NCBI RefSeq assembly: GCF_008329525.1
Contig: NZ_NPKQ01000005.1
Coordinates: 186,001 to 250,000 of the forward strand
DNA: 64,000 nucleotides
Origin: Tardiphaga sp. P9-11
GTDB taxonomy: Bacteria > Pseudomonadota > Alphaproteobacteria > Rhizobiales > Xanthobacteraceae
Direction of reading: 5' to 3'
In this document: positions 1 to 64,000 of the stretch, piece by piece
How the letters are laid out: the number at the start of each line of letters is the position of its first letter
How positions within the stretch are numbered: the stretch's first letter is position 1
Notes under the pieces: generated by a model
The model's database searches: none
The model's input: the letters and a program-made list of their open reading frames with translations, nothing else
What the model was told of the DNA's origin: nothing
Position numbers and translations under genes: made by a program

Positions 1-132
1 CGACAGTGTCCGTTCGATCTCCTGAATCTGCACTGTCAGCGTGGGTGCAGCGATGTTCAGCCGCTCGGCCGCCCGCGCGAAATGAAGCTCCTCCGCAAGG
101 ACGACGAAGTATCGAAGGTGTCTCAATTCCAT
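1..132 (-). CDS. LysR-family transcriptional regulator, N-terminal 44 codons only
   Basis: The minus strand opens with an ATG at 132-130 and stays open to the window edge. It encodes a classic LysR winged-helix start: [10 protein letters not shown], then an HFARAAERL recognition-helix region and a [10 protein letters not shown] stretch. LysR proteins bind DNA as tetramers and usually regulate a divergently placed gene with a small co-inducer. The divergent neighbour starting at 250 is therefore the likely target, and the 117 bp between them should hold the shared operator. The effector domain lies outside the window, so the inducer cannot be guessed. Confidence 0.85.
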
Positions 133-249
133 CTTGATGGCCTCGCGATTATATTAGTTAAAACCTAATAATGGTACAAAACGCCAGCAATGACGTAAAT
201 TCAAATCAGACCTAGAAGGATGGCGATGTACGTCTAAAGGAGCCCGCCC

Positions 250-738
250 ATGCAGCGATCACAGCTATCCGTCATTTCTGCTGTCGTTTTTGCGATGTCC
301 CTCGCAAGTGTACCCGCACGCGCTATCGAGCTTCCGACACGCCCCGTCCTCACTCTCGAGGCGGCAAGAACCGTGGCCGCCGCTGCGGAATCGAAAGCCA
401 AAATGGAAGGTTGGCCCTGCGTGATTTCAATTACTGACGATGCAGGACTGCCAATTTTGCTCACGCGAATGGACAATGCAGCCGTGCCGGCGGGTGTCGA
501 ACTCGCTCCGGGAAAGGCTCGGACCGCAGCGCTCTTTCGCCGCGAGAGCGGCGCCCTTGAAGACGCCGTCAACGGCAAACGGCCAGCTGCAATCACCGCG
601 CGCGGCTTTGTTCTAATGCGGGGGGGCGTCCCTATCGTCGTCGGAGGCCGGATCGTCGGCGCCATCGGTGTATCCGCGGATACGCCAGACCACGACGAGC
701 AGATCGCAAAAGCGGGCTCCGTCGCGCTGAGTCAATGA
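250..738 (+). CDS. GlcG/HbpS (DUF336) family protein, secreted
   Basis: 162 residues. Residues 1-25 form a Sec-type signal peptide ending in an ARA cleavage motif. The rest is one GlcG/HbpS domain: the ITDDAGLPILLTRMDNA strand, the KARTAALFRRES helix and the closing GGRIVGAIGVSA strand-turn are family hallmarks. Family members are small periplasmic or extracellular proteins, some of which bind heme; no catalytic role is established for most. An AAAGGAG ribosome site sits 7 nt before the ATG. The stop overlaps the start of the next gene (ATGA at 735-738), so it was co-translated with the MFS transporter behind it, which is now broken. The divergent LysR gene is the likely regulator. Confidence 0.85.
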   Translation: MQRSQLSVISAVVFAMSLASVPARAIELPTRPVLTLEAARTVAAAAESKAKMEGWPCVISITDDAGLPILLTRMDNAAVPAGVELAPGKARTAALFRRESGALEDAVNGKRPAAITARGFVLMRGGVPIVVGGRIVGAIGVSADTPDHDEQIAKAGSVALSQ

Positions 739-1870
739 CCGATCTGGCTCCAGGCCGCCGGGTCGCCAATCCGTCTTTCATTCTGCTCACGGCGTCCACG
801 GGATGCGCCCTGACAGTGCTCGACACCAATGTTGTCGCGATCATTCTTCCAACGATCGCGCGCGACTTCCGGGCGAGCTTCGCCGATGTCGAGTGGGTGA
901 TCAGCACCTATGTGCTGTGCTTTGCATCGCTCCTCTTGCCCGCAGGCGCGATCGCCGATCGGTTCGGGCGGCGACGGATATTCCTCATTGGAATTGCGGC
1001 TTTCGCTGCCTCGTCCGTCTTGTGCGGGGTGGCGCTGTCCGCGAAGGCGCTTTACCTCGCACGGGCGCTTCAGGGAGCGAGCGCCGCTTTCCTACTGGCG
1101 CCCGCCTTGGCGATCATCGGACATGCCTTTCACGCCGAGGATGAACGTAACCGCGCTTGGGGCATCTGGGGCGCCTTCATGGGCTTCACCATGGTGCTTG
1201 CGCCCGTTATCGGAGGGTTAATCGCCTTAAACCTGGGCTGGCGATGGGCATTCCACATCAACGTCCCGATCTGCATCCTATTGGTGACCGCAGCAGCCCT
1301 GCTTATCGAGGAGTCGAGCGACGCCCAGGCACGCCGCCTGGACCCGGCGGGAATCGTGTTCTTCACCGCGTCGATGTTCGGCCTGACCTAGGCCTCGTTT
1401 TGGTAGGTGTCGGCAACGCGGTGACAGCCGCTGGAGCGCATTTCGGTGCTTGGTCGAACGTCATGATCGGCATGTTGGTGCTGGGAAGCGGCGGCGGTCT
1501 TCTTAACGGCGAAACGCAAAAGGCGATCATGAGCGTCGGGCCGCGCGAGCGCGCTGGCATGGCGTCCAGGATCAGCACGACCTCGCGATTTTCCGGAATC
1601 CTGCTGGGCTTTGCAGCGCTCAGCGGCATTCTTTCGACAGTGATCCGCCGCCAGTTCGCCGGTCAAAGTCCAGCGATTGGCGACGCGGTCGTAGCTGGAT
1701 ATCTCCCAAATGCTGTTGCGGCACTTACTGGTTCGGCGCGCGACACTGCGATCGAGCACGCAAGGATCGCGTTTTCCCATGGCTTCTCAACCGCGCTACT
1801 AGCCGCAGCCATTTTCGCCTTACTCTCATCGCTTGTGATTTACCGGCTGATGCGCGACGCGAGTTCTTAG
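735..1870 (+). pseudogene. DHA2/EmrB-like MFS transporter with internal deletion
   Basis: The first 218 codons (735-1391) encode the N-terminal half of a drug:H+ antiporter: about six membrane helices, the ADRFGRRR loop motif near residue 73 and the GGLIALNLGWRWAFHIN motif-C region. It then stops at TAG 1389-1391. A second frame picks up at once (from about 1392, GLVLVGVGNAV) and carries typical C-terminal sequence (GGGLLNGETQKAI, AGMASRIS, two more helices) to TAG 1868-1870. The two parts total about 375 residues against roughly 480 for the family, and the middle helices are absent. The simplest reading is an out-of-frame deletion near 1388. The start overlaps the upstream stop. No functional pump is expected. 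Confidence 0.8.
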
Positions 1871-1910
1871 CTTTGCATCTGGGCCAATCGAAAGTGATCG
1901 ACCGGTAATG

Positions 1911-2127
1911 GCGGATAGTGTTGAAAAACTCCAAAAATTGTGAGGCTCGGAAAATCTCGCAAATGCCTCCAGACCAAGATTTTTGCTTCACAGTGCTCGC
2001 AGATTCGACACAAGCAACCGTGTTTTTGTGGTTGACGTGCTACCTCAAATAGCTACGAATAAAAACGCACCGGTGGTCCGAAGAATTTTCAGCAATGAAG
2101 AATTAGAGTTTTCAACACTATCAGCGC
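1911..2127. repeat. Short inverted repeats bounding a gene-free 217-bp segment
   Basis: The arm at 1911-1932 (GGATAGTGTTGAAAAACTCC after a leading GC) is the imperfect reverse complement of the arm at 2106-2127 (GAGTTTTCAACACTATCAGC then GC). The space between has no convincing ORF, and its base composition is AT-richer than the flanks. Motifs of the type GTTGAAAAACTCC recur near ends of insertion sequences in alphaproteobacteria (recollection, not searched). This could be a MITE-like element or a decayed IS. The rest of 1871-2247 shows no gene. Confidence 0.4.
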
Positions 2128-2247
2128 AAAACGCACGGCGGATGCGGGTTGATGATCGCGCGATCGGCGTTGCTAACTTCTCGCCGTGAAGGACGCACGC
2201 TGGTAAGTGCTCTTCACAGAGCGTGAGCCACTAACGGGTGGCCGCTT

Positions 2248-2889
2248 TCAGACTTTACAGCCGCGAAGAAACAGGGAAGCGCAGGTCCGCACGCGGACCT
2301 CGATTTCTTTCCGTGACGGTAGCGGCACGCCGCCAAAGATAGCCGCGCGCTGCGGCGCCGAGGCCAGCATACCGATCAGCATGCCTGCGGCCTCGTCGAC
2401 ATCGTCGAGCGCAATGAAACCGCGGTCGTGCTGAATGCGTAGCCAGTCCGAGAGAGAATTCGCGGTGCGCTGCATGCCGTTGCGATAGAACGCGCCGGCT
2501 AGATTCGACGACTGGCCAGCCTCCTGCAAAACCATTCGTTGCATGGAGACGACCTCCTCATCCAGCGTTAGGTCAGCGCAGACCATCAGCACGCCGCGCA
2601 ATGCGCTCTCGATATCGTCATGTGCGACAGTGCGAAGGTTGACCTCAGTCAGGAGGTGCTCTAGCCGGTCGGACACCATGCCCTCGAACAGCGCGACCTT
2701 GCTGGGGATCAGCCGGTAAAGCGTCTTGGTCGAAACACCGGCGGCGCGCGCCACCATCTCCATGCTGGTGGCCGCAAAGCCGCTGCCGGCGAATTCATGC
2801 CGGGCGGCCTCATAGATCACCTTGCGGGTTTCCGTGTCGGGCCGGCGTTGTGGCCGCCCACGGTCGCGCCGATCATCGATTTCAGCCAT
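2248..2889 (-). CDS. TetR/AcrR-family transcriptional repressor
   Basis: 213 residues. Residues 1-20 are an Arg/Asp-rich leader (DRRDRGRPQRR). The TetR helix-turn-helix follows at about 22-68 (VIYEAARHEFAGSGFAATSMEMVARAAGVSTKTLYRLIPSK). The remainder is a helical ligand-binding and dimerisation domain of the AcrR_C type. It is divergent from the emrAB-like pair that starts at 3015, the usual layout for a repressor controlling an efflux operon and itself. The ligand is unknown. Short inverted repeats next to its start are candidate operators. The ATG at 2889 has no strong ribosome site, but the leader composition supports it. Confidence 0.88.
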   Translation of the reverse strand: MAEIDDRRDRGRPQRRPDTETRKVIYEAARHEFAGSGFAATSMEMVARAAGVSTKTLYRLIPSKVALFEGMVSDRLEHLLTEVNLRTVAHDDIESALRGVLMVCADLTLDEEVVSMQRMVLQEAGQSSNLAGAFYRNGMQRTANSLSDWLRIQHDRGFIALDDVDEAAGMLIGMLASAPQRAAIFGGVPLPSRKEIEVRVRTCASLFLRGCKV

Positions 2890-2897
2890 GCTTTTAT

Positions 2898-2922
2898 ATG
2901 ATATCTGTCATTCTATTGACTG
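2898..2922. promoter_or_regulatory. Candidate TetR operator / promoter region
   Basis: Between the divergent repressor and efflux genes lie two overlapping dyads: ATGA-TATCTG-TCAT at 2898-2911, and CTGTCA-ttctat-TGACTG at 2905-2922 with one mismatch. A TTGACT hexamer within the second could serve as the -35 of the rightward promoter. TetR proteins bind such dyads over the -35/-10 region. The assignment rests on position and symmetry only. Confidence 0.4.
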
Positions 2923-3014
2923 TTTCAGGATGCACCCCAATTTGGAAAATATCAAGTTTCCTAAATGGCCGGTGGCGAGCTTTTACCACAGGCAGAAGAC
3001 CTGGAGCGCGCGCC

Positions 3015-4301
3015 ATGAACAGCCATTCCCCGTCATTTCCCGTCGATAGCCCGGTCCCCCGAGACGCCGCCGAGTCGCTGCTACCGGGCGCACCCGGCAA
3101 GGTGCGCCCAGATGAATCGACCGCCGCTCCTCCAGCCGCGCAAAAATCCAGCCTCCGCAAGCTGCTGATGATGGGAGCCGCCGTCGCTGTGATTGGCGGG
3201 GCTGCATGGTACGGCTGGGATTACTGGAGCGTCGGCCAGTATCTGGTCTCGACCGATGACGCCTACGTCAAGGCCGACAACACCACCGTCGCCCCCAAGG
3301 TCTCGGGCTACCTGCATGAGGTGCTGGTCGGCGACAACGAACGAGTGAAAGCCGGGCAGATCGTGGCGCGAATCGACGATCGCGATTTTAAGGTCGCGCT
3401 CGATCAGGCCGATGCCGACGTCGTCGCCGCGCAGGCCGCCATCGCCAGCAAGCAGGCGCAGCTCGACGTGCAGCAGGCCGTCATCAACGCCGCCAAAGCC
3501 ACCCTCGACGTCGACAAGGCCGCGCTGACCTTCGCCGCGCAGGACAGCAAGCGTTACAGCGATCTCGCCGCCAATGGCTCAGGCAGTCTGCAGAACGCGC
3601 AGCAAGCGCAGTCACGCATCGCCAGCGCGCAGGCAGTGCTGGCGCGCGACGCCGCCAACCTCACCTCGGCGGAAAAACAGGTCGATCTGCTCAATGCCGA
3701 GATCGTGCAGGCCAGCGCCACCCGCGCACGCGCCGTCGCCGTGCAAAGCCAGGCGCAGCTCAACCTCAGCTATACGGCGATCGCGGCGCCGGTCGATGGC
3801 GTCGTCGGCAACCGCTCGCTTCGCACCGGACAGTATGTGCAGGCGGGAACGCAATTGATGTCGGTGGTGCCAATCGATGGCGCCTATATCGTTGGCAACT
3901 ACAAGGAGACGCAGCTCACCGACGTGCGCAAGGGCCAGGCCGTCGACATCGAGGTCGACATGTTTCCAGGCCATACGGTGCATGGCCATGTCGACAGCAT
4001 CGCTCCCGCCAGCGGACAGGAATTCGCACTGCTGCCGCCGGACAATGCCACCGGCAACTTCACCAAGGTCGTGCAGCGCATCCCGGTGAAGATCGTGCTC
4101 GACGGCGGCAACGATGCACCCGTCGAATTGCGGCCGGGTATGTCGGTGATCCCCACCATCGCCACCCACGGCACCTCGCGCGTCAAGCCAGCCGCGGCAA
4201 CATCCAATAACTCCAACAAGACCGCAGCAAAGGTTTCGGGAGCAACATGCCATGTCAAAACCAGTCCCTACGGCCTCAATCTCCGCGTTTCCAACATCTA
4301 G
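3015..4301 (+). CDS. HlyD/EmrA-type membrane fusion protein of a drug efflux pump
   Basis: 428 residues from the ATG at 3015; the frame is open further upstream, but that sequence covers the operator region and is not protein-like. A Pro-rich cytoplasmic tail (1-46) precedes one membrane anchor (about 48-66). Then come the first lipoyl half (STDDAYVKADNTTVAPKVSG), a long alpha-helical hairpin rich in Ala/Gln (about 125-240), the second lipoyl half (APVDGVVGNRSLRTGQYV) and the beta-barrel (IVGNYKETQLTDVRKGQ). EmrA proteins bridge an inner-membrane MFS pump to an outer-membrane channel. The 3' end overlaps the pump gene by 50 bp. No TolC-like gene is nearby, so a shared channel is assumed. Likely repressed by the divergent TetR protein. 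Confidence 0.9.
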   Translation: MNSHSPSFPVDSPVPRDAAESLLPGAPGKVRPDESTAAPPAAQKSSLRKLLMMGAAVAVIGGAAWYGWDYWSVGQYLVSTDDAYVKADNTTVAPKVSGYLHEVLVGDNERVKAGQIVARIDDRDFKVALDQADADVVAAQAAIASKQAQLDVQQAVINAAKATLDVDKAALTFAAQDSKRYSDLAANGSGSLQNAQQAQSRIASAQAVLARDAANLTSAEKQVDLLNAEIVQASATRARAVAVQSQAQLNLSYTAIAAPVDGVVGNRSLRTGQYVQAGTQLMSVVPIDGAYIVGNYKETQLTDVRKGQAVDIEVDMFPGHTVHGHVDSIAPASGQEFALLPPDNATGNFTKVVQRIPVKIVLDGGNDAPVELRPGMSVIPTIATHGTSRVKPAAATSNNSNKTAAKVSGATCHVKTSPYGLNLRVSNI

Positions 4302-5862
4302 CCCCGCCGCGGTCGATCCCAATCGCGCCAACCTGACCACATGGATCGCCGTGCTTGCCGCCATGATCGGCTCGTTCATGGCGATCCTAAATATCCAGAT
4401 CACCAATGCCTCGCTGCTCAATATCGAGGGCGGCATTGGCACCGGGGTGGACAACGGCTCGTGGATCTCGACCTCTTACCTGATAGGCGAGATCGTCGTC
4501 ATTCCACTGACCGACTATCTCAGCCGGGTGTTCTCGTTCCGCATCTACATGCTGGCCAGTGCGACAGCCTTCGCGCTGTTCTCGGTCGCCTGCGCCTTTA
4601 CCCACGACCTGCCATCGATGATCGCGATGCGCGGCCTGCAGGGCTTTGCCGGCGGCGTGCTGATCCCGATGGCCTTCACGCTGGTGCTGACCAAGCTGCC
4701 GAAGCCGCAGCAGCCGGTCGGGCTGGCGATCTTCGCGCTGTCGGTGACTTTCGCCCCCGCGATCGGCCCGACCATCGGCGGCTATCTCACCGAGAATTAC
4801 GGCTGGCAGAAGATCTTCTTCGTCAACGTGCTGCCGACCATCGTGATGGTCACCGCACTAGCCTTCACACTGGAGAAAAAGCCGATGCAACTCGGCCTAC
4901 TCAGGGAGGGCGACTGGGCCGGCATCTTCACCATGGCCGTCGGACTGTCGGCGCTTCAGACCGTGCTCGAGGAAGGCAACAAGGACGACTGGTTCGCATC
5001 GCCCTTCATCCTGCGCCTCGCGATGGTGGCGCTGGTCAGCCTGGCTGCATTCGTCTGGATCGAGCTCACCGTCGAAAAGCCGCTGATCCGCCTGCGGCTG
5101 TTGAAGGGCCGCAACTTCGGCGTCGGCACCGTCGCCATGACCCTGCTCGGCTTCGCGCTGTTCGGATCGGTCTATATCCTGCCGGCCTATCTCGGCCAGG
5201 CGCAGGGCTACAATGCCGAACAGATCGGATCCGTGATGGCATGGACCGGGCTCCCCCAACTGATCCTGATTCCGCTAGTGCCGCAGCTGATGAAGCGCTT
5301 TGACACCCGCTACATCGCCGTCCTTGGCCTCGCGATCTTTGCTTATAGCTGTTTCATGAACACTGCGATGTCGCCCGACTATGCCGGCGATCAACTTTGG
5401 ATCCCAAATATCGTACGCGCCATCGGCCAGGCCATGGTGCTGACGCCGCTGACCTCCGTGACCACCGGTGATATTGCTCCGCAGGATGTAGCGGCTGCCT
5501 CGGGCATCAGTAACATGCTACGCAATCTCGGCGGCGCCATCGGCACCGCGGTGCTGGCCACCGTGATCACCAAGCGCGAGCAATTTCACTCCAACATCAT
5601 CGGTCAGTCCGTGACGCTCGGCCGCGAAGAGATTCGAAACCGGATCGGCCAGATGACCAGCTACTTCACGGCGCACGGCGTGCCCGACCCGGCTGCCGCC
5701 CGCGAACAATCGATCATCGCGCTCGGCAAGGCGGTGAAGCATCAGGCGCTGGTGATGGCTTTCAGCGACACATTTGCGGTGCTTGGCGTGATGCTGGCGC
5801 TTGCGGCTGCCGCCGTTCTGCTGACACGTAAGGTGAGGGGAAGTGGCGCTGGCGCGCATTGA
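4252..5862 (+). CDS. EmrB/QacA-type DHA2 family MFS efflux transporter
   Basis: 536 residues with about 14 predicted membrane helices. It opens with the DHA2 signature (WIAVLAAMIGSFMAILNIQITNASL). It has motif C in helix 5 (FAPAIGPTIGGYLTENYGWQKIFFVN) and a C-terminal NMLRNLGGAIGTAVLATVI segment. It lies in inner membrane and exports hydrophobic toxic compounds by proton antiport together with the upstream EmrA-like subunit. Its start lies 50 bp inside that gene, so the final residues of the fusion protein and the first of the pump are read from the same DNA in two frames. This is unusually long for an overlap and implies strict co-expression. Substrate not predictable. Confidence 0.92.
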   Translation: MSKPVPTASISAFPTSSPAAVDPNRANLTTWIAVLAAMIGSFMAILNIQITNASLLNIEGGIGTGVDNGSWISTSYLIGEIVVIPLTDYLSRVFSFRIYMLASATAFALFSVACAFTHDLPSMIAMRGLQGFAGGVLIPMAFTLVLTKLPKPQQPVGLAIFALSVTFAPAIGPTIGGYLTENYGWQKIFFVNVLPTIVMVTALAFTLEKKPMQLGLLREGDWAGIFTMAVGLSALQTVLEEGNKDDWFASPFILRLAMVALVSLAAFVWIELTVEKPLIRLRLLKGRNFGVGTVAMTLLGFALFGSVYILPAYLGQAQGYNAEQIGSVMAWTGLPQLILIPLVPQLMKRFDTRYIAVLGLAIFAYSCFMNTAMSPDYAGDQLWIPNIVRAIGQAMVLTPLTSVTTGDIAPQDVAAASGISNMLRNLGGAIGTAVLATVITKREQFHSNIIGQSVTLGREEIRNRIGQMTSYFTAHGVPDPAAAREQSIIALGKAVKHQALVMAFSDTFAVLGVMLALAAAAVLLTRKVRGSGAGAH

Positions 5863-6023
5863 ACAGACTTCAAGGTCGTGCCATCGGCCAGACCGCGCCC
5901 GCTACAGCAGCCTCACCCATTTATGTGATGCCGGCCATCTGATCATAGCGTACTTGCCGAACCAACTGGCAAAGTCGACTTCCAAGCCCTTCCGGTCAGG
6001 CCCGGCGTGTCTTTCAAGCGCGC

Positions 6024-6200
6024 GACCCGGCAGGCATCATCGCCGGTGTGGCGCCGCAGCTGGTCGAGGCGAAAGAAGCCTACTTGCGGAAGTTAGATCC
6101 GGTCCGTGCAGTCGTCTGCGTCAGAAAGGATTTGGATGGAGCATTTCTTGACGAAGTCATGATGCGGCTCAAGCCGGAACCGGAAAGATTGCGTGCCTAG
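6024..6200 (+). pseudogene. Unrecognised gene remnant
   Basis: The frame from 6024 reads like protein (DPAGIIAGVAPQLVEAKEAY ... DEVMMRLKPEPERLRA) and ends in TAG at 6198-6200, but it has no start codon. A different frame just upstream (about 5952-6022) also looks coding (LAEPTGKVDFQALPVRPGVSFKRA). Together they suggest the tail of a gene with a frameshift near 6022. I do not recognise the family. The rest of 5863-6443 holds nothing I can support. Confidence 0.25.
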
Positions 6201-6443
6201 GCCCGCGCGATGCCACGCAACTAAAAGTCCGCTTTCAAATGATTAGAACTAATCTGCCATCGATCCTGATTTTAGGACTAAAAGCCTGGTGCGCGAGGCC
6301 GCCCGTTGGTCACGTGACGACTAACCGAGGTGAATGCAAACCATTCCCATCTGCAAATTCTTCAGCGCCTGCATCCCTATGAAATGCAGACGTTACTTCA
6401 GCTCGACTTATCTAGCGCAGTCCCTACGGTAGAAGCAGAGACT

Positions 6444-8144
6444 TCAAACAATTGCGCCTGCGGCTTCCTCGCCGAGAAAGCCATGAAGCGCGGCGACAAC
6501 CTGCGCACCTTCGCCGATCGCCCCGCCCACCCGTTTGACGGAGCCGGAGCGCACGTCGCCGACGGCGAAAATGCCCGCCACCGACGTCTCGAGTGTCTGC
6601 ACGGTGCGTCCATGCACGGGGAGACCCGTCGTGACGAAGCCCGCGCGATCGAGCGTGACACCGCAATCCTGCAGCCAATTAGTCGCTGGATCAGCGCCGA
6701 CGAAGAGAAACAAATTACGGATTTCGGAAGTGGTCTCCTCTCCCGAAAGGCGGCTGCGTGTGGTAACCTTCGCAAGAGCAGCATCGGTGTCTCCTCCTAG
6801 AGAGACGACCTCCGTGTTGAAGACCAACTCGATGTTCGGCGTCGCTTCGATACGCTCGATCAGGTATCGCGACATGCTCGCGGCAAGTCCACCGCTCCGG
6901 ATCACCATGAGAACCTTCCGTGCGAATCCAGAAAGAAAGACCGCGGCTTGCCCGGCCGAGTTGCCGCCTCCGACCAAGACGACTTCTTGCTCAGAGCACA
7001 ACCTCGCCTCAATGGGAGAAGCCCAATACCAGACGCCTCGTCCCTCGTAATCACTCAGACGTTCAATCTCGGGATGACGATAGCGGGCGCCGCTGGCCAC
7101 GACGACAGATTTCGCGCGCAAGACCTCGCCGTCATCGAGTCCCAATTTGAAGGTGCCGTCCGTCCTGGAGCAATCGAGCGATTTCACTGTGACGGGGATC
7201 AGGATGTCCGCCCCGAATTTTTGCGCCTGATTGAACGCTCGCGCTGTCAGCGCCATTCCGGAAATGCCTGTCGGAAATCCGAGATAGTTCTCGATCCGCG
7301 CGCTCGCTCCGGCTTGCCCGCCGAAGGCCCGGGAGTCGCACACCGCGACCGTCAAGCCTTCCGAGGCCGCGTACACCGCCGTCGCTAGCCCAGCCGGACC
7401 GCCACCGACAATGGCGACGTCGTAGAGCTTCTCCTTTGCGTATCGGACGATCATGCCAAGGGCATGTGCAATTTCCGATAGCGAGGGATTCCGTAAAACC
7501 GAACCGTCCGGAACGACGACCAGCGGCAGATCATTCGGCGAGGGCGTGTAGCGTGCGACGAGATCGGATGCGTCCTTATCAAGGGTAGGGTCCAGCAAAT
7601 GATGGGGATGGCCATTTCTGGTCAGAAATCCCTGTAGTCTGATCACATCCCTGGAATTGGCGGGACCGATCAGCGCCGGACCGCCCACGGCGCCCTGAAT
7701 GAGGTTCACGCGACGGAGGATAAGCGCGCGCATGATGCGCTCGCCAAGATCCGCCTCCGCGATCAGCAGCGCCCGCAACCGCTCTGGTGGGATGACGATA
7801 GTCTCGACATCTCCTTCGGCATGTCCGTCGATTAGCGCAGCCCTACCCGAAAGTTGTCCGATCTCGGCGACGAATTGTCCGATCCCCTGGTCGGTGACCG
7901 GCGTGACGTTGCCGAAGCCGTCCCTTTTGGTGATCGCGACATGACCCGACAGAACGACGAACATGCCAAGCCCGGGCTTTCCGGTCTCGAACAGTAAGTC
8001 TCCGTCGGCATAGCGTCGTATCTCGCCGAAGCGCCTCATACGCTCGATTTCCGGGCCGGTTAGAGTTGGAAATGTCTGGTCGTGACGCGGCAACCTGGTG
8101 CTCAGCGGCTTCGACGGAACTGATCCTTGCGCTTTTGACGACAT
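6444..8144 (-). CDS. Cyclic-nucleotide-binding domain fused to thioredoxin-reductase-like flavoprotein
   Basis: 566 residues. Residues about 25-150 form a cNMP-binding/CAP-like domain (RRYADGDLLFETGKPGLGMFVV). A linker follows, then a thioredoxin-reductase fold with an FAD site (DVAIVGGGPAGLATAVYAAS), an NADPH site (VVLVGGGNSAGQAAVFL) and the second FAD signature (GIFAVGDVRSG). The usual redox-active CxxC of TrxB is absent: the equivalent place reads VWYWASPIEARLC. It should therefore be an NAD(P)H-dependent flavin oxidoreductase with an unknown acceptor, possibly gated by a nucleotide. A GGGAAG ribosome site precedes the ATG. It is monocistronic, next to the recombinase cassette but with its own reading direction and no sign of being cargo. 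Confidence 0.88.
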   Translation of the reverse strand: MSSKAQGSVPSKPLSTRLPRHDQTFPTLTGPEIERMRRFGEIRRYADGDLLFETGKPGLGMFVVLSGHVAITKRDGFGNVTPVTDQGIGQFVAEIGQLSGRAALIDGHAEGDVETIVIPPERLRALLIAEADLGERIMRALILRRVNLIQGAVGGPALIGPANSRDVIRLQGFLTRNGHPHHLLDPTLDKDASDLVARYTPSPNDLPLVVVPDGSVLRNPSLSEIAHALGMIVRYAKEKLYDVAIVGGGPAGLATAVYAASEGLTVAVCDSRAFGGQAGASARIENYLGFPTGISGMALTARAFNQAQKFGADILIPVTVKSLDCSRTDGTFKLGLDDGEVLRAKSVVVASGARYRHPEIERLSDYEGRGVWYWASPIEARLCSEQEVVLVGGGNSAGQAAVFLSGFARKVLMVIRSGGLAASMSRYLIERIEATPNIELVFNTEVVSLGGDTDAALAKVTTRSRLSGEETTSEIRNLFLFVGADPATNWLQDCGVTLDRAGFVTTGLPVHGRTVQTLETSVAGIFAVGDVRSGSVKRVGGAIGEGAQVVAALHGFLGEEAAGAIV

Positions 8145-8473
8145 TTCTTCCCGATTCTCCGACGCCGCTAACTACCCCAGCAACAGGAGAGTGCGGTCCA
8201 CTCCGGGAGTTTTGAATCATACGAGTGTCTAGGTTGGCAAAATTGATCGCCGGGCTCTGGTTGCCGTAGTTTGAACTCGCAGTAGTCGGTCGACCGTAAA
8301 TCCAGTTTAGACGTGTGTGTTTTCGTGCGACGTACTGCGCAACAGTCCCCAAAATCAGATGTAACGGAATGGTGCTCTAAACCACGACGCCGCGGCAGAT
8401 GACCGCCGCGACGCCAGGGAGGCGATATTCCAAAGGGTCGCCTCCTGTGCGCCCCTTTGCTGCGCCGCATACG
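8145..8473. other. Gene-free spacer with a hairpin at the end of the recombinase cassette
   Basis: No credible ORF. It holds the promoter side of the flavoprotein gene and, at 8418-8445, a perfect 8-bp inverted repeat GGAGGCGA/TCGCCTCC with a 12-nt loop, 29 bp past the stop of the small cassette gene. The repeat could be a factor-independent stop without a clear T-tract, or part of an element end. No matching copy was noticed at the other end of the cassette. Confidence 0.35.
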
Positions 8474-9250
8474 TCAGACGTTGATTTTTGCCAGTTTGCG
8501 GAGCAGCGCCATTTCTGTCTTCGAGATCAGATGGGCGCCGGTTCCCGTCATCGCCTTGACGCGGTCGTTTTCATAAATGAGACCAAATTCGCGAAGCTCG
8601 CGATTATTAGAAATTCTCGAAACGATCTGCCGAACGGCCAGGCGATCCTGATTGCTGAGCTTGCTGTCGTTATCGCGAGAACCCTGCCAAACGTCACCGG
8701 CGATAATCGCGTCGATCTCAACGCCCCAGAGTCGGGGTGCTGCCGCTTTGACTATTTGCAACTGTCGCAATGCATCAAGACCCTCTTCGACGGTCTGCAT
8801 CATGAGGAACCGATCAGAAGCTTCCGGAATTCTGGAAACGATTATGTTGATGCTTTGCGCGCGCGTGCTCTTCGGCTTTCGACCATGTAAGGAGCCACTT
8901 GCTTCGGTTTGACGAGCGTCGAGATAAAGTTTGAGATTTGGATCGGCCCGCAATGTTGTTTCATGAGGGCCCGGCCAAAGCTTCTCCCCTTCAACACGCC
9001 GACGGAGCTTGACGTATTCGCCTACGGTTCGTGAATTTATTCTCGGTGGTCTGAGTTCGAATTGCGTGCCGTCGTCGCCCGCCTTCCGAGCGAATGTCGC
9101 CGCTGCGCCCGAAGCAATATCGTCGCATGCAATCTTCAAACGTCTCAGCGTTTCTAGCGTTCGCTGTCCCCGCTCACTCTCCTGCGCTGCAGCCACCAGT
9201 CGCGACATGATCTCCGTCGACGCTTGCGTCTTCTCACCGCGGCTAACCAT
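8474..9250 (-). CDS. Third protein of the recombinase cassette (unknown, TnpC-position)
   Basis: 258 residues from the ATG at 9250, chosen because a GGAG lies 10 nt upstream and because the start overlaps the stop of the large recombinase by 8 nt. The frame is open further upstream, but that sequence duplicates coding DNA of its neighbour. No catalytic motif was recognised. It is helical and charged; a middle segment (PRINSRTVGEYVKLRRRVEG) is reminiscent of DNA-binding accessory proteins. In Tn554-like transposons a small tnpC follows two tyrosine recombinases and influences orientation or frequency of transposition. The position suggests a comparable accessory role, but sequence alone does not prove homology. 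Confidence 0.7.
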   Translation of the reverse strand: MVSRGEKTQASTEIMSRLVAAAQESERGQRTLETLRRLKIACDDIASGAAATFARKAGDDGTQFELRPPRINSRTVGEYVKLRRRVEGEKLWPGPHETTLRADPNLKLYLDARQTEASGSLHGRKPKSTRAQSINIIVSRIPEASDRFLMMQTVEEGLDALRQLQIVKAAAPRLWGVEIDAIIAGDVWQGSRDNDSKLSNQDRLAVRQIVSRISNNRELREFGLIYENDRVKAMTGTGAHLISKTEMALLRKLAKINV

Positions 9251-12200
9251 GGGCTTCATGCTCCAGAACCGAAGATTCGGGCGTCGCAAGCGAAAGCGCC
9301 TCGTCAAGGTTACATAACGACGGTACATCCTCAAACAGAAGGTGACCTTCCAGTATCTCCTGTAGTTGACCGTGACTGCTCGAACCCGCAATCAGCCAGT
9401 TGCCGAATGCGTCAAATGCCCTTTTGCTTTTGTCCGAAGAAATCGCGAGGAGTAAGTCCTCGCGTTTGTTCATTAACAAGAGTCGGTAGAGTTGATTGTC
9501 GCGTTTTTCTTCTGTGCCGATTGGTAGATCTATCTGCATTTCGGGATGCGTACGAGCGAAAACCACAAGGTTATTCTCCAGTTCGAACTGGTGCACGATT
9601 CGAAATTGAGCACCGGCATGCTGCTGATCAAATTCCGAAGACTGCGAAATGAGCGTATACACTGAACGTTCGGTGTCGGGATTTGCATCCAGAATCCCTT
9701 CGCACAGCTTCAAGGTCTTGCTCTCCGAGGCCCACTCTGCCCATAGAGAGTCTCGAAGTTCACGCTCCCGCCTTGCCTGTGCTCGCAGATGCGCAACCGG
9801 CTTGCCGTTGTCCTCCGCCTGATCGGCTTCAGCATTTAAGCGCACCTCGATTTCTTGCGAGTACTTGGCCTCCAGCATCAGCGCATTCACTCTGCTTCCC
9901 AGACCATTCAGAAACTTTGGACCTGTAACGCGAAAGCGGCATCGTGAGCATGCTCGTGGACGAAAAACAGGCGCGTGTCGCCCTGCGGAAATTCTTTTCC
10001 CGCCGATGCTGCAATCCCCACCTGGACAAAGGCCATGGGCAAAAACATCGGTCGGCGCGGCTCTCGAGGAACGGTGTTCTTGCAGCAATGTGCGCCCAAT
10101 CGGATCGTCGGCGTCCGGTGATTCTACCGCTTCATCCAATATCTCCTTTGCGAGAGGATCTGGCGAGGCGGCTGTTTCCCCTCGCTTGGTATACCCACTG
10201 TTCAATGCTTTATGGATTTCGCTGTACCGGACCTGTCGATAATACCAGGTCATTACGAGGGCGGAATGGCCGACAAGCGCTTGGATATATTCGATTGGTA
10301 CTCCGGCCTCGTGTAGCACCGTCACCGTAGTCACGCGTATCGAGTGAATATCGAAGACCGGGTTGCCTCCGCGAATGAGCGGATACGGATAGCCTAGCTC
10401 TCGCTCGACAATAGGCTCGCAATGCACAAGAAGGTCGTGCCAGTAGTTCGCGACAATGAAGTCGGACACCGGTTGGTGCATATCGTAGTCCGGGTTACGG
10501 AAGAGTGGGAAGACGGTCGGAAAAGGTCTGCTGCCTGTATAATTCGCGCTGAGGTCGATCTCCTTCGCGAGGATGGGGCTCTGTATCGGATTGTAGGTTG
10601 CTTGTAGGATGGCGATGCGTTCAACATTTGCCGCGATTATTGGGTCGATCCAAGGAACGTCAAATGGATCGCCCGTTTTATTCGTGTTGACGAACATTCC
10701 AAGTTCGCGGCGACGTCCTCCTTTTTCCGAAAACTCGAAGAGCCGTATAAATCCTTGTCGTCGAGCGACGGTCGCGGTAGGCGCTGAGTTAGGCTTGTGC
10801 ATTTTAGTTGATTGATCGACGATCTCCATATCGCCCTCACCAGAATCGAGCCAGCGCGCTTGATACTTGCGCATCCCGCTATGGAGGATGATGTCAATAA
10901 TGACGGGGGCGAGAGGGAAGAACACGCTCTCATAGATGCCAGTGTGCCGGTTCTTGCACATCTTGAAATGTGGCTTTCTGCGCGTTCCGAGTTCTCGAGC
11001 GAACTGGAAGTCATTCCGTCTGTTTTCTCTGACGATGATGTCCATCACTTCTCTGTCGAGCGGTCGCCGAGTCGTCTTTCCGTGTCGAGCCGGTGCCTCT
11101 CCCGCGCGATCCATATCGACGTCAAATGGATTCGGCGTCTGGTCGTGAAAATGATCTCGGATTGCGGCTAGCTGAAACGCGTGTGCCATAGTCGAAGGTG
11201 CACGGTATGCATTACCCTTTTTCGATTCCGAAAAATGTCTTGCTAGAAAGTTCACATATGTACTGCTGTTGGGCTTCCTGTCGTTAATATGTCTCGATCG
11301 AACGACTTCGCGAAAAGATTTTGGTGCATCCTGCTCGCCAAGATGAAGCATGAAGATAAGCCACGTATTAAGCTCTTCCATTTGATTTTTAACGGACTTC
11401 GTTCCGAATAGCGGCAGAAGCTCCCGAAACGATTCCGCCCAGTCCCTAATGAAGAGCGGAACCTGACGTACCGTGTGCCCGATGCACCTTTCTACAAGTT
11501 TAGTGTTCCGATTTGACGGATTCTCACACCACTCAAATGCGACCACGCCGGTCTTCGCGGTACGGCGCCTTCCGAGAAAGTGAGGAGCCGTCGCCTGCTC
11601 GGCAGCCACGAGCCCATGATATTCGCACAAGAGGCGATAAAGGTGGTTGGTGGAAGCTGATCGGAGTTCACCAGACGTGCGATGGGTTTGTGCCCACCTC
11701 TTAAAGTAGACCAGCGGCCACTCAACGAGCCCATGTCCTTGGAAGGCTGTGGAAGACTGCGCGATCGTAAGATACACATTCAAAATGTTCGCCGCAGATG
11801 TACTGCGCGATGCTTCCATGCGGCTCCAAACAAGATTACCTATTTCCCAGTATCGAGACGGCACTGCCATCCAGCAAGCGACAGGCCGAATCTTTTTTGG
11901 ATATAGATTCAGAATGTCTGTGATGTGGGATACCGGCTGTAGCCACACGCCTTCTGTAGATAGGTACTGAGAGAACCATGCCCATCCAAAAATGCGGCCG
12001 TGACCTTCGCCACTTTCTATTCTAGTTTTCTGCTCATTGAAGAACGCCTCAGTACAACGTGCGATCGTTTCGAGAGCATCAGGCGACGATGTTTCAGTAG
12101 CAAGATACTTATCGATCTCCAAATCTCCGACGAGGCTTGATTGATGGAGCTTCAACACATCGTCAAGACAGCAGTTTGCTGACAGAATCTCGGAAATTAA

Positions 12201-12647
12201 ATGCTTCCGGTCGGTCTCTTCGAGTGCATTTAGGATGCCGTCCAAGTTCCGAATATTTTTGCGGGGCTTTCCGTGTGGAGTTTTTGGCGGAACTGCGCGT
12301 ATGGCGATGAGTCCCTGAATAACGGCGTTTGGTCTAAAGTATGTAAATCGGTCCGAGCCTAATTCTCGGACCAAACCCAACTCGAGGGTCGGGAACCTCC
12401 TGATAGTATGAATTGATAGGTCAAGTTTACCGAAGCTGCTCATTGCATCTGTTGCGCTCCTGGTCAGAAGAGAGATCAAAAGTGCACGAAATTTCTTGTT
12501 GAAGTCGTGCCAGGCGCCGCGCAGCTGTTTCATTGAAATGGGACGCAACTGGACATATGTAGTTGTACTAAGGTTTGCGCTGTGACCTGATTCATCAGGG
12601 TTCCGCTGCAGGTTTGTATCGTTCGCGAATTCGACAATAGAGGTCAT
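9243..12647 (-). CDS. Large tyrosine recombinase (1134 aa) with C-terminal cysteine cluster
   Basis: Residues 1-520 are poorly characterised. The catalytic domain spans about 525-815, with Arg593 (LHSGMRKYQARWL), His768-x-x-Arg771 (DIHSIRVTTVTVLH), His794 (LVGHSALVMTWYYRQV) and the nucleophile Tyr802 or 803. A Cys cluster follows (GLCPGGDCSIGG ... ACSRCRF), a likely zinc-binding knuckle like those near the C-terminus of TnpB-type recombinases, then a charged helical tail. At 1134 residues it is nearly twice Tn554 TnpB (630). The start overlaps the stop of the upstream recombinase by 4 nt (12644-12647), and the stop overlaps the next gene. It probably works as a heteromeric complex with the 478-residue recombinase in site-specific integration. 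Confidence 0.88.
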   Translation of the reverse strand: MTSIVEFANDTNLQRNPDESGHSANLSTTTYVQLRPISMKQLRGAWHDFNKKFRALLISLLTRSATDAMSSFGKLDLSIHTIRRFPTLELGLVRELGSDRFTYFRPNAVIQGLIAIRAVPPKTPHGKPRKNIRNLDGILNALEETDRKHLISEILSANCCLDDVLKLHQSSLVGDLEIDKYLATETSSPDALETIARCTEAFFNEQKTRIESGEGHGRIFGWAWFSQYLSTEGVWLQPVSHITDILNLYPKKIRPVACWMAVPSRYWEIGNLVWSRMEASRSTSAANILNVYLTIAQSSTAFQGHGLVEWPLVYFKRWAQTHRTSGELRSASTNHLYRLLCEYHGLVAAEQATAPHFLGRRRTAKTGVVAFEWCENPSNRNTKLVERCIGHTVRQVPLFIRDWAESFRELLPLFGTKSVKNQMEELNTWLIFMLHLGEQDAPKSFREVVRSRHINDRKPNSSTYVNFLARHFSESKKGNAYRAPSTMAHAFQLAAIRDHFHDQTPNPFDVDMDRAGEAPARHGKTTRRPLDREVMDIIVRENRRNDFQFARELGTRRKPHFKMCKNRHTGIYESVFFPLAPVIIDIILHSGMRKYQARWLDSGEGDMEIVDQSTKMHKPNSAPTATVARRQGFIRLFEFSEKGGRRRELGMFVNTNKTGDPFDVPWIDPIIAANVERIAILQATYNPIQSPILAKEIDLSANYTGSRPFPTVFPLFRNPDYDMHQPVSDFIVANYWHDLLVHCEPIVERELGYPYPLIRGGNPVFDIHSIRVTTVTVLHEAGVPIEYIQALVGHSALVMTWYYRQVRYSEIHKALNSGYTKRGETAASPDPLAKEILDEAVESPDADDPIGRTLLQEHRSSRAAPTDVFAHGLCPGGDCSIGGKRISAGRHAPVFRPRACSRCRFRVTGPKFLNGLGSRVNALMLEAKYSQEIEVRLNAEADQAEDNGKPVAHLRAQARRERELRDSLWAEWASESKTLKLCEGILDANPDTERSVYTLISQSSEFDQQHAGAQFRIVHQFELENNLVVFARTHPEMQIDLPIGTEEKRDNQLYRLLLMNKREDLLLAISSDKSKRAFDAFGNWLIAGSSSHGQLQEILEGHLLFEDVPSLCNLDEALSLATPESSVLEHEAHG

Positions 12648-14080
12648 TCTTTGTCTACCCTTGCGTAGGCGGATTCCAAGGCTTCTCTCATTTCGGTCGT
12701 GTGCCCTCCGGAATAGTCCTGCTGGCTGCTGATGCTCTTGTGGTGCATCATCACTTGAATGAATTCGGCAGGCAATTTTAGTACGTTCTTCAACGTCTCT
12801 TTATAGTAGTGCCTCAAACCGTGAATATGACGTCCACTCAGATGCGGCTCGAGGCCCACTCGACGGCACGCGCGGTCGAACGCCTTTGTAAGATTGCTGT
12901 ACTTCTGCGGTTCGCCGAGCATCTTTCGATCGGTGAGATTGATAAAAAGATAGGGGTGCTGTTGAGCCGCGGTCATGTGGCGGCGCATGGCCAGAGTTTT
13001 GACGATCTCTTGAAGGAAAACGTGAGACGGTTGGCGGAATGACCAATAGACCCACGATGCACGCAGTGCGACATTCGTCTCCAGCATACTCTTCCAGCCT
13101 GCTCGAAGGGGATGCTTGGGTGGGTAGTGCGAACGTGGAATCAGTCCGTATTTCTTCGCTAGGTAGTCGATACGCCTTAGCGACGTGTCATCGAAAATTC
13201 CTGTGAACCGAGAATCTGCCGGGTCGGCGAGAACAACGAGTGGCGCCTTCTGAGTATCGCCGTTGGCAAACTCGCTTATCATGGTGCCAGGCATGACGTC
13301 GCAGCACCAGAGGTTCAGAGCTTCGCTAACTCGAATTCCGCCGTAGGCAAGCAGTATCCACAATGCTTTGAAAGCCGGGTTTCGTTCTGCACTAATAATG
13401 AGATCGACTTCATCCCGAGGCATCGTTTGACCCGCAGAGGAGCGTCTTGGGAGTGGATTTGCTCGTTCGACAACCAACGGCTTCGCGTGAGGCGCGGCTC
13501 CCATCAACTTCCTCCAGCGCTCTCGTTGGCCACGCAAATGGATAAAGAAATCACGCTTCCCCAAAACGGTAAAATCGGGAAATGTTTTGAGACGACCTCT
13601 CAATGGGATGAGTGGGATCGTTTCATAGCGGCGATGACAGAACCGAAGATAATCGATGATGGTGCTAAACTCAGTCTCAGCAGTTTTTCTACGAACCGGG
13701 AGCCATTGCGGAGTCTCCATATCGAGTTCATCGATGCGATCGCCGACCCGAAACGCTACATAGTTCCAAACAACCATTTGAAGATCATCTGCGGTGAGGG
13801 GAATCTGACTGTAAGCGATGGTTGAGAACTGATAGAGCCTACCGATCGTGCGTAAGGCGGCGTGAACGTTCTGAATTTTTGACTCAAGAAGGTCGAGTGC
13901 CCATGCGGCTGGCTCCCGAGGAACGTCTACTCGTCCGTCTGGAGTACGAATTATTAGCAGGGGTCGATTGAATGGCGGTTGCTTTGCTTTCGCATTGAGG
14001 ACGACGAAGGTCGGGATTCCTATTTCGATGTCATCAATGGTCGGAGGAGGTTCGGGGCGTAAACAGTCATGGTCAGTCAT
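12644..14080 (-). CDS. Tyrosine recombinase/integrase (478 aa), first gene of the cassette
   Basis: A complete catalytic set is visible: Arg250 (AYGGIRVSEALNL), His420-x-x-Arg423 (GRHIHGLRHYYKETL), His446 and the nucleophile Tyr456 (MMHHKSISSQQDYSGGH). The N-terminal half contains a probable SAM-like core-binding domain (about 60-190). Its gene leads a three-gene unit on the minus strand with 4- and 8-nt overlaps, so all three are expected to be made together. The order integrase, very large integrase, small protein parallels tnpA-tnpB-tnpC of Tn554-type elements. The ATG at 14080 has no strong ribosome site. Base composition of the cassette is visibly less GC-rich than the flanking chromosomal genes, consistent with transfer. 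Confidence 0.9.
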   Translation of the reverse strand: MTDHDCLRPEPPPTIDDIEIGIPTFVVLNAKAKQPPFNRPLLIIRTPDGRVDVPREPAAWALDLLESKIQNVHAALRTIGRLYQFSTIAYSQIPLTADDLQMVVWNYVAFRVGDRIDELDMETPQWLPVRRKTAETEFSTIIDYLRFCHRRYETIPLIPLRGRLKTFPDFTVLGKRDFFIHLRGQRERWRKLMGAAPHAKPLVVERANPLPRRSSAGQTMPRDEVDLIISAERNPAFKALWILLAYGGIRVSEALNLWCCDVMPGTMISEFANGDTQKAPLVVLADPADSRFTGIFDDTSLRRIDYLAKKYGLIPRSHYPPKHPLRAGWKSMLETNVALRASWVYWSFRQPSHVFLQEIVKTLAMRRHMTAAQQHPYLFINLTDRKMLGEPQKYSNLTKAFDRACRRVGLEPHLSGRHIHGLRHYYKETLKNVLKLPAEFIQVMMHHKSISSQQDYSGGHTTEMREALESAYARVDKE

Positions 14081-14419
14081 GCGACTATCCAGTTAGCGAT
14101 GGGTCATCGCCAACAAAGTCTGTTCGCTGCAGAAGGGCAAGATGCGCTAACGTGAGCGTTGGGCTGTCGTTTCTTGAATGAACGACTAGATTACGTACTA
14201 CAGGGAACAGCAAAGGACTGCTTCGAGAACATCCGCCCGAACGAAAGGATTCGATTTGAGAATCAGCGTCCGATGAAATTGTGGATAACAGCTGCGGTGA
14301 ACCGGGGAAGCTATCGAAGCGGAGCAGAAATCCCGCACCAGGCGACTGGTAGTCGCCGGTCGCCACGAATCGTGGGGCTCGGGTGGCCCTGCAATTTGTC
14401 CGAGCCCGTAAGCCGCCGT
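14081..14419. other. Gene-free spacer upstream of the recombinase cassette; possible element end
   Basis: No supportable gene. It contains the promoter region for the minus-strand recombinases and ends where recognisable nitronate monooxygenase sequence begins. The short repeat GGCGACTGGTAGTCGCC near 14341-14357 forms a small hairpin. The junction between element and host gene should lie here, but I cannot place it without the uninterrupted site. Confidence 0.3.
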
Positions 14420-14915
14420 TAGCGCGCCAAGGAGTTGCGACACCGGTGTTTGCTGCAGCGATCACCTGGCGGACCGCTCTCGCGCCCTACTACGTCGAAC
14501 TCGGGCTTGATCCGACGGGTGCTCCGCCGACTTCGAACCGAGCCCCCTTTGGCGAAGATTTCTGCGCCATCGTTGAGGAAATCCGGCCCGAGGTCGTCAG
14601 TTTCCATTTTGGCTTGCCCGACGAGGATTTACTCAAGCGTGTGAGCGCGACGGGCGCACGAGTCATATCATCCGCGACGACCGTTGCCGAAGCTGTTTGG
14701 TCGAGCAGCGCGATGTCGATGCTGTCATTGCGATGGGTCTGGAAGCCGATGGGCATCGTGGCAACTTCCTTACGGATCGGATGGCAACGCAGGTTGGCAC
14801 TTTCGCGCTGGTCCCTCAAATTGTCGATGCCGTAAATGTGCCGGTTATTGCAGCAGGCGGCATCGCGGACCACAGGGGATTTGCTGCAGCCATGGCCCTC
14901 GGTGCATCTGCAGTG
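14420..14915 (+). pseudogene. Nitronate monooxygenase (2-nitropropane dioxygenase) fragment, frameshifted
   Basis: One frame gives LAPYYVELGLDP, PEVVSFHFGLP and GARVISSATTVAEAVW. After a shift near 14697 another frame continues with VDAVIAMGLEADGHRGNFL, VPQIVDAVNVPVIAAGGIAD and AAAMALGASAVQ. These are consecutive blocks of the FMN-dependent nitronate monooxygenase barrel (the GGHRG loop and VPVIAAGGIAD phosphate-binding strand). The N-terminal part is missing and so is everything after SAVQ, where an unrelated tail follows to about 15042. It is therefore a decayed remnant, cut on its left side about 340 bp from the recombinase cassette. Confidence 0.75.
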
Positions 14916-15122
14916 CAAAATGATCGCGAACAAAAAGACCGGACATGCTGCCGAGGTTCAAAGCGAGAGGGCTCAAGGATTCGGCTTTGCCGTCGAGGCA
15001 AAGATCGAGGAGACGTGGCCCCAGTTGGGGGAACGTCGGTAGGCACAGCAGAAGTGCCGATTTGATGGAAGTTCGCGTTGTGGGTGCAAAGTTTTATGTT
15101 CGGCTTTTCGAGTCCGGGAATT

Positions 15123-16292
15123 TCATCGGGCGTGGTATATCGGGATAGATTCTGCGTGCGCGTCGATAATGCTGACGACCTTTTTTTCGAGCGGAAGGTT
15201 TGACTTTTCTTGCGCCCAAATCTGCTTAAAGCGCTCGACGGTTTCGGTCGCAGTATCGAGAACCAGCTTCTCGGGGATCATCGCCTTTGCGGCAAGATGC
15301 CTTAGCTCGTCGCGAGTGAAGTCAACCATCTTCTTTGTGCGCGAGTAGTTCAACGCCATCTTGTCGTCTGGAATATAGGGTATCGTGGAGAGAAGGTCGT
15401 ACGCAGGCGATAGAGCGGGTGTGCGCTTGTCGGAGTAGATCAAGGACCAGTTTTTGAGGTGCATGTCGGTATTCCCGATAAGCGTACTGAAAACCAACCT
15501 ACGGATAAACTCGGCGACGTCGGCCTCACCAGACTCGATGCCAAGTACCTTCGCAATTACTTTGTAGTTAGCGTGTTTGTATTTGTCGTCTGGAGGCACT
15601 CCGAAGACTTGGGCGAAATCCTCGATATGAATTGGGCCATCCGGGCTTCGATCAAAGCGTTTGATCGCCAACGCTTGGCCCTTGAATTCTCCGATGCCCT
15701 CGGGCAACCCCTCGATAGCCTTCACGTCAAGTAGCTGAAGGTCGGGTACGTCCATGCCAATGGACTTGGCAATCGTCATCATCGAGTATTCATTTTCCGG
15801 AACGCCCGGATATTGATGAGAAGGCAGCTTGACGATCCACGATCCTCCGACGCCCTCGACTGGGATAGTCAGGCCTCCCTTCTTTGCGTCGGTCTTCAAG
15901 GCAGAGAACTTCAATTGAACGCCAGCGAGGGAGAACCGCAGCATGTTCTGGCGCTCTTCCGGTCCAATTTCTTCCTCGACTTGAGGGGGGAGCGCCTCAC
16001 CATCCGCAGGAACTACCGAAAGCGCGCCCGGGAGATCTTGGCCAAGCATCCAGAGGAGAAAAAACTCGCGCTTCTCGTTAACCCCCGCTCGCTCTGCGAT
16101 GTAACGGCGAAGCGCTCCTTCCGGAAGAAGGTTCGAAAAGAACGGAGGTAGCACCTGCTGGATTGGTTTGAATGCTGTAAGCAGTCTGCCGAATTGATCT
16201 TTGAATGCGAGACTAAGGGTCGGGCGATTTTCGTCGTCTAGCTATCTCGACGCATTCTGCCTCAGAACGAATGCGTTTGCGCTGGAAGGCAT
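15123..16292 (-). pseudogene. HipA-type kinase gene with in-frame amber codon near the start
   Basis: A GGAGG ribosome site 7 nt before the ATG at 16292 marks the natural start. The frame reads MPSSANAFVLRQNASR and then TAG (16244-16242). It continues in the same frame with LDDENRPTLSLAFKDQFGR and runs unbroken to 15123. The body is a complete HipA fold: FFSNLLPEG, the SLAGVQLKFSA glycine-rich loop, AIKRFDR, the catalytic LIGNTDMHLKNWSL and the metal-binding PAYDLLST. HipA kinases phosphorylate glutamyl-tRNA synthetase or other targets and are held in check by a HipB partner. No HTH gene was found upstream. A GTG at 16154 could give a 343-residue protein lacking the N-terminal subdomain. Either the gene is inactivated, or it is suppressed or reinitiated. 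Confidence 0.75.
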
Positions 16293-16441
16293 GAAAACGC
16301 CTCCGAGAAAAGAGGTATTCTTGTAGTGACGCCAGATTTTGCCGATGAGCGCGTGTCCAGAAGTTGCGTTCCAACGTCCTTCCAGATCGCATAGACCGTG
16401 CAGACGAACCGCATCAGCGATGATAGGAGTTCGAGATACGG

Positions 16442-16660
16442 TCACAGCGGCGGCAGGAGACGCGAAGCGTGCGGCGGGGAATTTCCGACAACCGTCGTCG
16501 CTGGATAGGGATCGCGTTTGAACGCGCGATTGCGTGAGTCTTTCAGGACGGCGTCCCAATGCTCGGCGAGCATCTCCGTTGGTGGGGCTGGACCCGCGGC
16601 GGTCTTCCGGACGGCCTCACCGGCTAACTTTGCCATCTGTTCGGTGACCCGATGAGTCAT
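16442..16660 (-). CDS. Small ORF overlapping the stop of the helicase gene
   Basis: 72 codons. The ATG overlaps the helicase stop by 4 nt (16657-16660), the layout of a coupled downstream gene. The first 55 residues look protein-like (MTHRVTEQMAKLAGEAVRKT, then AEHWDAVLKDSRNRAFKRD). The last dozen are Ser/Pro/Leu-rich, and an adjacent frame is open onward to 16242, which hints at a frameshift around 16480. No family recognised. It may be the decayed second gene of the helicase operon. Confidence 0.35.
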   Translation of the reverse strand: MTHRVTEQMAKLAGEAVRKTAAGPAPPTEMLAEHWDAVLKDSRNRAFKRDPYPATTVVGNSPPHASRLLPPL

Positions 16661-19600
16661 TCAACGATTTGAGCTCTAGCGATCGCCTCCTCAATGCGCT
16701 CGCGCGTCGGAGCAGCTAGTCTCTCCACCTGAAGGAGGCGCGCGTACACCAGTGGTGGGTCTTCTTCTTGCAGAGCGTTTCGGTTCAGTAGAATAAAATC
16801 CGAAAGTTCTGCGAGTGAGATTTCGGATAGGTTTCGCCGGTGATCAGGGGCATGCGGTGCGCGAAATGCGAGGCGATTAGCAACTGTTCCAGGCATCCAG
16901 AGAAATGAGCCCGAGGTTTCCTCCGTCCGCTCATAGCCTTTCAGATGGCGCGCGATCTGCTCGCGGATGCGTGCTCCGGTCCTGAGCCATCCATGAGCGC
17001 GCGCGATGCGCTGGGCGAGGATGTCCTCGCGCACCGGCGCTTCGGCTTCCATGACGGCATCGATCATGGATTGCAGGCTCGGGCGATAGGAGAACTCGAA
17101 GAAACGCTCGGGATCCGCTTTGATGCCGGTGAGATCAACCATCCGGAATGTCGCTCCCGAGCGGGCTTCGACCTCGATCAGCGACGCAATCCGTTGCTCC
17201 CCGACAGGCCCAGGACCAGCGGTCGCCACAGCTACGCCGCAGGTTTCGTCCGCGAGACCGTCCGGTGCATTGCTGGTATCCACGTCGTCGGGCGGCATGT
17301 CGGTTTCATGCGGGATGTCGGCTTCGCCGGAGATCGCCACGCGTTCGGCTTCGGCGAAGGTCGCCCGGCTCGCCTCCAGCGCCGCGTTCAGCGCGTCATG
17401 AATGCGTTCCGTCGTTTCCGCGGCATTGAACCACCAGTCGGTCGACCAGATACGCAGGATGTTCCAGCCTAGGCCACGCAGAACCTGCTCGCGGACCTTG
17501 TCGCGATCGCGTGCGGTGGCCGAACTGTGATAGGTGGCGCCATCGCATTCGATCCCGGCCAGATACAGTCCCGCATGATCGGGATGGCGGATGCCGAGGT
17601 CTATCCGGAAGCCGGAGACGCCAACCTGCGGTACGATCTGCCAGCCGCGCGTCTCGAGCGCTGCAGCGACGGCTTGTTCGAAAGGTGATTCCATGTCGCC
17701 GCGCGAGCCTGAATCCTGCGCCGGAAGCGCGATCGCGCCACGCACGGCATAGTCCAGAAACGCCTTGAGATGGCGTACGCCGAGCGCCTTGCTGCGGTTG
17801 AGATCGATATCGTCGGCGCGCAGGCCAGAGAACACTTTCAGCTCGGTTCGCGCGCGGGTCACCGCGACATTCAATCGCCGCTCGCCGCCTTCGTTGTTAA
17901 TGGCGCCGAAATTCATAGGAAGTTTTCCGGCGGCATCGCGGCAGAAAGTGATCGAGAAATAGATCACGTCGCGTTCGTCCCCCTGAATGTTCTCGAGATT
18001 CTTGACGATCAGGGGCTCTATACGGTCGTCGGAAAAGAACCATTCGAGGTCGGGATTGGCGCGCAGCGTGTCGTCGAGCAGATCCTGAATAAGCGCCTGC
18101 TGCTGGGCGTTGAAGGTGATCACGCCGATGGTCGGACGATTCGCTTCCGGCAAAGCGAGCCAGGATTCCAATTTCTTGCGAATATCGCCCGCAATCGCAC
18201 GTGCCTCCTCGCGATTGGTACGGCTTTTGCCACGGTCATAGAGACCGGTTGGTACAAGATTCAGGGAAACCGCGCGGTCGTCCGTTACTGGGCTTGGGAA
18301 GGTTATGAGGTGATTGTCGTAATAGTGCCAGTTCGAGAACGCGATTAGCGATTCATGACGGCTGCGATAATGCCAGCGCAGATGCCGAACCGGCAGTCCA
18401 GATGCCTTTGCTTCGTCGAGAATGCTCTCAAGGTCGCGGTCGTGTTCTGGGATGCTGTCGTCGTCATCATTGGCGCGGCCGAAAAAATTGGTCGGCGGCA
18501 GCTGCTTTGGGTCGCCGACGATGATGGTTTGCTTGCCGCGCGCGATCGCGCCGACCGCATCCCAGGTGGCGATCTGGGAGGCTTCGTCGAAAATCACGAC
18601 ATCGAACAGAGCCTGATCGGTCGGCAAATATTGCGCGATCGAGAGCGGTGACATCATCACGCAGGGCGCCAGCTTGCCGAAGGTCTCCGGCATCGCCGCA
18701 ACCATTTCCCGGATCGATCGGCTCGGCCGCTTGAGGCCCATCTGATGGCGGAGCTGTCCGAGCTCCGACTGTCGGGACACGGATTCCGAAGACGGCAGGC
18801 CGTGCGCCAGCGCGCTGACTATCCTGTCGCTGGCATGGCTTCGCACGAGATCGTCGATGGCCCTGAAATCGACAATAGCATTTTCGTGCTCAAAGCGCCG
18901 GAAATTGCGCAGCTCTGGGCTCTCGTCGATCGTCTGCGGTAGCCACCAGCGCGCGTAGCCCAACCGGAAGGCGGCGATACTGCGGCCCGGTGACACCGCG
19001 CCGCTTTCGATATCGTCGACCAGGGGTGCGAGCCCGCGTGCGATCGCGCGTTTGCGAACTGCGCACCAGGACGACCAATCTCGAAATAGCGTACGCGCAT
19101 GTTCGAGTTCGTCCATCTGTTGGGAGAGGTTGCCGAGGAAGTCGTCGCTTCTGCCGTCGATCGGTAAACCGGCAATCGCCTCGAATGCGTCGATAGCTTC
19201 CTGTAGATCCTGGTAACGGGCCAGATAGTCCTTGGCGGCAGAAATTTGCGGTTGGTTGATCTGTCCTTTGAGGCCGCCCGCAATACTGGCCGCGACCTTC
19301 TGAACGTCGCCGGCAAACTCGCCGAGCTGTACCAGGGACGTCCGGAACTGCTCCGCCCTCTGCATGTGGACGCTCAGTGCCTTGCAGTCGGTCTCGAGTC
19401 CTGCAAAACGGAGCGAGGTTTGCGCGACTGCGTTGCTGTCGATCGCTCGATGGGTGGCCTGCAACTTGCGAAGCGGCGCCAGATCATTGTCCGGATTGGC
19501 CGTTTTAGTGCCGGCATAGGACCCAAGCAGGCCGCGGACGCGTCGTGCTAACAGCCAGGATTTCGGCCACATTGCCGCATTGGCCTCGTGCCAATCGCGC

Positions 19601-22584
19601 TCGATCTCGGCGAGCGGCATGCGGGACACGACGTCAGCAGCATAGCGCGCAGACAGGCCAGTCTCGGTCCGGCGATAGGTCGCGATCGCAGAATCGAGTT
19701 CAGCGAGGGCGCGCGCCAGCGTGGCAAAGTCGCGATGCAGGATGATCGTCAAGTCCTCCCCCGCGGAGGCGACGAGGTCCCGGGCCAAGTCGGTGAAGTA
19801 TCGCAGTCCGTCGGCGCGGCAATCCCGCAGGCCATCGAGGCCGAGGCGCGGGCTGATCGCAATCAACGCGGTTTGTGCCGCGGCCGCAGCGCGGCCAAGG
19901 GTACGTGCCGCGGCGATCAGCTTTTCCTGCCAGCCACTGGTCCATTCCTCGACATGCACCAGACGCAAGATCGGGCGAACGGTGACAGCCGCATAAGTTC
20001 GACCGAGGCGGTCAGCGAGATCTTCTAGGTCGGCATAGCCGGCAGCATCATGGACACCCTTGCTCTCCCATTGCAAGCTCGGTGCATGGTCGTCATGGCC
20101 CAGTGCGGCCATGCCAATCGCGAGATAAGGCGTCAATCCGTTCGGCGATTTGTGGTGCAAGGCCGCGACATAGGCATTCAGCTCATCGCGGCGGATCTGC
20201 AGGCGGTCATTGAGTGTCACCCACTGTGCGCCGATCTGCGGCCCGCGCTTCTCCCAAGAGTTTTTCAACTGATTGAAGAACTGCTTGCGATCGGCCTTGC
20301 TGGAATGGAGTTCGAGACAGTGATCGCCAAGGCCGTGCTCGCGCAGGCGGCGATGAACAACGTCGAGAGCAGCGGTTTTTTCGGCCACGAACAGCACCGT
20401 CTTGTGGCCGGCAAGGCACATCGCGATCATGTTGGCGATCGTCTGACTCTTGCCGGTGCCGGGCGGGCCGACAATGACGAAATCGCGTCCCTGCGCCGCG
20501 GCGAGGCTGGCCGCCACCTGGGACGAATCCGCAGGCAGCGGCATCACCAGGTCGGCGGAAGCATAGTGGCGATCGATGTCGTTTTCGTCGGGAAACGGTT
20601 GATCTGCTCCGTCGAATGCGCTTTCGGGATTGTCGATCAGATGTTTGACGACGCGGTTCTGCCGCAATCCTGCGATCCGGTCGGTGAGATCCTTCCACAT
20701 CAGATACTTGGCGAAAGAGAACGTCGATAGAGCGATATCATCGACGACCTCGAAGCCGGGCACGTCGCGCACCGCACGGCGCATATGCGTCAGCACCTGC
20801 GCGACATCGACGCCGTTCTCGTCTGCTGGCAAACCGTCGCGGAAGTCCGGCAGGCTGAGGTCGAAATCGCGTCTCAAGAACTGCAGCAGCGTCGCATTGA
20901 GCCGCGGTTCATCCTCGTGAAACTTGAGACGAAAGCGATCGGACGCTCCTGATCGCTCGAGCTTGACGGGCAGGAGGAGGATCGGCGCCCGATACAGCCG
21001 CTGGTCGGTCGGCGTCTTTCTCCATTTCAGGATACCGACGGCGAGATAGAGGGTATTGGTGCCGCCTTCGGTCAGATCGTTTTTGGCCGAGCGAAACAGT
21101 TCGGTCAGGCGTGCAGAGAGGTCCTTGGCATCGAGCATCGACGAGAGTTCGTCTCGCCTCAGCGCCTCGGCGGCGAAGGTCAGGTGCAGATCCTGACCAC
21201 GCTGCTCGCGATGCAGCACGGCATCGCGCTCGCCGAGCGGATTCTGCTGTGGAAGGGAGATCAGCTTGATGGCTGCGCCATCCGCCAGCCGATCCTCCAG
21301 ATAAGCGACGTCTGGACAGAGAAACGGAACCGTGCGCTTGCCTTCGGCGAAATTCAGAAGCCGGTTGCGCAGCGACAAATCGAGCAGCCGCGATTGCCAG
21401 CGTTCGATGCGGCCCGCCGCCGTGGTCGGCTTCACGTCCACGATATCAGCCGGTGCGAGTATGTCCGGCTCCGCAGGCAGCGGGACCTCCTCGAATGTGC
21501 CGACCTCTTCAATGTCGGTCCGGACGCGGGCTTCATGAGACGCCAGTGGCATGATGCCCGATGACCGCGATCGAGCGATATCGACTGCGGCGGTGAAGGG
21601 GTGCGCAGCGCCTTCGTCAAGCCCGGCTTCGCCGTCTTTTTTGGCCTGCTCGAACATCATTGGCGGCCGATGCGTGACGCCGGTGGTCTCGAACACCACG
21701 AGTTCGCGCGCCGCAATGCCCTTGCGCAGCTCGGTAACGTCGTCCTCGATCGTCTTGGGCAGGGTACGCTTGACCAGCCAGACGCCGGCCAAAGCATGCC
21801 CATCCATCAGCACCATCACGGCATTCAATCCGACGGCTTCTAGTGCCGCAGCGAAGAGCAGGGTCGTGTCGAGGCAGGTTGCTATCGTGTCTTGAGCAAT
21901 CTTGCTCGGCCCGCGAATTTTCTGCCCGCGCGTTTCAAAGCTCGCAGGCGGCTCCGCATAATGGAGCCCAAGTCCCGCGACCGCCGAGTAGATTGCTGCG
22001 GCCAGCATGTAAGCGCGCTTGGGGTCATTGCTCTGATAGCCGTCGAGGGCCGACGAGTGACCATGTGCGGCAAGCCGCTCTGCTGCCGATTTCAGGACGC
22101 GGAAGACGGCGGGATCGTTCGGCATGACGAAGGCCGGAAGCAGCTGCGCCATGTCCGATACGCCGCCCCACTCATCGCGGGCCAACAGGCGCACCGGCAC
22201 GATCGTCTCGGTGAGCAGGTCTTCACCCTGCATCAGGCGCAGCCGGATGTCACCGATCTCCGCTTCGTCAAGGCCTGCGAGATAGGCAGCATCCAGATCG
22301 ATGCGGCGGTCAGTCAGGGCGATCTCGTCGCCTGGGAGCAGCCGGTCGATTGTCCACGTTTTCGGCCTGAGGAATGGAGGGCTGGCACTCAGTTCGAGCC
22401 TGAGGCGTTCGGCCGCGTCCCCGGTCGGGTTGCGGATGGCGATGCTCCGGATGACCGGAATGGAGTTCTGGTGCGATGCAAAGGTGAATTTTGTCGCAAG
22501 ATCGGACACTATCGCGATCTCGGGAGCTCCCGGCGTTTCGATCAAAATATCATTTATCCCGGTGTTCAAGTGCGAGTCGTTCAT
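16657..22584 (-). CDS. COG1112-type superfamily 1 helicase with transglutaminase-like, PD-(D/E)xK and DUF3320 domains
   Basis: 1975 residues from the ATG at 22584 (an in-frame ATG at 22698 exists, but the extra 38 residues are Arg-rich and unlike the rest). Order: a beta-rich N-terminus (1-150); a transglutaminase-like segment with Cys237 and His263 (TIATCLDTTLLFAAALEAVG, DGHALAGVWL); DUF4011 near 393-412 (RWQSRLLDLSLRNRLLNF); helicase motif I GPPGTGKS at 706-713; motif II DEAS; QGDERDVIYFS and VAVTRAR (motifs V/VI); a Vsr-like PD-(D/E)xK nuclease at about 1631-1720 (FEQAV, RIDLGI, GIECDGATYH, GLGWNILRIWSTDWW); and a DUF3320-type tail at about 1830-1890. It probably unwinds and cuts nucleic acid. 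It is divergent, 158 bp away, from an Mre11/Rad50-like pair. Such giant helicase-nucleases are frequent in defence islands; a role in defence or repair is inferred. Confidence 0.9.
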   Translation of the reverse strand: MNDSHLNTGINDILIETPGAPEIAIVSDLATKFTFASHQNSIPVIRSIAIRNPTGDAAERLRLELSASPPFLRPKTWTIDRLLPGDEIALTDRRIDLDAAYLAGLDEAEIGDIRLRLMQGEDLLTETIVPVRLLARDEWGGVSDMAQLLPAFVMPNDPAVFRVLKSAAERLAAHGHSSALDGYQSNDPKRAYMLAAAIYSAVAGLGLHYAEPPASFETRGQKIRGPSKIAQDTIATCLDTTLLFAAALEAVGLNAVMVLMDGHALAGVWLVKRTLPKTIEDDVTELRKGIAARELVVFETTGVTHRPPMMFEQAKKDGEAGLDEGAAHPFTAAVDIARSRSSGIMPLASHEARVRTDIEEVGTFEEVPLPAEPDILAPADIVDVKPTTAAGRIERWQSRLLDLSLRNRLLNFAEGKRTVPFLCPDVAYLEDRLADGAAIKLISLPQQNPLGERDAVLHREQRGQDLHLTFAAEALRRDELSSMLDAKDLSARLTELFRSAKNDLTEGGTNTLYLAVGILKWRKTPTDQRLYRAPILLLPVKLERSGASDRFRLKFHEDEPRLNATLLQFLRRDFDLSLPDFRDGLPADENGVDVAQVLTHMRRAVRDVPGFEVVDDIALSTFSFAKYLMWKDLTDRIAGLRQNRVVKHLIDNPESAFDGADQPFPDENDIDRHYASADLVMPLPADSSQVAASLAAAQGRDFVIVGPPGTGKSQTIANMIAMCLAGHKTVLFVAEKTAALDVVHRRLREHGLGDHCLELHSSKADRKQFFNQLKNSWEKRGPQIGAQWVTLNDRLQIRRDELNAYVAALHHKSPNGLTPYLAIGMAALGHDDHAPSLQWESKGVHDAAGYADLEDLADRLGRTYAAVTVRPILRLVHVEEWTSGWQEKLIAAARTLGRAAAAAQTALIAISPRLGLDGLRDCRADGLRYFTDLARDLVASAGEDLTIILHRDFATLARALAELDSAIATYRRTETGLSARYAADVVSRMPLAEIERDWHEANAAMWPKSWLLARRVRGLLGSYAGTKTANPDNDLAPLRKLQATHRAIDSNAVAQTSLRFAGLETDCKALSVHMQRAEQFRTSLVQLGEFAGDVQKVAASIAGGLKGQINQPQISAAKDYLARYQDLQEAIDAFEAIAGLPIDGRSDDFLGNLSQQMDELEHARTLFRDWSSWCAVRKRAIARGLAPLVDDIESGAVSPGRSIAAFRLGYARWWLPQTIDESPELRNFRRFEHENAIVDFRAIDDLVRSHASDRIVSALAHGLPSSESVSRQSELGQLRHQMGLKRPSRSIREMVAAMPETFGKLAPCVMMSPLSIAQYLPTDQALFDVVIFDEASQIATWDAVGAIARGKQTIIVGDPKQLPPTNFFGRANDDDDSIPEHDRDLESILDEAKASGLPVRHLRWHYRSRHESLIAFSNWHYYDNHLITFPSPVTDDRAVSLNLVPTGLYDRGKSRTNREEARAIAGDIRKKLESWLALPEANRPTIGVITFNAQQQALIQDLLDDTLRANPDLEWFFSDDRIEPLIVKNLENIQGDERDVIYFSITFCRDAAGKLPMNFGAINNEGGERRLNVAVTRARTELKVFSGLRADDIDLNRSKALGVRHLKAFLDYAVRGAIALPAQDSGSRGDMESPFEQAVAAALETRGWQIVPQVGVSGFRIDLGIRHPDHAGLYLAGIECDGATYHSSATARDRDKVREQVLRGLGWNILRIWSTDWWFNAAETTERIHDALNAALEASRATFAEAERVAISGEADIPHETDMPPDDVDTSNAPDGLADETCGVAVATAGPGPVGEQRIASLIEVEARSGATFRMVDLTGIKADPERFFEFSYRPSLQSMIDAVMEAEAPVREDILAQRIARAHGWLRTGARIREQIARHLKGYERTEETSGSFLWMPGTVANRLAFRAPHAPDHRRNLSEISLAELSDFILLNRNALQEEDPPLVYARLLQVERLAAPTRERIEEAIARAQIVE

Positions 22585-22742
22585 TGCGCCGCCCAGTCTT
22601 CGTTTGCAATCATTCCGATATTGTGGGCTTGATCGCAAGTATGGTTTCAACTTTAAGGGGTGGTGCCGCCTCTGCGCGTTTCGCCGCAACTCCGGCATCG
22701 CTTGCGTGACGTCGATCCACTCTCCCGAAATGCCAATTCCCC

Positions 22743-23969
22743 ATGCGCTTCACATTCATTCATGCCGCCGATCTCCATATCGACAGTCCGCTGGCCGGGC
22801 TGCGCTTGAAGGATGAGGACGTGGCGCGGCGTTTCGCCGAGGCGGGGCGGCGAGCTGTACAGGCGCTTGTGGATGAAGCCATCGCCAGTAAGGCGGCCTT
22901 CCTGATCATTGCCGGCGATGTGTTCGACGGTGACTGGAAGGACGTCACTACGGGGCTTTTCTTCGTCAGCGCCATCAGTGCGCTGCACCGTGCCAAAATT
23001 CCGGTTTTTATCGTCAAGGGCAATCATGACGCAGAAAGCCTGATGTCGCGCGACCTCCCTTATCCGGACAGCGTCAGGGTGTTTCGTGCCAATGCGGCGG
23101 AAACAGTCGTGCTCGATGACTATCGCGTGGCGCTACACGGGCGGAGTTTTCCGAACCGGCTGATCGGCGACTTCGTCGACAACTATCCCACGCGTCGCGA
23201 GGGCTGGCTCAATATCGGCGTGCTGCACACCTCGCTCGACGGCACTCGCGGCCATGATGGCTATGCACCCTGCAGTGTCGATGACCTCAGGCGGTTCGGC
23301 TACGACTATTGGGCGCTGGGCCATATCCACGCCGCCGAAATCGTGGTGCGCGATCCATGGATCGTATTCCCCGGCAACCTGCAGGGTCGAAATGTGCGCG
23401 AAACCGGTGCGAAGGGCGCTATGCGCGTCACCGTCGAGGACGGCCGCATCATCGATGTCACGCCGGTGGCGCTGGACGGTGCACGCTGGGCGCACTTGAC
23501 AATCAATGTCACTGACGTCGCGGACGAGAAGGACCTGTTGGACCAAGTGTCGGCGGAACTGTCCGAGGCGCATACCCAGAGCGAGGGCCGCGCGCTGGCG
23601 GTGCGTGTCACGTTGACGGGCGCGACGGCGTTGCATGACGCGTTTGTGGCGCGGCGTGAACTGCTGCAAGACGAGTTACGGGCCGGTGCGCTGCATCTGG
23701 CGTCCGACTGCTGGGTCGAGCAGCTCAAAGTGAAGACGTCTCGGCTGGCGCGGCCAACTGCGGTGGTGCCTGATGCGGATAGCGTCGATGTTGGGGCGTT
23801 GCTCGGCGAGACCGCTCAGGATCCGGCCTTCGCGGCGGCGTTGGCGGAGCTGGTCGAGACCGTGAAGGCGAAGCTGCCGCGTGATCTGCAGGATGAGTTC
23901 GCGGCGTCCGACATGGTCGCGGCGCTGGCCGACGATGCACAGGCGATACTAGCGGGAGAACTGCTGTGA
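22743..23969 (+). CDS. SbcD/Mre11-like metallophosphoesterase nuclease (YhaO-type)
   Basis: 408 residues. The five phosphodiesterase motifs that bind two metal ions are intact: DLHID (10-14), GDVFDGDW, GNHDAE, GVLHTS and GHIH. A capping domain follows (MRVTVEDGRIIDVTPVAL), then a helical C-terminus that in this family contacts the ATPase partner. Mre11/SbcD proteins are DNA exo- and endonucleases controlled by a Rad50/SbcC ATPase, whose gene overlaps this one by 4 nt (GTGA at 23966-23969). The similarity is closer to the YhaO/YhaN-type pairs than to housekeeping SbcD. It starts 158 bp from the divergent helicase gene, so the three probably share a regulatory region. Confidence 0.92.
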   Translation: MRFTFIHAADLHIDSPLAGLRLKDEDVARRFAEAGRRAVQALVDEAIASKAAFLIIAGDVFDGDWKDVTTGLFFVSAISALHRAKIPVFIVKGNHDAESLMSRDLPYPDSVRVFRANAAETVVLDDYRVALHGRSFPNRLIGDFVDNYPTRREGWLNIGVLHTSLDGTRGHDGYAPCSVDDLRRFGYDYWALGHIHAAEIVVRDPWIVFPGNLQGRNVRETGAKGAMRVTVEDGRIIDVTPVALDGARWAHLTINVTDVADEKDLLDQVSAELSEAHTQSEGRALAVRVTLTGATALHDAFVARRELLQDELRAGALHLASDCWVEQLKVKTSRLARPTAVVPDADSVDVGALLGETAQDPAFAAALAELVETVKAKLPRDLQDEFAASDMVAALADDAQAILAGELL

Positions 23970-26900
23970 GGATCGAGCAGCTGGCGCTGGAGCGCTACGG
24001 CATCTTCACGGACCGCATACTCGTCTTCGACCCGCAGGCGTCGCTGCATGTGGTGCTCGGCGCCAACGAGGCCGGCAAGACATCGGCGCTGTCGGCGATC
24101 GGCGACCTTCTGTTCGGTTTCGGCGGCCGCACCGATTATGATTTCCGGCATGATAGTAAGCTGCTGCGCGTTGGCGGCACTTTTCGCCGCGCCGATGGCA
24201 GCGTCATCGCGGCACGCCGGCGTAAGGGCAACAAGAACACGCTGCTCGATGTCGATGACCAACCGCTGCCGGACGATCCGTTCGCGGCGCTGCTCGGCGG
24301 CATCTCGCGTGCTGCCTTCAACCAGGAATTCGGCATGACCGCGCAATCGCTGCGCGAGGGCGGCATTGAGCTGCTAGGCGCTGGCGGGCGGCTCGCGGAG
24401 ACGCTGGCGGCAAGTTCGGCGGGGATGGCCGCAGTGTCGCGGATCAAGGACCGGCTGCAGGCGCAGGCGGATGATCTGTTCACATCGCGGAAGTCGGCTA
24501 GCAAGCCGTTTTATCTTGCTGCAGACCGGCGTGATGTCGCCGACAAGGCGCTGCGCGAGGCGGTGGTGACGCGCGAGGCACTGCGGCAGCTGCAGGCGGC
24601 GGTGACCGAAGCGGGCGAAGGATTGGAAAAGCTGCAAGCAGCGCATAAGACGAGCGGCATCATGCTGGCGCGCTGGCAGCGAACCCTGCGGGTGCGCTCG
24701 CCGTTGGTGCGGCTCGATGCAATCGCGGTCGAGCTGAACTCGTTGGCGGACCTGCCGGTGGTGGCCGAGCAAATGCTGGCGGACTGGCGCAGCGCGCTCG
24801 ATGGTCTGACCGCGTTGGATGCCGAAATCACTGCGCTCGATGCTGCCGCTGCGGTGGATGCCGCCGAGATCGCCACCTTGACCGTGGATCATGCGCTGCT
24901 GGCCGAGGACGCGGTGATCGAGGCACTGCGGGAACGCGTCGGCGCCGTGCGCAAGGCAGCGACCGACCTGCCGCGGCGGCGGTATGACCGCGATGCTGCC
25001 GAAGCGCTGCTGGAGGATTGTGCGCGACGGCTCGGGCTTGCTTCGCATGCAGAACTCCGTGCGAGACTGCCGACCGATCCCGCACTGGCAGACGCGCGCG
25101 AGCGCATCGAGGCGATGCGGCGCGATTTGCAGGCGCTGGACGAGGCCGAGGCGCGGCATGCGCGGGTCATTCAGGAGCGCAACGCGTTCGAGACGCAGGA
25201 GAGCGCGGCGCAACTTGTCAGCGATATCGAGCCGCTGCGGCAGCGTTTTGCAGCGCTTGGCGACATCCCAGCACAGGACGAGCGCCTGCATCGCGAGCGC
25301 GCCGCGCATGCGGTGGAATTGAAGGCGCTTGGCGATGCCGTGGCCGCGCTCGATCCGATGCCGGGTTCTTTGGAGCGCCTGCGTGCATTGCCGGCGCCAG
25401 ACCGCGCCACGATCACCCGATTTGCCGGCGCCATCGAGGCGAGCGAGCTTGAGCTGAAGCGGCTCGCTCAGGTGATCGCCGCACTCGATGACGCGATCGC
25501 CGCGACCCAGCTCGAACTGGCGCGGTTGTCGCAATCCGGCGCCGTGCCGACCAAGGCGGGCCTCGTGCAGGCGCGGCAGATACGGGATGCGCGGCTCGAC
25601 GCGTTGCGTGCCGATGTCGACGGCGCGCGTGATGCGCGCGCCGCTGGGCTCGACGGTGTGGCGGAGGCGTCGCGCGCCATTGATGGCATCACGGACCAGT
25701 TGCTCACGGATACCGAGCGGGCGACGCGGCAGGAGGATGCGCAGCGCCATCTCGCCGACGCCCGCGATGCGCGCGAGCGCGAGGTGGCGAAGCGTGCCGG
25801 CGTGCAGCGTGCGTTGGACGAGACCGGCGAGGCGTGGCGACAGACCTGGGCGGCATCCGGCCTGCAGCCGCGCGGCGCTGCCGAGATGCTGCGCTGGCGC
25901 GAGCGGCTCGATGAGATCATAGCACGGCTGGAGAAGGTCGATCTGCAGCGCGTCGGAATCGACGCACTGGCTTCCGCGCTGGACGCGGGCAAGACGGCGA
26001 CGGTCAGCTTCCTCGAAGGGACGGGGCTGCGGCCCGATCCCGCGCCGCCAGCGGTTGTCCTGTATCGCGAGGCGAAGGGACGTTTCGAGCAGCTGCAGGA
26101 TGCATGGGCTGACGCGAAGGCGCGAGTCGTGGCAAAAACGCGGATCGCGCGCGACGTGGCCGAAGCGGCCGATGCGCGCGACCGGATCGCAGCGCGGATT
26201 GCGGAGTTGCGGCGGCATTGGCCGCAGACGATGCAGGCGATCGGGCAGCCTTTGGAAGCTACACCGGCACAGGCTAACGCCGCACTGACGGTGTGGAGCG
26301 CCGTCGGCGTGCCGCGCGCCAGCCATGAGCGCGAGGGCCGCAGCGTCGATACGATTGTGGCCGATCTGCAGGCATTTGATGCGGATGTCGCGTTGCTTTG
26401 TGCGCGGATCGCGCCGGATCTGTGCGATATGCCGGCGCAGGAGGCGCTGTCGCGCATCGCGGAGCGCCTCGCCGAGGCGCGCCGTGTCGGCGAAACGCGA
26501 AAGCGGTTGCAGGGCGGGGTGGAAAGGCGCGCGGGGGGCCTTAGTGCGCTGGTCGCGAAACGTTCTGCGAGCGTGTCCGCGCTCGATGAGGCATGCCGGG
26601 TGCTTGGCGTGGCCGATACTGCGGCACTCATCGCACCGCTGACGCGGCTTGCCACGCGCCAAACGTTGCAAAACGAACAGGCCGCGCTGCGGCGTCAACT
26701 CGGCGAGATTGCTGATGGTCATGACGAGGGCGCGTTACGCCGGGAGCGCGAGGGAATCGATCTCGACGGTTTGCGTGCCGGGATCGACAGCGAGACGGTG
26801 CATCAGGCACAGTTGTTGAAGGACATTACCGACGCCTCGGCAGCGCATCGTCAACGGCAGCAGGAGCTGGACGTACTGACCAAGGGCCGCGACGCTGCCA

Positions 26901-27424
26901 GCGCTGCAGCCCGCCGCAACGAGGCCGAAGCTGAGATGTTGACCATCGCGGAAGGTTGGCTGCTGCGCTCAGCGGCATCATTGCTCGCGCGCAAGACCAT
27001 CGAGCTGCATCGTGCCAAGGTGCAGGACCCGACTATCGCGCGGGCCGGCGGATTGTTCGCGCTGGCGACGGCCGATGCCTTTGCTGGACTGACGATCGAC
27101 TACAGCGAGCAGGATCAGCCGATGCTGGTGGCGCGCCGCGCCGAAGGCGAACGGGTCTCCGTGTTGGGCCTCAGCGAGGGGACGCGCGACCAGCTTTATC
27201 TCGCGCTGCGGCTCGCCTTGATGGAACGACGGACCTCCGAACCGATGCCGTTCATTGGCGACGACCTCTTGGCAAGTTTCGACGAGACACGCACGCTCGC
27301 AACGCTGCGGTTGCTGGCAGCGACGGGGCGGCAGCGCCAGATGATCGTGTTTACGCATCACAGCCATGTGGCGGATCTAGCGGCGTCTCTAACCGATTGC
27401 GTTGTGGATTTAATCACCTTGTGA
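23966..27424 (+). CDS. SbcC/Rad50-like AAA ATPase (YhaN-type)
   Basis: 1152 residues, GTG start coupled to the upstream nuclease. The N-terminal ATPase lobe has Walker A GANEAGKT at 32-39. Two long Ala/Arg/Glu-rich coiled-coil arms fill about 160-1010. The C-terminal lobe has the ABC signature (LGLSEGTRDQLYLALRL), Walker B with the D-loop (PFIGDDLLASFDETRT) and a switch His (VFTHHSHVADL). No CxxC zinc hook is seen at the apex of the coiled coil, unlike canonical Rad50/SbcC, which matches YhaN-type proteins. It should clamp on DNA and gate the Mre11-like partner. The strand opposite carries long shadow frames caused by the high GC content. Confidence 0.92.
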   Translation: MRIEQLALERYGIFTDRILVFDPQASLHVVLGANEAGKTSALSAIGDLLFGFGGRTDYDFRHDSKLLRVGGTFRRADGSVIAARRRKGNKNTLLDVDDQPLPDDPFAALLGGISRAAFNQEFGMTAQSLREGGIELLGAGGRLAETLAASSAGMAAVSRIKDRLQAQADDLFTSRKSASKPFYLAADRRDVADKALREAVVTREALRQLQAAVTEAGEGLEKLQAAHKTSGIMLARWQRTLRVRSPLVRLDAIAVELNSLADLPVVAEQMLADWRSALDGLTALDAEITALDAAAAVDAAEIATLTVDHALLAEDAVIEALRERVGAVRKAATDLPRRRYDRDAAEALLEDCARRLGLASHAELRARLPTDPALADARERIEAMRRDLQALDEAEARHARVIQERNAFETQESAAQLVSDIEPLRQRFAALGDIPAQDERLHRERAAHAVELKALGDAVAALDPMPGSLERLRALPAPDRATITRFAGAIEASELELKRLAQVIAALDDAIAATQLELARLSQSGAVPTKAGLVQARQIRDARLDALRADVDGARDARAAGLDGVAEASRAIDGITDQLLTDTERATRQEDAQRHLADARDAREREVAKRAGVQRALDETGEAWRQTWAASGLQPRGAAEMLRWRERLDEIIARLEKVDLQRVGIDALASALDAGKTATVSFLEGTGLRPDPAPPAVVLYREAKGRFEQLQDAWADAKARVVAKTRIARDVAEAADARDRIAARIAELRRHWPQTMQAIGQPLEATPAQANAALTVWSAVGVPRASHEREGRSVDTIVADLQAFDADVALLCARIAPDLCDMPAQEALSRIAERLAEARRVGETRKRLQGGVERRAGGLSALVAKRSASVSALDEACRVLGVADTAALIAPLTRLATRQTLQNEQAALRRQLGEIADGHDEGALRREREGIDLDGLRAGIDSETVHQAQLLKDITDASAAHRQRQQELDVLTKGRDAASAAARRNEAEAEMLTIAEGWLLRSAASLLARKTIELHRAKVQDPTIARAGGLFALATADAFAGLTIDYSEQDQPMLVARRAEGERVSVLGLSEGTRDQLYLALRLALMERRTSEPMPFIGDDLLASFDETRTLATLRLLAATGRQRQMIVFTHHSHVADLAASLTDCVVDLITL

Positions 27425-27437
27425 AGTCGAGCGCGTT

Positions 27438-27629
27438 TTAGGCTTGGACATCTAAGCTCGGAGCATGAAGGTGTCTCGCTTCGCCTTCCGCCATCCGCGA
27501 TAGGCGGATGTGCCTCGTGGCGCAACGCGGACGTTGAGGGCGGATATCCGCATAAGTTTCTCGTAGTGGGCCGCAATCGGAATCGTCGAGCTTTGCCAGA
27601 TCGCTGCGCAGATTTATCCCGAAGCGCAT
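27438..27629 (-). CDS. Small hypothetical ORF
   Basis: 63 codons with a GGAG 8 nt before the ATG (MRFGINLRSDLAKLDDSDCG). It lies behind two other small minus-strand frames in what may be one unit led by the ParA-like gene. No family recognised. It could equally be noise in a decayed stretch. Confidence 0.22.
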   Translation of the reverse strand: MRFGINLRSDLAKLDDSDCGPLRETYADIRPQRPRCATRHIRLSRMAEGEARHLHAPSLDVQA

Positions 27630-27832
27630 CTCCCGTTCTCCAATTGGCCGAACACCTTAATCGGCTCGGGAGAGCATTGACGGAAATGATGCCCTGAGGG
27701 AAGAATTTCTGCTCCAAACTTTGCGCCAGCACGCTGCGGCCACCGTTGAGTTTCCTCCTCGGAATCAAAGAGGTCAGTGGCGAGAGCGCATATCTCCGCA
27801 CGCCGAAACTCAGGAGGAATGCTTGCTGCCAT
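27614..27832 (-). CDS. Small hypothetical ORF overlapping the DUF6634-like gene
   Basis: 72 codons. The start lies 23 bp inside the end of the gene before it. The N-terminal half reads like protein (IPPEFRRAEICALATDLFDS, then EEETQRW) and the C-terminal half less so, suggesting a frameshift near 27710. No family recognised. Confidence 0.25.
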   Translation of the reverse strand: MAASIPPEFRRAEICALATDLFDSEEETQRWPQRAGAKFGAEILPSGHHFRQCSPEPIKVFGQLENGRCASG

Positions 27833-28160
27833 AGGGACGCCCCAGTCGGTACCAGCGTGACATCGTGCGAGCCACCCCCGTATCCTCCATCAGCAGGTAA
27901 AGATCGCTCGTGACGATCGACCGCCCGGCGCCCGGCAGCGTGGGGTGATCCCAAACCGTTCCGGTGAGGCAGGCTGCACTGCGAGATGTCCGCATCCAGT
28001 TGTCGAGAACGGGAGCGTCTTTGCTTATGTTAACATGGCCATCGGCGAACAGCATTAGATCTGTCGCGAGCCGTTGAAGGCGATCAACCTCCGATGCCAA
28101 CGCGAGAAGGTCCGCAGGACGTCCGTTTTTAATTTCGAACATATCTTTTCCGGAAGTCAT
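27810..28160 (-). CDS. DUF6634-like conserved protein
   Basis: 116 residues. The segment VLDNWMRTSRSAACLTGTV, followed by the motifs HPTLPGAGRSIVTSDLYLL and GVARTMSRWYRLGRP, matches what I recall of the DUF6634 family, small proteins of unknown function common on mobile elements of alphaproteobacteria. It lies 34 bp behind the ParA-like gene on the same strand, so the two are probably co-transcribed. No catalytic residues can be named. Family naming is from memory and not searched; that it is a real gene is more certain. Confidence 0.6.
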   Translation of the reverse strand: MTSGKDMFEIKNGRPADLLALASEVDRLQRLATDLMLFADGHVNISKDAPVLDNWMRTSRSAACLTGTVWDHPTLPGAGRSIVTSDLYLLMEDTGVARTMSRWYRLGRPYGSKHSS

Positions 28161-28194
28161 GCAAACGAACTGGCCGCGGGGCGGCGATCCGTGA

Positions 28195-28917
28195 TCAGAC
28201 GCAAAGCTCTGACACCGATTGTGCCACAGCTACTGCCGTTGCTTCGACAGTTCGGCTGCAAATGTAGTGGGATGTGTTGACGAGATCGTCGAGGTGCTCT
28301 TTCGAAATATCGGCGATCCCTCGCTTCAATATTCGTGGACCGGGCAGGCCAGCCCGCATGGGACCATCAAACCGCTCCACTTTCGCCGCGACGGCATGAT
28401 CATCCAAATCCTCGGGCCAGGCGACCGGCAGAAGCCAGCCACGGTCGAGGGAAGCAATTGGAGGTCGCGCGTTATACCGCGGGCGCGCAGTTCGGCGATG
28501 AAAGCGGAAGCGTGGATCTGAGGCCGACGCCAGATGGGTCTGAAGGTCTCGGTAGTCTCGAACCGCCACTTCGATCTCGACAGCCGCGTGCCTCATGGGA
28601 AACAGCACCACGGATGTTGGGTTGTCAAAGACCGTCTCCCAAACGGTTCGTTTGACCATATCGATGACGACCGTCGAACATTCCGGATGGGCCGCGATTG
28701 TATGCCGGATCGCTTCCGGCGTCGCGACGTGCTCCGCAAGGGCGGCCGTCGAGAACGGGACGCCCGTGGCGAATGCGATGACCGGTTGAATGCCTGACAT
28801 CGTTACCTGTAAGTGCAACGGTCGGTGCCCGAGGGCGGCGAGTCCCGTGGCTAGGATCACGCTCGATGCCGTCCGACCGGAACCACCCTTGGACCCGAGA
28901 AACAGAAACGTGCGCAT
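28195..28917 (-). CDS. ParA/MinD-like P-loop ATPase
   Basis: 240 residues from the ATG at 28917, preferred over 28983 because AAAGGA lies 8 nt upstream and the deviant Walker A then falls at the very N-terminus (MRTFLFLGSKGGSGRTASS). KGGSGRT has Arg where most ParA proteins have Lys, while the signature Lys in KGG is kept. A Walker A' is visible (STVVIDMVKRT), and a later strand (PTSVVLFPMR) fits the fold. ParA-type ATPases position plasmids, chromosomes or protein complexes. With an XRE regulator divergent and a DUF6634-like gene behind it, this resembles an accessory partition-like unit of an integrated element. Confidence 0.75.
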   Translation of the reverse strand: MRTFLFLGSKGGSGRTASSVILATGLAALGHRPLHLQVTMSGIQPVIAFATGVPFSTAALAEHVATPEAIRHTIAAHPECSTVVIDMVKRTVWETVFDNPTSVVLFPMRHAAVEIEVAVRDYRDLQTHLASASDPRFRFHRRTARPRYNARPPIASLDRGWLLPVAWPEDLDDHAVAAKVERFDGPMRAGLPGPRILKRGIADISKEHLDDLVNTSHYICSRTVEATAVAVAQSVSELCV

Positions 28918-29008
28918 CGCGAATCCTTTCGATTCGAGGAGTGCGTTGAATTCGATGTCTTTCACTGCTCCCTTATCCGCCAAAAAACAATAGTATTAGG
29001 CAAAAAAA

Positions 29009-29022
29009 GGCGGCTAGCCGCC
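29009..29022. promoter_or_regulatory. Perfect 14-bp palindrome in the divergent ParA-like/XRE promoter
   Basis: GGCGGCTAGCCGCC is a perfect palindrome. On the minus strand it can fold as GGCGG-CTAG-CCGCC and is followed by seven T residues, so it looks like an intrinsic terminator pointing toward the ParA-like gene. On the plus strand it sits just before TTGACA (29028-29033), a good -35 for the XRE gene. It may be the operator of that regulator, an attenuator, or both. Confidence 0.45.
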
Positions 29023-29061
29023 AATTGTTGACAAGACTTCATTCCGCTCGAAATTGGGCGA

Positions 29062-29436
29062 ATGGCTGTGGATCCAATACTTCTGTTTATGGCTCGGATC
29101 GGTCTCGGTCTCGAGCAGGACGGTGTCGCGAAAGCGGCAGGGATCAGCCTGCGTTCCCTTCAACGGCTTGAGGCCGATGCAGCGCATACGACGACTACCT
29201 TAAAGAGCTTGCGTGCAGTCCGGGCAGCGTTGGAAGGCCATGGCGTCAAATTCCTTGGAGATAGCGAAACGCATGGCCCCGGCCTGCTGTTTCCGCTCGG
29301 TTTTCCGGCTAACCGACCGAGAGCGACGGAAAAGCCATTGCGGCTTCGCAGTGTGACCCGGAATCCGCAGGATAAGAAAACAAAGCCTCGGACCGAGACG
29401 CATTCATCCGTCCGAAAGAAAACAATTCCGGATTAA
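29062..29436 (+). CDS. XRE-type helix-turn-helix regulator
   Basis: 124 residues. The HTH lies at about 8-60 (ARIGLGLEQDGVAKAAGISLRSLQRLEAD), followed by a helix and the segment RAALEGHGVKFLGDSETHGPGL. This is the layout of small XRE proteins of rhizobia that close with GxGV-like loops. The basic tail (PQDKKTKPRTETHSSVRKK) is unstructured. It is divergent from the ParA-like gene with a perfect 14-bp palindrome between them. By analogy with phage- and plasmid-type regulators it probably represses itself and the ParA-like unit. Confidence 0.72.
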   Translation: MAVDPILLFMARIGLGLEQDGVAKAAGISLRSLQRLEADAAHTTTTLKSLRAVRAALEGHGVKFLGDSETHGPGLLFPLGFPANRPRATEKPLRLRSVTRNPQDKKTKPRTETHSSVRKKTIPD

Positions 29437-29610
29437 TAGAGGCCGTTTGATCGGGTGCCGCTTGGAGGCGATGGACGACCGAGAGCGAGTGCGTTGCCAA
29501 CTTGAGTTGGGCGTATGGCCGACGGCTTTCATGTCCAGCGGCGCGAAACGCGGCGAACTCGCGACGCCACGACGCGAACGCCTGAACGGTCCGTCATCGG
29601 ACGAGCCGCG

Positions 29611-29760
29611 ATGAACTACGATCTTAGCAAGCTGGGATGGAAGGCGTTCCAAGATCTCTCTTCGGCGATAGCATCCGAGATCCTTCGTCGGCCAGTACAG
29701 ACGTTCCTGAGCTCAAAGGACGGTAGACGTGACGCGGCCTTTCTAGGTGACGCGTCCGAA
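29611..29760 (+). pseudogene. N-terminal fragment of a Mrr-like restriction endonuclease
   Basis: The ATG at 29611 begins MNYDLSKLGWKAFQDLSSAI, then VQTFLSSKDGRRDAAFLG. The combination of an YDLSxLGWxxFQ start and a xDGGRDxxFxG strand is typical of the N-terminal half of Mrr_cat-type endonucleases, where D and the following QxK form the active site. Coherent sequence ends near 29760 with no QxK motif, and the next 400 bp are not clearly coding in any frame. I read this as a degenerated restriction gene. The family assignment rests on pattern memory. Confidence 0.45.
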
Positions 29761-30157
29761 CCAATCCCGCCTTTTCGCCCGGTCCGTCGGAACCGGCCCG
29801 GCCGCAGTCGCTCAGTTCCTGACACATGTGCGTCGACATCCGGGTATTCCACGCGAAAATCCGATAGCCGAAATCTTTGCTGTGATCGTTTGCAAAAAAA
29901 ACCAACGGGGCTTTCGGCAGCCTTCAAGATTTAGGCTTCTGCGTAGAGACCTGATAGAGCGTTCTGATCCCCCTTACGGGGGCATGGTGTTAGCCTGCAA
30001 CATGGGAACTCTACTCACACGATTCAGATCGAGCATGGAACGGCCCTGCTTGCTTGCAACTGGGGGGAGCCGCTGCGCAGGGCCGTCCTCCTCTTCCGGC
30101 ACAGAACCTCACGATTCTAGAGCGACACTAAGACTACAAATATGGTGGGGTAGATTA
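29761..30157. other. Degenerate stretch with a GC-rich palindrome
   Basis: No supportable gene. At 29969-29982 CCCCC-TTAC-GGGGG forms a perfect 5-bp stem with a 4-nt loop. A frame is open across most of the stretch, but its protein is low in complexity and unlike its C-terminal end, which is a separate fragment of known type. It probably marks deletion joints between element remnants. Confidence 0.3.
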
Positions 30158-30277
30158 GGCTACGACGTGAAGGCGCTGCGCACCATCATCCGCATGCGCA
30201 AGCAGGACGCCAACGAGCGCGCTGAGCAAGAGACAATCCTGGAGACCTATCTGCAGGCGCTCGGGATGCTCGGCTAA
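30158..30277 (+). pseudogene. C-terminal fragment of a GapR-like (DUF2312) protein
   Basis: The last 39 codons before TAA at 30275-30277 read GYDVKALRTIIRMRKQDANE, then RAEQETILETYLQALGML. This is the highly conserved C-terminal helix pair of DUF2312/GapR, a nucleoid protein that senses overtwisted DNA in alphaproteobacteria (about 85 residues when complete). Nothing GapR-like precedes it, so the N-terminal half has been lost. GapR paralogues are common cargo on plasmids and integrative elements. A 10-bp stem-loop follows at 30301-30332. Confidence 0.7.
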
Positions 30278-30300
30278 TTCCGCGAGTGTTGCGTCTTTGG

Positions 30301-30332
30301 TTGGGTGGCTGATCCGGTAGGGAGCCACCCAA
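30301..30332. terminator. Strong stem-loop behind the GapR fragment
   Basis: TTGGGTGGCT pairs perfectly with AGCCACCCAA across a 12-nt loop. It starts 24 bp after the GapR-type stop codon, where the original gene would have ended. No T-tract follows, so it is either a relaxed terminator or a simple structural repeat. Confidence 0.4.
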
Positions 30333-30895
30333 TTGAAAGTCATTCAATTGAAGGTTGCACAAGCTGTGGTCTTCCGTCGGTAACGGAGAGCGGCCTGCTC
30401 AGATCCCGCCAAGACATTGACGCGTGATGAAGGGGCGTTGCTGGAAAATAATGCGCGCAAAGCCTCTGCGTCGGCGGCCTCGTCTTCGGCAATCAGAACG
30501 GCCGCTCGGTCGCCGATCGCTTTGATGCCCTCGGAGTATCAGTAGCGCGGGTCGTGGCGTGATAATACCGGCGAGCCGCTTATTGAGGTTGCTCCAGCCG
30601 CCGGCGTTTCCCTCTCTGATCGCCGGAGATGTCGGCATACTGGTGCCAAGAGCAAAAGGTTTGCAACGAGGTTTCGATAGCGTCCTCCAGCAAATCGAAA
30701 GAGTGATCGGATCTCTTAGCCTTTCATGGCGTAAATATTCGATGAGATCAGCCAGGCCGTCTTCTAATTGCCCAATGTAGTAGGCGCTTATGCAGTGCCT
30801 TCGGTAACCGCGTAAATTTTTAGTTGCAAACAGCCAAGAAGTGGAACTTGAAGAAATTTCTGACGTTCCAACTCAATGATCTGTGAGGGTCAGAG
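30333..30895. other. No gene supported
   Basis: A minus-strand frame ending in TGA at 30346-30344 and open back to about 30550 has protein-like composition (GDRAAVLIAEDEAADAEALR) but no start codon and no family I recognise. It may be a remnant. The rest shows only scattered short frames. The last 30 bp carry the ribosome site of the next gene. Confidence 0.3.
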
Positions 30896-31141
30896 ATGAC
30901 CGATCAGCAACTGCTACATAAAATACTAGTTCATTGCGCAATGGGTGCATTCTTGGGGTGCACGTTCTCCGGCACTATGATGTTCCTGAATATAGCGCGG
31001 GCCTGTGATCTGGTATTGGGCAGCGCCACGCCTTTGATGACCGCTATTGTAATAGTTGGAGGAAGCTGCGTTTATTTTGCATTTGGCGCAGCTGTTACGG
31101 GATTTCATTTCATTTTTATGGACGCCCCCGCCGGTCCGTGA
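30896..31141 (+). CDS. Small membrane protein, unknown
   Basis: 81 residues with a GAGGG ribosome site about 6 nt before the ATG. Two hydrophobic helices are evident: about 15-32 (AMGAFLGCTFSGTMMFLNIA) and 45-70 (PLMTAIVIVGGSCVYFAFGA). The second contains glycine-rich packing motifs. The N-terminus (MTDQQLLHKILVHC) is cytoplasmic-like. No family recognised. It stands alone between remnant-rich spacers, so its role is open. Confidence 0.55.
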   Translation: MTDQQLLHKILVHCAMGAFLGCTFSGTMMFLNIARACDLVLGSATPLMTAIVIVGGSCVYFAFGAAVTGFHFIFMDAPAGP

Positions 31142-32116
31142 CTATTCAGTGTCCCTTGAACCGGTAGCTGCCCATCCTGGAATGCAAACTCATTGGAAGT
31201 ATTTAAACCTAACGTCGATAGCTAAGAGCTGTTGGCGTTTGCAAGGTGATCATTCTGAAAGAATCTACGGACGGCGGGCAGGGAAGTGATGCGTCCATAG
31301 GAAGAATGGGCGAACGCAATAGCAATCCGACAAAAAGCAAACGCGGCCTGAAAGATACTGTTGATCGAAAGTCTCCGGTGAAACCGACGGTTCGAACTCA
31401 AAGTGCCGATTGAGTTTCGTGATCTCAGCCACGATTGACGTCGAAACACTTTCCAGCAGCGTCTCCTTCCCAAGCCAGAGAAGAGGTTGGCAGAGCCACG
31501 AGTGTGCCCGAGCTTGACCTATCCGGAATTCGAGTCTCTTAGGATTTTGCTTCTTTGCGGGCAGGATTCGAGCAACGCGTGCGTACGCTGCGATGTGCGA
31601 TCACGGCACCGGGCGCAAAGGTGAGGCTGGTCGCGCGGGCAAGGGCTAGCGATATGATCGATGCGGGAAGTGAACTCGTCAATCGATGGTTGCGGCGCGT
31701 TGTCGGCAAGGCCGAACAACGCGTTGTAGCGCTGCGAGGTCTGTGCCGCTTCCGGCCTTACGCGCCACAGCGATCAGCGCTATCGCACATCAAAATGTAA
31801 TATCCCCAGTAAGCCACACGCAAGAGGTGCAGGCTTCATTGCCACACTATTACATGTCGAGCGCAATGCTCCACGCGACCCAAGGCGTTGCAAGTCAGCA
31901 ATTGAGCTAACGTTGCGCTTTGCGGTCTAAGGCGCTGGCAAGACATCGGCTCTACAAACGAAGCATAGCAGGACTGCTTTGTCGCATCATCAGATTTTGG
32001 CCACCCGTTCCACCACGCCACTCTTATTTCAGACAACCCTCAATATTGGAGCGTCGCCGGTCGCGATACTGGTCATTCTTCCGTGCGACGGCACCGCCGT
32101 CAGAACAAGAGATGTC
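31142..32116. other. Long spacer, no gene supported
   Basis: Nearly 1 kb with only short, overlapping frames on both strands. None has a ribosome site plus a recognisable domain. Parts look like decayed coding DNA, for example a minus-strand frame around 31270-31470, but no family can be named. The last 100 bp presumably hold the promoter for the gene at 32117. Confidence 0.35.
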
Positions 32117-32461
32117 ATGTCGAATATCATCCATCTCGTCACCGCCGGACTCGCTTCACCCGCGACCACATCGGTTGCGGCATCATCGCCCTTCGCGCGG
32201 CATATTGCCGTGCTCTTGATGCAAAGCGAATGTCTGCGAATGGCTGTCTCCGAGATAGGCGATTATCTGCAATCATTCGCAAGCACCGTACAGAAAGTGA
32301 GAGATCCGGCGACGCTGGCGGAGTTTCAGCTCAAAATCAACACGCTACGCTGCCAGCTGCTGCTGGCCTCGCTTGAACTCGACAAACTGACCCGAATGCA
32401 AAGCCAACTGACACCGTCGCCAGCGTCGCGTTGCGGTGTTCATTCTGCCCATCATGCTTGA
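32117..32461 (+). CDS. Hypothetical protein upstream of a chemoreceptor
   Basis: 114 residues from the ATG at 32117. The frame is open to 31979, but the preceding sequence has no ribosome site and is not protein-like. The core ([20 protein letters not shown] ... [20 protein letters not shown]) is helical and amphipathic with heptad-like spacing, so a small coiled-coil or four-helix protein is plausible. It ends 35 bp before the chemoreceptor gene on the same strand, so they may share a transcript. No family recognised. Confidence 0.5.
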
Positions 32462-32496
32462 TATTCATCAGTTCAACTCTGCCGGAGTCCATTCCC

Positions 32497-34185
32497 ATGA
32501 AGCTGCGCCTTACGATCGCGCGTGCAATTTCCATATTCGGCCTGATCATCACGTTCGGCCTCGCCGCGGTGATTGGCACCAGCGTTTACGGGTTATCGCA
32601 GCTCAAGGTTGGGGGACCGCTGTATGACCGGTTGAAGCTCGGCAACGACCTGATTGCCGATATCCTGCCGCCGCCCGAATATGTCATCGAGGCCTATCTC
32701 GAAGCAACGCTGGCGCTGCAGGATCCTGCATCGCTCGGAAGCCGCAGAGAGCGGCTGGCTTCATTGCGCAAGGACTACGACGACCGCCGCACATTCTGGC
32801 AAGCCTCTTCGCTGACGCCGGCTATCAAGACGCAACTCGTGCAGGTGTCAGATCGCGACGTCCAGAAATTTTGGCAGGCGACCGAGCAGCACCTGCTTCC
32901 CGCGCTGGCACGCGGCGATAGCGCTGCCGCGCAGCGTGCTTATACCGAGGTCACCACCGCATATACGACGCACCGTGCTGTCATAGATGCGATCGTAAAG
33001 CAGACCACTGATGACAACTCCGCCACCGAGGCAGCCGCTACCACGCGGGTTGGATCAATCTCGCTGACGCTATGGATCGTCTCGCTGCTGGTGTTCGTCG
33101 TGATCGGCGCCGGAATCCTTGGCGTGGCGTTAGGCGTCGTCCGTCCGATTACCGCGATGACGGATGCGATGGCGCTGCTGGCAGCTGGTTATCTCGATAC
33201 GGTGATACCAGCGCTTGGCCGTCGCGACGAGATCGGCGACATGGCTGGTGCAGTAAAGATCTTCCGCGACAATGCAGAAAGGGTGCGCGAGCTAGAAGCC
33301 GAGCAGGGGGCGAGCGCGTTGCAGGCCGGACAGGAGCGCCAGGCGGCGATGGCTCAGGTCGCCGACGGTTTCGATCTGGCAATCGGGCAAATCGTGCGGA
33401 AGGTCTCGGCCGCCTCTTCGGACATTGAAAGTGCGGCGGGTGGACTGACGCGTTCGGCCGAGACGACGCAGCAATTGTCGGCCTCGGTGGCGGCAGCGTC
33501 GGCGCAGTCATCGGCTAATGCGCAATCGGCGGCGGCGGCATCCGAGCAAATGGCGTCATCGGTGCTGGAGATCGGCCGGCAGGTGCAGCAGGCACAACTG
33601 ATCTCGCAGGCCGCGGTGCGCCAGGCAGAGCAGACCAATGCGCGGATCGGCGATCTTGCGCAGTCGGCGAATCGGATCGGCGAGGTGGTGAAGATGATCA
33701 AAGCCGTTGCCGAACAGACCAACTTGCTGGCGCTGAACGCGACCATCGAGGCAGCTCGAGCGGGCGAGGCGGGCCGTGGCTTTGCGGTGGTGGCAGCGGA
33801 GGTTAAGGCGCTGGCGGCGCAGACCGCGAAGGCGACGGAGGATATCAGCGAGCAGATCACGCAGATGCAGACGGCCACCGGATTATCGGTGAGTTGCATC
33901 CACGAAATCGGGCAGACTATCGACCAGATCTCGGAGATCTCTAGCGCAATTGCCGCCGCCGTGGAGGAACAGGGCGTTGCGACGCAGGAAATCTCGCGGA
34001 GCGTGCAGCAGTCGGCGGAGGCAGCAACCGACGTCGCCCGCAGCATTGTCGATGTCAGCCGCGGAGCCGGCGACACAGAAGCAGCGTCATCGCAGGTACA
34101 TGGCCTGGCGCAGTCGCTGCTGCATGAGAGTGGCGAACTCGGGCGGTCGGTGGCGGTATTCCTGGCGCAAGTCCGCAAAGCGTAG
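32497..34185 (+). CDS. Methyl-accepting chemotaxis protein
   Basis: 562 residues from the ATG at 32497 (GGAG 9 nt upstream). Membrane helix 1 spans about 10-32. A periplasmic four-helix-bundle sensor occupies about 33-186 ([20 protein letters not shown]). Membrane helix 2 is at about 187-212, HAMP at about 213-266 ([19 protein letters not shown]) and the signalling domain follows. The signalling tip is conserved ([20 protein letters not shown], then [16 protein letters not shown]). No C-terminal CheR-binding pentapeptide is evident. It relays ligand binding to CheA/CheW. The ligand is unknown; bimodular helical sensors of this sort often bind small organic acids. No che genes are in the window. 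Confidence 0.93.
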
Positions 34186-34561
34186 GTGGTTATTATCCCA
34201 TTCTGCTAACTCACAATTTCCAGCACGCCCTTCGCGTGCGCTGGAAGACAGAAAGAGTGGTTACAAACGTCGCCGGGCATGAGGCGTTCGGGCGCATGAG
34301 GTATCGAGCTCAGTAACTAGTGTTGCTGCTTTCTGCCAAAGGGTGACGGCGCGACCCGCGGTCTATTTCTGCCGCAACCCAGCACTGGACTTCAGGACAG
34401 CATTAATCAGTGTTAAGGGCGTCGCTGAGGTTGGACCGTGGCTGGGCGGAGCCTGCGGCCCAGAATTCGGAATTTCAGCGACACCTGCGAGCGCAAGTCT
34501 GCAGCGCCGCTTTTCGCCGAACTTATCGGATAGCGGGCTCATTCGATCGCAACAGAGATTC
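34186..34561. other. No gene supported
   Basis: 376 bp between the convergent chemoreceptor and Rap1a/Tai-like genes. Only shadow frames are seen, and no clear terminator hairpin was found. Confidence 0.4.
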
Positions 34562-35002
34562 CTACTTCTTCTGACCAGTGGAACACGGCCATGCATTCTG
34601 CAGAGCCTCATTCAGCAGCGCGATGGTTTCGCTTTTGCGCTTTTGTGGATTGAGCATGAGGAAGTCACAAAAGATATCCGCGGCCTGATCCGCCTTGAAC
34701 CGCGAGGGTGGACAGTAAGACATCACCAGCTTCCATGATCGCTTGAGACCGGCGATCTCCGACGATCCTCCTTCAAGAGCCTTTTCGAGATCTGACATGA
34801 TGGCCGTTGTGTCGCTCTCGGCATTGTCCAGAGCGCCCTCGACATACATCGAGACCAGATCTCGGTGCGATCGATTGCAGAGTTCTGCCATGCGGATGCC
34901 GTCTGCATGTGCGTGCGACATAAACAAAATCATCGTGCTTAGAATGACGCGAATGAGACGGCTGAACCGCGGGGACGTCGATATGCCTGTTGATGTCAGC
35001 AT
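34562..35002 (-). CDS. Secreted Rap1a/Tai-like protein
   Basis: 146 residues from the ATG at 35002. A signal peptide (about 15-34, RLIRVILSTMILFMSHAHA) precedes a compact domain with the pattern ELCNRS, YVEGALD, YCPPSRFKADQ, and a closing ALLNEALQNAWPC. The spaced cysteines and the final ALxxAWPC are typical of the Rap1a/Tai fold, known from immunity proteins against type VI amidase effectors and from many stand-alone periplasmic proteins. No effector gene is next to it, so an immunity role is not supported by context. Frames upstream of 35002 have no ribosome site. Confidence 0.7.
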   Translation of the reverse strand: MLTSTGISTSPRFSRLIRVILSTMILFMSHAHADGIRMAELCNRSHRDLVSMYVEGALDNAESDTTAIMSDLEKALEGGSSEIAGLKRSWKLVMSYCPPSRFKADQAADIFCDFLMLNPQKRKSETIALLNEALQNAWPCSTGQKK

Positions 35003-35112
35003 GGTCAGAAAATCGGAGCAGTGCCGCTTGGTGCCGCCGGTTACGTGCATCCGGCACGAAGGAAGCGCGATCCTCGGATCGGCGGTGAGATGCATTCCCA
35101 ATATCGATCTCC

Positions 35113-37536
35113 CTAGTTCTGTGCCGCGCGCGAGCGAGCAGTCCATCGCCATTCTAGAATTTCACCCATATCCTCGCCATGTTCGCGAATGTAGCGACCA
35201 TGTTCGATCAGGCGATCGCGATATCGTTGCCTTGCAAGCGCGCCAGCGACCGCGAGTGCCGGCAGCAGCTCGATAGCCTTGATGGCGAGATGGAATCGAT
35301 CGAGGCCATTCAACACCACCATGTCAAACGGAGTGGTCGTCGTTCCTTCCTCCTGGAAGCCATGCACATGAAGGCCGTCGTGATTGGTGCGGCGATAGGT
35401 GAGGCGATGGATCAGGCTGGGATAGCCATGATAGGCGAAGACGACCGGGCGATCGCGCGTGAACATACTATCGAAGTCGTTCCCGTCCAGACCGTGCGGG
35501 TGCTGGGACTTGTCCTGCAACGTCATGAGATCGACGATGTTGACCACACGGATGCGCAGGTCCGGAAAGTCCTGCCGCAGAAGATCGACTGCGGCAAGGC
35601 TCTCGAGGGTCGGGACGTCGCCGCAGCAGGCCATCACGATATCCGGCTCACAACCGATTTCCTCGGTTCCTGCCCAGCTCCAGATGCCGGCGCCAGCCTC
35701 GCAATGCGTGATGGCCTCGCGCATCGTCAGCCACTGCGGCGCCGGCTGCTTGCCGGCGACGATGACGTTGATTCGATCATAAGTGCGAAGGCAGTGGTCG
35801 GTGACCCACAGCAGCGTATTGGCATCCGGCGGATAGTAGATGCGAACGATGTCGGCCTTCTTGTTGGCCACCATATCGACGAAGCCTGGATCCTGATGGC
35901 TGAAGCCATTGTGATCCTGTCGCCAGACATGAGAGGTGAGGAGATAGGTCAGGGATGCAATCGGCCGTCGCCATGGCAGCGTCCGCGACACTTTCAGCCA
36001 TTTGGCGTGTTGATTGAACATCGAGTCGACAATGTGAATGAAGGCTTCATAGCAGGACATCAGCCCGTGGCGGCCGGTGAGCAGATAGCCCTCAAGCCAG
36101 CCCTGGCAGAGATGTTCGCTCAGGACTTCCATTACCCGGCCATCACGAGCCAGGTGCACGTCATATGGCTTGATGTCCTCCATCCAGACCCGCTCGGTGA
36201 CATCGAAGACCGCATCGAGCCTGTTGGATGCGGTTTCGTCCGGACCCATGATGCGAAAATTTCTGGTCTCGGCATTTAGCGTGATCACGTCGCGCAAGAA
36301 TGTTCCCATGATGCGCGTCGCTTCGCTATCGACCATGCCGGGCTTAGGCAGGTCGACCGCATATGAGCGAAAATCCGGCAGCTTCAGCTCGCGCTTCAAC
36401 AGACCGCCATTAGCGTGCGGGTTTGCGCCCATGCGACGCATGCCCTCGGGGGCAAGGGCCTGCAATTCCGGGAGCAAGCGCCCGGCCTCGTCGAACAGCA
36501 TGTCAGGCCGGTAGCTCAGCATCCACCGTTCAAGCAGCATCAGATGGTCGGCGTTGGTGCGGGGGTCGGAAATCGGAACCTGATGCGAGCGCCAGAAGCC
36601 CTCGACCTTCTTCCCATCGACCTCCTTGGGGCCGGTCCACCCTTTCGGACTGCGCAGGATGATCACCGGCCATTTCGGACGCGCTCCGCACACGCCGCTG
36701 CCGCGCGCTTGCTCCTGAATGGCGCGGATGCGATCGAAAGCATCATCCATCGTCGCCGCCATCTTGCGGTGCATCTCCGAAGGATCGCTGCCTTCCACGA
36801 AGAACGGCTCGTAGCCGTAGCCCTCGAACAGGCTTCGAAGCTCATCGGTGGCCAGACGCCCGAGCACGCTCGGGTTGGCGATCTTGTAACCGTTGAGATG
36901 GAGTATCGGCAGCACGGCGCCGTCATGCACCGGGTTGAGAAACTTGTTCGAATGCCAGGATGCCGCCAATGGACCCGTCTCCGCTTCGCCGTCTCCCACG
37001 ACGCAGGCGACGACAAGATCGGGGTTGTCAAATGCGGCGCCGAACGCGTGCATCAGCGCGTAGCCAAGTTCGCCACCTTCGTGAATCGAACCTGGTGTCT
37101 CGGGCGCTGCGTGGCTCGGAATTCCTCCGGGAAACGAAAATTGCCGAAACAGCTTTTGCAGTCCGCGGGCATCGCGCGTGATATCCGGATAGATCTCGCT
37201 ATAACTTCCTTCGAGATAGCTATTGGCAACCATCCCGGGGCCTCCGTGGCCGGGGCCGCAGATATAGATCACGCTCAGATCGCGCTGACGGATGACCCTG
37301 TTCAGGTGTGCATAGATGAAATTGAGGCCCGGGGTCGTTCCCCAGTGGCCCAGCAATCGTGGTTTGATATGATCTGCGTGCAATGGCTCCCGCAGTAGAA
37401 CGTTGTCGAGCAGATAGATCTGCCCGACCGAGAGATAATTCGCGGCACGCCAGAAGTGATCGATAAGCTCGATATCGCGAGCGCTTAACATCCGCTGCTC
37501 CATTTCAAAGAAGTCCTCATCAAGCGGACGCCGCAT
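35113..37536 (-). CDS. xfp: Phosphoketolase (xylulose-5-P/fructose-6-P)
   Basis: 807 residues, full length for the family (about 790-830). ThDP-enzyme landmarks are present: [19 protein letters not shown] near residue 90, the PROSITE region [15 protein letters not shown], and the cofactor motif [19 protein letters not shown]. The enzyme splits xylulose-5-P or fructose-6-P with phosphate to acetyl phosphate plus glyceraldehyde-3-P or erythrose-4-P in the cytoplasm. It lies downstream of the FixK-type regulator and a CBS remnant on the same strand, and its start overlaps that remnant's stop. With the Pat-like protein nearby, acetyl-phosphate and acetyl-CoA handling is a theme of this region. 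No FixK box was found directly upstream of this unit. Confidence 0.95.
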
Positions 37537-37687
37537 CCATTAGGCTCATGGCCGGCGGGAGAAAATCCCGGTGCGGAATAACTCCGGTCAGCTCATCGTC
37601 GCCAAGGACGGGAACGCGTCTGACATTGTGGCGCTCCATCAACCTAAGGGCATCCTTAGTAATTGGCCTTTTCCAACCGTCAGCTGG
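37520..37687 (-). pseudogene. CBS-domain remnant fused in frame behind the FixK-type gene
   Basis: Directly after the TAG of the regulator the same frame continues PADGWKRPITKDALRLMERH, then NVRRVPVLGDDELTGVIPHR and [15 protein letters not shown], before TGA at 37522-37520. This is the second half of a CBS motif (alpha helix, VRRVPVL strand, LTGVI strand, RDFL). The residues just before the TAG (NKKVREVMS) look like a CBS start (xVREVMS). A CBS gene has therefore lost its front and been joined to the regulator. No start codon of its own is evident. Confidence 0.7.
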
Positions 37688-38419
37688 CTAGCTCATCACC
37701 TCGCGCACCTTCTTGTTCACGCCGATGAAGTCGACCGCAGACCGACCGTCACGCATGAGCCGTGTCAGCGAAGAGCGCTTGCATAGATCAATCTGTCGTG
37801 CGCTACGCAGGGCGATGACGCCCGCCTGCTCGAACTGCGTGAGCGTCCGAGATACCGTCTCAATCGTGATGCCGAGGTAATCTGCAATATCTTGACGCGA
37901 CATCGGAAGGTTCACGGTGCCGAGATTGTTGGTACGGCGGGACATTTCGAGCAGGAAGTGAGCCACCCGTTCCTCTGCGCTTCTCACTAGCAGGATCATA
38001 TGGTCCTGCATTCGGCGAAGTTCCTCAGTAACCAAAGTCCATAAATCCCGAACGTTGTCGGGAGTGGTCCCGGTGCGGTTCAGGACGGTGTTCAGCTTGA
38101 TGACCGCGATCTGGCTTTCACAGATCGCTTCGGCGGAAGACAGGTGCGTGTCGCCGGATTCCAGTCCGAACAGATCCCCGGGGAGATAAAACGCCCCGAT
38201 TTGGCGCCGGCCGTCGTGCAGGATCCTGTGGGCGCGGACCGCGCCGGAGACGACCTGATAGATGTACGTCGCTGGGTCATCTTCTCCGAATATCTCGGCA
38301 TTCCTGGCAAAACATCTGGTCGCACCCAAAAGTTGCGGCCGACCGACATGTGGCGAATTGAACGTCGCGCCGCTCGGAAAATGTGAAAGAGCGGCGGCAT
38401 TGGTCACCGAGTTCAGCAT
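37688..38419 (-). CDS. Crp/Fnr-family regulator, FixK type
   Basis: 243 residues from the ATG at 38419, chosen because AGAGGAG lies 6 nt upstream (an ATG at 38449 lacks one). The cNMP-like beta roll (YIYQVVSGAVRAHRILHDGRRQIGAFYLPGDLFGLE) lacks the N-terminal cysteines of Fnr and so cannot carry an Fe-S cluster. A long dimer helix follows, then a FixK-type HTH (MSRQDIADYLGITIETVSRTLTQFEQAGVI) with the E/S/R contacts expected for TTGA-N6-TCAA sites. In this bacterial group FixJ activates fixK and FixK drives the micro-oxic regulon; fixLJ lies 15 kb away, and six such boxes are in the window. The C-terminal 24 residues (RLMRDGRSAVDF ... VREVMS) exceed the usual end and seem CBS-derived. Confidence 0.88.
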   Translation of the reverse strand: MLNSVTNAAALSHFPSGATFNSPHVGRPQLLGATRCFARNAEIFGEDDPATYIYQVVSGAVRAHRILHDGRRQIGAFYLPGDLFGLESGDTHLSSAEAICESQIAVIKLNTVLNRTGTTPDNVRDLWTLVTEELRRMQDHMILLVRSAEERVAHFLLEMSRRTNNLGTVNLPMSRQDIADYLGITIETVSRTLTQFEQAGVIALRSARQIDLCKRSSLTRLMRDGRSAVDFIGVNKKVREVMS

Positions 38420-38935
38420 GGACGGCTCCTCTGGGTCTGATTTCGTCACCAGACTGTGTGCCGACCCTCGCTGATTGAATATTCGGATAATTCCCCTAGG
38501 TAGTCCTACGGAGGAGGATCAAGGATGGCCGGCTCCGGCGCTGCTGCCGGACGAGCTGGCCGTCGTGATGGGGCCATCAGATTTATCTGACGCAGATGTC
38601 GCTGCGCCGGTTAGACGAGAAGCCATCCGCCCGCGGGCGCCCGCGATACGGGTCTCGACGGTTTCAGCGAACAAGTCCCAGCGATCTGTTTTGGGAGTTC
38701 GCAGAATGCCGCTTCGGGATCCTCGAGTGCCTGACCGGCCGATGAGCTCTCCATGAAAACGCATCTTGGCAGGTCGCCCGTTCGTGACCGATATCGTTAC
38801 AAATGCGTTTAGGAAGCCAGATGTTGAAGCTGGTTATGTGAGCCCCTTGATGGCTACTGTCGCTTCTTTCCTGCCGGGCCCCATCATCCCGGCGACGCTT
38901 TGTTTTGACCGATGCGCTGCAAATTTCCTGGCGAT
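38420..38935. other. Promoter region of the FixK-type gene; otherwise no gene supported
   Basis: The minus-strand promoter for the regulator should lie near 38440-38520. An interrupted repeat there (CCTAGGTAGTCCTACGGAGG, 38495-38514) could hold FixJ half-sites, but I cannot score it. A strong GGAGGAGG on the plus strand precedes only a 21-codon frame from 38525. Longer frames on both strands up to 38764 are Ser/Arg/Pro-rich and look like shadows. Confidence 0.35.
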
Positions 38936-39103
38936 CTAAACTCGTCGGTTGATGCTCCACCCGACGGCAAGCACTCCGAATACGACAATAAGTGTGACGG
39001 TTACCAGCGTCTCGATGACGCTGAAGTTCAATGCGTCTCGAGCGACAAACAGCGAGGTTATCGCTGCGGATGCGATCGATAAAACACGGAAAACCCACGC
39101 CAT
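38936..39103 (-). CDS. 55-residue membrane protein
   Basis: The ATG at 39103 opens MAWVFRVLSIASAAITSLFV, followed by ARDALNFSVIETLVTVTLIV and a second hydrophobic run ending GWSINRRV, then TAG. Two membrane helices are separated by a short polar turn. It follows the CBS-BON gene by 15 bp on the same strand, so it is the last gene of the Usp-cytochrome-CBS unit. No family recognised. Confidence 0.6.
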   Translation of the reverse strand: MAWVFRVLSIASAAITSLFVARDALNFSVIETLVTVTLIVVFGVLAVGWSINRRV

Positions 39104-39118
39104 GATGATGATCCATCC

Positions 39119-39841
39119 TTAACCGGCTATATCCTCGGCGGACTCGAGATAGAAGCCAGACCATGTGTCGACGTAACACAAATGATCATGAACTTCCTTG
39201 ACGCCCGCGACGTTGCGGGCAGCAACGAGACAGGCCTCGCGCGCGCGCGCGTCTACGATCAGGCCACTCAGATGTGCGATGCCGCGGCGCACGATTACCT
39301 GCAGACCGATTGGTCGCCAGTCCTGAGCCTCGATCGTGCGAATGATCCGCTCTCTCATATGATCGTCGTCGGCGGTAGGGTCGGGTACATCTCCGGCCAT
39401 GCTGGCGACGGCTTGCATCAGATTGGCGCGCGTGATGATGCCTACCAACCTACGTCCGTTGACGACAGGTAGTCGCTTGACGTTCTTCTTCTCCATCAGT
39501 GCGACGACGTCGGTCAGGGGCATGGACTCGGTGACAGTGATTGGGTCGGAAGTCATGACGTCTGAGACCGCGCGGCCTCGCTCATGGACAAAATCGTCTG
39601 CAACGGAGCCGGGGCTCATGAAAAACTGTAGCCAGCGGGGACGCTTTCGCTGCGTGCCGATCTCGGCGCGACGAAGAAAGTCGCGCTCCGATACGATGCC
39701 AACGAGATTTCCCGACATGTCGAGAACTGGAAGTCCGCTGATGTGGTGGTCGAGCATCGTCTTTGCCGCCACTTCGACGGTCGTGTTTGGGGAAACCGTC
39801 AGAACGTTTCGTGTCATGATCTGATGTGCACGCATGTCCAT
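39119..39841 (-). CDS. CBS-pair protein with C-terminal BON domain
   Basis: 240 residues. The first CBS motif is at about 5-60 (DIM-type start QIMTRNVLTVSPNTTVE, then GLPVLD, VGIVSERDFLRR). The second is at about 92-150 (VSDVMTSDPITVTES, KRLPVVNG, LVGIITRANL). A BON domain covers about 165-230 (RIIRTIEAQDW ... IAHLSGLIVDA, VKEVHDHL). CBS pairs bind adenine nucleotides and BON domains bind membranes or polysaccharides. The protein may link energy charge to the envelope, but its partner is unknown. It lies 72 bp behind the cytochrome c gene in a minus-strand unit beginning with the universal stress gene. Two further CBS-type proteins of similar design lie within 7 kb. Confidence 0.9.
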   Translation of the reverse strand: MDMRAHQIMTRNVLTVSPNTTVEVAAKTMLDHHISGLPVLDMSGNLVGIVSERDFLRRAEIGTQRKRPRWLQFFMSPGSVADDFVHERGRAVSDVMTSDPITVTESMPLTDVVALMEKKNVKRLPVVNGRRLVGIITRANLMQAVASMAGDVPDPTADDDHMRERIIRTIEAQDWRPIGLQVIVRRGIAHLSGLIVDARAREACLVAARNVAGVKEVHDHLCYVDTWSGFYLESAEDIAG

Positions 39842-39913
39842 CTCCTACTGTGTCGAATATACGATTTGACGCCGCTCTCCTGGCGTTGATCTCGCGAAGC
39901 TTTCGTTCAAGCT

Positions 39914-40303
39914 TCACTCAAGCGTCTTCAGAAAGGTCAGAAAATCGTTGATCTGGTCCGCGTCGAAGCTGAATTGGGGCATGCTCGGATGCCCGGTCAC
40001 TATGCCCTCGGCCAATGCTTCCTGCAGTGTTTCAATCGGATAACGTTCGTGAAGCGTCCGGAAGGGTGGCGCAATCCGCAATGGACTGGGGCTCACCTTG
40101 TCTATGGAGTGGCATTTCATGCAGTATAAACGCGCGATGCTTCTACCTTGTGCGACGCTAGCTGCAGAAAGCGCAGAGGAGCCCGTCGAAAGAAGAACGA
40201 GCGCGAGCAGTGCTGATACGAAAATCGATGCCAACATGGTACTAGCCTTCGGTCTTGGCTTGATGGCATGCTTTGCCGTCGACGTTGATTGTGACGTTGA
40301 CAT
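39914..40303 (-). CDS. Secreted single-heme cytochrome c
   Basis: 129 residues if translation begins at the ATG of the TAATG overlap with the Usp gene; an alternative ATG at 40237 has a better ribosome site (GAAGG) and places the signal peptide at the N-terminus. The hydrophobic core at about 23-48 is the export signal. One heme site CMKCH follows, with a likely Met ligand in HPSMPQF. A C-terminal helix (INDFLTFLKTLE) ends the class I fold. It should carry electrons in the periplasm, probably under low oxygen given the FixK box in front of the unit. Redox partner unknown. Confidence 0.88.
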   Translation of the reverse strand: MSTSQSTSTAKHAIKPRPKASTMLASIFVSALLALVLLSTGSSALSAASVAQGRSIARLYCMKCHSIDKVSPSPLRIAPPFRTLHERYPIETLQEALAEGIVTGHPSMPQFSFDADQINDFLTFLKTLE

Positions 40304-41130
40304 TAGTGAGACATCAATGTCGGGATTGTCATCGATTCCAGCATGTCCCGAGTGACGCCTCCGAGAATGCGCTCCTTGAGCCGCGAGTGCCCGTAGCCAC
40401 CCATCACCATAAGGTCTAGGCTTTCGTCCGCCGCTATCGACAGGATCGTCGGTTGAATGTCCGCCTGCCCGGCGGATGTTTCGATAACGTCTGCTTGAAG
40501 TCCTTGTCGGGCCAGGTGAGCCTTGAGTGCTTGCACCGAGGCCTCAAACGGCGCTGTGTTGTTCACTGAGATCAATGTTATCTTCCGAGCGCCGGTCAGC
40601 AACGGGGTCGCGTCGCGCATCGCGCGAGCGGCCAAGCGACTACCATCCCAAGCGATGCCGATATTGGCACGTCTCAGAACACCTTTGTGCGTGTAGGGCA
40701 CGAGAAGAACGGGGCCCCCGGAATTGAATAGAACCTCCTGCGAGATCGTGTTGTCGAACGTATCGCTGTCCGGATCCTGCTGTAGAACAACTGTCAAATC
40801 ATACAGCCTGGCCAATGCACTCACCGCAGCAGCGGCATCGTAAGGAACGGCGGTTCTCGGCATACAGCGACAGGGAACGCCTGCGGCCTGAGCCTCGACC
40901 GCGACGATCGACAGAGCGGCTTCGGCTCTCGCCATCGCTCGCTCTTGCTCGATCTCGAAGATGGCAGCAACTGCAGTCCCGCCCTCGGTGGCGAGGCCGA
41001 TGCTGGTCGTCTCATATCCAAAGGCAATAGCGTCTAGTCCGGTGTCGAGCGATGTCGCCAAAGATATCGCTGCATCGATTAGCGGACGAAATTCGCGCTC
41101 GGTTGGAATGTTGACGAGAATACTCTTCAT
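40303..41130 (-). CDS. Tandem universal stress protein
   Basis: 275 residues holding two Usp domains (about 1-145 and 150-275). The second keeps the ATP-binding signature GGYGHSRLKERILGGVTRDML near the end, whereas the first is degenerate. Two-domain UspE-like proteins are associated with anaerobic survival and redox stress. This gene opens a four-gene minus-strand unit (Usp, cytochrome c, CBS-BON, small membrane protein) with a FixK box centred 82 bp upstream of its ATG. The box also faces the divergent CBS gene at 41326. The stop overlaps the next start. Confidence 0.92.
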   Translation of the reverse strand: MKSILVNIPTEREFRPLIDAAISLATSLDTGLDAIAFGYETTSIGLATEGGTAVAAIFEIEQERAMARAEAALSIVAVEAQAAGVPCRCMPRTAVPYDAAAAVSALARLYDLTVVLQQDPDSDTFDNTISQEVLFNSGGPVLLVPYTHKGVLRRANIGIAWDGSRLAARAMRDATPLLTGARKITLISVNNTAPFEASVQALKAHLARQGLQADVIETSAGQADIQPTILSIAADESLDLMVMGGYGHSRLKERILGGVTRDMLESMTIPTLMSH

Positions 41131-41205
41131 AGCCTTGCTCCTGGCAGCTTGAGGCTGGCCCGCTGGCGGACGTCCATAGAAGACACCAGTTTGAGATGGC
41201 TTGTT

Positions 41206-41219
41206 TTGATCTAACGCAA
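41206..41219. promoter_or_regulatory. FixK box 1 (Usp unit / CBS gene)
   Basis: TTGA-TCTAAC-GCAA matches TTG[A/C]-N6-[T/G]CAA exactly. At the usual class II distance (-41.5) it would give a leftward transcript start near 41171, leaving a 41-nt leader before the Usp gene. Rightward it would start near 41254, leaving 72 nt before the CBS gene. It could serve both. Confidence 0.75.
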
Positions 41220-41325
41220 GATTGTCCGGACACGGGCGCGCTATCGGTCGGGCAATCGATCAATCGCGAAAGCGGTTCGCATCTTGGGTCGTCTGATAAA
41301 GGCGACATAAGCGAGGATGATGATC

Positions 41326-41784
41326 ATGAAGGTCTCTGACATCATGCGAAGTTCCTTCGCTGTTATTGCTCCCACGAAGCTCGTTCTCGAAGCTGCCAAC
41401 ATTCTGCTGGAGACCAACCAGAGGGTGCTCCCCGTGGTCGACCACGATGGGGCGATCATTGGAGTTGTTTCAGAAGGAGATTTCCTTCACCGGGCTGAGC
41501 TGGATGTGCAGCCGCGTCCGGGAAATTGGCTGGAGGAGTTTGTTGGCGTGGTAGAAAATATGCCGGCAACGCGCCGGATGACCGGGCGAACTGTCGGAGA
41601 GATCATGACCCGTATAGCAGTATGCATCGATGCGGATGCCACTGTGGACGAGGCCGTCGCGCTCATGGATATTCATCACGTTGCGCAGGTGCCAGTAACA
41701 TGCGGGACCAGTATCGTCGGTCTCGTTAGCCGAACCGAACTATTGGCAGCATTCATCCGCGCAGTCAGCGAGGATCAGATCTAG
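41326..41784 (+). CDS. CBS-pair protein
   Basis: 152 residues from the ATG at 41326 (GCGAGG upstream; three ATGs lie in a row and an earlier one at 41317 adds three residues). CBS 1: VSDIMRSSFAVIAPTKLVLE, VLPVVDHDG, GVVSEGDFLHR. CBS 2: VGEIMTRIAVCIDADATVDE, QVPVTCG, GLVSRTELLAA. There is no other domain, so it probably works as a free adenine-nucleotide sensor or as a subunit. Divergent from the Usp unit with a FixK box between; convergent with the DUF2892 gene. Confidence 0.9.
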   Translation: MKVSDIMRSSFAVIAPTKLVLEAANILLETNQRVLPVVDHDGAIIGVVSEGDFLHRAELDVQPRPGNWLEEFVGVVENMPATRRMTGRTVGEIMTRIAVCIDADATVDEAVALMDIHHVAQVPVTCGTSIVGLVSRTELLAAFIRAVSEDQI

Positions 41785-41820
41785 CGATCGATGAGCGCGG
41801 TGACGCCGGATACGCTCCCG

Positions 41821-42036
41821 TTAGACCATGCGGTCTGACTTATCTCGCGAGCTGACCTTGAATACATCGTAAAGCGGACAATAGGAGAGGGCTGCTGTGC
41901 CCACCAGCACCACTCCGAGCAGTCCGAGAAGTGGCCATCCTGGCATCAGCTGGCCATCCTTGACGACGTAAGCAAGCAGCGCCAAGCCAATAAAAATACG
42001 GATGAACTGATCGAGACGGCCGATATTGCGTTTCAT
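41821..42036 (-). CDS. DUF2892 (YgaP-like) inner-membrane protein
   Basis: 71 residues from the ATG at 42036, which has an excellent GGAGAAGGAC ribosome site; upstream open frame is not protein-like. The sequence MKRNIGRLDQFIRIFIGLAL, then PGWPLLGLLGVVLVGTAALS and the final CPLYDVF are diagnostic of DUF2892, the membrane hairpin found at the end of the rhodanese YgaP. Here the rhodanese part is absent. A FixK box lies 59 bp upstream of the start, giving a predicted 24-nt leader, so the gene is probably monocistronic and micro-oxically induced. Confidence 0.88.
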   Translation of the reverse strand: MKRNIGRLDQFIRIFIGLALLAYVVKDGQLMPGWPLLGLLGVVLVGTAALSYCPLYDVFKVSSRDKSDRMV

Positions 42037-42094
42037 TGTCCTTCTCCATGCGTTGTTATCGAAACGACAATGACTGCTTGGGCTGTGGCTTGCG

Positions 42095-42108
42095 TTGATC
42101 CTGCGCAA
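42095..42108 (-). promoter_or_regulatory. FixK box 2 (DUF2892 gene)
   Basis: TTGA-TCCTGC-GCAA is a perfect match to the FixK consensus. Class II geometry puts the leftward start near 42060, 24 nt before the DUF2892 ATG. It lies between that gene and the end of the 90-residue membrane protein gene and serves only the former. Confidence 0.78.
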
Positions 42109-42201
42109 ACCGTGTTCAACTCGTCTTCTAGCGCAGAGACGGAAAAGATCCTGTCCGGCAGAAAGCGCCAAACGCTTTGCGGCCTCCACTGCGATACATT
42201 T

Positions 42202-42474
42202 CTATCCAGAGTTCCGGGGGCGTTTCGGCAGGTACCGCGTGGCGATCAAGGCAATCAACCCGAGAGCCGACATGAATGCGACGGCGGTAGCCAAATACAT
42301 CAGAATCGTAAGCGCGTACGCTCCTTGAAATCGCCAGGTCGATTGCGTTGCCTCGCCAGAGGCCAGCGGTAGTATGTCAGAAAAGTAGGTCTGGAATAGG
42401 ATCAGCAGCAGCACAGCCAAGGCGGCGGATGCCACCGTTAACAGCGTCAGGCGAGGAATCATGGCCGTCTCCAT
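42202..42474 (-). CDS. Small membrane protein, unknown
   Basis: 90 residues with two strong membrane helices: about 8-29 (RLTLLTVASAALAVLLLILF) and 52-78 (ALTILMYLATAVAFMSALGL, then IALIATRYL). It ends in a basic tail (KRPRNSG), so both ends are probably cytoplasmic. It lies 65 bp behind the CHAD gene on the same strand and may be the last member of the CBS-kinase-CHAD unit. An ATG four codons in (MIPRL) is an equally possible start. No family recognised. Confidence 0.6.
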   Translation of the reverse strand: METAMIPRLTLLTVASAALAVLLLILFQTYFSDILPLASGEATQSTWRFQGAYALTILMYLATAVAFMSALGLIALIATRYLPKRPRNSG

Positions 42475-42539
42475 CTTAGAGCCGATTATTCGCGATGGTC
42501 GGTGCTCCGTCTATTCAGGAGAAACACTTAGGTGGCTTC

Positions 42540-43364
42540 TCAAGAGAAGCGATCGAGCGCTTTGCGGGTCTTCCGCAACAGCTTGTTTCTGCGCTTCTTA
42601 AATGAGGGCATGCCGGTCGTGCCAATCTCGCGCCGAACCCGACGCATATCGCGCAGGTCGCCTAAGGCGCTTTGAATCTGGCGCGCAGCGTTAGCTTCTT
42701 TCTGGTATTTCCGGGAGTGGACGATGCCGAGGTCGGAAAGGGCCTCGATCATATACCGGAATCGCTTCGCCAAAATGCGGATGCGATGTTGGCGACCAGT
42801 CGCGGACACTTGTTTATTCCACCGCGCGAGCCGGTGGGACCACTGCTTCAGTCGATGCGAGGCATAACTTTCTAGCGAGGCCTGGCGCAATTTGCCGACG
42901 GCGGCCTCTTTGGAGGACCTCCATGGTCCACGACCGACCCAGTTCCTGAGTGCCGCGAGTAAACGTCGATAGCGCTTGGATACCAAGGCTCGCGCCACGC
43001 GGGCATGACCATCGGCTGCCTGTCTGGCGACATCGCGCTGCCTATCCTGATTGAGGGGAGTAGCGGACTGCATTCTGGCATAAGCGAGCGTTACGTCGCT
43101 GTTCCGTGCCGCGCCGAGGATTTTGTTGAGCCAGGAAATCTCCTGTTTGATATCGCTCCAGGCCTCATCCTCGACCATTGCCGAGAAAAAGTTTTGAGCG
43201 GCACGAAGTCTGGTGAGCGCCATACGCAGGCGGTGGATGCCTTCGGCATTACCTAAGCGTGCGGAATGGTGGTTTTTCCGGATGCTATCGAGGCATGCAT
43301 ACGCAATTCGTTGAAATCCGCGTTCGGAGTTCAGGGGGTGGCTCGCGTCTTGACCGGTCCCCAT
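42540..43364 (-). CDS. CHAD-domain protein
   Basis: 274 residues, almost all one CHAD domain: paired helical repeats with conserved basic residues (GIHRLRMALTRLRAAQNFF near 42-60, QHRIRILAKRFRYMIEALSD near 195-215). CHAD domains bind inorganic polyphosphate and target proteins to polyphosphate granules. The protein is strongly basic, as expected. It starts 3 bp after the stop of the two-domain kinase gene, so the pair is co-translated. Polyphosphate accumulation accompanies stress and oxygen limitation, which suits the CBS/Usp context, but the link is inferred. Confidence 0.85.
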   Translation of the reverse strand: MGTGQDASHPLNSERGFQRIAYACLDSIRKNHHSARLGNAEGIHRLRMALTRLRAAQNFFSAMVEDEAWSDIKQEISWLNKILGAARNSDVTLAYARMQSATPLNQDRQRDVARQAADGHARVARALVSKRYRRLLAALRNWVGRGPWRSSKEAAVGKLRQASLESYASHRLKQWSHRLARWNKQVSATGRQHRIRILAKRFRYMIEALSDLGIVHSRKYQKEANAARQIQSALGDLRDMRRVRREIGTTGMPSFKKRRNKLLRKTRKALDRFS

Positions 43365-43367
43365 GGG

Positions 43368-44777
43368 TCAACCGTGCGGAGCGACGAGCGGAGTGAGATG
43401 AGGGGCCGCGTTCGCATGCGTTTCCTCGGGCGTACCACCCGCATCGATCAAGGGCCATTCGATGTGATCTGTGTCCAAATGCTCCTGCATGTGCGCAACA
43501 GCGGTTGACGCGTCGGAGGCGTCGTTGTGTCGCCCGGCGATACGGTTGAGGCGAACCGACAGGTCCGCGTGCAGGAACAGGCCGATATGGAGTACAGTCC
43601 GTGGTTCGGCCAGGGTGAACGCGCGCCGTTCCTCCTGCCGCAGGAACGCAGCGTCGAGCACGACGGCGTGGCCGTGCGAGGCAATGCGGCCGGCGGACGA
43701 GATCAGTTCATCATAAACCTGCTCAGTCACCTCCGCTGCATAGGCCGATCCGGGCAGGCGGCTATGTTCGTGGGCGCCGAACATCGCCTTGCGAATGACG
43801 TCGGAGCGAACAACCACGGCGCCCGGTGCAGGACCGAGGGACGGCGCAACCGCGCGTGCAAGAACGCTCTTGCCCGTGCCGGATAGTCCACCGATCGCGA
43901 TCATTCCACCGGGCGGCGGCCTAATAAGCTGGATCGCCAGTTCGAAATACCGTTTGGCTTCTGCCGCAACCTGCTGATCCCCGCCGGATTGTTCCGCTCT
44001 TGTAAACAGCACGTGCGCCCTGATCGCGGCGCGAATGGATAGAAAAAGCGGGAATACGGCTAGTGCGGCAAGGTGCGAGGGATCGCCTTGTGTGAGATAG
44101 CGATTGAACAGGACGTTCGCGGCATTTCGTTGACCGTGGTGGATCAGATCCATGAGCACGAAGCCGAGATCGTACAATACATCGGTGGTTGCTATCGCAG
44201 GATCGAACTCTATGGCGTCGAACAGCACCGGTTTTCCGTCGATGAGCGTGATGTTTCCCAAATGCAGGTCGCCGTGGCAGCGTCGTACGAAGCCGGCATC
44301 GGCCCGGCGTTCCAGGTACGTTCTCTGGGCGTTGCTTGCAGCGTGGCTATCATGATTTGCACGGTTGTGCGCGTTTAGTATCGCGTCACTGATCTGTTCA
44401 GCCAGCTCGGGCGTGATGTCGGCCTTCGCCGCGATGCGATCCAAGCCTGCGGTCTCATCGAACCGCTTCATCTCCACCGCCCATTCCACGGGCGATCCCT
44501 CTCCGTCGATGGAGAACCCTTCCGAATGATGTGTGATAGGGATCACACGTCGGTAGAGGTCGGGCGCAAACGGCATATTGACTTCAAGTTCCGCCTGACA
44601 GGCGATCCGTCGCTTCGCAAGGGTTGAATAGTCGAGAAACGGTAGCCGAATGGCGCGCTTGATCTTCAGGACGCGTTCTTTACCGAGAAAAATGATTGAT
44701 GCATGGGTGTCGACGCGTTTCATTCCGGCCTCGCTAAGACCAACAAATGCGAGTACCGCGTCCTGTTGGAAAGCCAC
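43368..44777 (-). CDS. APH-like kinase fused to AAA/P-loop kinase (COG2187 + COG0645)
   Basis: 469 residues from the GTG at 44777, chosen because AAGGAG lies 9 nt upstream and the family typically begins near QDAVLAF; the frame is open to 44882, which would overlap the previous gene. The N-terminal half is an aminoglycoside-phosphotransferase-like kinase (TRVDTHASIIFLG-like start KRVDTHASIIFLGKERVLKI, catalytic HGDLHLGN, metal-binding DAIEFD). The C-terminal half is a P-loop kinase (GGLSGTGKSVLAR). Substrates of this family are not known. It lies in a minus-strand unit after a CBS-BON gene and before CHAD, and all three may be read from the FixK box at 45759. Confidence 0.87.
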   Translation of the reverse strand: MAFQQDAVLAFVGLSEAGMKRVDTHASIIFLGKERVLKIKRAIRLPFLDYSTLAKRRIACQAELEVNMPFAPDLYRRVIPITHHSEGFSIDGEGSPVEWAVEMKRFDETAGLDRIAAKADITPELAEQISDAILNAHNRANHDSHAASNAQRTYLERRADAGFVRRCHGDLHLGNITLIDGKPVLFDAIEFDPAIATTDVLYDLGFVLMDLIHHGQRNAANVLFNRYLTQGDPSHLAALAVFPLFLSIRAAIRAHVLFTRAEQSGGDQQVAAEAKRYFELAIQLIRPPPGGMIAIGGLSGTGKSVLARAVAPSLGPAPGAVVVRSDVIRKAMFGAHEHSRLPGSAYAAEVTEQVYDELISSAGRIASHGHAVVLDAAFLRQEERRAFTLAEPRTVLHIGLFLHADLSVRLNRIAGRHNDASDASTAVAHMQEHLDTDHIEWPLIDAGGTPEETHANAAPHLTPLVAPHG

Positions 44778-44844
44778 CAGATCATTCTCCTTGGTTGGCA
44801 CGGCAGCAGTCGGGAAACCGGAAAGCGGCCGTGGATCCAATTGC

Positions 44845-45531
44845 TCAGGTGCCGAAAACCGGCATTTCGAGCAAGTGGTCATTGACCAGAGTCACGCCGG
44901 GGTGCAGCTCTGCTGCAACGCGAATGGCATTGCGCTCCTCGTCAGATTCGACACCACCCCATATGTCGACGATGCCGTTGCTAACAGTGATGTTCAAGTG
45001 GTGCGGGTGAGCCCATGGCAGCGTCTTCAACTTGCCCATGAGTGCGTCTCGGATCGTTTCGTCGGTGAGCGTCACCTCGATCTCGGGCCGAGCGCCCGCG
45101 ACCAGTTGGACGATATTCGAACGACTGACAATGCCGACGAGTGTACCCTCGGTATCCACGATCGGAACGCGCTTGATGTGGTTCTCCTCGAGCAGGCCGG
45201 CAATCTCGTAAACCTCGGTGTCCGGTGCTGCGGTTATGACATCGCGAGACATGATATCCTGAATCTTCACGCTGTGCGACTTGACGTAATCCCCTGCCAC
45301 TGTGTGATTTCCAGCAAGCATATGGACCCACCACGAATAGTGGTTCTCGGTACCGGCTTCGACGCGGCGCAGCAGATCCCCTTCCGTCACGATTCCGGCC
45401 GGCTTGCCGGAACCGTCCACCACGGGTAACGAGCTGATCTGCTTTTCGACCAGAAGCTTCGCCACATCGCGAACCGTTGCTGTCAATCCGATCGTGATGA
45501 CTGGAGAAATCATTAGATCGCGTGCCTTCAT
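44845..45531 (-). CDS. CBS-pair protein with C-terminal BON domain
   Basis: 228 residues from the ATG at 45531 (GAGGAG upstream); 71 further open codons lie in the leader and are not protein-like. CBS 1: ARDLMISPVITIGLTATVRD, SSLPVVDGSG, GIVTEGDLLRR. CBS 2: IQDIMSRDVITAAPDTEVYE, KRVPIVDTEG, GIVSRSNIVQL. BON at about 155-225 (IRDALMGKLKTL ... NGIVDIWGGV). It has the same architecture as the protein at 39119-39841 and is probably a paralogue. It leads the unit with the two-domain kinase and the CHAD gene. Confidence 0.9.
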   Translation of the reverse strand: MKARDLMISPVITIGLTATVRDVAKLLVEKQISSLPVVDGSGKPAGIVTEGDLLRRVEAGTENHYSWWVHMLAGNHTVAGDYVKSHSVKIQDIMSRDVITAAPDTEVYEIAGLLEENHIKRVPIVDTEGTLVGIVSRSNIVQLVAGARPEIEVTLTDETIRDALMGKLKTLPWAHPHHLNITVSNGIVDIWGGVESDEERNAIRVAAELHPGVTLVNDHLLEMPVFGT

Positions 45532-45758
45532 GGGACGTTCTCCTCTCGTGGAACTTCGCAAGATGATGACTGATGGGGTATTCGGGATCTCGGCATCCGC
45601 AAATGCATCGCTCATCTGGAACGCAGCCAGCATGGCAGTTCGCGGTGTACTATCTTTGATCTTCCTCAAAATCGTATTTGGGACGGAGGCAAGCTTATCC
45701 TTCGCGGTAAGGCATTGGCGTGAAGCCGGAACACCAAAAGGCAACGTAGGTCGCTTGT

Positions 45759-45772
45759 TTGACTTTGCGCAA
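45759..45772. promoter_or_regulatory. FixK box 3 (divergent CBS genes)
   Basis: TTGA-CTTTGC-GCAA matches the consensus exactly. Predicted starts: rightward near 45807, giving a 132-nt leader before the CBS gene at 45939; leftward near 45724, giving a 193-nt leader before the CBS-BON gene. The longer leaders make direction uncertain. Confidence 0.68.
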
Positions 45773-45938
45773 AGTCGATCCTCGGAAGTTGGCTATGATC
45801 AGCACACCAGACAGACGCTGACAAAATTCAAACTGTTGATGGCGCGGTTCGATGCTCCATTCAGCAATGAACACGTGGGCTGCCCGGCGCGCTGCGGTGT
45901 CCCGTGTGACGCCAGACCAAACGCGGAGGAGCGAACAG

Positions 45939-46415
45939 ATGTACGAGTTTCTGGAAGAGACAGTCGGGGCGGCCATGACAACGCCCTGCAAGCACGTTGC
46001 TCCGGAATTGACCGTCGGTGATCTGCACCGACTATTCGATGCAGATCACGTTGAGGCGTTTCCGGTCGTCCGGAATGGCCATGTCATCGGGATCGTGTCG
46101 AAGTTTGATGCTTTGCGACCGTTCGCTTTTGGTACGGCGGAGATTGTCCCGCATTATGACGACGTCATGGGAACAGTTGTGGAGGAGATCATGTCCCACA
46201 ATGTGATCTCTGTGACCGCCGATGCGCGTCTCACGCGTGTCCTACAGACCATGGTGCAGCACAAGATCAAGAGTGTCCCGGTGCTCGATCACGAGAAAAG
46301 ACTGGTTGGCATCGTCGCGCGAGAGGATGTTTTCCGCGCACTGCGAAGATGCACGAAGGGCGAGCAAGCATCGCAGCGCGCGGCGAGAGTAGTGGCATGT
46401 CAACATATCGACTGA
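45939..46415 (+). CDS. CBS-pair protein coupled to a Pat-like acetyltransferase
   Basis: 158 residues from the ATG at 45939 (GGAGGAG upstream). CBS 1: VGAAMTTPCKHVAPELTVGD, AFPVVRNG, GIVSKFDALR. CBS 2: VEEIMSHNVISVTADARLTR, KSVPVLDHEK, GIVAREDVFRAL. The 3' end overlaps the start of the acyl-CoA synthetase/acetyltransferase gene by 19 bp, so the two are made together. An energy-sensing CBS protein controlling or marking the output of a protein acetyltransferase is a reasonable hypothesis but is not shown by sequence. Confidence 0.9.
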   Translation: MYEFLEETVGAAMTTPCKHVAPELTVGDLHRLFDADHVEAFPVVRNGHVIGIVSKFDALRPFAFGTAEIVPHYDDVMGTVVEEIMSHNVISVTADARLTRVLQTMVQHKIKSVPVLDHEKRLVGIVAREDVFRALRRCTKGEQASQRAARVVACQHID

Positions 46416-49102
46416 ACAAGCTGTTGGCCCCCGGGTCGATAGCGCTGGTCGGTGGCAGCACGCGCGCGAGTTCGTTGGGCACTGCCGTCATGCGTAACAT
46501 TCGTGCGGCAGAGTTCGCTGGCGAATTTGCCGTCGTCAACCCCGTTCACCGTGAGATCGATGGCCATCAGACATACAATTCGATCGATGCGCTGCCGTTT
46601 ATCCCGGATCTGGTCGTCGTCTCTGCGCCGGCCGCGGCAGTTCCCGGCATCATTGTCGAGGCTGCCGCGAGGGGTGTTGCGGGCGCGGTCATTCTCAGCG
46701 CGGGCCTCGGTCATGGTGAGCACTCCGTTGCCGCGGCAGCGCTTAGTGCTGCGCGGAAGGCGGGCTTGCGGTTGATCGGGCCGAACTGCTTCGGTCTGCT
46801 TTTGCCAGGCTGCCGCCTCAATGCGAGCTTCGCCGCCCATATGCCGCGGGACGGGTCATTGGCCCTCATTTCTCAGTCAGGCGCGATCGTAGCCGGAATG
46901 GTGGACTGGGCGGCGAAACGCTCCGTAGGATTCTCGGGTATTGTATCCGTCGGTGACCAGCTCGATGTCGATGTTGCCGATTGTCTCGATTTTTTCGCTG
47001 AGGATTCACAAACCCGCGCGATCCTGCTTTATTTAGAGGCCATCCCCGACGCACGAAAATTCATGTCAGCCGCACGCGCAGCTGCACGGGTGAAACCTGT
47101 CGTAGTGGTCAAGGCTGGCCGGATGGCACAGGGCGCAAAGGCGGCAGCGACGCATACTGGCGCGCTGGCCGGAGCGGATGCCGTTTATGACGCCGCCTTC
47201 CGCCGTGCGGGTCTGCTGCGCGTGTTCGACCTCCGGGAGCTTTTCGATTGCGCTGAGGTGCTTGCGGGGGGCAATGAGCCGCGCGGAAAGCGACTTGCCA
47301 TTCTCACCAACGGAGGAGGGCTCGGTATTCTTGCCGTGGACCGGCTGGTGGAGCTCGGCGGCGTTGTTGCCGACGTAGGCAGTGCGGCCCTTGCTGCGCT
47401 AAATGATGGGCTACGCCGAGGGTGGTCGGGATCGAACCCGGTCGACATCGGCGGAGATGCGGATTCGGACGCCTATCGCGCCTCGCTAGGAGCGCTGCTC
47501 GATGATGCCGACAATGACGCCGTCCTGGTGATGAACGTCCAGACCGCGATAGCTGACCCCGTCGCCATCGCGAGGGCGGTTTCGGACGCAGTGGCCGTGC
47601 ACCGCGAACGGTTCGAGCCGTCCTCCAAACCGGTGTTGGCCGCCTTCATCGGCGCCGATCCGAAGGTCACGGCACTTCTTGAGTCGGCAGCCATCCCCAA
47701 TTTTTTGACCGAGGACGACGCAATACGCGCGTTTATGTATCGTGTGCATCATCATGACACGATGCAGGCATTGATGGCGACGCCACCCAGCGACATGGAG
47801 ACCGTCAAGGCTGATCGTGTGACGGCGCAGCGCATTCTAGAAGATGCGATGAGGGACGGGCGGACATGGTTGGATCCATTGGAGATCGCGACTATCTTTG
47901 AGGCTTATACGATCCCGATTGTGCCGACCCGTAAAGCCTCGAACATGAATGAGGCCATCTCTCTAGCGGAAGGCTTCTTCCGACAGGGCTACGCAGTGGC
48001 CATGAAGATCCTGTCACCCGATATCGTGCACAAGTCAGATGTCGGCGGGGTGGCACTCGGTCTGCACGACGCAGACGCGGTGCGTCTCGCTTACGCGACG
48101 ATGATGGAATCGGCGACAATCAAATGTCCACAGGCTCGGATCGCCGGCGTCATCCTGCAGCCGATGATCGTGCGCCCGCATGCGCGCGAGTTGATCGCGG
48201 GACTCGCTGACGATCCGACGTTCGGACCTGTGGTGGTCTTCGGACATGGTGGTACCGCGGTCGAAATCATCAACGACAAAGCATTGGCGCTGCCACCGCT
48301 GGATATGCAATTGGCGGAAGATCTGGTGCAACGCACCGCAATCGCTCGGCAATTAGCCGCTTATCGTGATGTTGCCGCTGTCAAGGTGGATGCCGTGCAA
48401 CTGACGCTGGTCAAGCTTTCACAGATGGCTGTGGACCTGCCGCTTATCAGTGGGCTCGACATAAATCCGCTGCTCGCGGACGAGAATGGTGTGCTTGCGC
48501 TGGATGCCCGGATTGCCGTGGCGCCGCCGCACAGGATGTTTCCTGGTCAGACGCGTCTGGCCGTTCGGCCTTATCCCGCTGCATGGCAGCACGACGTCGT
48601 TCTTCGCGGCGGCGCGACGATCCTTTTACGTCCAGTGAAACCGGAGGACGAGGTCGGCATTCACCATCTCCTGACGCATACCGATGCCCGAGATCTTCAT
48701 TCTCGGTTTCTCGGTACCATCAAGCAATTTCCGCACACCTTTGTCGCCCGCCTGACGCAACTCGACTACGCGCGAGCAATGGCCTTCGCAGCGGTCGCCC
48801 CCGAGAGCGGCGAAATTCTTGGAGTGGCTCGCCTACACTCCGATTCTATGTACAGGATGGCGGAGTATGCGGTTCTGGTGCGCTCCGATATGAAGGGACA
48901 GGGCCTCGGCTGGACCTTGATGACTGAACTGATCCGTTACGCCAGAAGCGAGGGCCTTATCGAATTGCACGGCGACGTACTGCAATCCAATGACGAGATG
49001 CTGCAAATGTGCCGGGCTTTGGGATTTCAAGTTTCGAGTGATCCGGAGGATCCAGCGATCGCTCTTGTCTCGCTGGATTTGAACGCGCCAACCGTTGCTT
49101 AG
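46397..49102 (+). CDS. Pat-like protein: NDP-forming acyl-CoA synthetase domain fused to GNAT acetyltransferase
   Basis: 901 residues from the ATG at 46397. The CoA-binding Rossmann domain is at about 8-130 (APGSIALVGGSTRASSLGTA). Succinyl-CoA-synthetase-like flavodoxin domains follow (LIGPNCFGLL, LISQSGAIVAGMVDWA). An ATP-grasp domain covers about 480-690 (YAVAMKILSPDIVHKSDVGG, VVVFGHGGTAVEI, GLDINPLLA). The GNAT domain is C-terminal, about 735-895 (ILLRPVKPEDE, EYAVLVRSDMKGQGLGWTLM). This is the order of Salmonella Pat, which acetylates lysines such as that of acetyl-CoA synthetase using acetyl-CoA. The phosphoglycohistidine GPNCFG region looks intact, which leaves residual ligase activity open. 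It overlaps the CBS gene in front and ends tail-to-tail with 49099. Confidence 0.9.
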   Translation: MSTYRLNKLLAPGSIALVGGSTRASSLGTAVMRNIRAAEFAGEFAVVNPVHREIDGHQTYNSIDALPFIPDLVVVSAPAAAVPGIIVEAAARGVAGAVILSAGLGHGEHSVAAAALSAARKAGLRLIGPNCFGLLLPGCRLNASFAAHMPRDGSLALISQSGAIVAGMVDWAAKRSVGFSGIVSVGDQLDVDVADCLDFFAEDSQTRAILLYLEAIPDARKFMSAARAAARVKPVVVVKAGRMAQGAKAAATHTGALAGADAVYDAAFRRAGLLRVFDLRELFDCAEVLAGGNEPRGKRLAILTNGGGLGILAVDRLVELGGVVADVGSAALAALNDGLRRGWSGSNPVDIGGDADSDAYRASLGALLDDADNDAVLVMNVQTAIADPVAIARAVSDAVAVHRERFEPSSKPVLAAFIGADPKVTALLESAAIPNFLTEDDAIRAFMYRVHHHDTMQALMATPPSDMETVKADRVTAQRILEDAMRDGRTWLDPLEIATIFEAYTIPIVPTRKASNMNEAISLAEGFFRQGYAVAMKILSPDIVHKSDVGGVALGLHDADAVRLAYATMMESATIKCPQARIAGVILQPMIVRPHARELIAGLADDPTFGPVVVFGHGGTAVEIINDKALALPPLDMQLAEDLVQRTAIARQLAAYRDVAAVKVDAVQLTLVKLSQMAVDLPLISGLDINPLLADENGVLALDARIAVAPPHRMFPGQTRLAVRPYPAAWQHDVVLRGGATILLRPVKPEDEVGIHHLLTHTDARDLHSRFLGTIKQFPHTFVARLTQLDYARAMAFAAVAPESGEILGVARLHSDSMYRMAEYAVLVRSDMKGQGLGWTLMTELIRYARSEGLIELHGDVLQSNDEMLQMCRALGFQVSSDPEDPAIALVSLDLNAPTVA

Positions 49103-49509
49103 AGCGGCGTGACGGAAGCGACCCGGTAGGTGTGTGTCGCATTTGCTTCGCGCAACGACACGTATTCGCCCGGCCGGAAAGCTTCCGACTCAAAATGAAA
49201 TCCGGCTTCGTCCGGTGCGGCTCCGGCGACATCGTAATGAAAGGCCCAGCTTCCACCCGGCCGATGCACGAGATGGCCGCGGATATCGTCTCCGCCTGGA
49301 CGCAGGCGTGTGACGCGGCAGGCTTCGCGGTGCGACTTCCAAGCAGTGGCATCGATCCGTTCGCCGCTATCGAGAGGCGCGAGCAGCACATATCCGATCT
49401 CGGAACTTCCCTCCGGATGCTCGGTGTTACGGGCAAGTTCGAGGCGGATCCTGCGAAACATCGCAGGGAGATCGCTGTTGCGAATGGGTTGAAAAGTGCC
49501 GTTCTGCAT
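49099..49509 (-). CDS. Hypothetical protein, soluble
   Basis: 136 residues, no signal peptide or membrane segment. Segments FRRIRLELARNTEHPEGSSE, IGYVLLAPLDSGERIDATAW and FHFESEAFRPGEYVSLREAN look beta-rich; EYVSLRE with the closing THTYRVASV resembles a small barrel. No family recognised. It lies 33 bp behind the 83-residue gene and overlaps the end of the Pat-like gene by 4 bp on the other strand. As the second gene of a unit starting next to two FixK boxes, it is probably induced by low oxygen. Confidence 0.7.
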   Translation of the reverse strand: MQNGTFQPIRNSDLPAMFRRIRLELARNTEHPEGSSEIGYVLLAPLDSGERIDATAWKSHREACRVTRLRPGGDDIRGHLVHRPGGSWAFHYDVAGAAPDEAGFHFESEAFRPGEYVSLREANATHTYRVASVTPL

Positions 49510-49542
49510 GGCGTGTCCTTTGAATCCTGGTGATGTGAATGG

Positions 49543-49794
49543 TCAGAGTGGTTGGCGACGCATTTCGCTAGCCCTCGTGCGAGGCCTCGCGCGCAATGCC
49601 GCGCCGACAAGGATGCCGATCATGAGAGCGGAAACCAGTGTCGAGAATCCACGCTCGATCATCTCTCTTTCAAGAACGGAACGTTTGCGGGACAGCGCCC
49701 TGTCCAGCGCCGACCAACGATCTCCGATGCCTGAAGCGAGCCTGCAGCCTCCCGGCTTGAAATGGCGGTGCGTTCCAATGTGCTCCCACATCAT
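49543..49794 (-). CDS. Small single-pass membrane protein
   Basis: 83 residues. A polar, His/Arg-rich N-terminus (WEHIGTHRHFKPGGCR) is followed by a charged helix and one membrane span at about 50-68 (FSTLVSALMIGILVGAALRA), then a basic tail. No family recognised. It is the first gene leftward of the two FixK boxes at 49838 and 49881; the second would give a 52-nt leader for it. Confidence 0.6.
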   Translation of the reverse strand: MMWEHIGTHRHFKPGGCRLASGIGDRWSALDRALSRKRSVLEREMIERGFSTLVSALMIGILVGAALRARPRTRASEMRRQPL

Positions 49795-49837
49795 GCTCTC
49801 CTAGAAGGGCAGATTATGCCGGCCCCACTCAAGCATC

Positions 49838-49851
49838 TTGATGCACATCAA
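49838..49851. promoter_or_regulatory. FixK box 4 (Mla operon / small membrane gene)
   Basis: TTGA-TGCACA-TCAA is a perfect match and fully symmetric in its outer half-sites. Rightward class II spacing gives a start near 49886 and a 42-nt leader for the permease gene. Leftward it would leave only about 9 nt. It therefore fits the rightward operon better. Confidence 0.8.
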
Positions 49852-49880
49852 AACCGGAAACGGATTCGAGAAGACGCCTC

Positions 49881-49894
49881 TTGAGATTGATCAA
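49881..49894. promoter_or_regulatory. FixK box 5 (divergent small membrane gene)
   Basis: TTGA-GATTGA-TCAA is a perfect match. Leftward class II spacing gives a start near 49846 and a 52-nt leader for the gene at 49794. Rightward the start would fall on the permease ATG itself. Boxes 4 and 5 thus appear interleaved, each lying within the transcript start region of the other promoter. Confidence 0.75.
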
Positions 49895-49927
49895 AGCAGA
49901 CAGGTGTGGATCCTTCTACATGCGCAT

Positions 49928-51079
49928 ATGCGAAACGAGACGCACGCATCGGATCTGCTTCCGACTTTGACGACACAGGCACGTGACCCGCTTTCGCTTC
50001 GTGCGGGCGGTGCTTGGACCGTCGAGCATGCCGAGCTGATGGAACATCTCTGCCAAGACGTGACGCCGAATGTCCGCGGTGCGGTCGGCGCCGAACTCGA
50101 TCTGGCTGCGGTCACTGCGCTGGATACGTCTGGCGCCTGGCTTCTCGAGAAGCTGTCGCGCGCGCCGATCCATGGCGACGGCATCAAGGTTCGTTATCCC
50201 TCGGACACGCTCGTTGGGCTGCTTACCCAAGCCCACAAGCTCAACAGGTGCGCATCGAGCCCCGAACCACGCAAGGCTTGGCCGCTCGCGCAGCTTGATC
50301 GAGCCACCGACTATATGGCGGGCGTATCCCATGATGCCGTCGCGTTCTTGCATCTGCTGGGGGCCGTCTGTACGAGCCTTGGACGCATCATTCTGCATCC
50401 TTCGCGACTGCGTTTGACCTCGACCGTGTACCAGCTGTTTCGCGTGGGTTGGCAGGCGATCCCGATCATGGTGCTCATCACGTTTTTGATCGGCGCGATC
50501 ATCGCCCAGCAGGGCATCTTTCATTTCCGACGGTTTGGCGCTGAATCCTACGTGGTCGACATGGTCGGCATTCTGGTGATGCGCGAAATTGGCGTTCTGA
50601 TCGTTGCCATCATGGTCGCTGGGCGTTCCGGGAGCGCCTATACAGCTGAAATCGGTGCCATGAAGATGCGGGAGGAAATCGACGCCCTAATCACGATGGA
50701 GCGCGATCCTATCGAGGTGCTGATCGTCCCGCGCGTGCTGGCGTTGGTATTGGCACTCCCGATCCTGGCGTTCCTTGGTTCACTGGCTGCGCTCTATGGC
50801 GGAGGCCTGATCGCCTGGCTGTATGGCGGCATGAGCCCCGCGATCTTCATCGCGCGTTTGCACGAAGCGGTTTCGGTGACCCATTTTGAGGTCGGCCTGA
50901 TCAAGGCACCGTTCATGGCGCTTGTCATCGGAATTGTGGCCGCAATGGAAGGGCTGCGCGTGAAGGGAAGTGCCGAGTCGCTCGGCCGGCAAACCACAGC
51001 TTCGGTCGTAAAATCGATCTTTCTTGTCATCGTTATCGACGGTGTGTTTGCCGTGTTCTTCGCATCGATCGGGATGTAG
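49928..51079 (+). CDS. MlaE-type permease with N-terminal STAS-like domain
   Basis: 383 residues from the ATG at 49928; the frame is open to 49838, but that part is occupied by the FixK boxes. Residues about 20-105 form a STAS-like domain (LRAGGAWTVEHAELMEHL, AELDLAAVTALDTSGAW), the role played by the separate MlaB in Escherichia coli. Then follows the MlaE permease (QAIPIMVLITFLIGAIIAQQ, AGRSGSAYTAEIGAMKMREE, EIDALITMERDP). It forms the inner-membrane part of an MCE lipid transporter between inner and outer membranes. ATPase and MCE genes follow within 4 and 9 bp. Confidence 0.9.
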   Translation: MRNETHASDLLPTLTTQARDPLSLRAGGAWTVEHAELMEHLCQDVTPNVRGAVGAELDLAAVTALDTSGAWLLEKLSRAPIHGDGIKVRYPSDTLVGLLTQAHKLNRCASSPEPRKAWPLAQLDRATDYMAGVSHDAVAFLHLLGAVCTSLGRIILHPSRLRLTSTVYQLFRVGWQAIPIMVLITFLIGAIIAQQGIFHFRRFGAESYVVDMVGILVMREIGVLIVAIMVAGRSGSAYTAEIGAMKMREEIDALITMERDPIEVLIVPRVLALVLALPILAFLGSLAALYGGGLIAWLYGGMSPAIFIARLHEAVSVTHFEVGLIKAPFMALVIGIVAAMEGLRVKGSAESLGRQTTASVVKSIFLVIVIDGVFAVFFASIGM

Positions 51080-51082
51080 GAC

Positions 51083-51832
51083 ATGGGCGAAAATAATGCG
51101 GCAATCCAGATCGACGATCTCGTTGTCGGCTTCGGCCGTCACGTCGTCATCGATCGGCTGTCGCTAACGGTGCGGCGCGGCGAGACGATGGGCCTCGTCG
51201 GCGCCTCGGGCGGCGGAAAATCGGTGCTGATGCGCGCGATGATAGGACTGCTGCCGAAGCGAGGCGGTGAGATACGCATCGATCCACAAATCGAGCGACG
51301 CGCGGTCAATCGCCTCGGCGTGCTGTTCCAGCAGGGCGCTCTGTTCTCATCCTTGAACGCGCGGCAAAATGTGCAGTTCCCGCTGCGCGAGAACATCAAT
51401 ATCTCGGATGAATTGCTGGACGAAATCGCCAACGCCAAACTGGAAATGGTGGGGTTGACGCCGGCAGATGGCGAGAAGTTTCCCTCGGAACTGTCGGGTG
51501 GAATGACTAAACGTGTCGCGCTGGCCCGCGCGCTGGCGCTGGACCCAGCCATTTTGTTTCTGGACGAACCGACCTCCGGGCTCGATCCGATTGCTGCCGG
51601 CGAATTCGATGCCCTTATCACTGTTTTGCAGAAGACGCTCGGCCTGACGGTGTTCATGGTTACGCATGACCTGAGCAGTCTCGCTTCGATCTGTAACCGC
51701 GTAGCCGCGCTTGCCGACGGAAAAATCGTTGCTCTCGGCTCCCTCGACGAAGTCCGCGCTTCGGATCATCCATGGGTCAGAAGTTACTTCCACGGCGTTC
51801 GCGCCAAGATGATCCACAGCCCCGGCCAGTAG
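51083..51832 (+). CDS. MlaF-type ABC ATPase of an MCE lipid transporter
   Basis: 249 residues: Walker A GASGGGKS near 40, Q-loop VLFQQGALFSSL, signature LSGGMTKRVALARAL, Walker B ILFLDEPTSGLDP and the switch HDL. SGGMTKRV in place of SGGQ is characteristic of MlaF/Mkl ATPases. It powers the permease encoded 3 bp upstream; the MCE subunit follows 9 bp downstream. Confidence 0.93.
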   Translation: MGENNAAIQIDDLVVGFGRHVVIDRLSLTVRRGETMGLVGASGGGKSVLMRAMIGLLPKRGGEIRIDPQIERRAVNRLGVLFQQGALFSSLNARQNVQFPLRENINISDELLDEIANAKLEMVGLTPADGEKFPSELSGGMTKRVALARALALDPAILFLDEPTSGLDPIAAGEFDALITVLQKTLGLTVFMVTHDLSSLASICNRVAALADGKIVALGSLDEVRASDHPWVRSYFHGVRAKMIHSPGQ

Positions 51833-51841
51833 GAGACGATT

Positions 51842-52945
51842 ATGGAAACGCGCGCGCCCTTTGTAATCGTCGGAGCGTTTGTCCTTGCGGTGATCGTTGG
51901 CGTGTTCGGCTTCGTCTACTGGCTGAACAATGCGGGTGCCGTTGGCCGTCGCGCGACTTACCAGATCGCATTCGAGGGGTCTGTTCCAGGATTACTCACC
52001 GGGGCAGCGGTTCTTTTCAATGGAATCCGTGTCGGCGAGGTGACGTCCCTTCGTCTGGACTCCTCGCATCCCAAGGCGGTCGCTGCGACCGTTGCGGTCG
52101 CCATCGAGACACCCGTCCGGAAAGACACCAAGGTCGGGCTGGATTTCCAGGGGCTCACCGGAGTGCCGGTGGTCGCGCTCGAAGGCGGCAGCGGCACTGC
52201 GCTCGTGACTCCGGGTGATATCCTGCAGGCCGAACCGGGGGCAGGACAGAGCATGACGCAGGCCGCGCGCGACGCGCTTCGTCGGATGGATGCAGTCCTC
52301 TCGCAGAACGCAGATCCACTGCGAGACACCGTTGCAAACCTGAAGATATTTGCAGAAGGGCTTGCGCGCAATACGCCGCGCGTGGACAGCATCCTGGCTG
52401 GACTGGACCGGACCATGGGCGGCAGCCAGGCGCCGCAGGCCAAAGTGACCTATGACCTTGACGCCCCGTTATTTGAGCCCGGACAACCCAGGCTCAAGAC
52501 ACAGATCATTATCGGCGAACCCAGCGCGATTACGAGGTTGCAGACGCAGCGTTTTCTATTTCCGCCGGGAGAGGAGCGGCCCGGCTTTGCGGTCGCGCAA
52601 TGGAGCGACAGCCTGCCGGCCCTGCTTCAGGCAAAGTTGCTGCAGAGCTTCGAGAATTACGACGTCGACCATCCGCCGCTGCGGCCCGACAATGCCGGGC
52701 AGTCCGGCGTCCGGGTGCTGCTGGATCTGCGAAGGTTCGAGATCGATCCCTCGGCCGATGCCAAGGCTGTGATTGTCATGTCAGCGAAAATCCTCGATGA
52801 GTCCAACAAGGTGATCGCCGCGCGGATATTCAGTGCGTCGCAACCGGTCAGCATTATGGATCCAGGCACCGCCGCTGCAGCCTCCAATACGGCGTTCCAG
52901 GCGCTCGCGCGTGAACTGGTGCAGTGGACCGCACAGCAATTATAG
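51842..52945 (+). CDS. MlaD-type MCE protein fused to an ABC auxiliary (PqiC-like) domain
   Basis: 367 residues. A membrane anchor at about 8-30 (FVIVGAFVLAVIVGVFGFVY) is followed by the MCE domain at about 38-115 (YQIAFEGSVPGLLTGAAVLF, GIRVGEVTSLRLD, GLDFQGLTGVPVVALEGG). A helical linker comes next. The C-terminal half, from about 200 (VTYDLDAPLFEPGQPRLKTQ, FAVAQWSDSLPALLQAKLLQ, SFENYD), matches the ABC_trans_aux fold of PqiC-like lipoproteins. Fusion of these in one polypeptide tethers the periplasmic tunnel to its usual outer-membrane partner. No MlaC or MlaA gene is adjacent. Confidence 0.88.
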   Translation: METRAPFVIVGAFVLAVIVGVFGFVYWLNNAGAVGRRATYQIAFEGSVPGLLTGAAVLFNGIRVGEVTSLRLDSSHPKAVAATVAVAIETPVRKDTKVGLDFQGLTGVPVVALEGGSGTALVTPGDILQAEPGAGQSMTQAARDALRRMDAVLSQNADPLRDTVANLKIFAEGLARNTPRVDSILAGLDRTMGGSQAPQAKVTYDLDAPLFEPGQPRLKTQIIIGEPSAITRLQTQRFLFPPGEERPGFAVAQWSDSLPALLQAKLLQSFENYDVDHPPLRPDNAGQSGVRVLLDLRRFEIDPSADAKAVIVMSAKILDESNKVIAARIFSASQPVSIMDPGTAAAASNTAFQALARELVQWTAQQL

Positions 52946-52971
52946 AGGAGCACTAAAGCGGCGCTGCAGCG

Positions 52972-53577
52972 CTAGAGTCCCGCGGTCAGCGCCAGCCGCA
53001 TCAGCTCAGACATGCTCCGTGCACCTGTCTTCGCCATCAGGTTTGCCCGATAGACTTCGACCGTACGCGGGCTGATCCCAAGATCGTGCGCGATCACTTT
53101 GTTGATCTTGCCGGACACCAACCCCTGCAGCACGTCACGCTCGCGCGGCGACAATTCCGCAAGACGTTCATTCGCCTCAGCGCGACCTGCGTCCACCGCG
53201 TCAATCGACCTTGTTGCCAATGCCGACCGGATGGCGGAAAGCAGGACGTCGTCATCGAACGGCTTCTCGATGAAATCAGCTGCGCCCGCTTTCATGGCTT
53301 CGACGGCGAGTGCAACGTCACCATGACCAGTTATGGCGATAACGGGACAAGTGAGGCCGTCCGTCCTGAGCTTGCGCACCAGTTCGAGGCCACTCATGCC
53401 GGGCATGCGGATGTCGGAAATGACGCAATCCGGCGTCGCCTGTCGAATATGGTCCAGAAAGGCTTGTGCAGTTTCATGCGTTCGCACCTTGAATCCATTA
53501 ACGTCCAGCAGGAACGCCAGCGAATCGCGCATGGCCGGATCGTCATCGACAATATCGATCTTAGGTCTATTGTTCAT
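52972..53577 (-). CDS. fixJ: FixJ response regulator
   Basis: 201 residues. The receiver domain (5-118) has the acidic pair Asp11/Asp12, phospho-acceptor Asp55 ([13 protein letters not shown]), Thr in AITGHGD and Lys in EKPFDDD. The LuxR/NarL-type HTH is at about 138-198 ([37 protein letters not shown]). Phosphorylated FixJ activates fixK (and in some species nifA) promoters under low oxygen. It overlaps the 3' end of fixL by 11 bp. Confidence 0.95.
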
Positions 53578-55039
53578 GTCGTGAGACCTGTTCCGCGAAT
53601 GGTAAGGTAAACTGGAAGCGCGTACCGCCGTCAGTCATAGACTCGGCCCAGATGCGCCCGCCATGAGCCTCGATGATCGTTCGACAGATCGATAGGCCGA
53701 CACCCATGCCGTCAGCTTTCGTGCCGACAAAAGGCTGAAAAAGACGATCTCGAACATCTTCTGCAATCCCGTGTCCGGTGTCCGATACCGCGAACAATGC
53801 GGTATCGTCGTTACGACGAACGGTGATGTTGAGCTCGCGTCGTTCCTGCGTCGACATTGATTCGATGGCATTGCGAATGAGATTCAGGGCAACTTGCTGG
53901 ATTTGTATCTTATCGACGACGACGGAGGGCATGTCCGGTTCACTGCGCAAGATGACGTGGATGCCCAGATCCCGCGCACCGAACAATGCAAGTGCCGCAG
54001 CCTCCTCGAGCAATGTGCCGGGATTCTCCAACGTGGCCTGGGTCTCGCCTTTGGCGACAAACTCCCGCAAACGCGCAATGATATCACCGGCGCGCAGCGC
54101 TTGCTGGGCGGCACGGTTCAGCGCTTCCCCAATTCGCGTACGATCCGGCTCCGGTTGCTTCAGCAGAGTTGCGGCGCCTCGCATGTAACTCGTAATGGCA
54201 GACAACGGTTGATTAAGTTCGTGGGCGAGTGAGGATGCCATCTCGCCCATCGCGGTCAATCGCGAAACGTGAACGAGCTCGGACTGGAGCTCCTGCACGC
54301 GTCGCTCCTGCGTCCGCCGTTCGGTGAGGTCGCGGACGAAGCCGGTGAAGAAACGATCATCGCCGACCGTTGCTTCGCCAACGGCGAGCTCCATTGGAAA
54401 CGTGGATCCATCCTTGCGCTCGCCGACGACGATTCGCCCGATCCCTATGATGCGGCGCTCGCCAGTCCGTTTGTAACGAGCAAGATAGCTGTCGTGCTCC
54501 GCGCGATACGGCGACGGCATGAGTGTGGACACGTTTTTCCCTACTGCCTCCTTGACGCTCCAGCCGAACAGCCTCACGGCCGCGGCGCTGAACGAGCGCA
54601 TGATGCCCTGTTCATCAATGACGATCATGGCCTCGGGCACGGTATCGAGGATGGACTGGAGGTGAGCCTGCCGTTCGCGCGCGTGATCGGACTCCTGCAG
54701 CAGCCTGTCGCCCATGAGACCTAAGACCGGGCCGATGACTGAGAAGAAGGAAAGATCAATAAGGTTGGTAGGGTGCAACAGCGGCCCGATGCCGATGGTG
54801 GTCGCGCTGCCAATGATGCAAAGCGCAGTGGCAAAGATCGCAGGGCCGCGTCCGCCCACAAAAGCTGCGATGACCACGACGGGTACATAGATGAGCGTGA
54901 AAGTGCGATCCTCGAAATAATTGTCGAGTAGAATTCGTAGCAGAATAGCCGTCGCAGCCGCGAAAGCGGCCGTGCCGTAGGTGATCAGAATGCGCGCACG
55001 TGTGACCAAACGGTGATATCCTTCGTGGCGCATGCTCAA
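53567..55039 (-). CDS. fixL: FixL oxygen-sensing histidine kinase
   Basis: 490 residues. N-terminal membrane helices occupy about 15-110, as in membrane-bound FixL. The heme PAS domain spans about 125-240. His182 ([12 protein letters not shown]) aligns with the proximal His200 of Bradyrhizobium FixL, with the equivalents of Arg206 (Arg188) and the oxygen-switch Arg220 (Arg202, IIGIGR) at exactly matching spacing. The kinase core has phospho-acceptor His273 ([14 protein letters not shown]), an N box (LIRNAIESM), [10 protein letters not shown] and [12 protein letters not shown]. Oxygen bound to heme shuts the kinase off. A second ATG two codons in is possible. Confidence 0.95.
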
Positions 55040-55175
55040 CTGCGTCCGGCGCCGCCGTCAATGGGTATGTGGCAACATCGGATCTCGCAGCGGTGCCAAG
55101 GTCGAACTTTGCGCCCTTTCAGGGGAGCCGTCGTTGTGCAATGGTGGGTGCCATTCGCCGCAGGGAGATTGCGCC

Positions 55176-55343
55176 GTGGACAAGACCGTGGCCGACCTGA
55201 ACATAGCTCACTTCAAGAGATTGCTGGAAGGCGAGAGCGACGCGGGCAAGAGAGAGATGCTGTTGCGTCTCCTCGCCGAGGAGGAGGCGAAACTGACGCT
55301 CCTGAAAGATATGCCGACGTTGGGCAAGCTCCCTGGAGACTAG
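55176..55343 (+). CDS. Small acidic conserved protein, unknown
   Basis: 55 residues from the GTG at 55176, which has GGGAG 9 nt upstream; the longer open frame before it is Cys/Arg-rich and not protein-like. The sequence VDKTVADLNIAHFKRLLEGE, then KREMLLRLLAEEEAKL, is one amphipathic helical hairpin. Similar short proteins are common in Bradyrhizobium-type genomes (recollection). It is divergent from fixL with 136 bp between. No function can be assigned. Confidence 0.65.
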   Translation: MDKTVADLNIAHFKRLLEGESDAGKREMLLRLLAEEEAKLTLLKDMPTLGKLPGD

Positions 55344-55540
55344 TCGGGCTTTCGCCAGAAACGCCAATGGGTCGGGTCGACCCTGATGACGGCTTTCGTC
55401 TCGGCATGAATCCAGCCGCCAGATATTCTTTGGCACGGAAAGACGAGTGCATGCGGCATCGCGCCTTCAATGACCGCGAGCTCAAGATCGCAGTCTCCGG
55501 GAGCGGAATCGACGTTCTGCCATTGCTGTTCGATCGGCAT
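55340..55540 (-). CDS. Small hypothetical protein
   Basis: 66 residues from the ATG at 55540 (GGGAGC upstream); a longer frame to 55606 adds a Ser/Cys-rich leader without a ribosome site. The segment QQWQNVDSAPGDCDLELAVI followed by EGAMPHALVFPCQRISGGWI and HWRFW resembles small conserved proteins of rhizobia, mostly beta with Trp and Cys residues. It ends tail-to-tail with the 55-residue gene (4-bp overlap) and lies 58 bp behind the phasin gene, so it may share the phasin transcript. Confidence 0.65.
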   Translation of the reverse strand: MPIEQQWQNVDSAPGDCDLELAVIEGAMPHALVFPCQRISGGWIHAETKAVIRVDPTHWRFWRKPD

Positions 55541-55598
55541 CTGCGAGCTCCCGGTGGCGCCGCTTGAGTCGCTTGCGAAGCAAGATGACATCTGAAGA

Positions 55599-55982
55599 CT
55601 AGACACCTTCGGTTGAGGCCGGCGGAGTAGGGACGTCGGTTTCCTTGGTATCGGCTGGTGTGAAGAACTTCATTTCAATCTGTCCCAACGCCCGTGCGCT
55701 CTCCAGAACATAGGTGGCGTCGTCCGCCGCCTTCTTCATCGCGCCTTCGATCCATTGCTCGCAGAGCTTGATCTTCTCGCCGACGGCGGGCGTTCCGCCA
55801 ACCTTGAAGAGCATCTGCCAGGCGTCGTTGGAATCCTGCTGTATCCGTTGCAGCCAGTGCTGGTTGATCTCGCCCAGCTTTTTGCCGAGCGCAGACTGAA
55901 CTGCCGTGGCCTGAATTGCGCCTTGTCTCAGCGCGGCTGCGATCGCAGGTGCACTCTGCGTAGCGCCATTCTGTTCAAGCAT
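55599..55982 (-). CDS. Phasin-family protein
   Basis: 127 residues from the ATG at 55982, which has GGAGG 5 nt upstream (an ATG at 55994 lacks one). The protein is almost entirely helical: LRQGAIQATAVQSALGKKLG, then HWLQRIQQDSNDAWQMLFKV and AMKKAADDATYVLESARALG. This is the phasin pattern of amphipathic helices that coat polyhydroxybutyrate granules. A perfect FixK box is centred 82 bp upstream of the ATG, so expression under oxygen limitation, when PHB stores reducing power, is expected. Confidence 0.8.
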   Translation of the reverse strand: MLEQNGATQSAPAIAAALRQGAIQATAVQSALGKKLGEINQHWLQRIQQDSNDAWQMLFKVGGTPAVGEKIKLCEQWIEGAMKKAADDATYVLESARALGQIEMKFFTPADTKETDVPTPPASTEGV

Positions 55983-56056
55983 TGATGCCTCCATGATTGA
56001 TCCAAAGGCGGATCGTCGATCAATGGGTCATCCTGCGGCAAGGGGCGGTGAATACT

Positions 56057-56070
56057 TTGACGTGCGTCAA
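56057..56070 (-). promoter_or_regulatory. FixK box 6 (phasin gene)
   Basis: TTGA-CGTGCG-TCAA is a perfect, symmetric match. Class II spacing gives a leftward start near 56022 and a 40-nt leader before the phasin ATG at 55982. Confidence 0.8.
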
Positions 56071-56298
56071 AATAAACGGCAGTCATTGGAAAATTTGGCG
56101 AGTTCGTATCCGGGAGCGGTAGCAGCATGCTCAACTTGCCCCTGCATACAAGCGATGCCAATGGTGCGGAGGTATCCACACCGACCAGATCGTCTTTGTG
56201 TTAGCTCAAATGGGCCGCCGCGTTTCTTGGCTTCGTGAGAGTTATCGGCCTGTTCGGGTTGGTTAGAACCAAGCGGGGTTAGGAAGAAAAGTACGCTC

Positions 56299-57981
56299 TT
56301 AGCGGAGCGACGCCGTGCGCAGTACGAACGCTGTCGTCGCGAGTGATGCTGTAGCGGAACCGGTAAACCGGTCGCAAACCAGACCGAGTTGCGGATCATC
56401 CGAAAAACTCATCGCCACCACCGCCTGCGGCTTGACGAAGTGCGTGCGCAGGATGGTCATGTCGCCGTCGCCCATGACCGATGCAGACATGGATGTGGTT
56501 GCACTCGGCGCCAGGATCATCGCGCGCGTCCAGACATGGTTGTCGGGGATGGCTGCGGCGGTGAGGCGTGTCGCGACTGCAACGGTGCTGCTTTGGCCTT
56601 GAGCGCCCTTCGCAACCACGGTGGTGATATTGTTCACAGCCATCGGGTTCTTCGCTACAGAGGCCGGACGCACGCTGCGCGGGATCGGCGCACTAGCCGC
56701 AACGACATAGGCTCGATCGACCGGAGAGTTCGCTGGCGGCGCATAGGCCATCGCCTTGGCGAAGCTGGACTCGCTGCCGGCCGGCTGCGGATCGACCACA
56801 TTGGCCAAGGCCTGCCGTGCGGTGATCGCGGCGACCTGCTGCGGCGTGGCCTGTTTCGGCGCCGGCATATCATCCCAGAAGCCGCGGGCATTGATAATAT
56901 CGGCCGGCGTCTGCGGCCGGTTGTCGGTCTTGGCTGCGGGCGCCGGAATCGGTGCCTTCGGGCGCGGTACCGGAACGGTCTCGGTGTCAGCTGAGGCAAG
57001 CTGGTAGGTCGCGGCTGCGGCCGGTTTGGAGCGCGGCATCGGAACGGGGTCCGAAGACTTCGCCTCAGCCAGCTTCGTTTCAGCCTGCTTCGTATCGATC
57101 GGTTTAGCAGGCATCGCGGCGGCCATCATGCCGACAGGAGACGGCTTGGCGGGCGCGATCGCGGCTGCTGCGCTCTCGTCTTCGTCGTCATTCGACTTGC
57201 CACCACGGAACAGCGAGGCGAACAGGCCCGGCTTGCTCTTGGCAAAGGCTGCGCTGTCGCCGTCGCCGCGCTTCTCGATCTCAGCCATCGCCAGCTGATA
57301 GCCGGCCAACGGACGGCCATCGGTGGGGAGATGCACGGTGCGGCCGTCGGGGAAGACGCGTGCCAGCTGGTCATGCGTCATGCGCGGCCAGTGACGGATG
57401 CTGCCAGTGTCGAGATGCACGAACGGCGAGCCGGAGGTCGGATAGAAGCCGACGCCGCCGCGCTGCAGGCGCAAACCGGCAAAGCGGATCTTTTCCAGCG
57501 CCACCCCGGGAATGAAGAAGTCCATCGCGTGGCCGAGCATATGCTGGCTGGCGCGAGCGACGCCGGACGAGCGGCGGCGGAGCATGGCGTTGGTGGTGGG
57601 AGAGCGATAGGCGGAGATAATCTGGATCGGCGCCTTGCCGTCGACGTCGCGATAGACCTCCCAGAGGATGTCGAACAGGCGACGATCCATGTTGGTCTGG
57701 TCCTGGCTGCGCCAGTCGCGGAGGAAGTAGTTGATCTTCTTCATCGCGTCGTCGTCATAGCGGCCGTTGCGCTTGAACGTGACGGTGAGGTCTTCGCCTG
57801 AATGGGTGTGGTGGAACGAGAGGGTGCGGGTTTCGTCGAGAGCGGTGGCGTTATGGACAGAGCTGGCGCCTGCGATCAGCAGGACAGAAGCGAGGCCGGC
57901 ATGAAAGCCAGCGCGCGATGTCCGCAATCTCGTTTTGCGTGCGAAACCGCTCAGCACGTATGAACCCACCCAAGTCGACAA
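56299..57981 (-). CDS. DUF882 (M15-like) peptidoglycan peptidase with long Ala/Pro-rich tail
   Basis: 560 residues. A signal sequence is at about 22-48 (FHAGLASVLLIAGASSVHNA). The DUF882/YcbK-like domain covers about 50-215: the zinc ligands lie in SQHMLGHAMDF and FVHLDTG, after SAYRSPTTNAML. The C-terminal 300 residues are low-complexity, rich in Ala, Pro, Lys and Ser (PIDTKQAETKLAEAKSSDP), as in many rhizobial cell-wall proteins that span the periplasm. It is expected to trim peptidoglycan peptides. Monocistronic, with its own upstream region at 57982-58175. Confidence 0.88.
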   Translation of the reverse strand: MSTWVGSYVLSGFARKTRLRTSRAGFHAGLASVLLIAGASSVHNATALDETRTLSFHHTHSGEDLTVTFKRNGRYDDDAMKKINYFLRDWRSQDQTNMDRRLFDILWEVYRDVDGKAPIQIISAYRSPTTNAMLRRRSSGVARASQHMLGHAMDFFIPGVALEKIRFAGLRLQRGGVGFYPTSGSPFVHLDTGSIRHWPRMTHDQLARVFPDGRTVHLPTDGRPLAGYQLAMAEIEKRGDGDSAAFAKSKPGLFASLFRGGKSNDDEDESAAAAIAPAKPSPVGMMAAAMPAKPIDTKQAETKLAEAKSSDPVPMPRSKPAAAATYQLASADTETVPVPRPKAPIPAPAAKTDNRPQTPADIINARGFWDDMPAPKQATPQQVAAITARQALANVVDPQPAGSESSFAKAMAYAPPANSPVDRAYVVAASAPIPRSVRPASVAKNPMAVNNITTVVAKGAQGQSSTVAVATRLTAAAIPDNHVWTRAMILAPSATTSMSASVMGDGDMTILRTHFVKPQAVVAMSFSDDPQLGLVCDRFTGSATASLATTAFVLRTASLR

Positions 57982-58175
57982 CTCTCTCGCTACCCCATGC
58001 GGCGACAGAGAGTGAACGTACTCTTAAAACGGGAGGGTTAACCGAGATTTACAACCCATCCCCCAAGCGGGCTTTTCAGCCAGCCATTAAACTTAACCCA
58101 TTGAGTATGGCGAAAAATAGCCCACTGCCGTGTTCCAGATGGACGATGGTTAACCTGGACGAAGGGCGGAACATG

Positions 58176-58206
58176 AAAAAGGGCTCCACCGGAAGGTGAA
58201 GCCCTT
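58176..58206 (-). terminator. Intrinsic terminator of the L,D-transpeptidase gene
   Basis: AAGGGCTCCACC (58179-58190) pairs with GGTGAAGCCCTT (58195-58206) around a GGAA tetraloop with one mismatch. On the minus strand the stem is followed by a run of T. It lies 37 bp past the stop codon at 58243. Confidence 0.8.
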
Positions 58207-58242
58207 GATAAGTCTTTCGAATTTTGAGGACTGGCGTCGCGC

Positions 58243-60432
58243 TTAGCGGGTCACCGTCCGGCGTGGTTTCTGACCGGGCGCAACTGGCTGTGGTGCCGGG
58301 GTACCGCCGCCAAACAGGCGCTCGAAGAAGGACAGGCCGCCGTTGCTGGCCATGCGCGAGCCGTTGTCGTTGAAGGCCACGCCCTGCGGGATATCCGCGC
58401 GCGGGCGCGAATAGCTCGGCTGGGCCCGCGCAACGACCTGTTCGAGATCCTTGTTCTTGCCGCTGCGCAGCAGCTGCATCATCTGCGCATCGCGTCCGTA
58501 GATGTCGTTGCGCAGCTGCAGCTTGCCCGCGTCATCGACGAAGGCGGTCTGGTAGGTGATGTTCACCGGGATCGGCGTCGGGAATTTCAGGTCGATTTCA
58601 CTGCGGCCATACATGCCGCGGACCTTCTCCGGCGTGTAGTGGTCGTTCGGCATCGTGATGTTAAGCAGCGTCGCGGCGTACTGATCCGGATTCTGCACGC
58701 GCATACAGCCATGGCTGAAAGCACGCGCGTCACGCGAGAACAGGTTCTTGTCCGGCGTGTCGTGCTGATAGACGAGGAACTTGTTCGGGAAGTTGAAGCG
58801 GATGCGACCGAGCGCATTGGCTTCACCGGGCGGCTGCGCAATGTGAATGCTACCGTCGGCGTTGCGCGTCAGCTTGAGGCCCATGCGGTCAAGCACCGTC
58901 GGGTCCTGCTGCAGGGCGGGCAGGTATTCATTGTAGATGATCGATGGCGGCACGTTCCAGGTCGGATTGACCGTGATGTACTTCATCGTCTCGGTCATCA
59001 GCGGCGTAGCGTGATTGCCCGGCTTGCCGACGACGACGCGTGTGGTCCAGACCTGCGCGCCGTTCTGCATCACTTTCAGCGTATAGTCCGGGATGTTCAG
59101 GATCACATAGGCATTGCCGACTGCGGACGCGCCGAGCTGGCGTGGCAGCCAGCGCCAACGCTCCATGTTGACCAGCACCGTATCGATGTGACGATCGCGC
59201 TTCGGCGAATTCATCGCGCGCACGGTGGCCTCGTCCAGCACGCCAGTGGCCTTCAGATCGTTGCTGGCCTGATACTTGCGAACAGCGTCGGCGACAGCAG
59301 CGTCGTATTTGGTCTCGGCGGGGTTCTCGACATTGAGGCGCGCGCGCAGCGCGGGCACGCGCGGGTCGTCCATCACGCTCGGGCTCGGATTTTTCTTCGT
59401 GGCCTTGGCGAAACGCAGAGCCGGGCCCTCGCCGATCGGCTGTACCGGCATTGCGGTTTCGCCGCGCAGTTCAGCGAGCTTCTTCTTCAGCTCCTGATAG
59501 CCCTTGTGCGGCGGGTTATAGGCGTCGAGGGCTGCCGAAGCGTTTTTCGCCGTCGAGATATTGGCGAGCACTTCCGCCGGATCGGTCGGATGCTCCGGAT
59601 ACATGATGTCGCCAGTCACCTGCGACCAATGCATGCGTCCGCTCTGTGCCTGGCGGGCATAGTCGAGCATGCTGGCGGTGAGCTTCAGCTCCGCTTCGGC
59701 GAGTGCATCGGGCGTATTCGCCGCGGTGAAATCCGGCACCGGATAGTCGGCAGAGTCGAGGCCGTCAGAAGCGGCGTCCTTGAGGCGCGCAATGACGCCT
59801 TTGGCGGCAGGGGTGGTTGCGCCACCCTGGGTCCAGATAGGTGCGAAGTCACGGGCGGTGTAGAACTTCTCGACCGCGGCGCGCTCACCCTTGCGGTCGA
59901 AATAACGGGGGGCCTTGGCGCCGAACATATCGCGCAATTTCTCGGCGACGGGCTGATCGCTGGACGCAACGGTGGTCGCGGGCTTGGCGATGTCCTTGGC
60001 GACATCCTTCGGCGGCTCGGCTGCGGGCGCGGGAGGTGCGACGGCAGTCGCGGCCGGCGGTGTCGTAGCGGCGGGCGCGGTTACAGCCTCGCTCGGCTTC
60101 ACATCCGCAGGCGCTTGCGCGGCCTCGGTTGCCTTTGGCGTATCGGTCGAGGTCGAGCCGATGGTCTTCTCGGACGTCTTGGTTGCATCGGGCACGGACG
60201 CGGTGGTCTCGGCCTTCGGCGCCTCGGCCTTGAAGTCGGCAGCGGTCGGCGGGGCAACATTGGCGGGTTCGGGGCGCGGCACCGCCGCATCGATGGCGAG
60301 TTCGGAGACACTGTCGCGGGGCGCTGCGCTCTGGGCAGCAGCTGCGGCGCCAGCGGAAACCGTCAGGAATGTCGCGGCCACGGCCATCAGCACGCGGTCG
60401 AATCCCGAGCGGCCCTTGGAATAGTCTCGCAT
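58243..60432 (-). CDS. L,D-transpeptidase (YcbB/LdtD type)
   Basis: 729 residues. A signal peptide is at about 14-34 (VLMAVAATFLTVSAGAAAAA). An Ala/Pro/Thr-rich linker covers about 35-155. A scaffold domain follows, with a peptidoglycan-binding repeat at about 360-410 (ALRARLNVENPAETKYDAAV, VRKYQASNDLKATGVLDEAT). The YkuD catalytic domain is at about 430-620, with His and nucleophile Cys576 in AFSHGCMRVQNP. A Pro-rich tail carries an RLFGGG motif. It makes 3-3 cross-links in peptidoglycan in the periplasm. A dyad CTGTTCC/GGAACAG at 60454-60472 lies just upstream of the ATG. Confidence 0.92.
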   Translation of the reverse strand: MRDYSKGRSGFDRVLMAVAATFLTVSAGAAAAAQSAAPRDSVSELAIDAAVPRPEPANVAPPTAADFKAEAPKAETTASVPDATKTSEKTIGSTSTDTPKATEAAQAPADVKPSEAVTAPAATTPPAATAVAPPAPAAEPPKDVAKDIAKPATTVASSDQPVAEKLRDMFGAKAPRYFDRKGERAAVEKFYTARDFAPIWTQGGATTPAAKGVIARLKDAASDGLDSADYPVPDFTAANTPDALAEAELKLTASMLDYARQAQSGRMHWSQVTGDIMYPEHPTDPAEVLANISTAKNASAALDAYNPPHKGYQELKKKLAELRGETAMPVQPIGEGPALRFAKATKKNPSPSVMDDPRVPALRARLNVENPAETKYDAAVADAVRKYQASNDLKATGVLDEATVRAMNSPKRDRHIDTVLVNMERWRWLPRQLGASAVGNAYVILNIPDYTLKVMQNGAQVWTTRVVVGKPGNHATPLMTETMKYITVNPTWNVPPSIIYNEYLPALQQDPTVLDRMGLKLTRNADGSIHIAQPPGEANALGRIRFNFPNKFLVYQHDTPDKNLFSRDARAFSHGCMRVQNPDQYAATLLNITMPNDHYTPEKVRGMYGRSEIDLKFPTPIPVNITYQTAFVDDAGKLQLRNDIYGRDAQMMQLLRSGKNKDLEQVVARAQPSYSRPRADIPQGVAFNDNGSRMASNGGLSFFERLFGGGTPAPQPVAPGQKPRRTVTR

Positions 60433-60746
60433 TCTCGCACCTCGTTAGGTGAGCTGTTCCGGCATGGAACAGTTCTAGTCTGACATCATCAGCTTCGGTT
60501 GAAGCAGTCGCGCTGTTTTGCCTGCGCGCTCCGATTCAGAGCGCTTCCTGTGCAGACGATACACGCGCCCGGCACAAGCGCTAGCGCTTGTCGGACAAGT
60601 CACAACAAACTGACCTCAACCTCGCCGGTTTGCAACGCATACCGAGGTTTCACCGATGCTTTTGACTTTGTGTGTCACCAGACCGCAACGGTTCAAGTTC
60701 CATAGCGATCGCAACAACATGTTCAATCGCGTGGGAGGCGAGAAGT
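60433..60746. promoter_or_regulatory. Upstream region of the L,D-transpeptidase gene with two palindromes
   Basis: No gene is seen. Two dyads stand out: CTGTTCC-GGCAT-GGAACAG at 60454-60472, 22 bp before the start codon, and the perfect 18-bp palindrome ACAAGCGCTAGCGCTTGT at 60574-60591. The first is placed to act as an operator or leader hairpin. The second is long enough to be a regulator site. Confidence 0.5.
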
Positions 60747-62249
60747 TCAGTTCGACGGTGCGGAATCCGCAATCGATGAATCTTTCTCCGCTGCCTCATC
60801 GAGCTTGCGGTAGAGCGTCGACCGGCCGATTTTGAGGCGCCGTGCGACTTCCGACATCTGGCCGCGATAGTGCGCAATGGCAAAACGGATGATCTCGGAT
60901 TCGAGCTCTTCCAGTGCCCTTACCTCGTTCTCGGCTGTCAGCATGGACAGGCTTCCGGCGGCTGGTGATATCGGGGCTGCGTCGATGCCCGGTACCATGG
61001 TCGGCGCCATCGTGTGGAAGACGGGTTCTACAATCAGCGGCGCGGCCACCGATGCCACGATCGATGGGGCGTGCGCGGTCGTTTGCGGGAAGTCGACCAG
61101 TCCGAGTTGATCGCCTTCGCTCATCACCACGGCGCGGTAGACGGCATTTTCCAGCTGCCTGATATTGCCCGGCCAGTCGAGCTGTGTGAGCATCGTCATG
61201 GCGTCGCCAGCGATGCTGGTAATCGGTTTGTTCTCCTCGGCGCAGAAACGCGCCAGGAAATGTCGCAGCAGATACGGAATGTCCTCGCGGCGCGCCCGGA
61301 GCGGCGGCACCGTGAGCGGCAGCACATGCAGGCGATAGAACAGGTCTTCGCGGAATTGCCCGGCTTTGACGAGATCGAGCAGCTTGCGGTTGGTGGCCGA
61401 AATGATGCGGACGTCGACCTTGACCGGCTTGCGCCCGCCAACGGCCTCGACCGAACCTTCCTGAAGCGCGCGCAGCAGCTTTACTTGTGCCGATAGCGGC
61501 AGCTCGCCGACTTCGTCGAGAAACAGCGTGCCGCCGTGAGCCTCGACAAACTTGCCGAGGTGTCGGTCGGTGGCGCCGGTAAAGGCGCCCTTCTCGTGGC
61601 CGAACAGGATCGACTCCACGAGGTTGTCGGGAATAGCGCCGCAATTCACGGCCACGAACGGCTTGCTGCTGCGTTCGCCCGAGCCGTGGATGGCGCGCGC
61701 GATCAATTCCTTGCCGACACCGGACTCGCCTTCGATCAGCACGGGGATCGTAGATGTCGCCGCCTTGCGTGCAGTGCGTAGCACGGCGTCCATGCCGGCA
61801 TTGCGTGTGACGATGTCGGCAAAAGTGAGCTTGCCTTCGCGGCTGTGCCTGATGCGCTGCAATTCGCCTTTCAACGCGCTGGTATTGAGCGCATTGCGCA
61901 GGCTCACCTGCAGACGTTCGACGCCGACAGGTTTGACGACGAAATCATGTGCGCCGGCACGCATGGCGGACACAACATTCTCGATACCGCCATGGGCGGT
62001 CTGGACGATGACGGGGATGCTGAGGCCGTTATCGCGGATCTTGTCGAGCACGCCCATGCCGTCGAGGCCGGGCATCATCAGGTCGAGGACCAGAGCATCG
62101 ATGGCAGGCGCGTCTGGGTCGGTCAGCCGGGCCACGGCGGCATCGCCGCTCTCGACGGTGATGGCCTCATAGCCGCAGCGTTGCACCATGTTTTCGAGGA
62201 GGCGGCGCTGGACGGCGTCGTCATCTGCGATGAGGATTCGTTCGGCCAT
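60747..62249 (-). CDS. NtrC-class sigma-54-dependent response regulator
   Basis: 500 residues. The receiver (1-125) has Asp10/Asp11, phospho-acceptor Asp56 (ALVLDLMMPGLDG) and Lys in VVKPVG. The AAA+ domain (about 145-380) has Walker A GESGVGKE, the sigma-54 contact loop GAFTGA (HEKGAFTGATDRH), Walker B LFLDEVGELP and the arginine finger region ISATNRKLLD. The Fis-type HTH is C-terminal at about 450-490 (IAHYRGQMSEVARRLKIGRS, TLYRKLDE). No histidine kinase gene is adjacent, so its sensor is elsewhere. It activates sigma-54 promoters of unknown identity. The upstream region at 62250-62311 is short. Confidence 0.93.
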   Translation of the reverse strand: MAERILIADDDAVQRRLLENMVQRCGYEAITVESGDAAVARLTDPDAPAIDALVLDLMMPGLDGMGVLDKIRDNGLSIPVIVQTAHGGIENVVSAMRAGAHDFVVKPVGVERLQVSLRNALNTSALKGELQRIRHSREGKLTFADIVTRNAGMDAVLRTARKAATSTIPVLIEGESGVGKELIARAIHGSGERSSKPFVAVNCGAIPDNLVESILFGHEKGAFTGATDRHLGKFVEAHGGTLFLDEVGELPLSAQVKLLRALQEGSVEAVGGRKPVKVDVRIISATNRKLLDLVKAGQFREDLFYRLHVLPLTVPPLRARREDIPYLLRHFLARFCAEENKPITSIAGDAMTMLTQLDWPGNIRQLENAVYRAVVMSEGDQLGLVDFPQTTAHAPSIVASVAAPLIVEPVFHTMAPTMVPGIDAAPISPAAGSLSMLTAENEVRALEELESEIIRFAIAHYRGQMSEVARRLKIGRSTLYRKLDEAAEKDSSIADSAPSN

Positions 62250-62311
62250 GGCAACTCCAAAGCGGGTGTGTCCCGATTTGAGCCACCATGGCGATCAAAG
62301 CCTTAATGCTT

Positions 62312-62971
62312 TCATAACACCGGGGCGAGGTATGCCGTCGCATAGGGCCAGACTTCGCGGGCACCGCGATAGATCATGTCACCCGCCACATAGAGAATGA
62401 TGGCGAGACCGACATAGGCGATCCAGCGGTGCTTTTGCAGCAGTTTGGCGATGAAGGAGGCGGCGAGACCCATCAGTGCGATCGACAGCACGAGACCAAA
62501 CACGAGGATGCTCGGATGCTCGCGCGCGGCGCCGGCAACCGCGAGCACATTGTCCAGCGACATGGAGACGTCAGCGACGGTGATCTGCCAGATCGCCTGA
62601 CCCAGCGTTTTGCGCGGGCCGGTAGACGAGCCGTCGGCATTGAGCTTTTCGAGTTCGTCGAGATCGTGCTCATGTCCGGCGCGCAATTCGCGCCACATCT
62701 TCCAGCACACCCATAGCAGCAGGACGCCGCCAGCCAGAAGCAGGCCGATAATCTGCAGCAGTTGAACGGTGATGCTGGCGAAGCCGATGCGCAGAATGGT
62801 GGCGGCGACGATACCGATCAGGATGGCCTTGCCGCGCTGTTCCTTGGGAAGGCCGGCGGCCGCAAGGCCGATCACGATGGCATTGTCGCCGGCGAGAACC
62901 AGGTCGATCATCACGACCTGGAAAAGTGCAGTCATAGCTTCAGCGGTGAAGAATTCTGTCATGTGGGCCAC
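62312..62971 (-). CDS. TerC-family membrane protein (YjbE type)
   Basis: 219 residues, about seven membrane helices. The conserved Asp-containing motifs of TerC are present in helix 1 (MIDLVLAGDNAIVIGLAA) and helix 5 (QITVADVSMSLDNVLAVAG). A polar insertion (GHEHDLDELEKLNADGSS) separates the halves. Relatives export manganese or other metal ions or are linked to tellurite resistance. No yybP-ykoY riboswitch was recognised in the 129 bp upstream. It is probably monocistronic. Confidence 0.9.
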   Translation of the reverse strand: MAHMTEFFTAEAMTALFQVVMIDLVLAGDNAIVIGLAAAGLPKEQRGKAILIGIVAATILRIGFASITVQLLQIIGLLLAGGVLLLWVCWKMWRELRAGHEHDLDELEKLNADGSSTGPRKTLGQAIWQITVADVSMSLDNVLAVAGAAREHPSILVFGLVLSIALMGLAASFIAKLLQKHRWIAYVGLAIILYVAGDMIYRGAREVWPYATAYLAPVL

Positions 62972-63100
62972 TCCGTATGAACGTCCAGTCCGACATCACA
63001 GTTCGGGTGAACTGCCAGAGGGGCCCGGGCCAGGACGTGCTTGTTAAAAGTCGTGCTTTGCAAAAGCATGCGGGTTTGATCCCGCGATTGATCCGATCCG

Positions 63101-63442
63101 TTACTCGGGTTGATCCGAGAGGGTGACGAGCCGAACCATCTGGTCGGGCTCGATGAGAATGGTGATGCCGACCCCGATGAAGGTCAGGACGCCGGCGATA
63201 TCGAACCAGGTCGCGCGTCGCGCGAAGTTCCGCGGAATCAGCGCGCCCCCGGCCATCAATGCTGCAAATGCGAATAGCAGGGTGGCGACCATCGGCGCCA
63301 GCGCGTCGAGCGAGACAAATGCGCGCAAGGCCAGTGCGGCGGTCAAAGCCAGCAGCAGGCTTGCGGCAAACAGCTCCTTGACCCGGTGAGGGGCAGGGGG
63401 CGCATATTTGCGGGCGATGAAGCTTCGACCCGTGAACGCCAT
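63101..63442 (-). CDS. Small three-helix membrane protein, unknown
   Basis: 113 residues. A basic N-terminus (MAFTGRSFIARKYAPPAPHR) precedes three hydrophobic helices at about 24-42, 47-67 and 78-97 (LFAASLLLALTAALALRAFV, MVATLLFAFAALMAGGALIP, FDIAGVLTFIGVGITILIEP). No family recognised. It is divergent from an XRE regulator 103 bp away. Confidence 0.6.
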   Translation of the reverse strand: MAFTGRSFIARKYAPPAPHRVKELFAASLLLALTAALALRAFVSLDALAPMVATLLFAFAALMAGGALIPRNFARRATWFDIAGVLTFIGVGITILIEPDQMVRLVTLSDQPE

Positions 63443-63545
63443 GATCGTCTCTTGCTGTTCCGTCCCGTGCCGTCTTGAGCGCTGGCGACGTTCCTGCAGG
63501 CGGTTGGTTGTGCTACGGTAAAGTCGTCAGCTTGAGAAATTTGAA

Positions 63546-63893
63546 ATGGATAGTTTCGTAAAAATGAAACTTGGTCAAGATCAAGATGTTTCTGTGGAGC
63601 GGCGGCAGGGAAAGCCAGTGCCGGAAGCCCGGCAATTGCGGAAACAGGCGGGGGACTGGCTGAAGGCGCGCCGCGCGGACGCTGGCCTGTCGCAGGTCGA
63701 TCTCGCGGCCCGGCTCGGTCTCAAATATTACACGTTCATTTCGCAGGTTGAGAACGGCTTCAGCCGGGTGCCGACCGAGACCATGGAAGCCTGGGCTATC
63801 CAGCTCGGTCTCGAACCGGCGGCCTTCGCCAAATATTTGCTGGTCTATTACGAGCCGGAATTGCACCGGCTGCTGTTCGGAGCATCCAAATGA
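63546..63893 (+). CDS. XRE-type helix-turn-helix regulator
   Basis: 115 residues. The HTH lies at about 30-85 (QAGDWLKARRADAGLSQVDL, then AARLGLKYYTFISQVENGFS). Unlike classic XRE operator binders it has a Tyr-rich turn (KYYTFISQVENGFSRVP) and a closing segment EPAAFAKYLLVYYEPELHRL. This layout is typical of short XRE proteins in rhizobia encoded just ahead of a coupled partner. The stop overlaps the next start (ATGA at 63890-63893), so the two proteins are made together. Confidence 0.8.
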   Translation: MDSFVKMKLGQDQDVSVERRQGKPVPEARQLRKQAGDWLKARRADAGLSQVDLAARLGLKYYTFISQVENGFSRVPTETMEAWAIQLGLEPAAFAKYLLVYYEPELHRLLFGASK

Positions 63894-64000
63894 ACGTCGT
63901 CGCATTCCGGCGTAAGCCGCTGCAGGGCGCGTGGAGCGAGACCGAGCTCGCTACGCTTGCCGACACAATCAATATCGGACGTCGCGGCGAGGAATGGGAG
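63890..64000 (+). CDS. Hypothetical protein coupled to the XRE regulator, cut by the window end
   Basis: 37 codons are visible from the ATG at 63890, overlapping the regulator's stop by 4 nt. They read MNVVAFRRKPLQGAWSETEL, then ATLADTINIGRRGEEWE. This resembles the start of small Bradyrhizobium-type proteins following XRE genes (recollection), but nothing functional can be said from the fragment. Confidence 0.6.
   Translation, partial: MNVVAFRRKPLQGAWSETELATLADTINIGRRGEEWE

Follow-up and report, generated by a model that had tools for sequence, protein, structure and literature searches.

Known FixK regulons and the present locus

The closest described counterpart of the locus analyzed here is the FixLJ-FixK2 regulon of Bradyrhizobium diazoefficiens, in which the genes for phosphoketolase (bll2518), a universal stress protein (Usp; bll4644) and a CBS protein (blr6074), among others, form FixK2-box units that are down in a fixK2 mutant (accessible text of PMC9104804). 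Micro-oxic changes in the same organism are recorded for MCE, ABC and MlaE-family proteins (bll6063-bll6065), a GNAT protein (bll6068), a Usp (bll6069) and CBS proteins (accessible text of PMC6515984). A core FixK regulon predicted for the Bradyrhizobiaceae contains FixJ, FixL, ABC transporter parts, phosphoketolase, CBS proteins, cytochrome c and a kinase; FixK dependence is reported for several RPA genes of Rhodopseudomonas palustris, and the sites of FNR, FixK and DNR are described as virtually identical (all from the accessible portion of PMC2908626). In another class of bacteria, Burkholderia cenocepacia carries the lxa locus, a large cluster activated by low oxygen with many universal stress and metabolic genes (available part of PMC6127331, where the FixLJ-controlled FixK of B. 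dolosa is also discussed). The accessible text of PMC10454721 added nothing on the genes considered here.

The window, that is the whole 64,000-nt stretch of Tardiphaga sp. P9-11 DNA that was analyzed, contains an island of about 18 kb made up of oxygen sensor, regulator, stress, lipid-transport and metabolic genes. It shares its box and its kinds of target with the B. diazoefficiens regulon and its kinds of gene with the R. palustris/Bradyrhizobiaceae core, the likeness to USDA 110 and RPA genes being stated at the level of gene kind. The literature already lists FixLJ and the genes for an ABC/Mla-type transporter, phosphoketolase, CBS proteins, Usp and cytochrome c as targets of FixK, and the regulon is in this sense known. 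The island is a good new example of the low-oxygen regulon of Bradyrhizobium and Rhodopseudomonas and leaves the accepted picture of FixLJ-FixK control unchanged; for B. diazoefficiens and R. palustris most of the regulon, which an earlier note on this DNA had put forward as a testable picture, has already been published.

There are nevertheless differences from these systems. Compared with B. diazoefficiens, targets of these types stand together with fixLJ and fixK in a single island here, ccoN lies on another contig and the phosphoketolase gene has no strict box. The lxa locus resembles the island, by description, in its kinds of gene, but FixLJ is not placed inside it in the accessible text of PMC6127331, whereas FixLJ is part of the island here. 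As a compact case, the island allows the targets of a FixK/FNR-type regulator to be deduced from its sequence, and box positions are kept across genera. It points to a stable core of Mla-type transporter, cytochrome c and CBS-BON genes and raises the question of why the response to oxygen limitation should include a lipid transporter and a protein acetyltransferase.

Genes of the island and their boxes

Strict boxes were defined as matches to TTG[A/C]-N6-[T/G]CAA, with the reversed motif as the control, and gene products were assigned from Pfam unless stated otherwise. The box TTGATCTAACGCAA (41206..41219), which has the same sequence in Bradyrhizobium sp. NFR13 and in the relative G151, stands before a minus-strand unit headed by a Usp (40303..41130) and continuing with a small cytochrome c (39914..40303; weak match) and a CBS-BON protein (39119..39841); it may also serve a divergent CBS gene (41317..41784, plus strand). 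The strict match TTGATCCTGCGCAA (42095..42108) is assigned to a YgaP-like/DUF2892 membrane protein gene (41821..42036, minus strand), and TTGATCTTCCTCAA (45656..45669), a seventh promoter box identical in NFR13, to a second CBS-BON gene (44845..45531, minus strand). The box TTGACTTTGCGCAA (45759..45772), 1 base off in both NFR13 and G151, precedes a plus-strand CBS gene (45852..46415; codon scores would also allow a start at 45939) that is overlapped by a gene for an NDP-forming acyl-CoA synthetase fused to a Pat-like GNAT acetyltransferase (46397..49102, plus strand; Pfam and NCBIfam).

Two boxes lie side by side before the transporter genes. TTGATGCACATCAA (49838..49851) probably serves a leftward small gene (49543..49794, minus strand), which had no Pfam match and has a 49% homologue in NFR13, and TTGAGATTGATCAA (49881..49894) probably serves mlaE. 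The latter encodes an MlaE-type permease with a STAS-like N-terminal part (49928..51079, start uncertain, plus strand; Pfam and NCBIfam) and is followed on the same strand by genes for an MlaF-type ABC ATPase (51083..51832) and an MlaD/MCE protein (51842..52945). The opposite pairing, 49838 with the mla operon and 49881 with the small membrane gene, had been proposed earlier and is probably swapped. The pairing given first is preferred because, in the paired promoters of relatives, the left box has a TAGAtt-like -10 element on its left side and the right box a TAtgg/TAgaa-like one on its right; this pattern was read by eye, only the pooled -10 profile having been counted. Minus-strand genes for the FixJ response regulator (52972..53577) and a FixL-type haem-PAS sensor kinase (53567..55039) follow, and the last box, TTGACGTGCGTCAA (56057..56070; 1 base off in NFR13), is assigned to a gene for a phasin-like small helical protein (55599..55994, minus strand).

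Box density and the possibility of chance matches

The interval 41206-56070 contained eight strict matches where the density of the whole genome predicts 0.96 (P = 7.4e-6, or about 0.003 after multiplication by the genome-wide count of such intervals). The six exact matches named in the earlier note (41206, 42095, 45759, 49838, 49881 and 56057) were all present at those coordinates, yet that list was incomplete, as the intergenic 45656 and a match at 52587 also fall in the interval. The latter lies within mlaD and is probably due to chance. For all six to lie between genes, as the note has it, the mlaE start has to be downstream of its boxes, as is likely.

Genome-wide, 396 strict and 226 reversed matches were found in 6,158,120 bases scanned. 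The window held 14 strict matches, against a mean of 4.66 and a maximum of 11 in 100 shuffled versions. Twenty 20-kb stretches elsewhere in the same genome (400 kb in all) gave 14 matches, of which 4 fell in 61.8 kb of called non-coding DNA, defined as what was left over by a simple purpose-written gene caller. In the island (38449-56300), 5 matches fell in 3.5 kb of called-intergenic DNA against 0.23 expected (P = 4e-6), an excess over this background; these 5 do not include boxes 49838 and 49881, because the gene caller over-extended the mlaE frame through both. A reading of the matches as chance or composition effects can appeal to the shortness of the motif and to the 6 of the 14 window matches that lie outside 41206-56070, part of them within genes. 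It is opposed by the enrichment over both the genome density and the 400-kb background and by the fixed -10 distance given below, is refuted by conservation in place and the reversed-motif control, and has in our estimate virtually no probability left.

Conservation and promoter spacing

Counterparts of six of the seven promoter boxes were found at the same places in NFR13. The seventh (42095) is absent there along with its DUF2892 gene, and in the relative L042 a box precedes the DUF2892 gene. Across 20 homologous islands of the family, 119 strict matches were counted against 15 reversed ones. Within the family a box occurred at most 400 bp upstream of mlaE in 14 of 14 cases and of the cytochrome genes in 12 of 12, while the operon-internal genes mlaF (0/15) and mlaD (0/14) had none in that distance.

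In the family profile the -10 element peaked at 28 bases from the box centre, which fits class II activation: TAnnnT occurred at this offset in 18 of 109 rows and in no more than 4 at each of 61 other offsets. Exact TAnnnT at offset 28 was found within the window only for 45759 (TATGAT) and, leftward, for 49838 (TAATCT). Box 49881 has a -10-like TACATG at offset 29 (TATCTG in NFR13), and several boxes of the window have only a partial -10. Leader lengths, calculated from the coordinates with -40.5 taken for the box centre and the preferred box-gene pairing, were about 42 (41206 to Usp), 25 (42095), 91 (45656) and 29 (56057), about 46 for 45759 provided that the first ATG is used, and about 10 (49838, leftward) and 0 (49881 to the mlaE ATG at 49928) at the paired boxes. 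The earlier claim that five of six boxes fit class II spacing with leaders of 24-72 nt thus holds only in part.

With the excess over chance, the NFR13 counterparts, the 119 matches against 15 reversed and the -10 element at 28 bases, an FNR/FixK-type regulon is strongly supported at the level of sequence. We consider it probable that a FixK-type island for the micro-oxic response occupies the interval, its seven boxes being predicted sites of FNR/FixK-type dimers that would activate from about -40.5 in class II manner. From established knowledge, oxygen would leave the FixL haem, FixL would phosphorylate FixJ, FixJ would raise FixK, which by itself or jointly with the FNR-type regulator of the genome would turn on the boxed units: Usp-cytochrome c-CBS, DUF2892, second CBS-BON, CBS with acetyltransferase, Mla-type transporter, small leftward gene and phasin-like gene.

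FixLJ, FixK and competing regulators

Proximity of fixLJ and a FixK-type gene was borne out, with all three within 17.4 kb. FixJ matched NF006900 at 283.4 bits (cut-off 255) and was the sole match above the cut-off in the genome. FixL contains a PAS domain with a histidine that we take to be the haem ligand, followed by HisKA and HATPase domains (Pfam), and aligns with solved FixL; its best family was the NCBIfam rhizobial FixL NF041777, yet its 532.9 bits lie below the cut-off of 850. Likewise, the FixK-type Crp/Fnr regulator (37688..38449, minus strand) had as its best family the NCBIfam FixK equivalog NF050806, yet at 223.6 bits it lies below the cut-off of 300. The name of that model points to Caulobacter. 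At FixK2 DNA-reading positions 195/196/200 (presumed DNA-reading for 196 and 200) the protein has Ile/Glu/Arg against Leu/Glu/Arg. It lacks an FNR-like N-terminal cysteine cluster, having three scattered Cys in the frame, and carries Ser in place of the redox-active Cys183 of FixK2. Among the best 30 loci of the family this position was Ser in 25, Gly, Thr and Pro in 1 each, and not read by the pattern in 2. A redox cysteine is reported for FixK of Nitrobacter, Bradyrhizobium and Rhodopseudomonas (accessible part of PMC2908626) in contrast to the Ser here, and the behaviour of a FixK without it is a further question that the island raises.

The island contains the three genes of a putative FixLJ-FixK cascade of its own, as had been claimed, but in the window neither fixL nor fixK was preceded by a strict box, and none of 5 family fixL genes had one. 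CSNAATWT, a reported fixK-promoter element, was seen both here and in NFR13 within a conserved block that precedes fixK, at about 38478-38520 in the window (FixJ motifs and background from the accessible text of PMC13327599 and PMC4999443). As a family-wide signal it was not supported, being no commoner upstream of fixK (6/29) than inside the gene (6/30); 128 of 2000 random pieces contained it.

Because two further regulators with recognition helices near-identical to that of FixK are encoded in the genome, control by the nearby FixK in particular, as the earlier note had it, is an inference. One of these, an FNR-type regulator (C25:313 kb), combines a helix, SRQDIADYLGLTIETVSR, almost that of FixK with an FNR-like N-terminal cysteine cluster; upstream of its match there are two strict boxes, no more than about 250 bp away. 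The boxes might be used mainly by this regulator, itself sensing oxygen, with the island FixK secondary or idle. The near-identity of FNR, FixK and DNR sites noted above would allow this, and a more distant FixK/FNR-like gene (39-43%) adjoins the island in several relatives. Against it, fixLJ and the FixK-type gene sit inside the island and, in the accessible literature, the homologues in B. diazoefficiens and R. palustris depend on FixK2/FixK, although sharing of the boxes is compatible with both points; we regard FNR-dominated control as unlikely, while giving it real weight.

The third regulator (C12:885 kb), without an FNR-like N-terminal cysteine cluster as read by eye, adjoins ccoN, a classical FixK target that has a single match in the genome and is preceded, at about 300 bp, by a strict box. 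Such a protein, and the likeness of DNR and FixK sites, could suggest that, through a DNR-type regulator, the boxes respond to a signal other than low oxygen, such as nitric oxide. This is highly improbable given the FixLJ pair in the island and the micro-oxic changes of homologous genes in B. diazoefficiens cited above.

Phosphoketolase, the phasin-like gene and island architecture

The phosphoketolase gene (35113..37536, minus strand; Pfam XFP and NCBIfam phosphoketolase) had been counted as a regulon member. In this genome it was rejected as a boxed target, as the strict scan found no box for it and none of the best profile scores listed reached 8 bits next to it. A strict box does lie near phosphoketolase in three relatives. 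The assignment of 55599..55994 as phasin has one weak indirect link: a relative of the protein in G097 (26% identity, E = 4.8e-5) matches Phasin_2 (30.8 bits, cut-off 24.9). The protein itself matched nothing in Pfam, Phasin_2 included, at E up to 10, and identification by profile was negative; folding from the single sequence predicted two helices with a mean pLDDT of 61.8, too poor for a fold search.

FixK-type and acetyltransferase genes lie at most 30 kb apart in 45 of the 72 genomes matched for both among the matches listed, this genome and NFR13 included. Tentatively, and with some doubt, the island may be a portable, self-contained oxygen-limitation cassette whose sensor, regulators and boxed promoters move as one set, patchy in the genus and rebuilt by whole gene blocks set between boxes. 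No tRNA that might be an insertion site was found within the window. In G151 a single divergent promoter contains both the Usp box and that of the CBS/acetyltransferase unit, at a distance of 44 bases, whereas in the window the same two boxes are separated by 4,553 bases, and the genes between them have boxes of their own.

Enrichment of FixK-type boxes in the island

The strict motif TTG[A/C]-N6-[T/G]CAA is its own reverse complement, and each site was therefore counted once. It was found 14 times in the window, compared with 4.66 in shuffles, and 396 times in the whole P9-11 genome (6.16 Mb in 30 contigs), compared with 226 for the reversed motif. Eight strict matches were observed between 41206 and 56070, where 0.96 were expected: seven promoter boxes (41206, 42095, 45656, 45759, 49838, 49881 and 56057) and one match inside mlaD (52587). 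The cluster of boxes reported in the earlier note was borne out, since 20 background stretches of 20 kb elsewhere in the genome together held 14 strict matches (10 reversed) against the 8 in this segment. Four of those 14 lay within the 61.8 kb called non-coding by our own simple gene caller, which placed 49838 and 49881 inside mlaE, the frame being open through both.

When scored with a profile built from family sites, the seven promoter boxes took the top scores in the window, the seventh tying with 28074 at one decimal. Sites of at least 14 bits numbered five in the island and three in 400 kb of background; strong sites elsewhere are expected if the regulon has targets outside the island.

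The genes at 35-56 kb are, in order, phosphoketolase, a FixK-type regulator, a CBS-BON protein, cytochrome c, Usp, a CBS protein, DUF2892, a small unassigned protein, a CHAD protein, a kinase-like protein, a second CBS-BON protein, a CBS protein overlapping an acyl-CoA synthetase/GNAT protein (the acetyltransferase), two unassigned genes, MlaE/F/D, FixJ, FixL, small unassigned genes and a phasin-like gene. By analogy, the island is of an already described kind of FixK/FixK2 regulon: genes of the same kinds, with the same box, appear as FixK/FixK2 targets or micro-oxia-responsive genes in portions of PMC2908626, PMC6515984 and PMC9104804, and the Burkholderia lxa locus, as outlined in part of PMC6127331, provides a parallel.

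Conservation of the boxes

The nearest named relative found was Bradyrhizobium sp. NFR13, with 80% identity at the acetyltransferase protein (the only locus returned by that scan). Gene order there is much the same, and all but one of the seven promoter boxes have counterparts. The 41206 and 45656 boxes are identical; those at 45759 and 56057 each show a single-base difference, the former having been matched by its place before the CBS gene, as automatic alignment of 45.5-45.9 kb failed to align the two. The 49838/49881 pair is kept with different inner bases, spaced 43 bases apart in the window and 42 in NFR13. The 42095 box has no counterpart in NFR13, where DUF2892 is also missing; in a locus from another genus (L042), DUF2892 is present with a box in front. 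Three further strict matches in the NFR13 island (L001:2972, 6026 and 8816) lack counterparts in the window. At the first, between the CBS-BON and cytochrome c genes, NFR13 carries TTGATTTTGCGCAA where the window has a degenerate TTGATCTCGCGAAG (39870-39890), perhaps a decayed box. In a genome of the same genus as P9-11 (G151), the Usp and CBS boxes lie 44 bases apart in a single divergent promoter.

From a search of 149 family genomes, 20 places of ∼20 kb were taken from those listed, each from a different genome and with a score among the best. These islands held 119 strict matches and 15 reversed; selected for having the acetyltransferase gene, they show island make-up rather than frequency, and the set is uneven, one locus (L050) holding a single match. 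With genes too close to a stretch end left out, a box within 400 bp upstream was found for mlaE (14/14), cytochrome (12/12), first-type CBS-BON (10/14), the 49099-type gene (9/12), the kinase-like gene (7/13), CBS3 and FixK-like (6/11 each), Usp (11/26), acetyltransferase (4/20), CHAD (2/11), FixJ-like (2/5) and DUF2892 (1/1). By the same measure none was found for mlaF (0/15), mlaD (0/14), FixL (0/5) or the 41317-type CBS gene (0/1).

Promoter geometry

Counted from box centre toward the gene, TAnnnT stood at offset 28 in 18 of 109 rows and in at most four at any of 61 other offsets, a peak whose very small P is not literal, given the relatedness of the genomes behind the rows and the use of some boxes in both directions. 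Offset 28 places the box centre at -40.5. In the window, exact TAnnnT at this offset follows 45759 (TATGAT) and 49838 read leftward (TAATCT); at the remaining boxes the -10 matches partly or is shifted by one base. In paired mlaE promoters, inspected by eye, a -10-like hexamer lies on the mlaE side of the right box and on the opposite side of the left box. The reverse of the pairing in the earlier note (49838 with mla, 49881 with the small gene) is therefore preferred, with 49881 serving mlaE and 49838 the leftward gene. An in-frame ATG at 49928, common to the window and NFR13, coincides by arithmetic with the mlaE transcript start if 49881 acts at -40.5, in which case a leaderless mlaE message is possible.

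Phosphoketolase

The window phosphoketolase, counted in the regulon by the earlier note, is without a strict box. Its membership is plausible as a family-level reading, a strict box being present ∼270 bp before the phosphoketolase match in NFR13 (L091:1561), between the phosphoketolase and acetyltransferase genes in G156 (L127:8523), and before a CBS-BON gene upstream of phosphoketolase in G155 (L126:2490). By eye, one frame of the fixK-phosphoketolase gap (37540-37690) encodes a short CBS-like remnant. Taken with the boxed CBS-BON gene of L126, this remnant suggests that a boxed promoter of the window gene may have been lost.

Candidate regulators

FixJ alone passed the FixJ cut-off among 61 matches in the genome. 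The FixL PAS domain aligned with solved FixL along its length; the whole protein fell below the rhizobial FixL cut-off. Of the solved chains, FixK2 lies closest to the island FixK-type protein, in which Ser takes the Cys183 position, as in 25 of the 30 best family loci. Because the FixK2 chain with a solved structure carries C183S according to PMC9104804, a comparison with natural FixK2 needs more than the residue aligned at that position.

Among the 12 of 17 Crp-type matches read, two further regulators share the helix type of the island FixK; the regulator at C25:313 kb has an N-terminal cysteine cluster, and that at C12:885 kb adjoins ccoN. Sequence thus cannot assign the boxes to one regulator, and the earlier attribution to the island FixK in particular was not sustained. 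The FNR-type regulator at C25:313 kb is itself preceded by two strict boxes 25 bases apart (L092:12811-12849), suggesting FNR/FixK-type control of this gene as well.

Distribution and flanks of the island

G+C averages 61.5% over the 20 background stretches and is 58.6% in the island. Of the 18 genomes of the genus, nine have the acetyltransferase (E up to 1e-200), four of these, P9-11 among them, at 71% or more; of the 149 family genomes, three including P9-11 gave a match to the phasin-like gene, one of them weak. That so many regulon parts are gathered in one patchy island is the less usual feature. To its right, a DUF882 peptidase-like gene (56299-57981) gave no tblastn match in the ∼2.9 kb past the NFR13 phasin-like gene, and this flank may be different in NFR13. 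Elsewhere in the window, two 4-kb blocks at 8000-16000 have a G+C of 53-54%, well under the remainder, and are probably a foreign segment.
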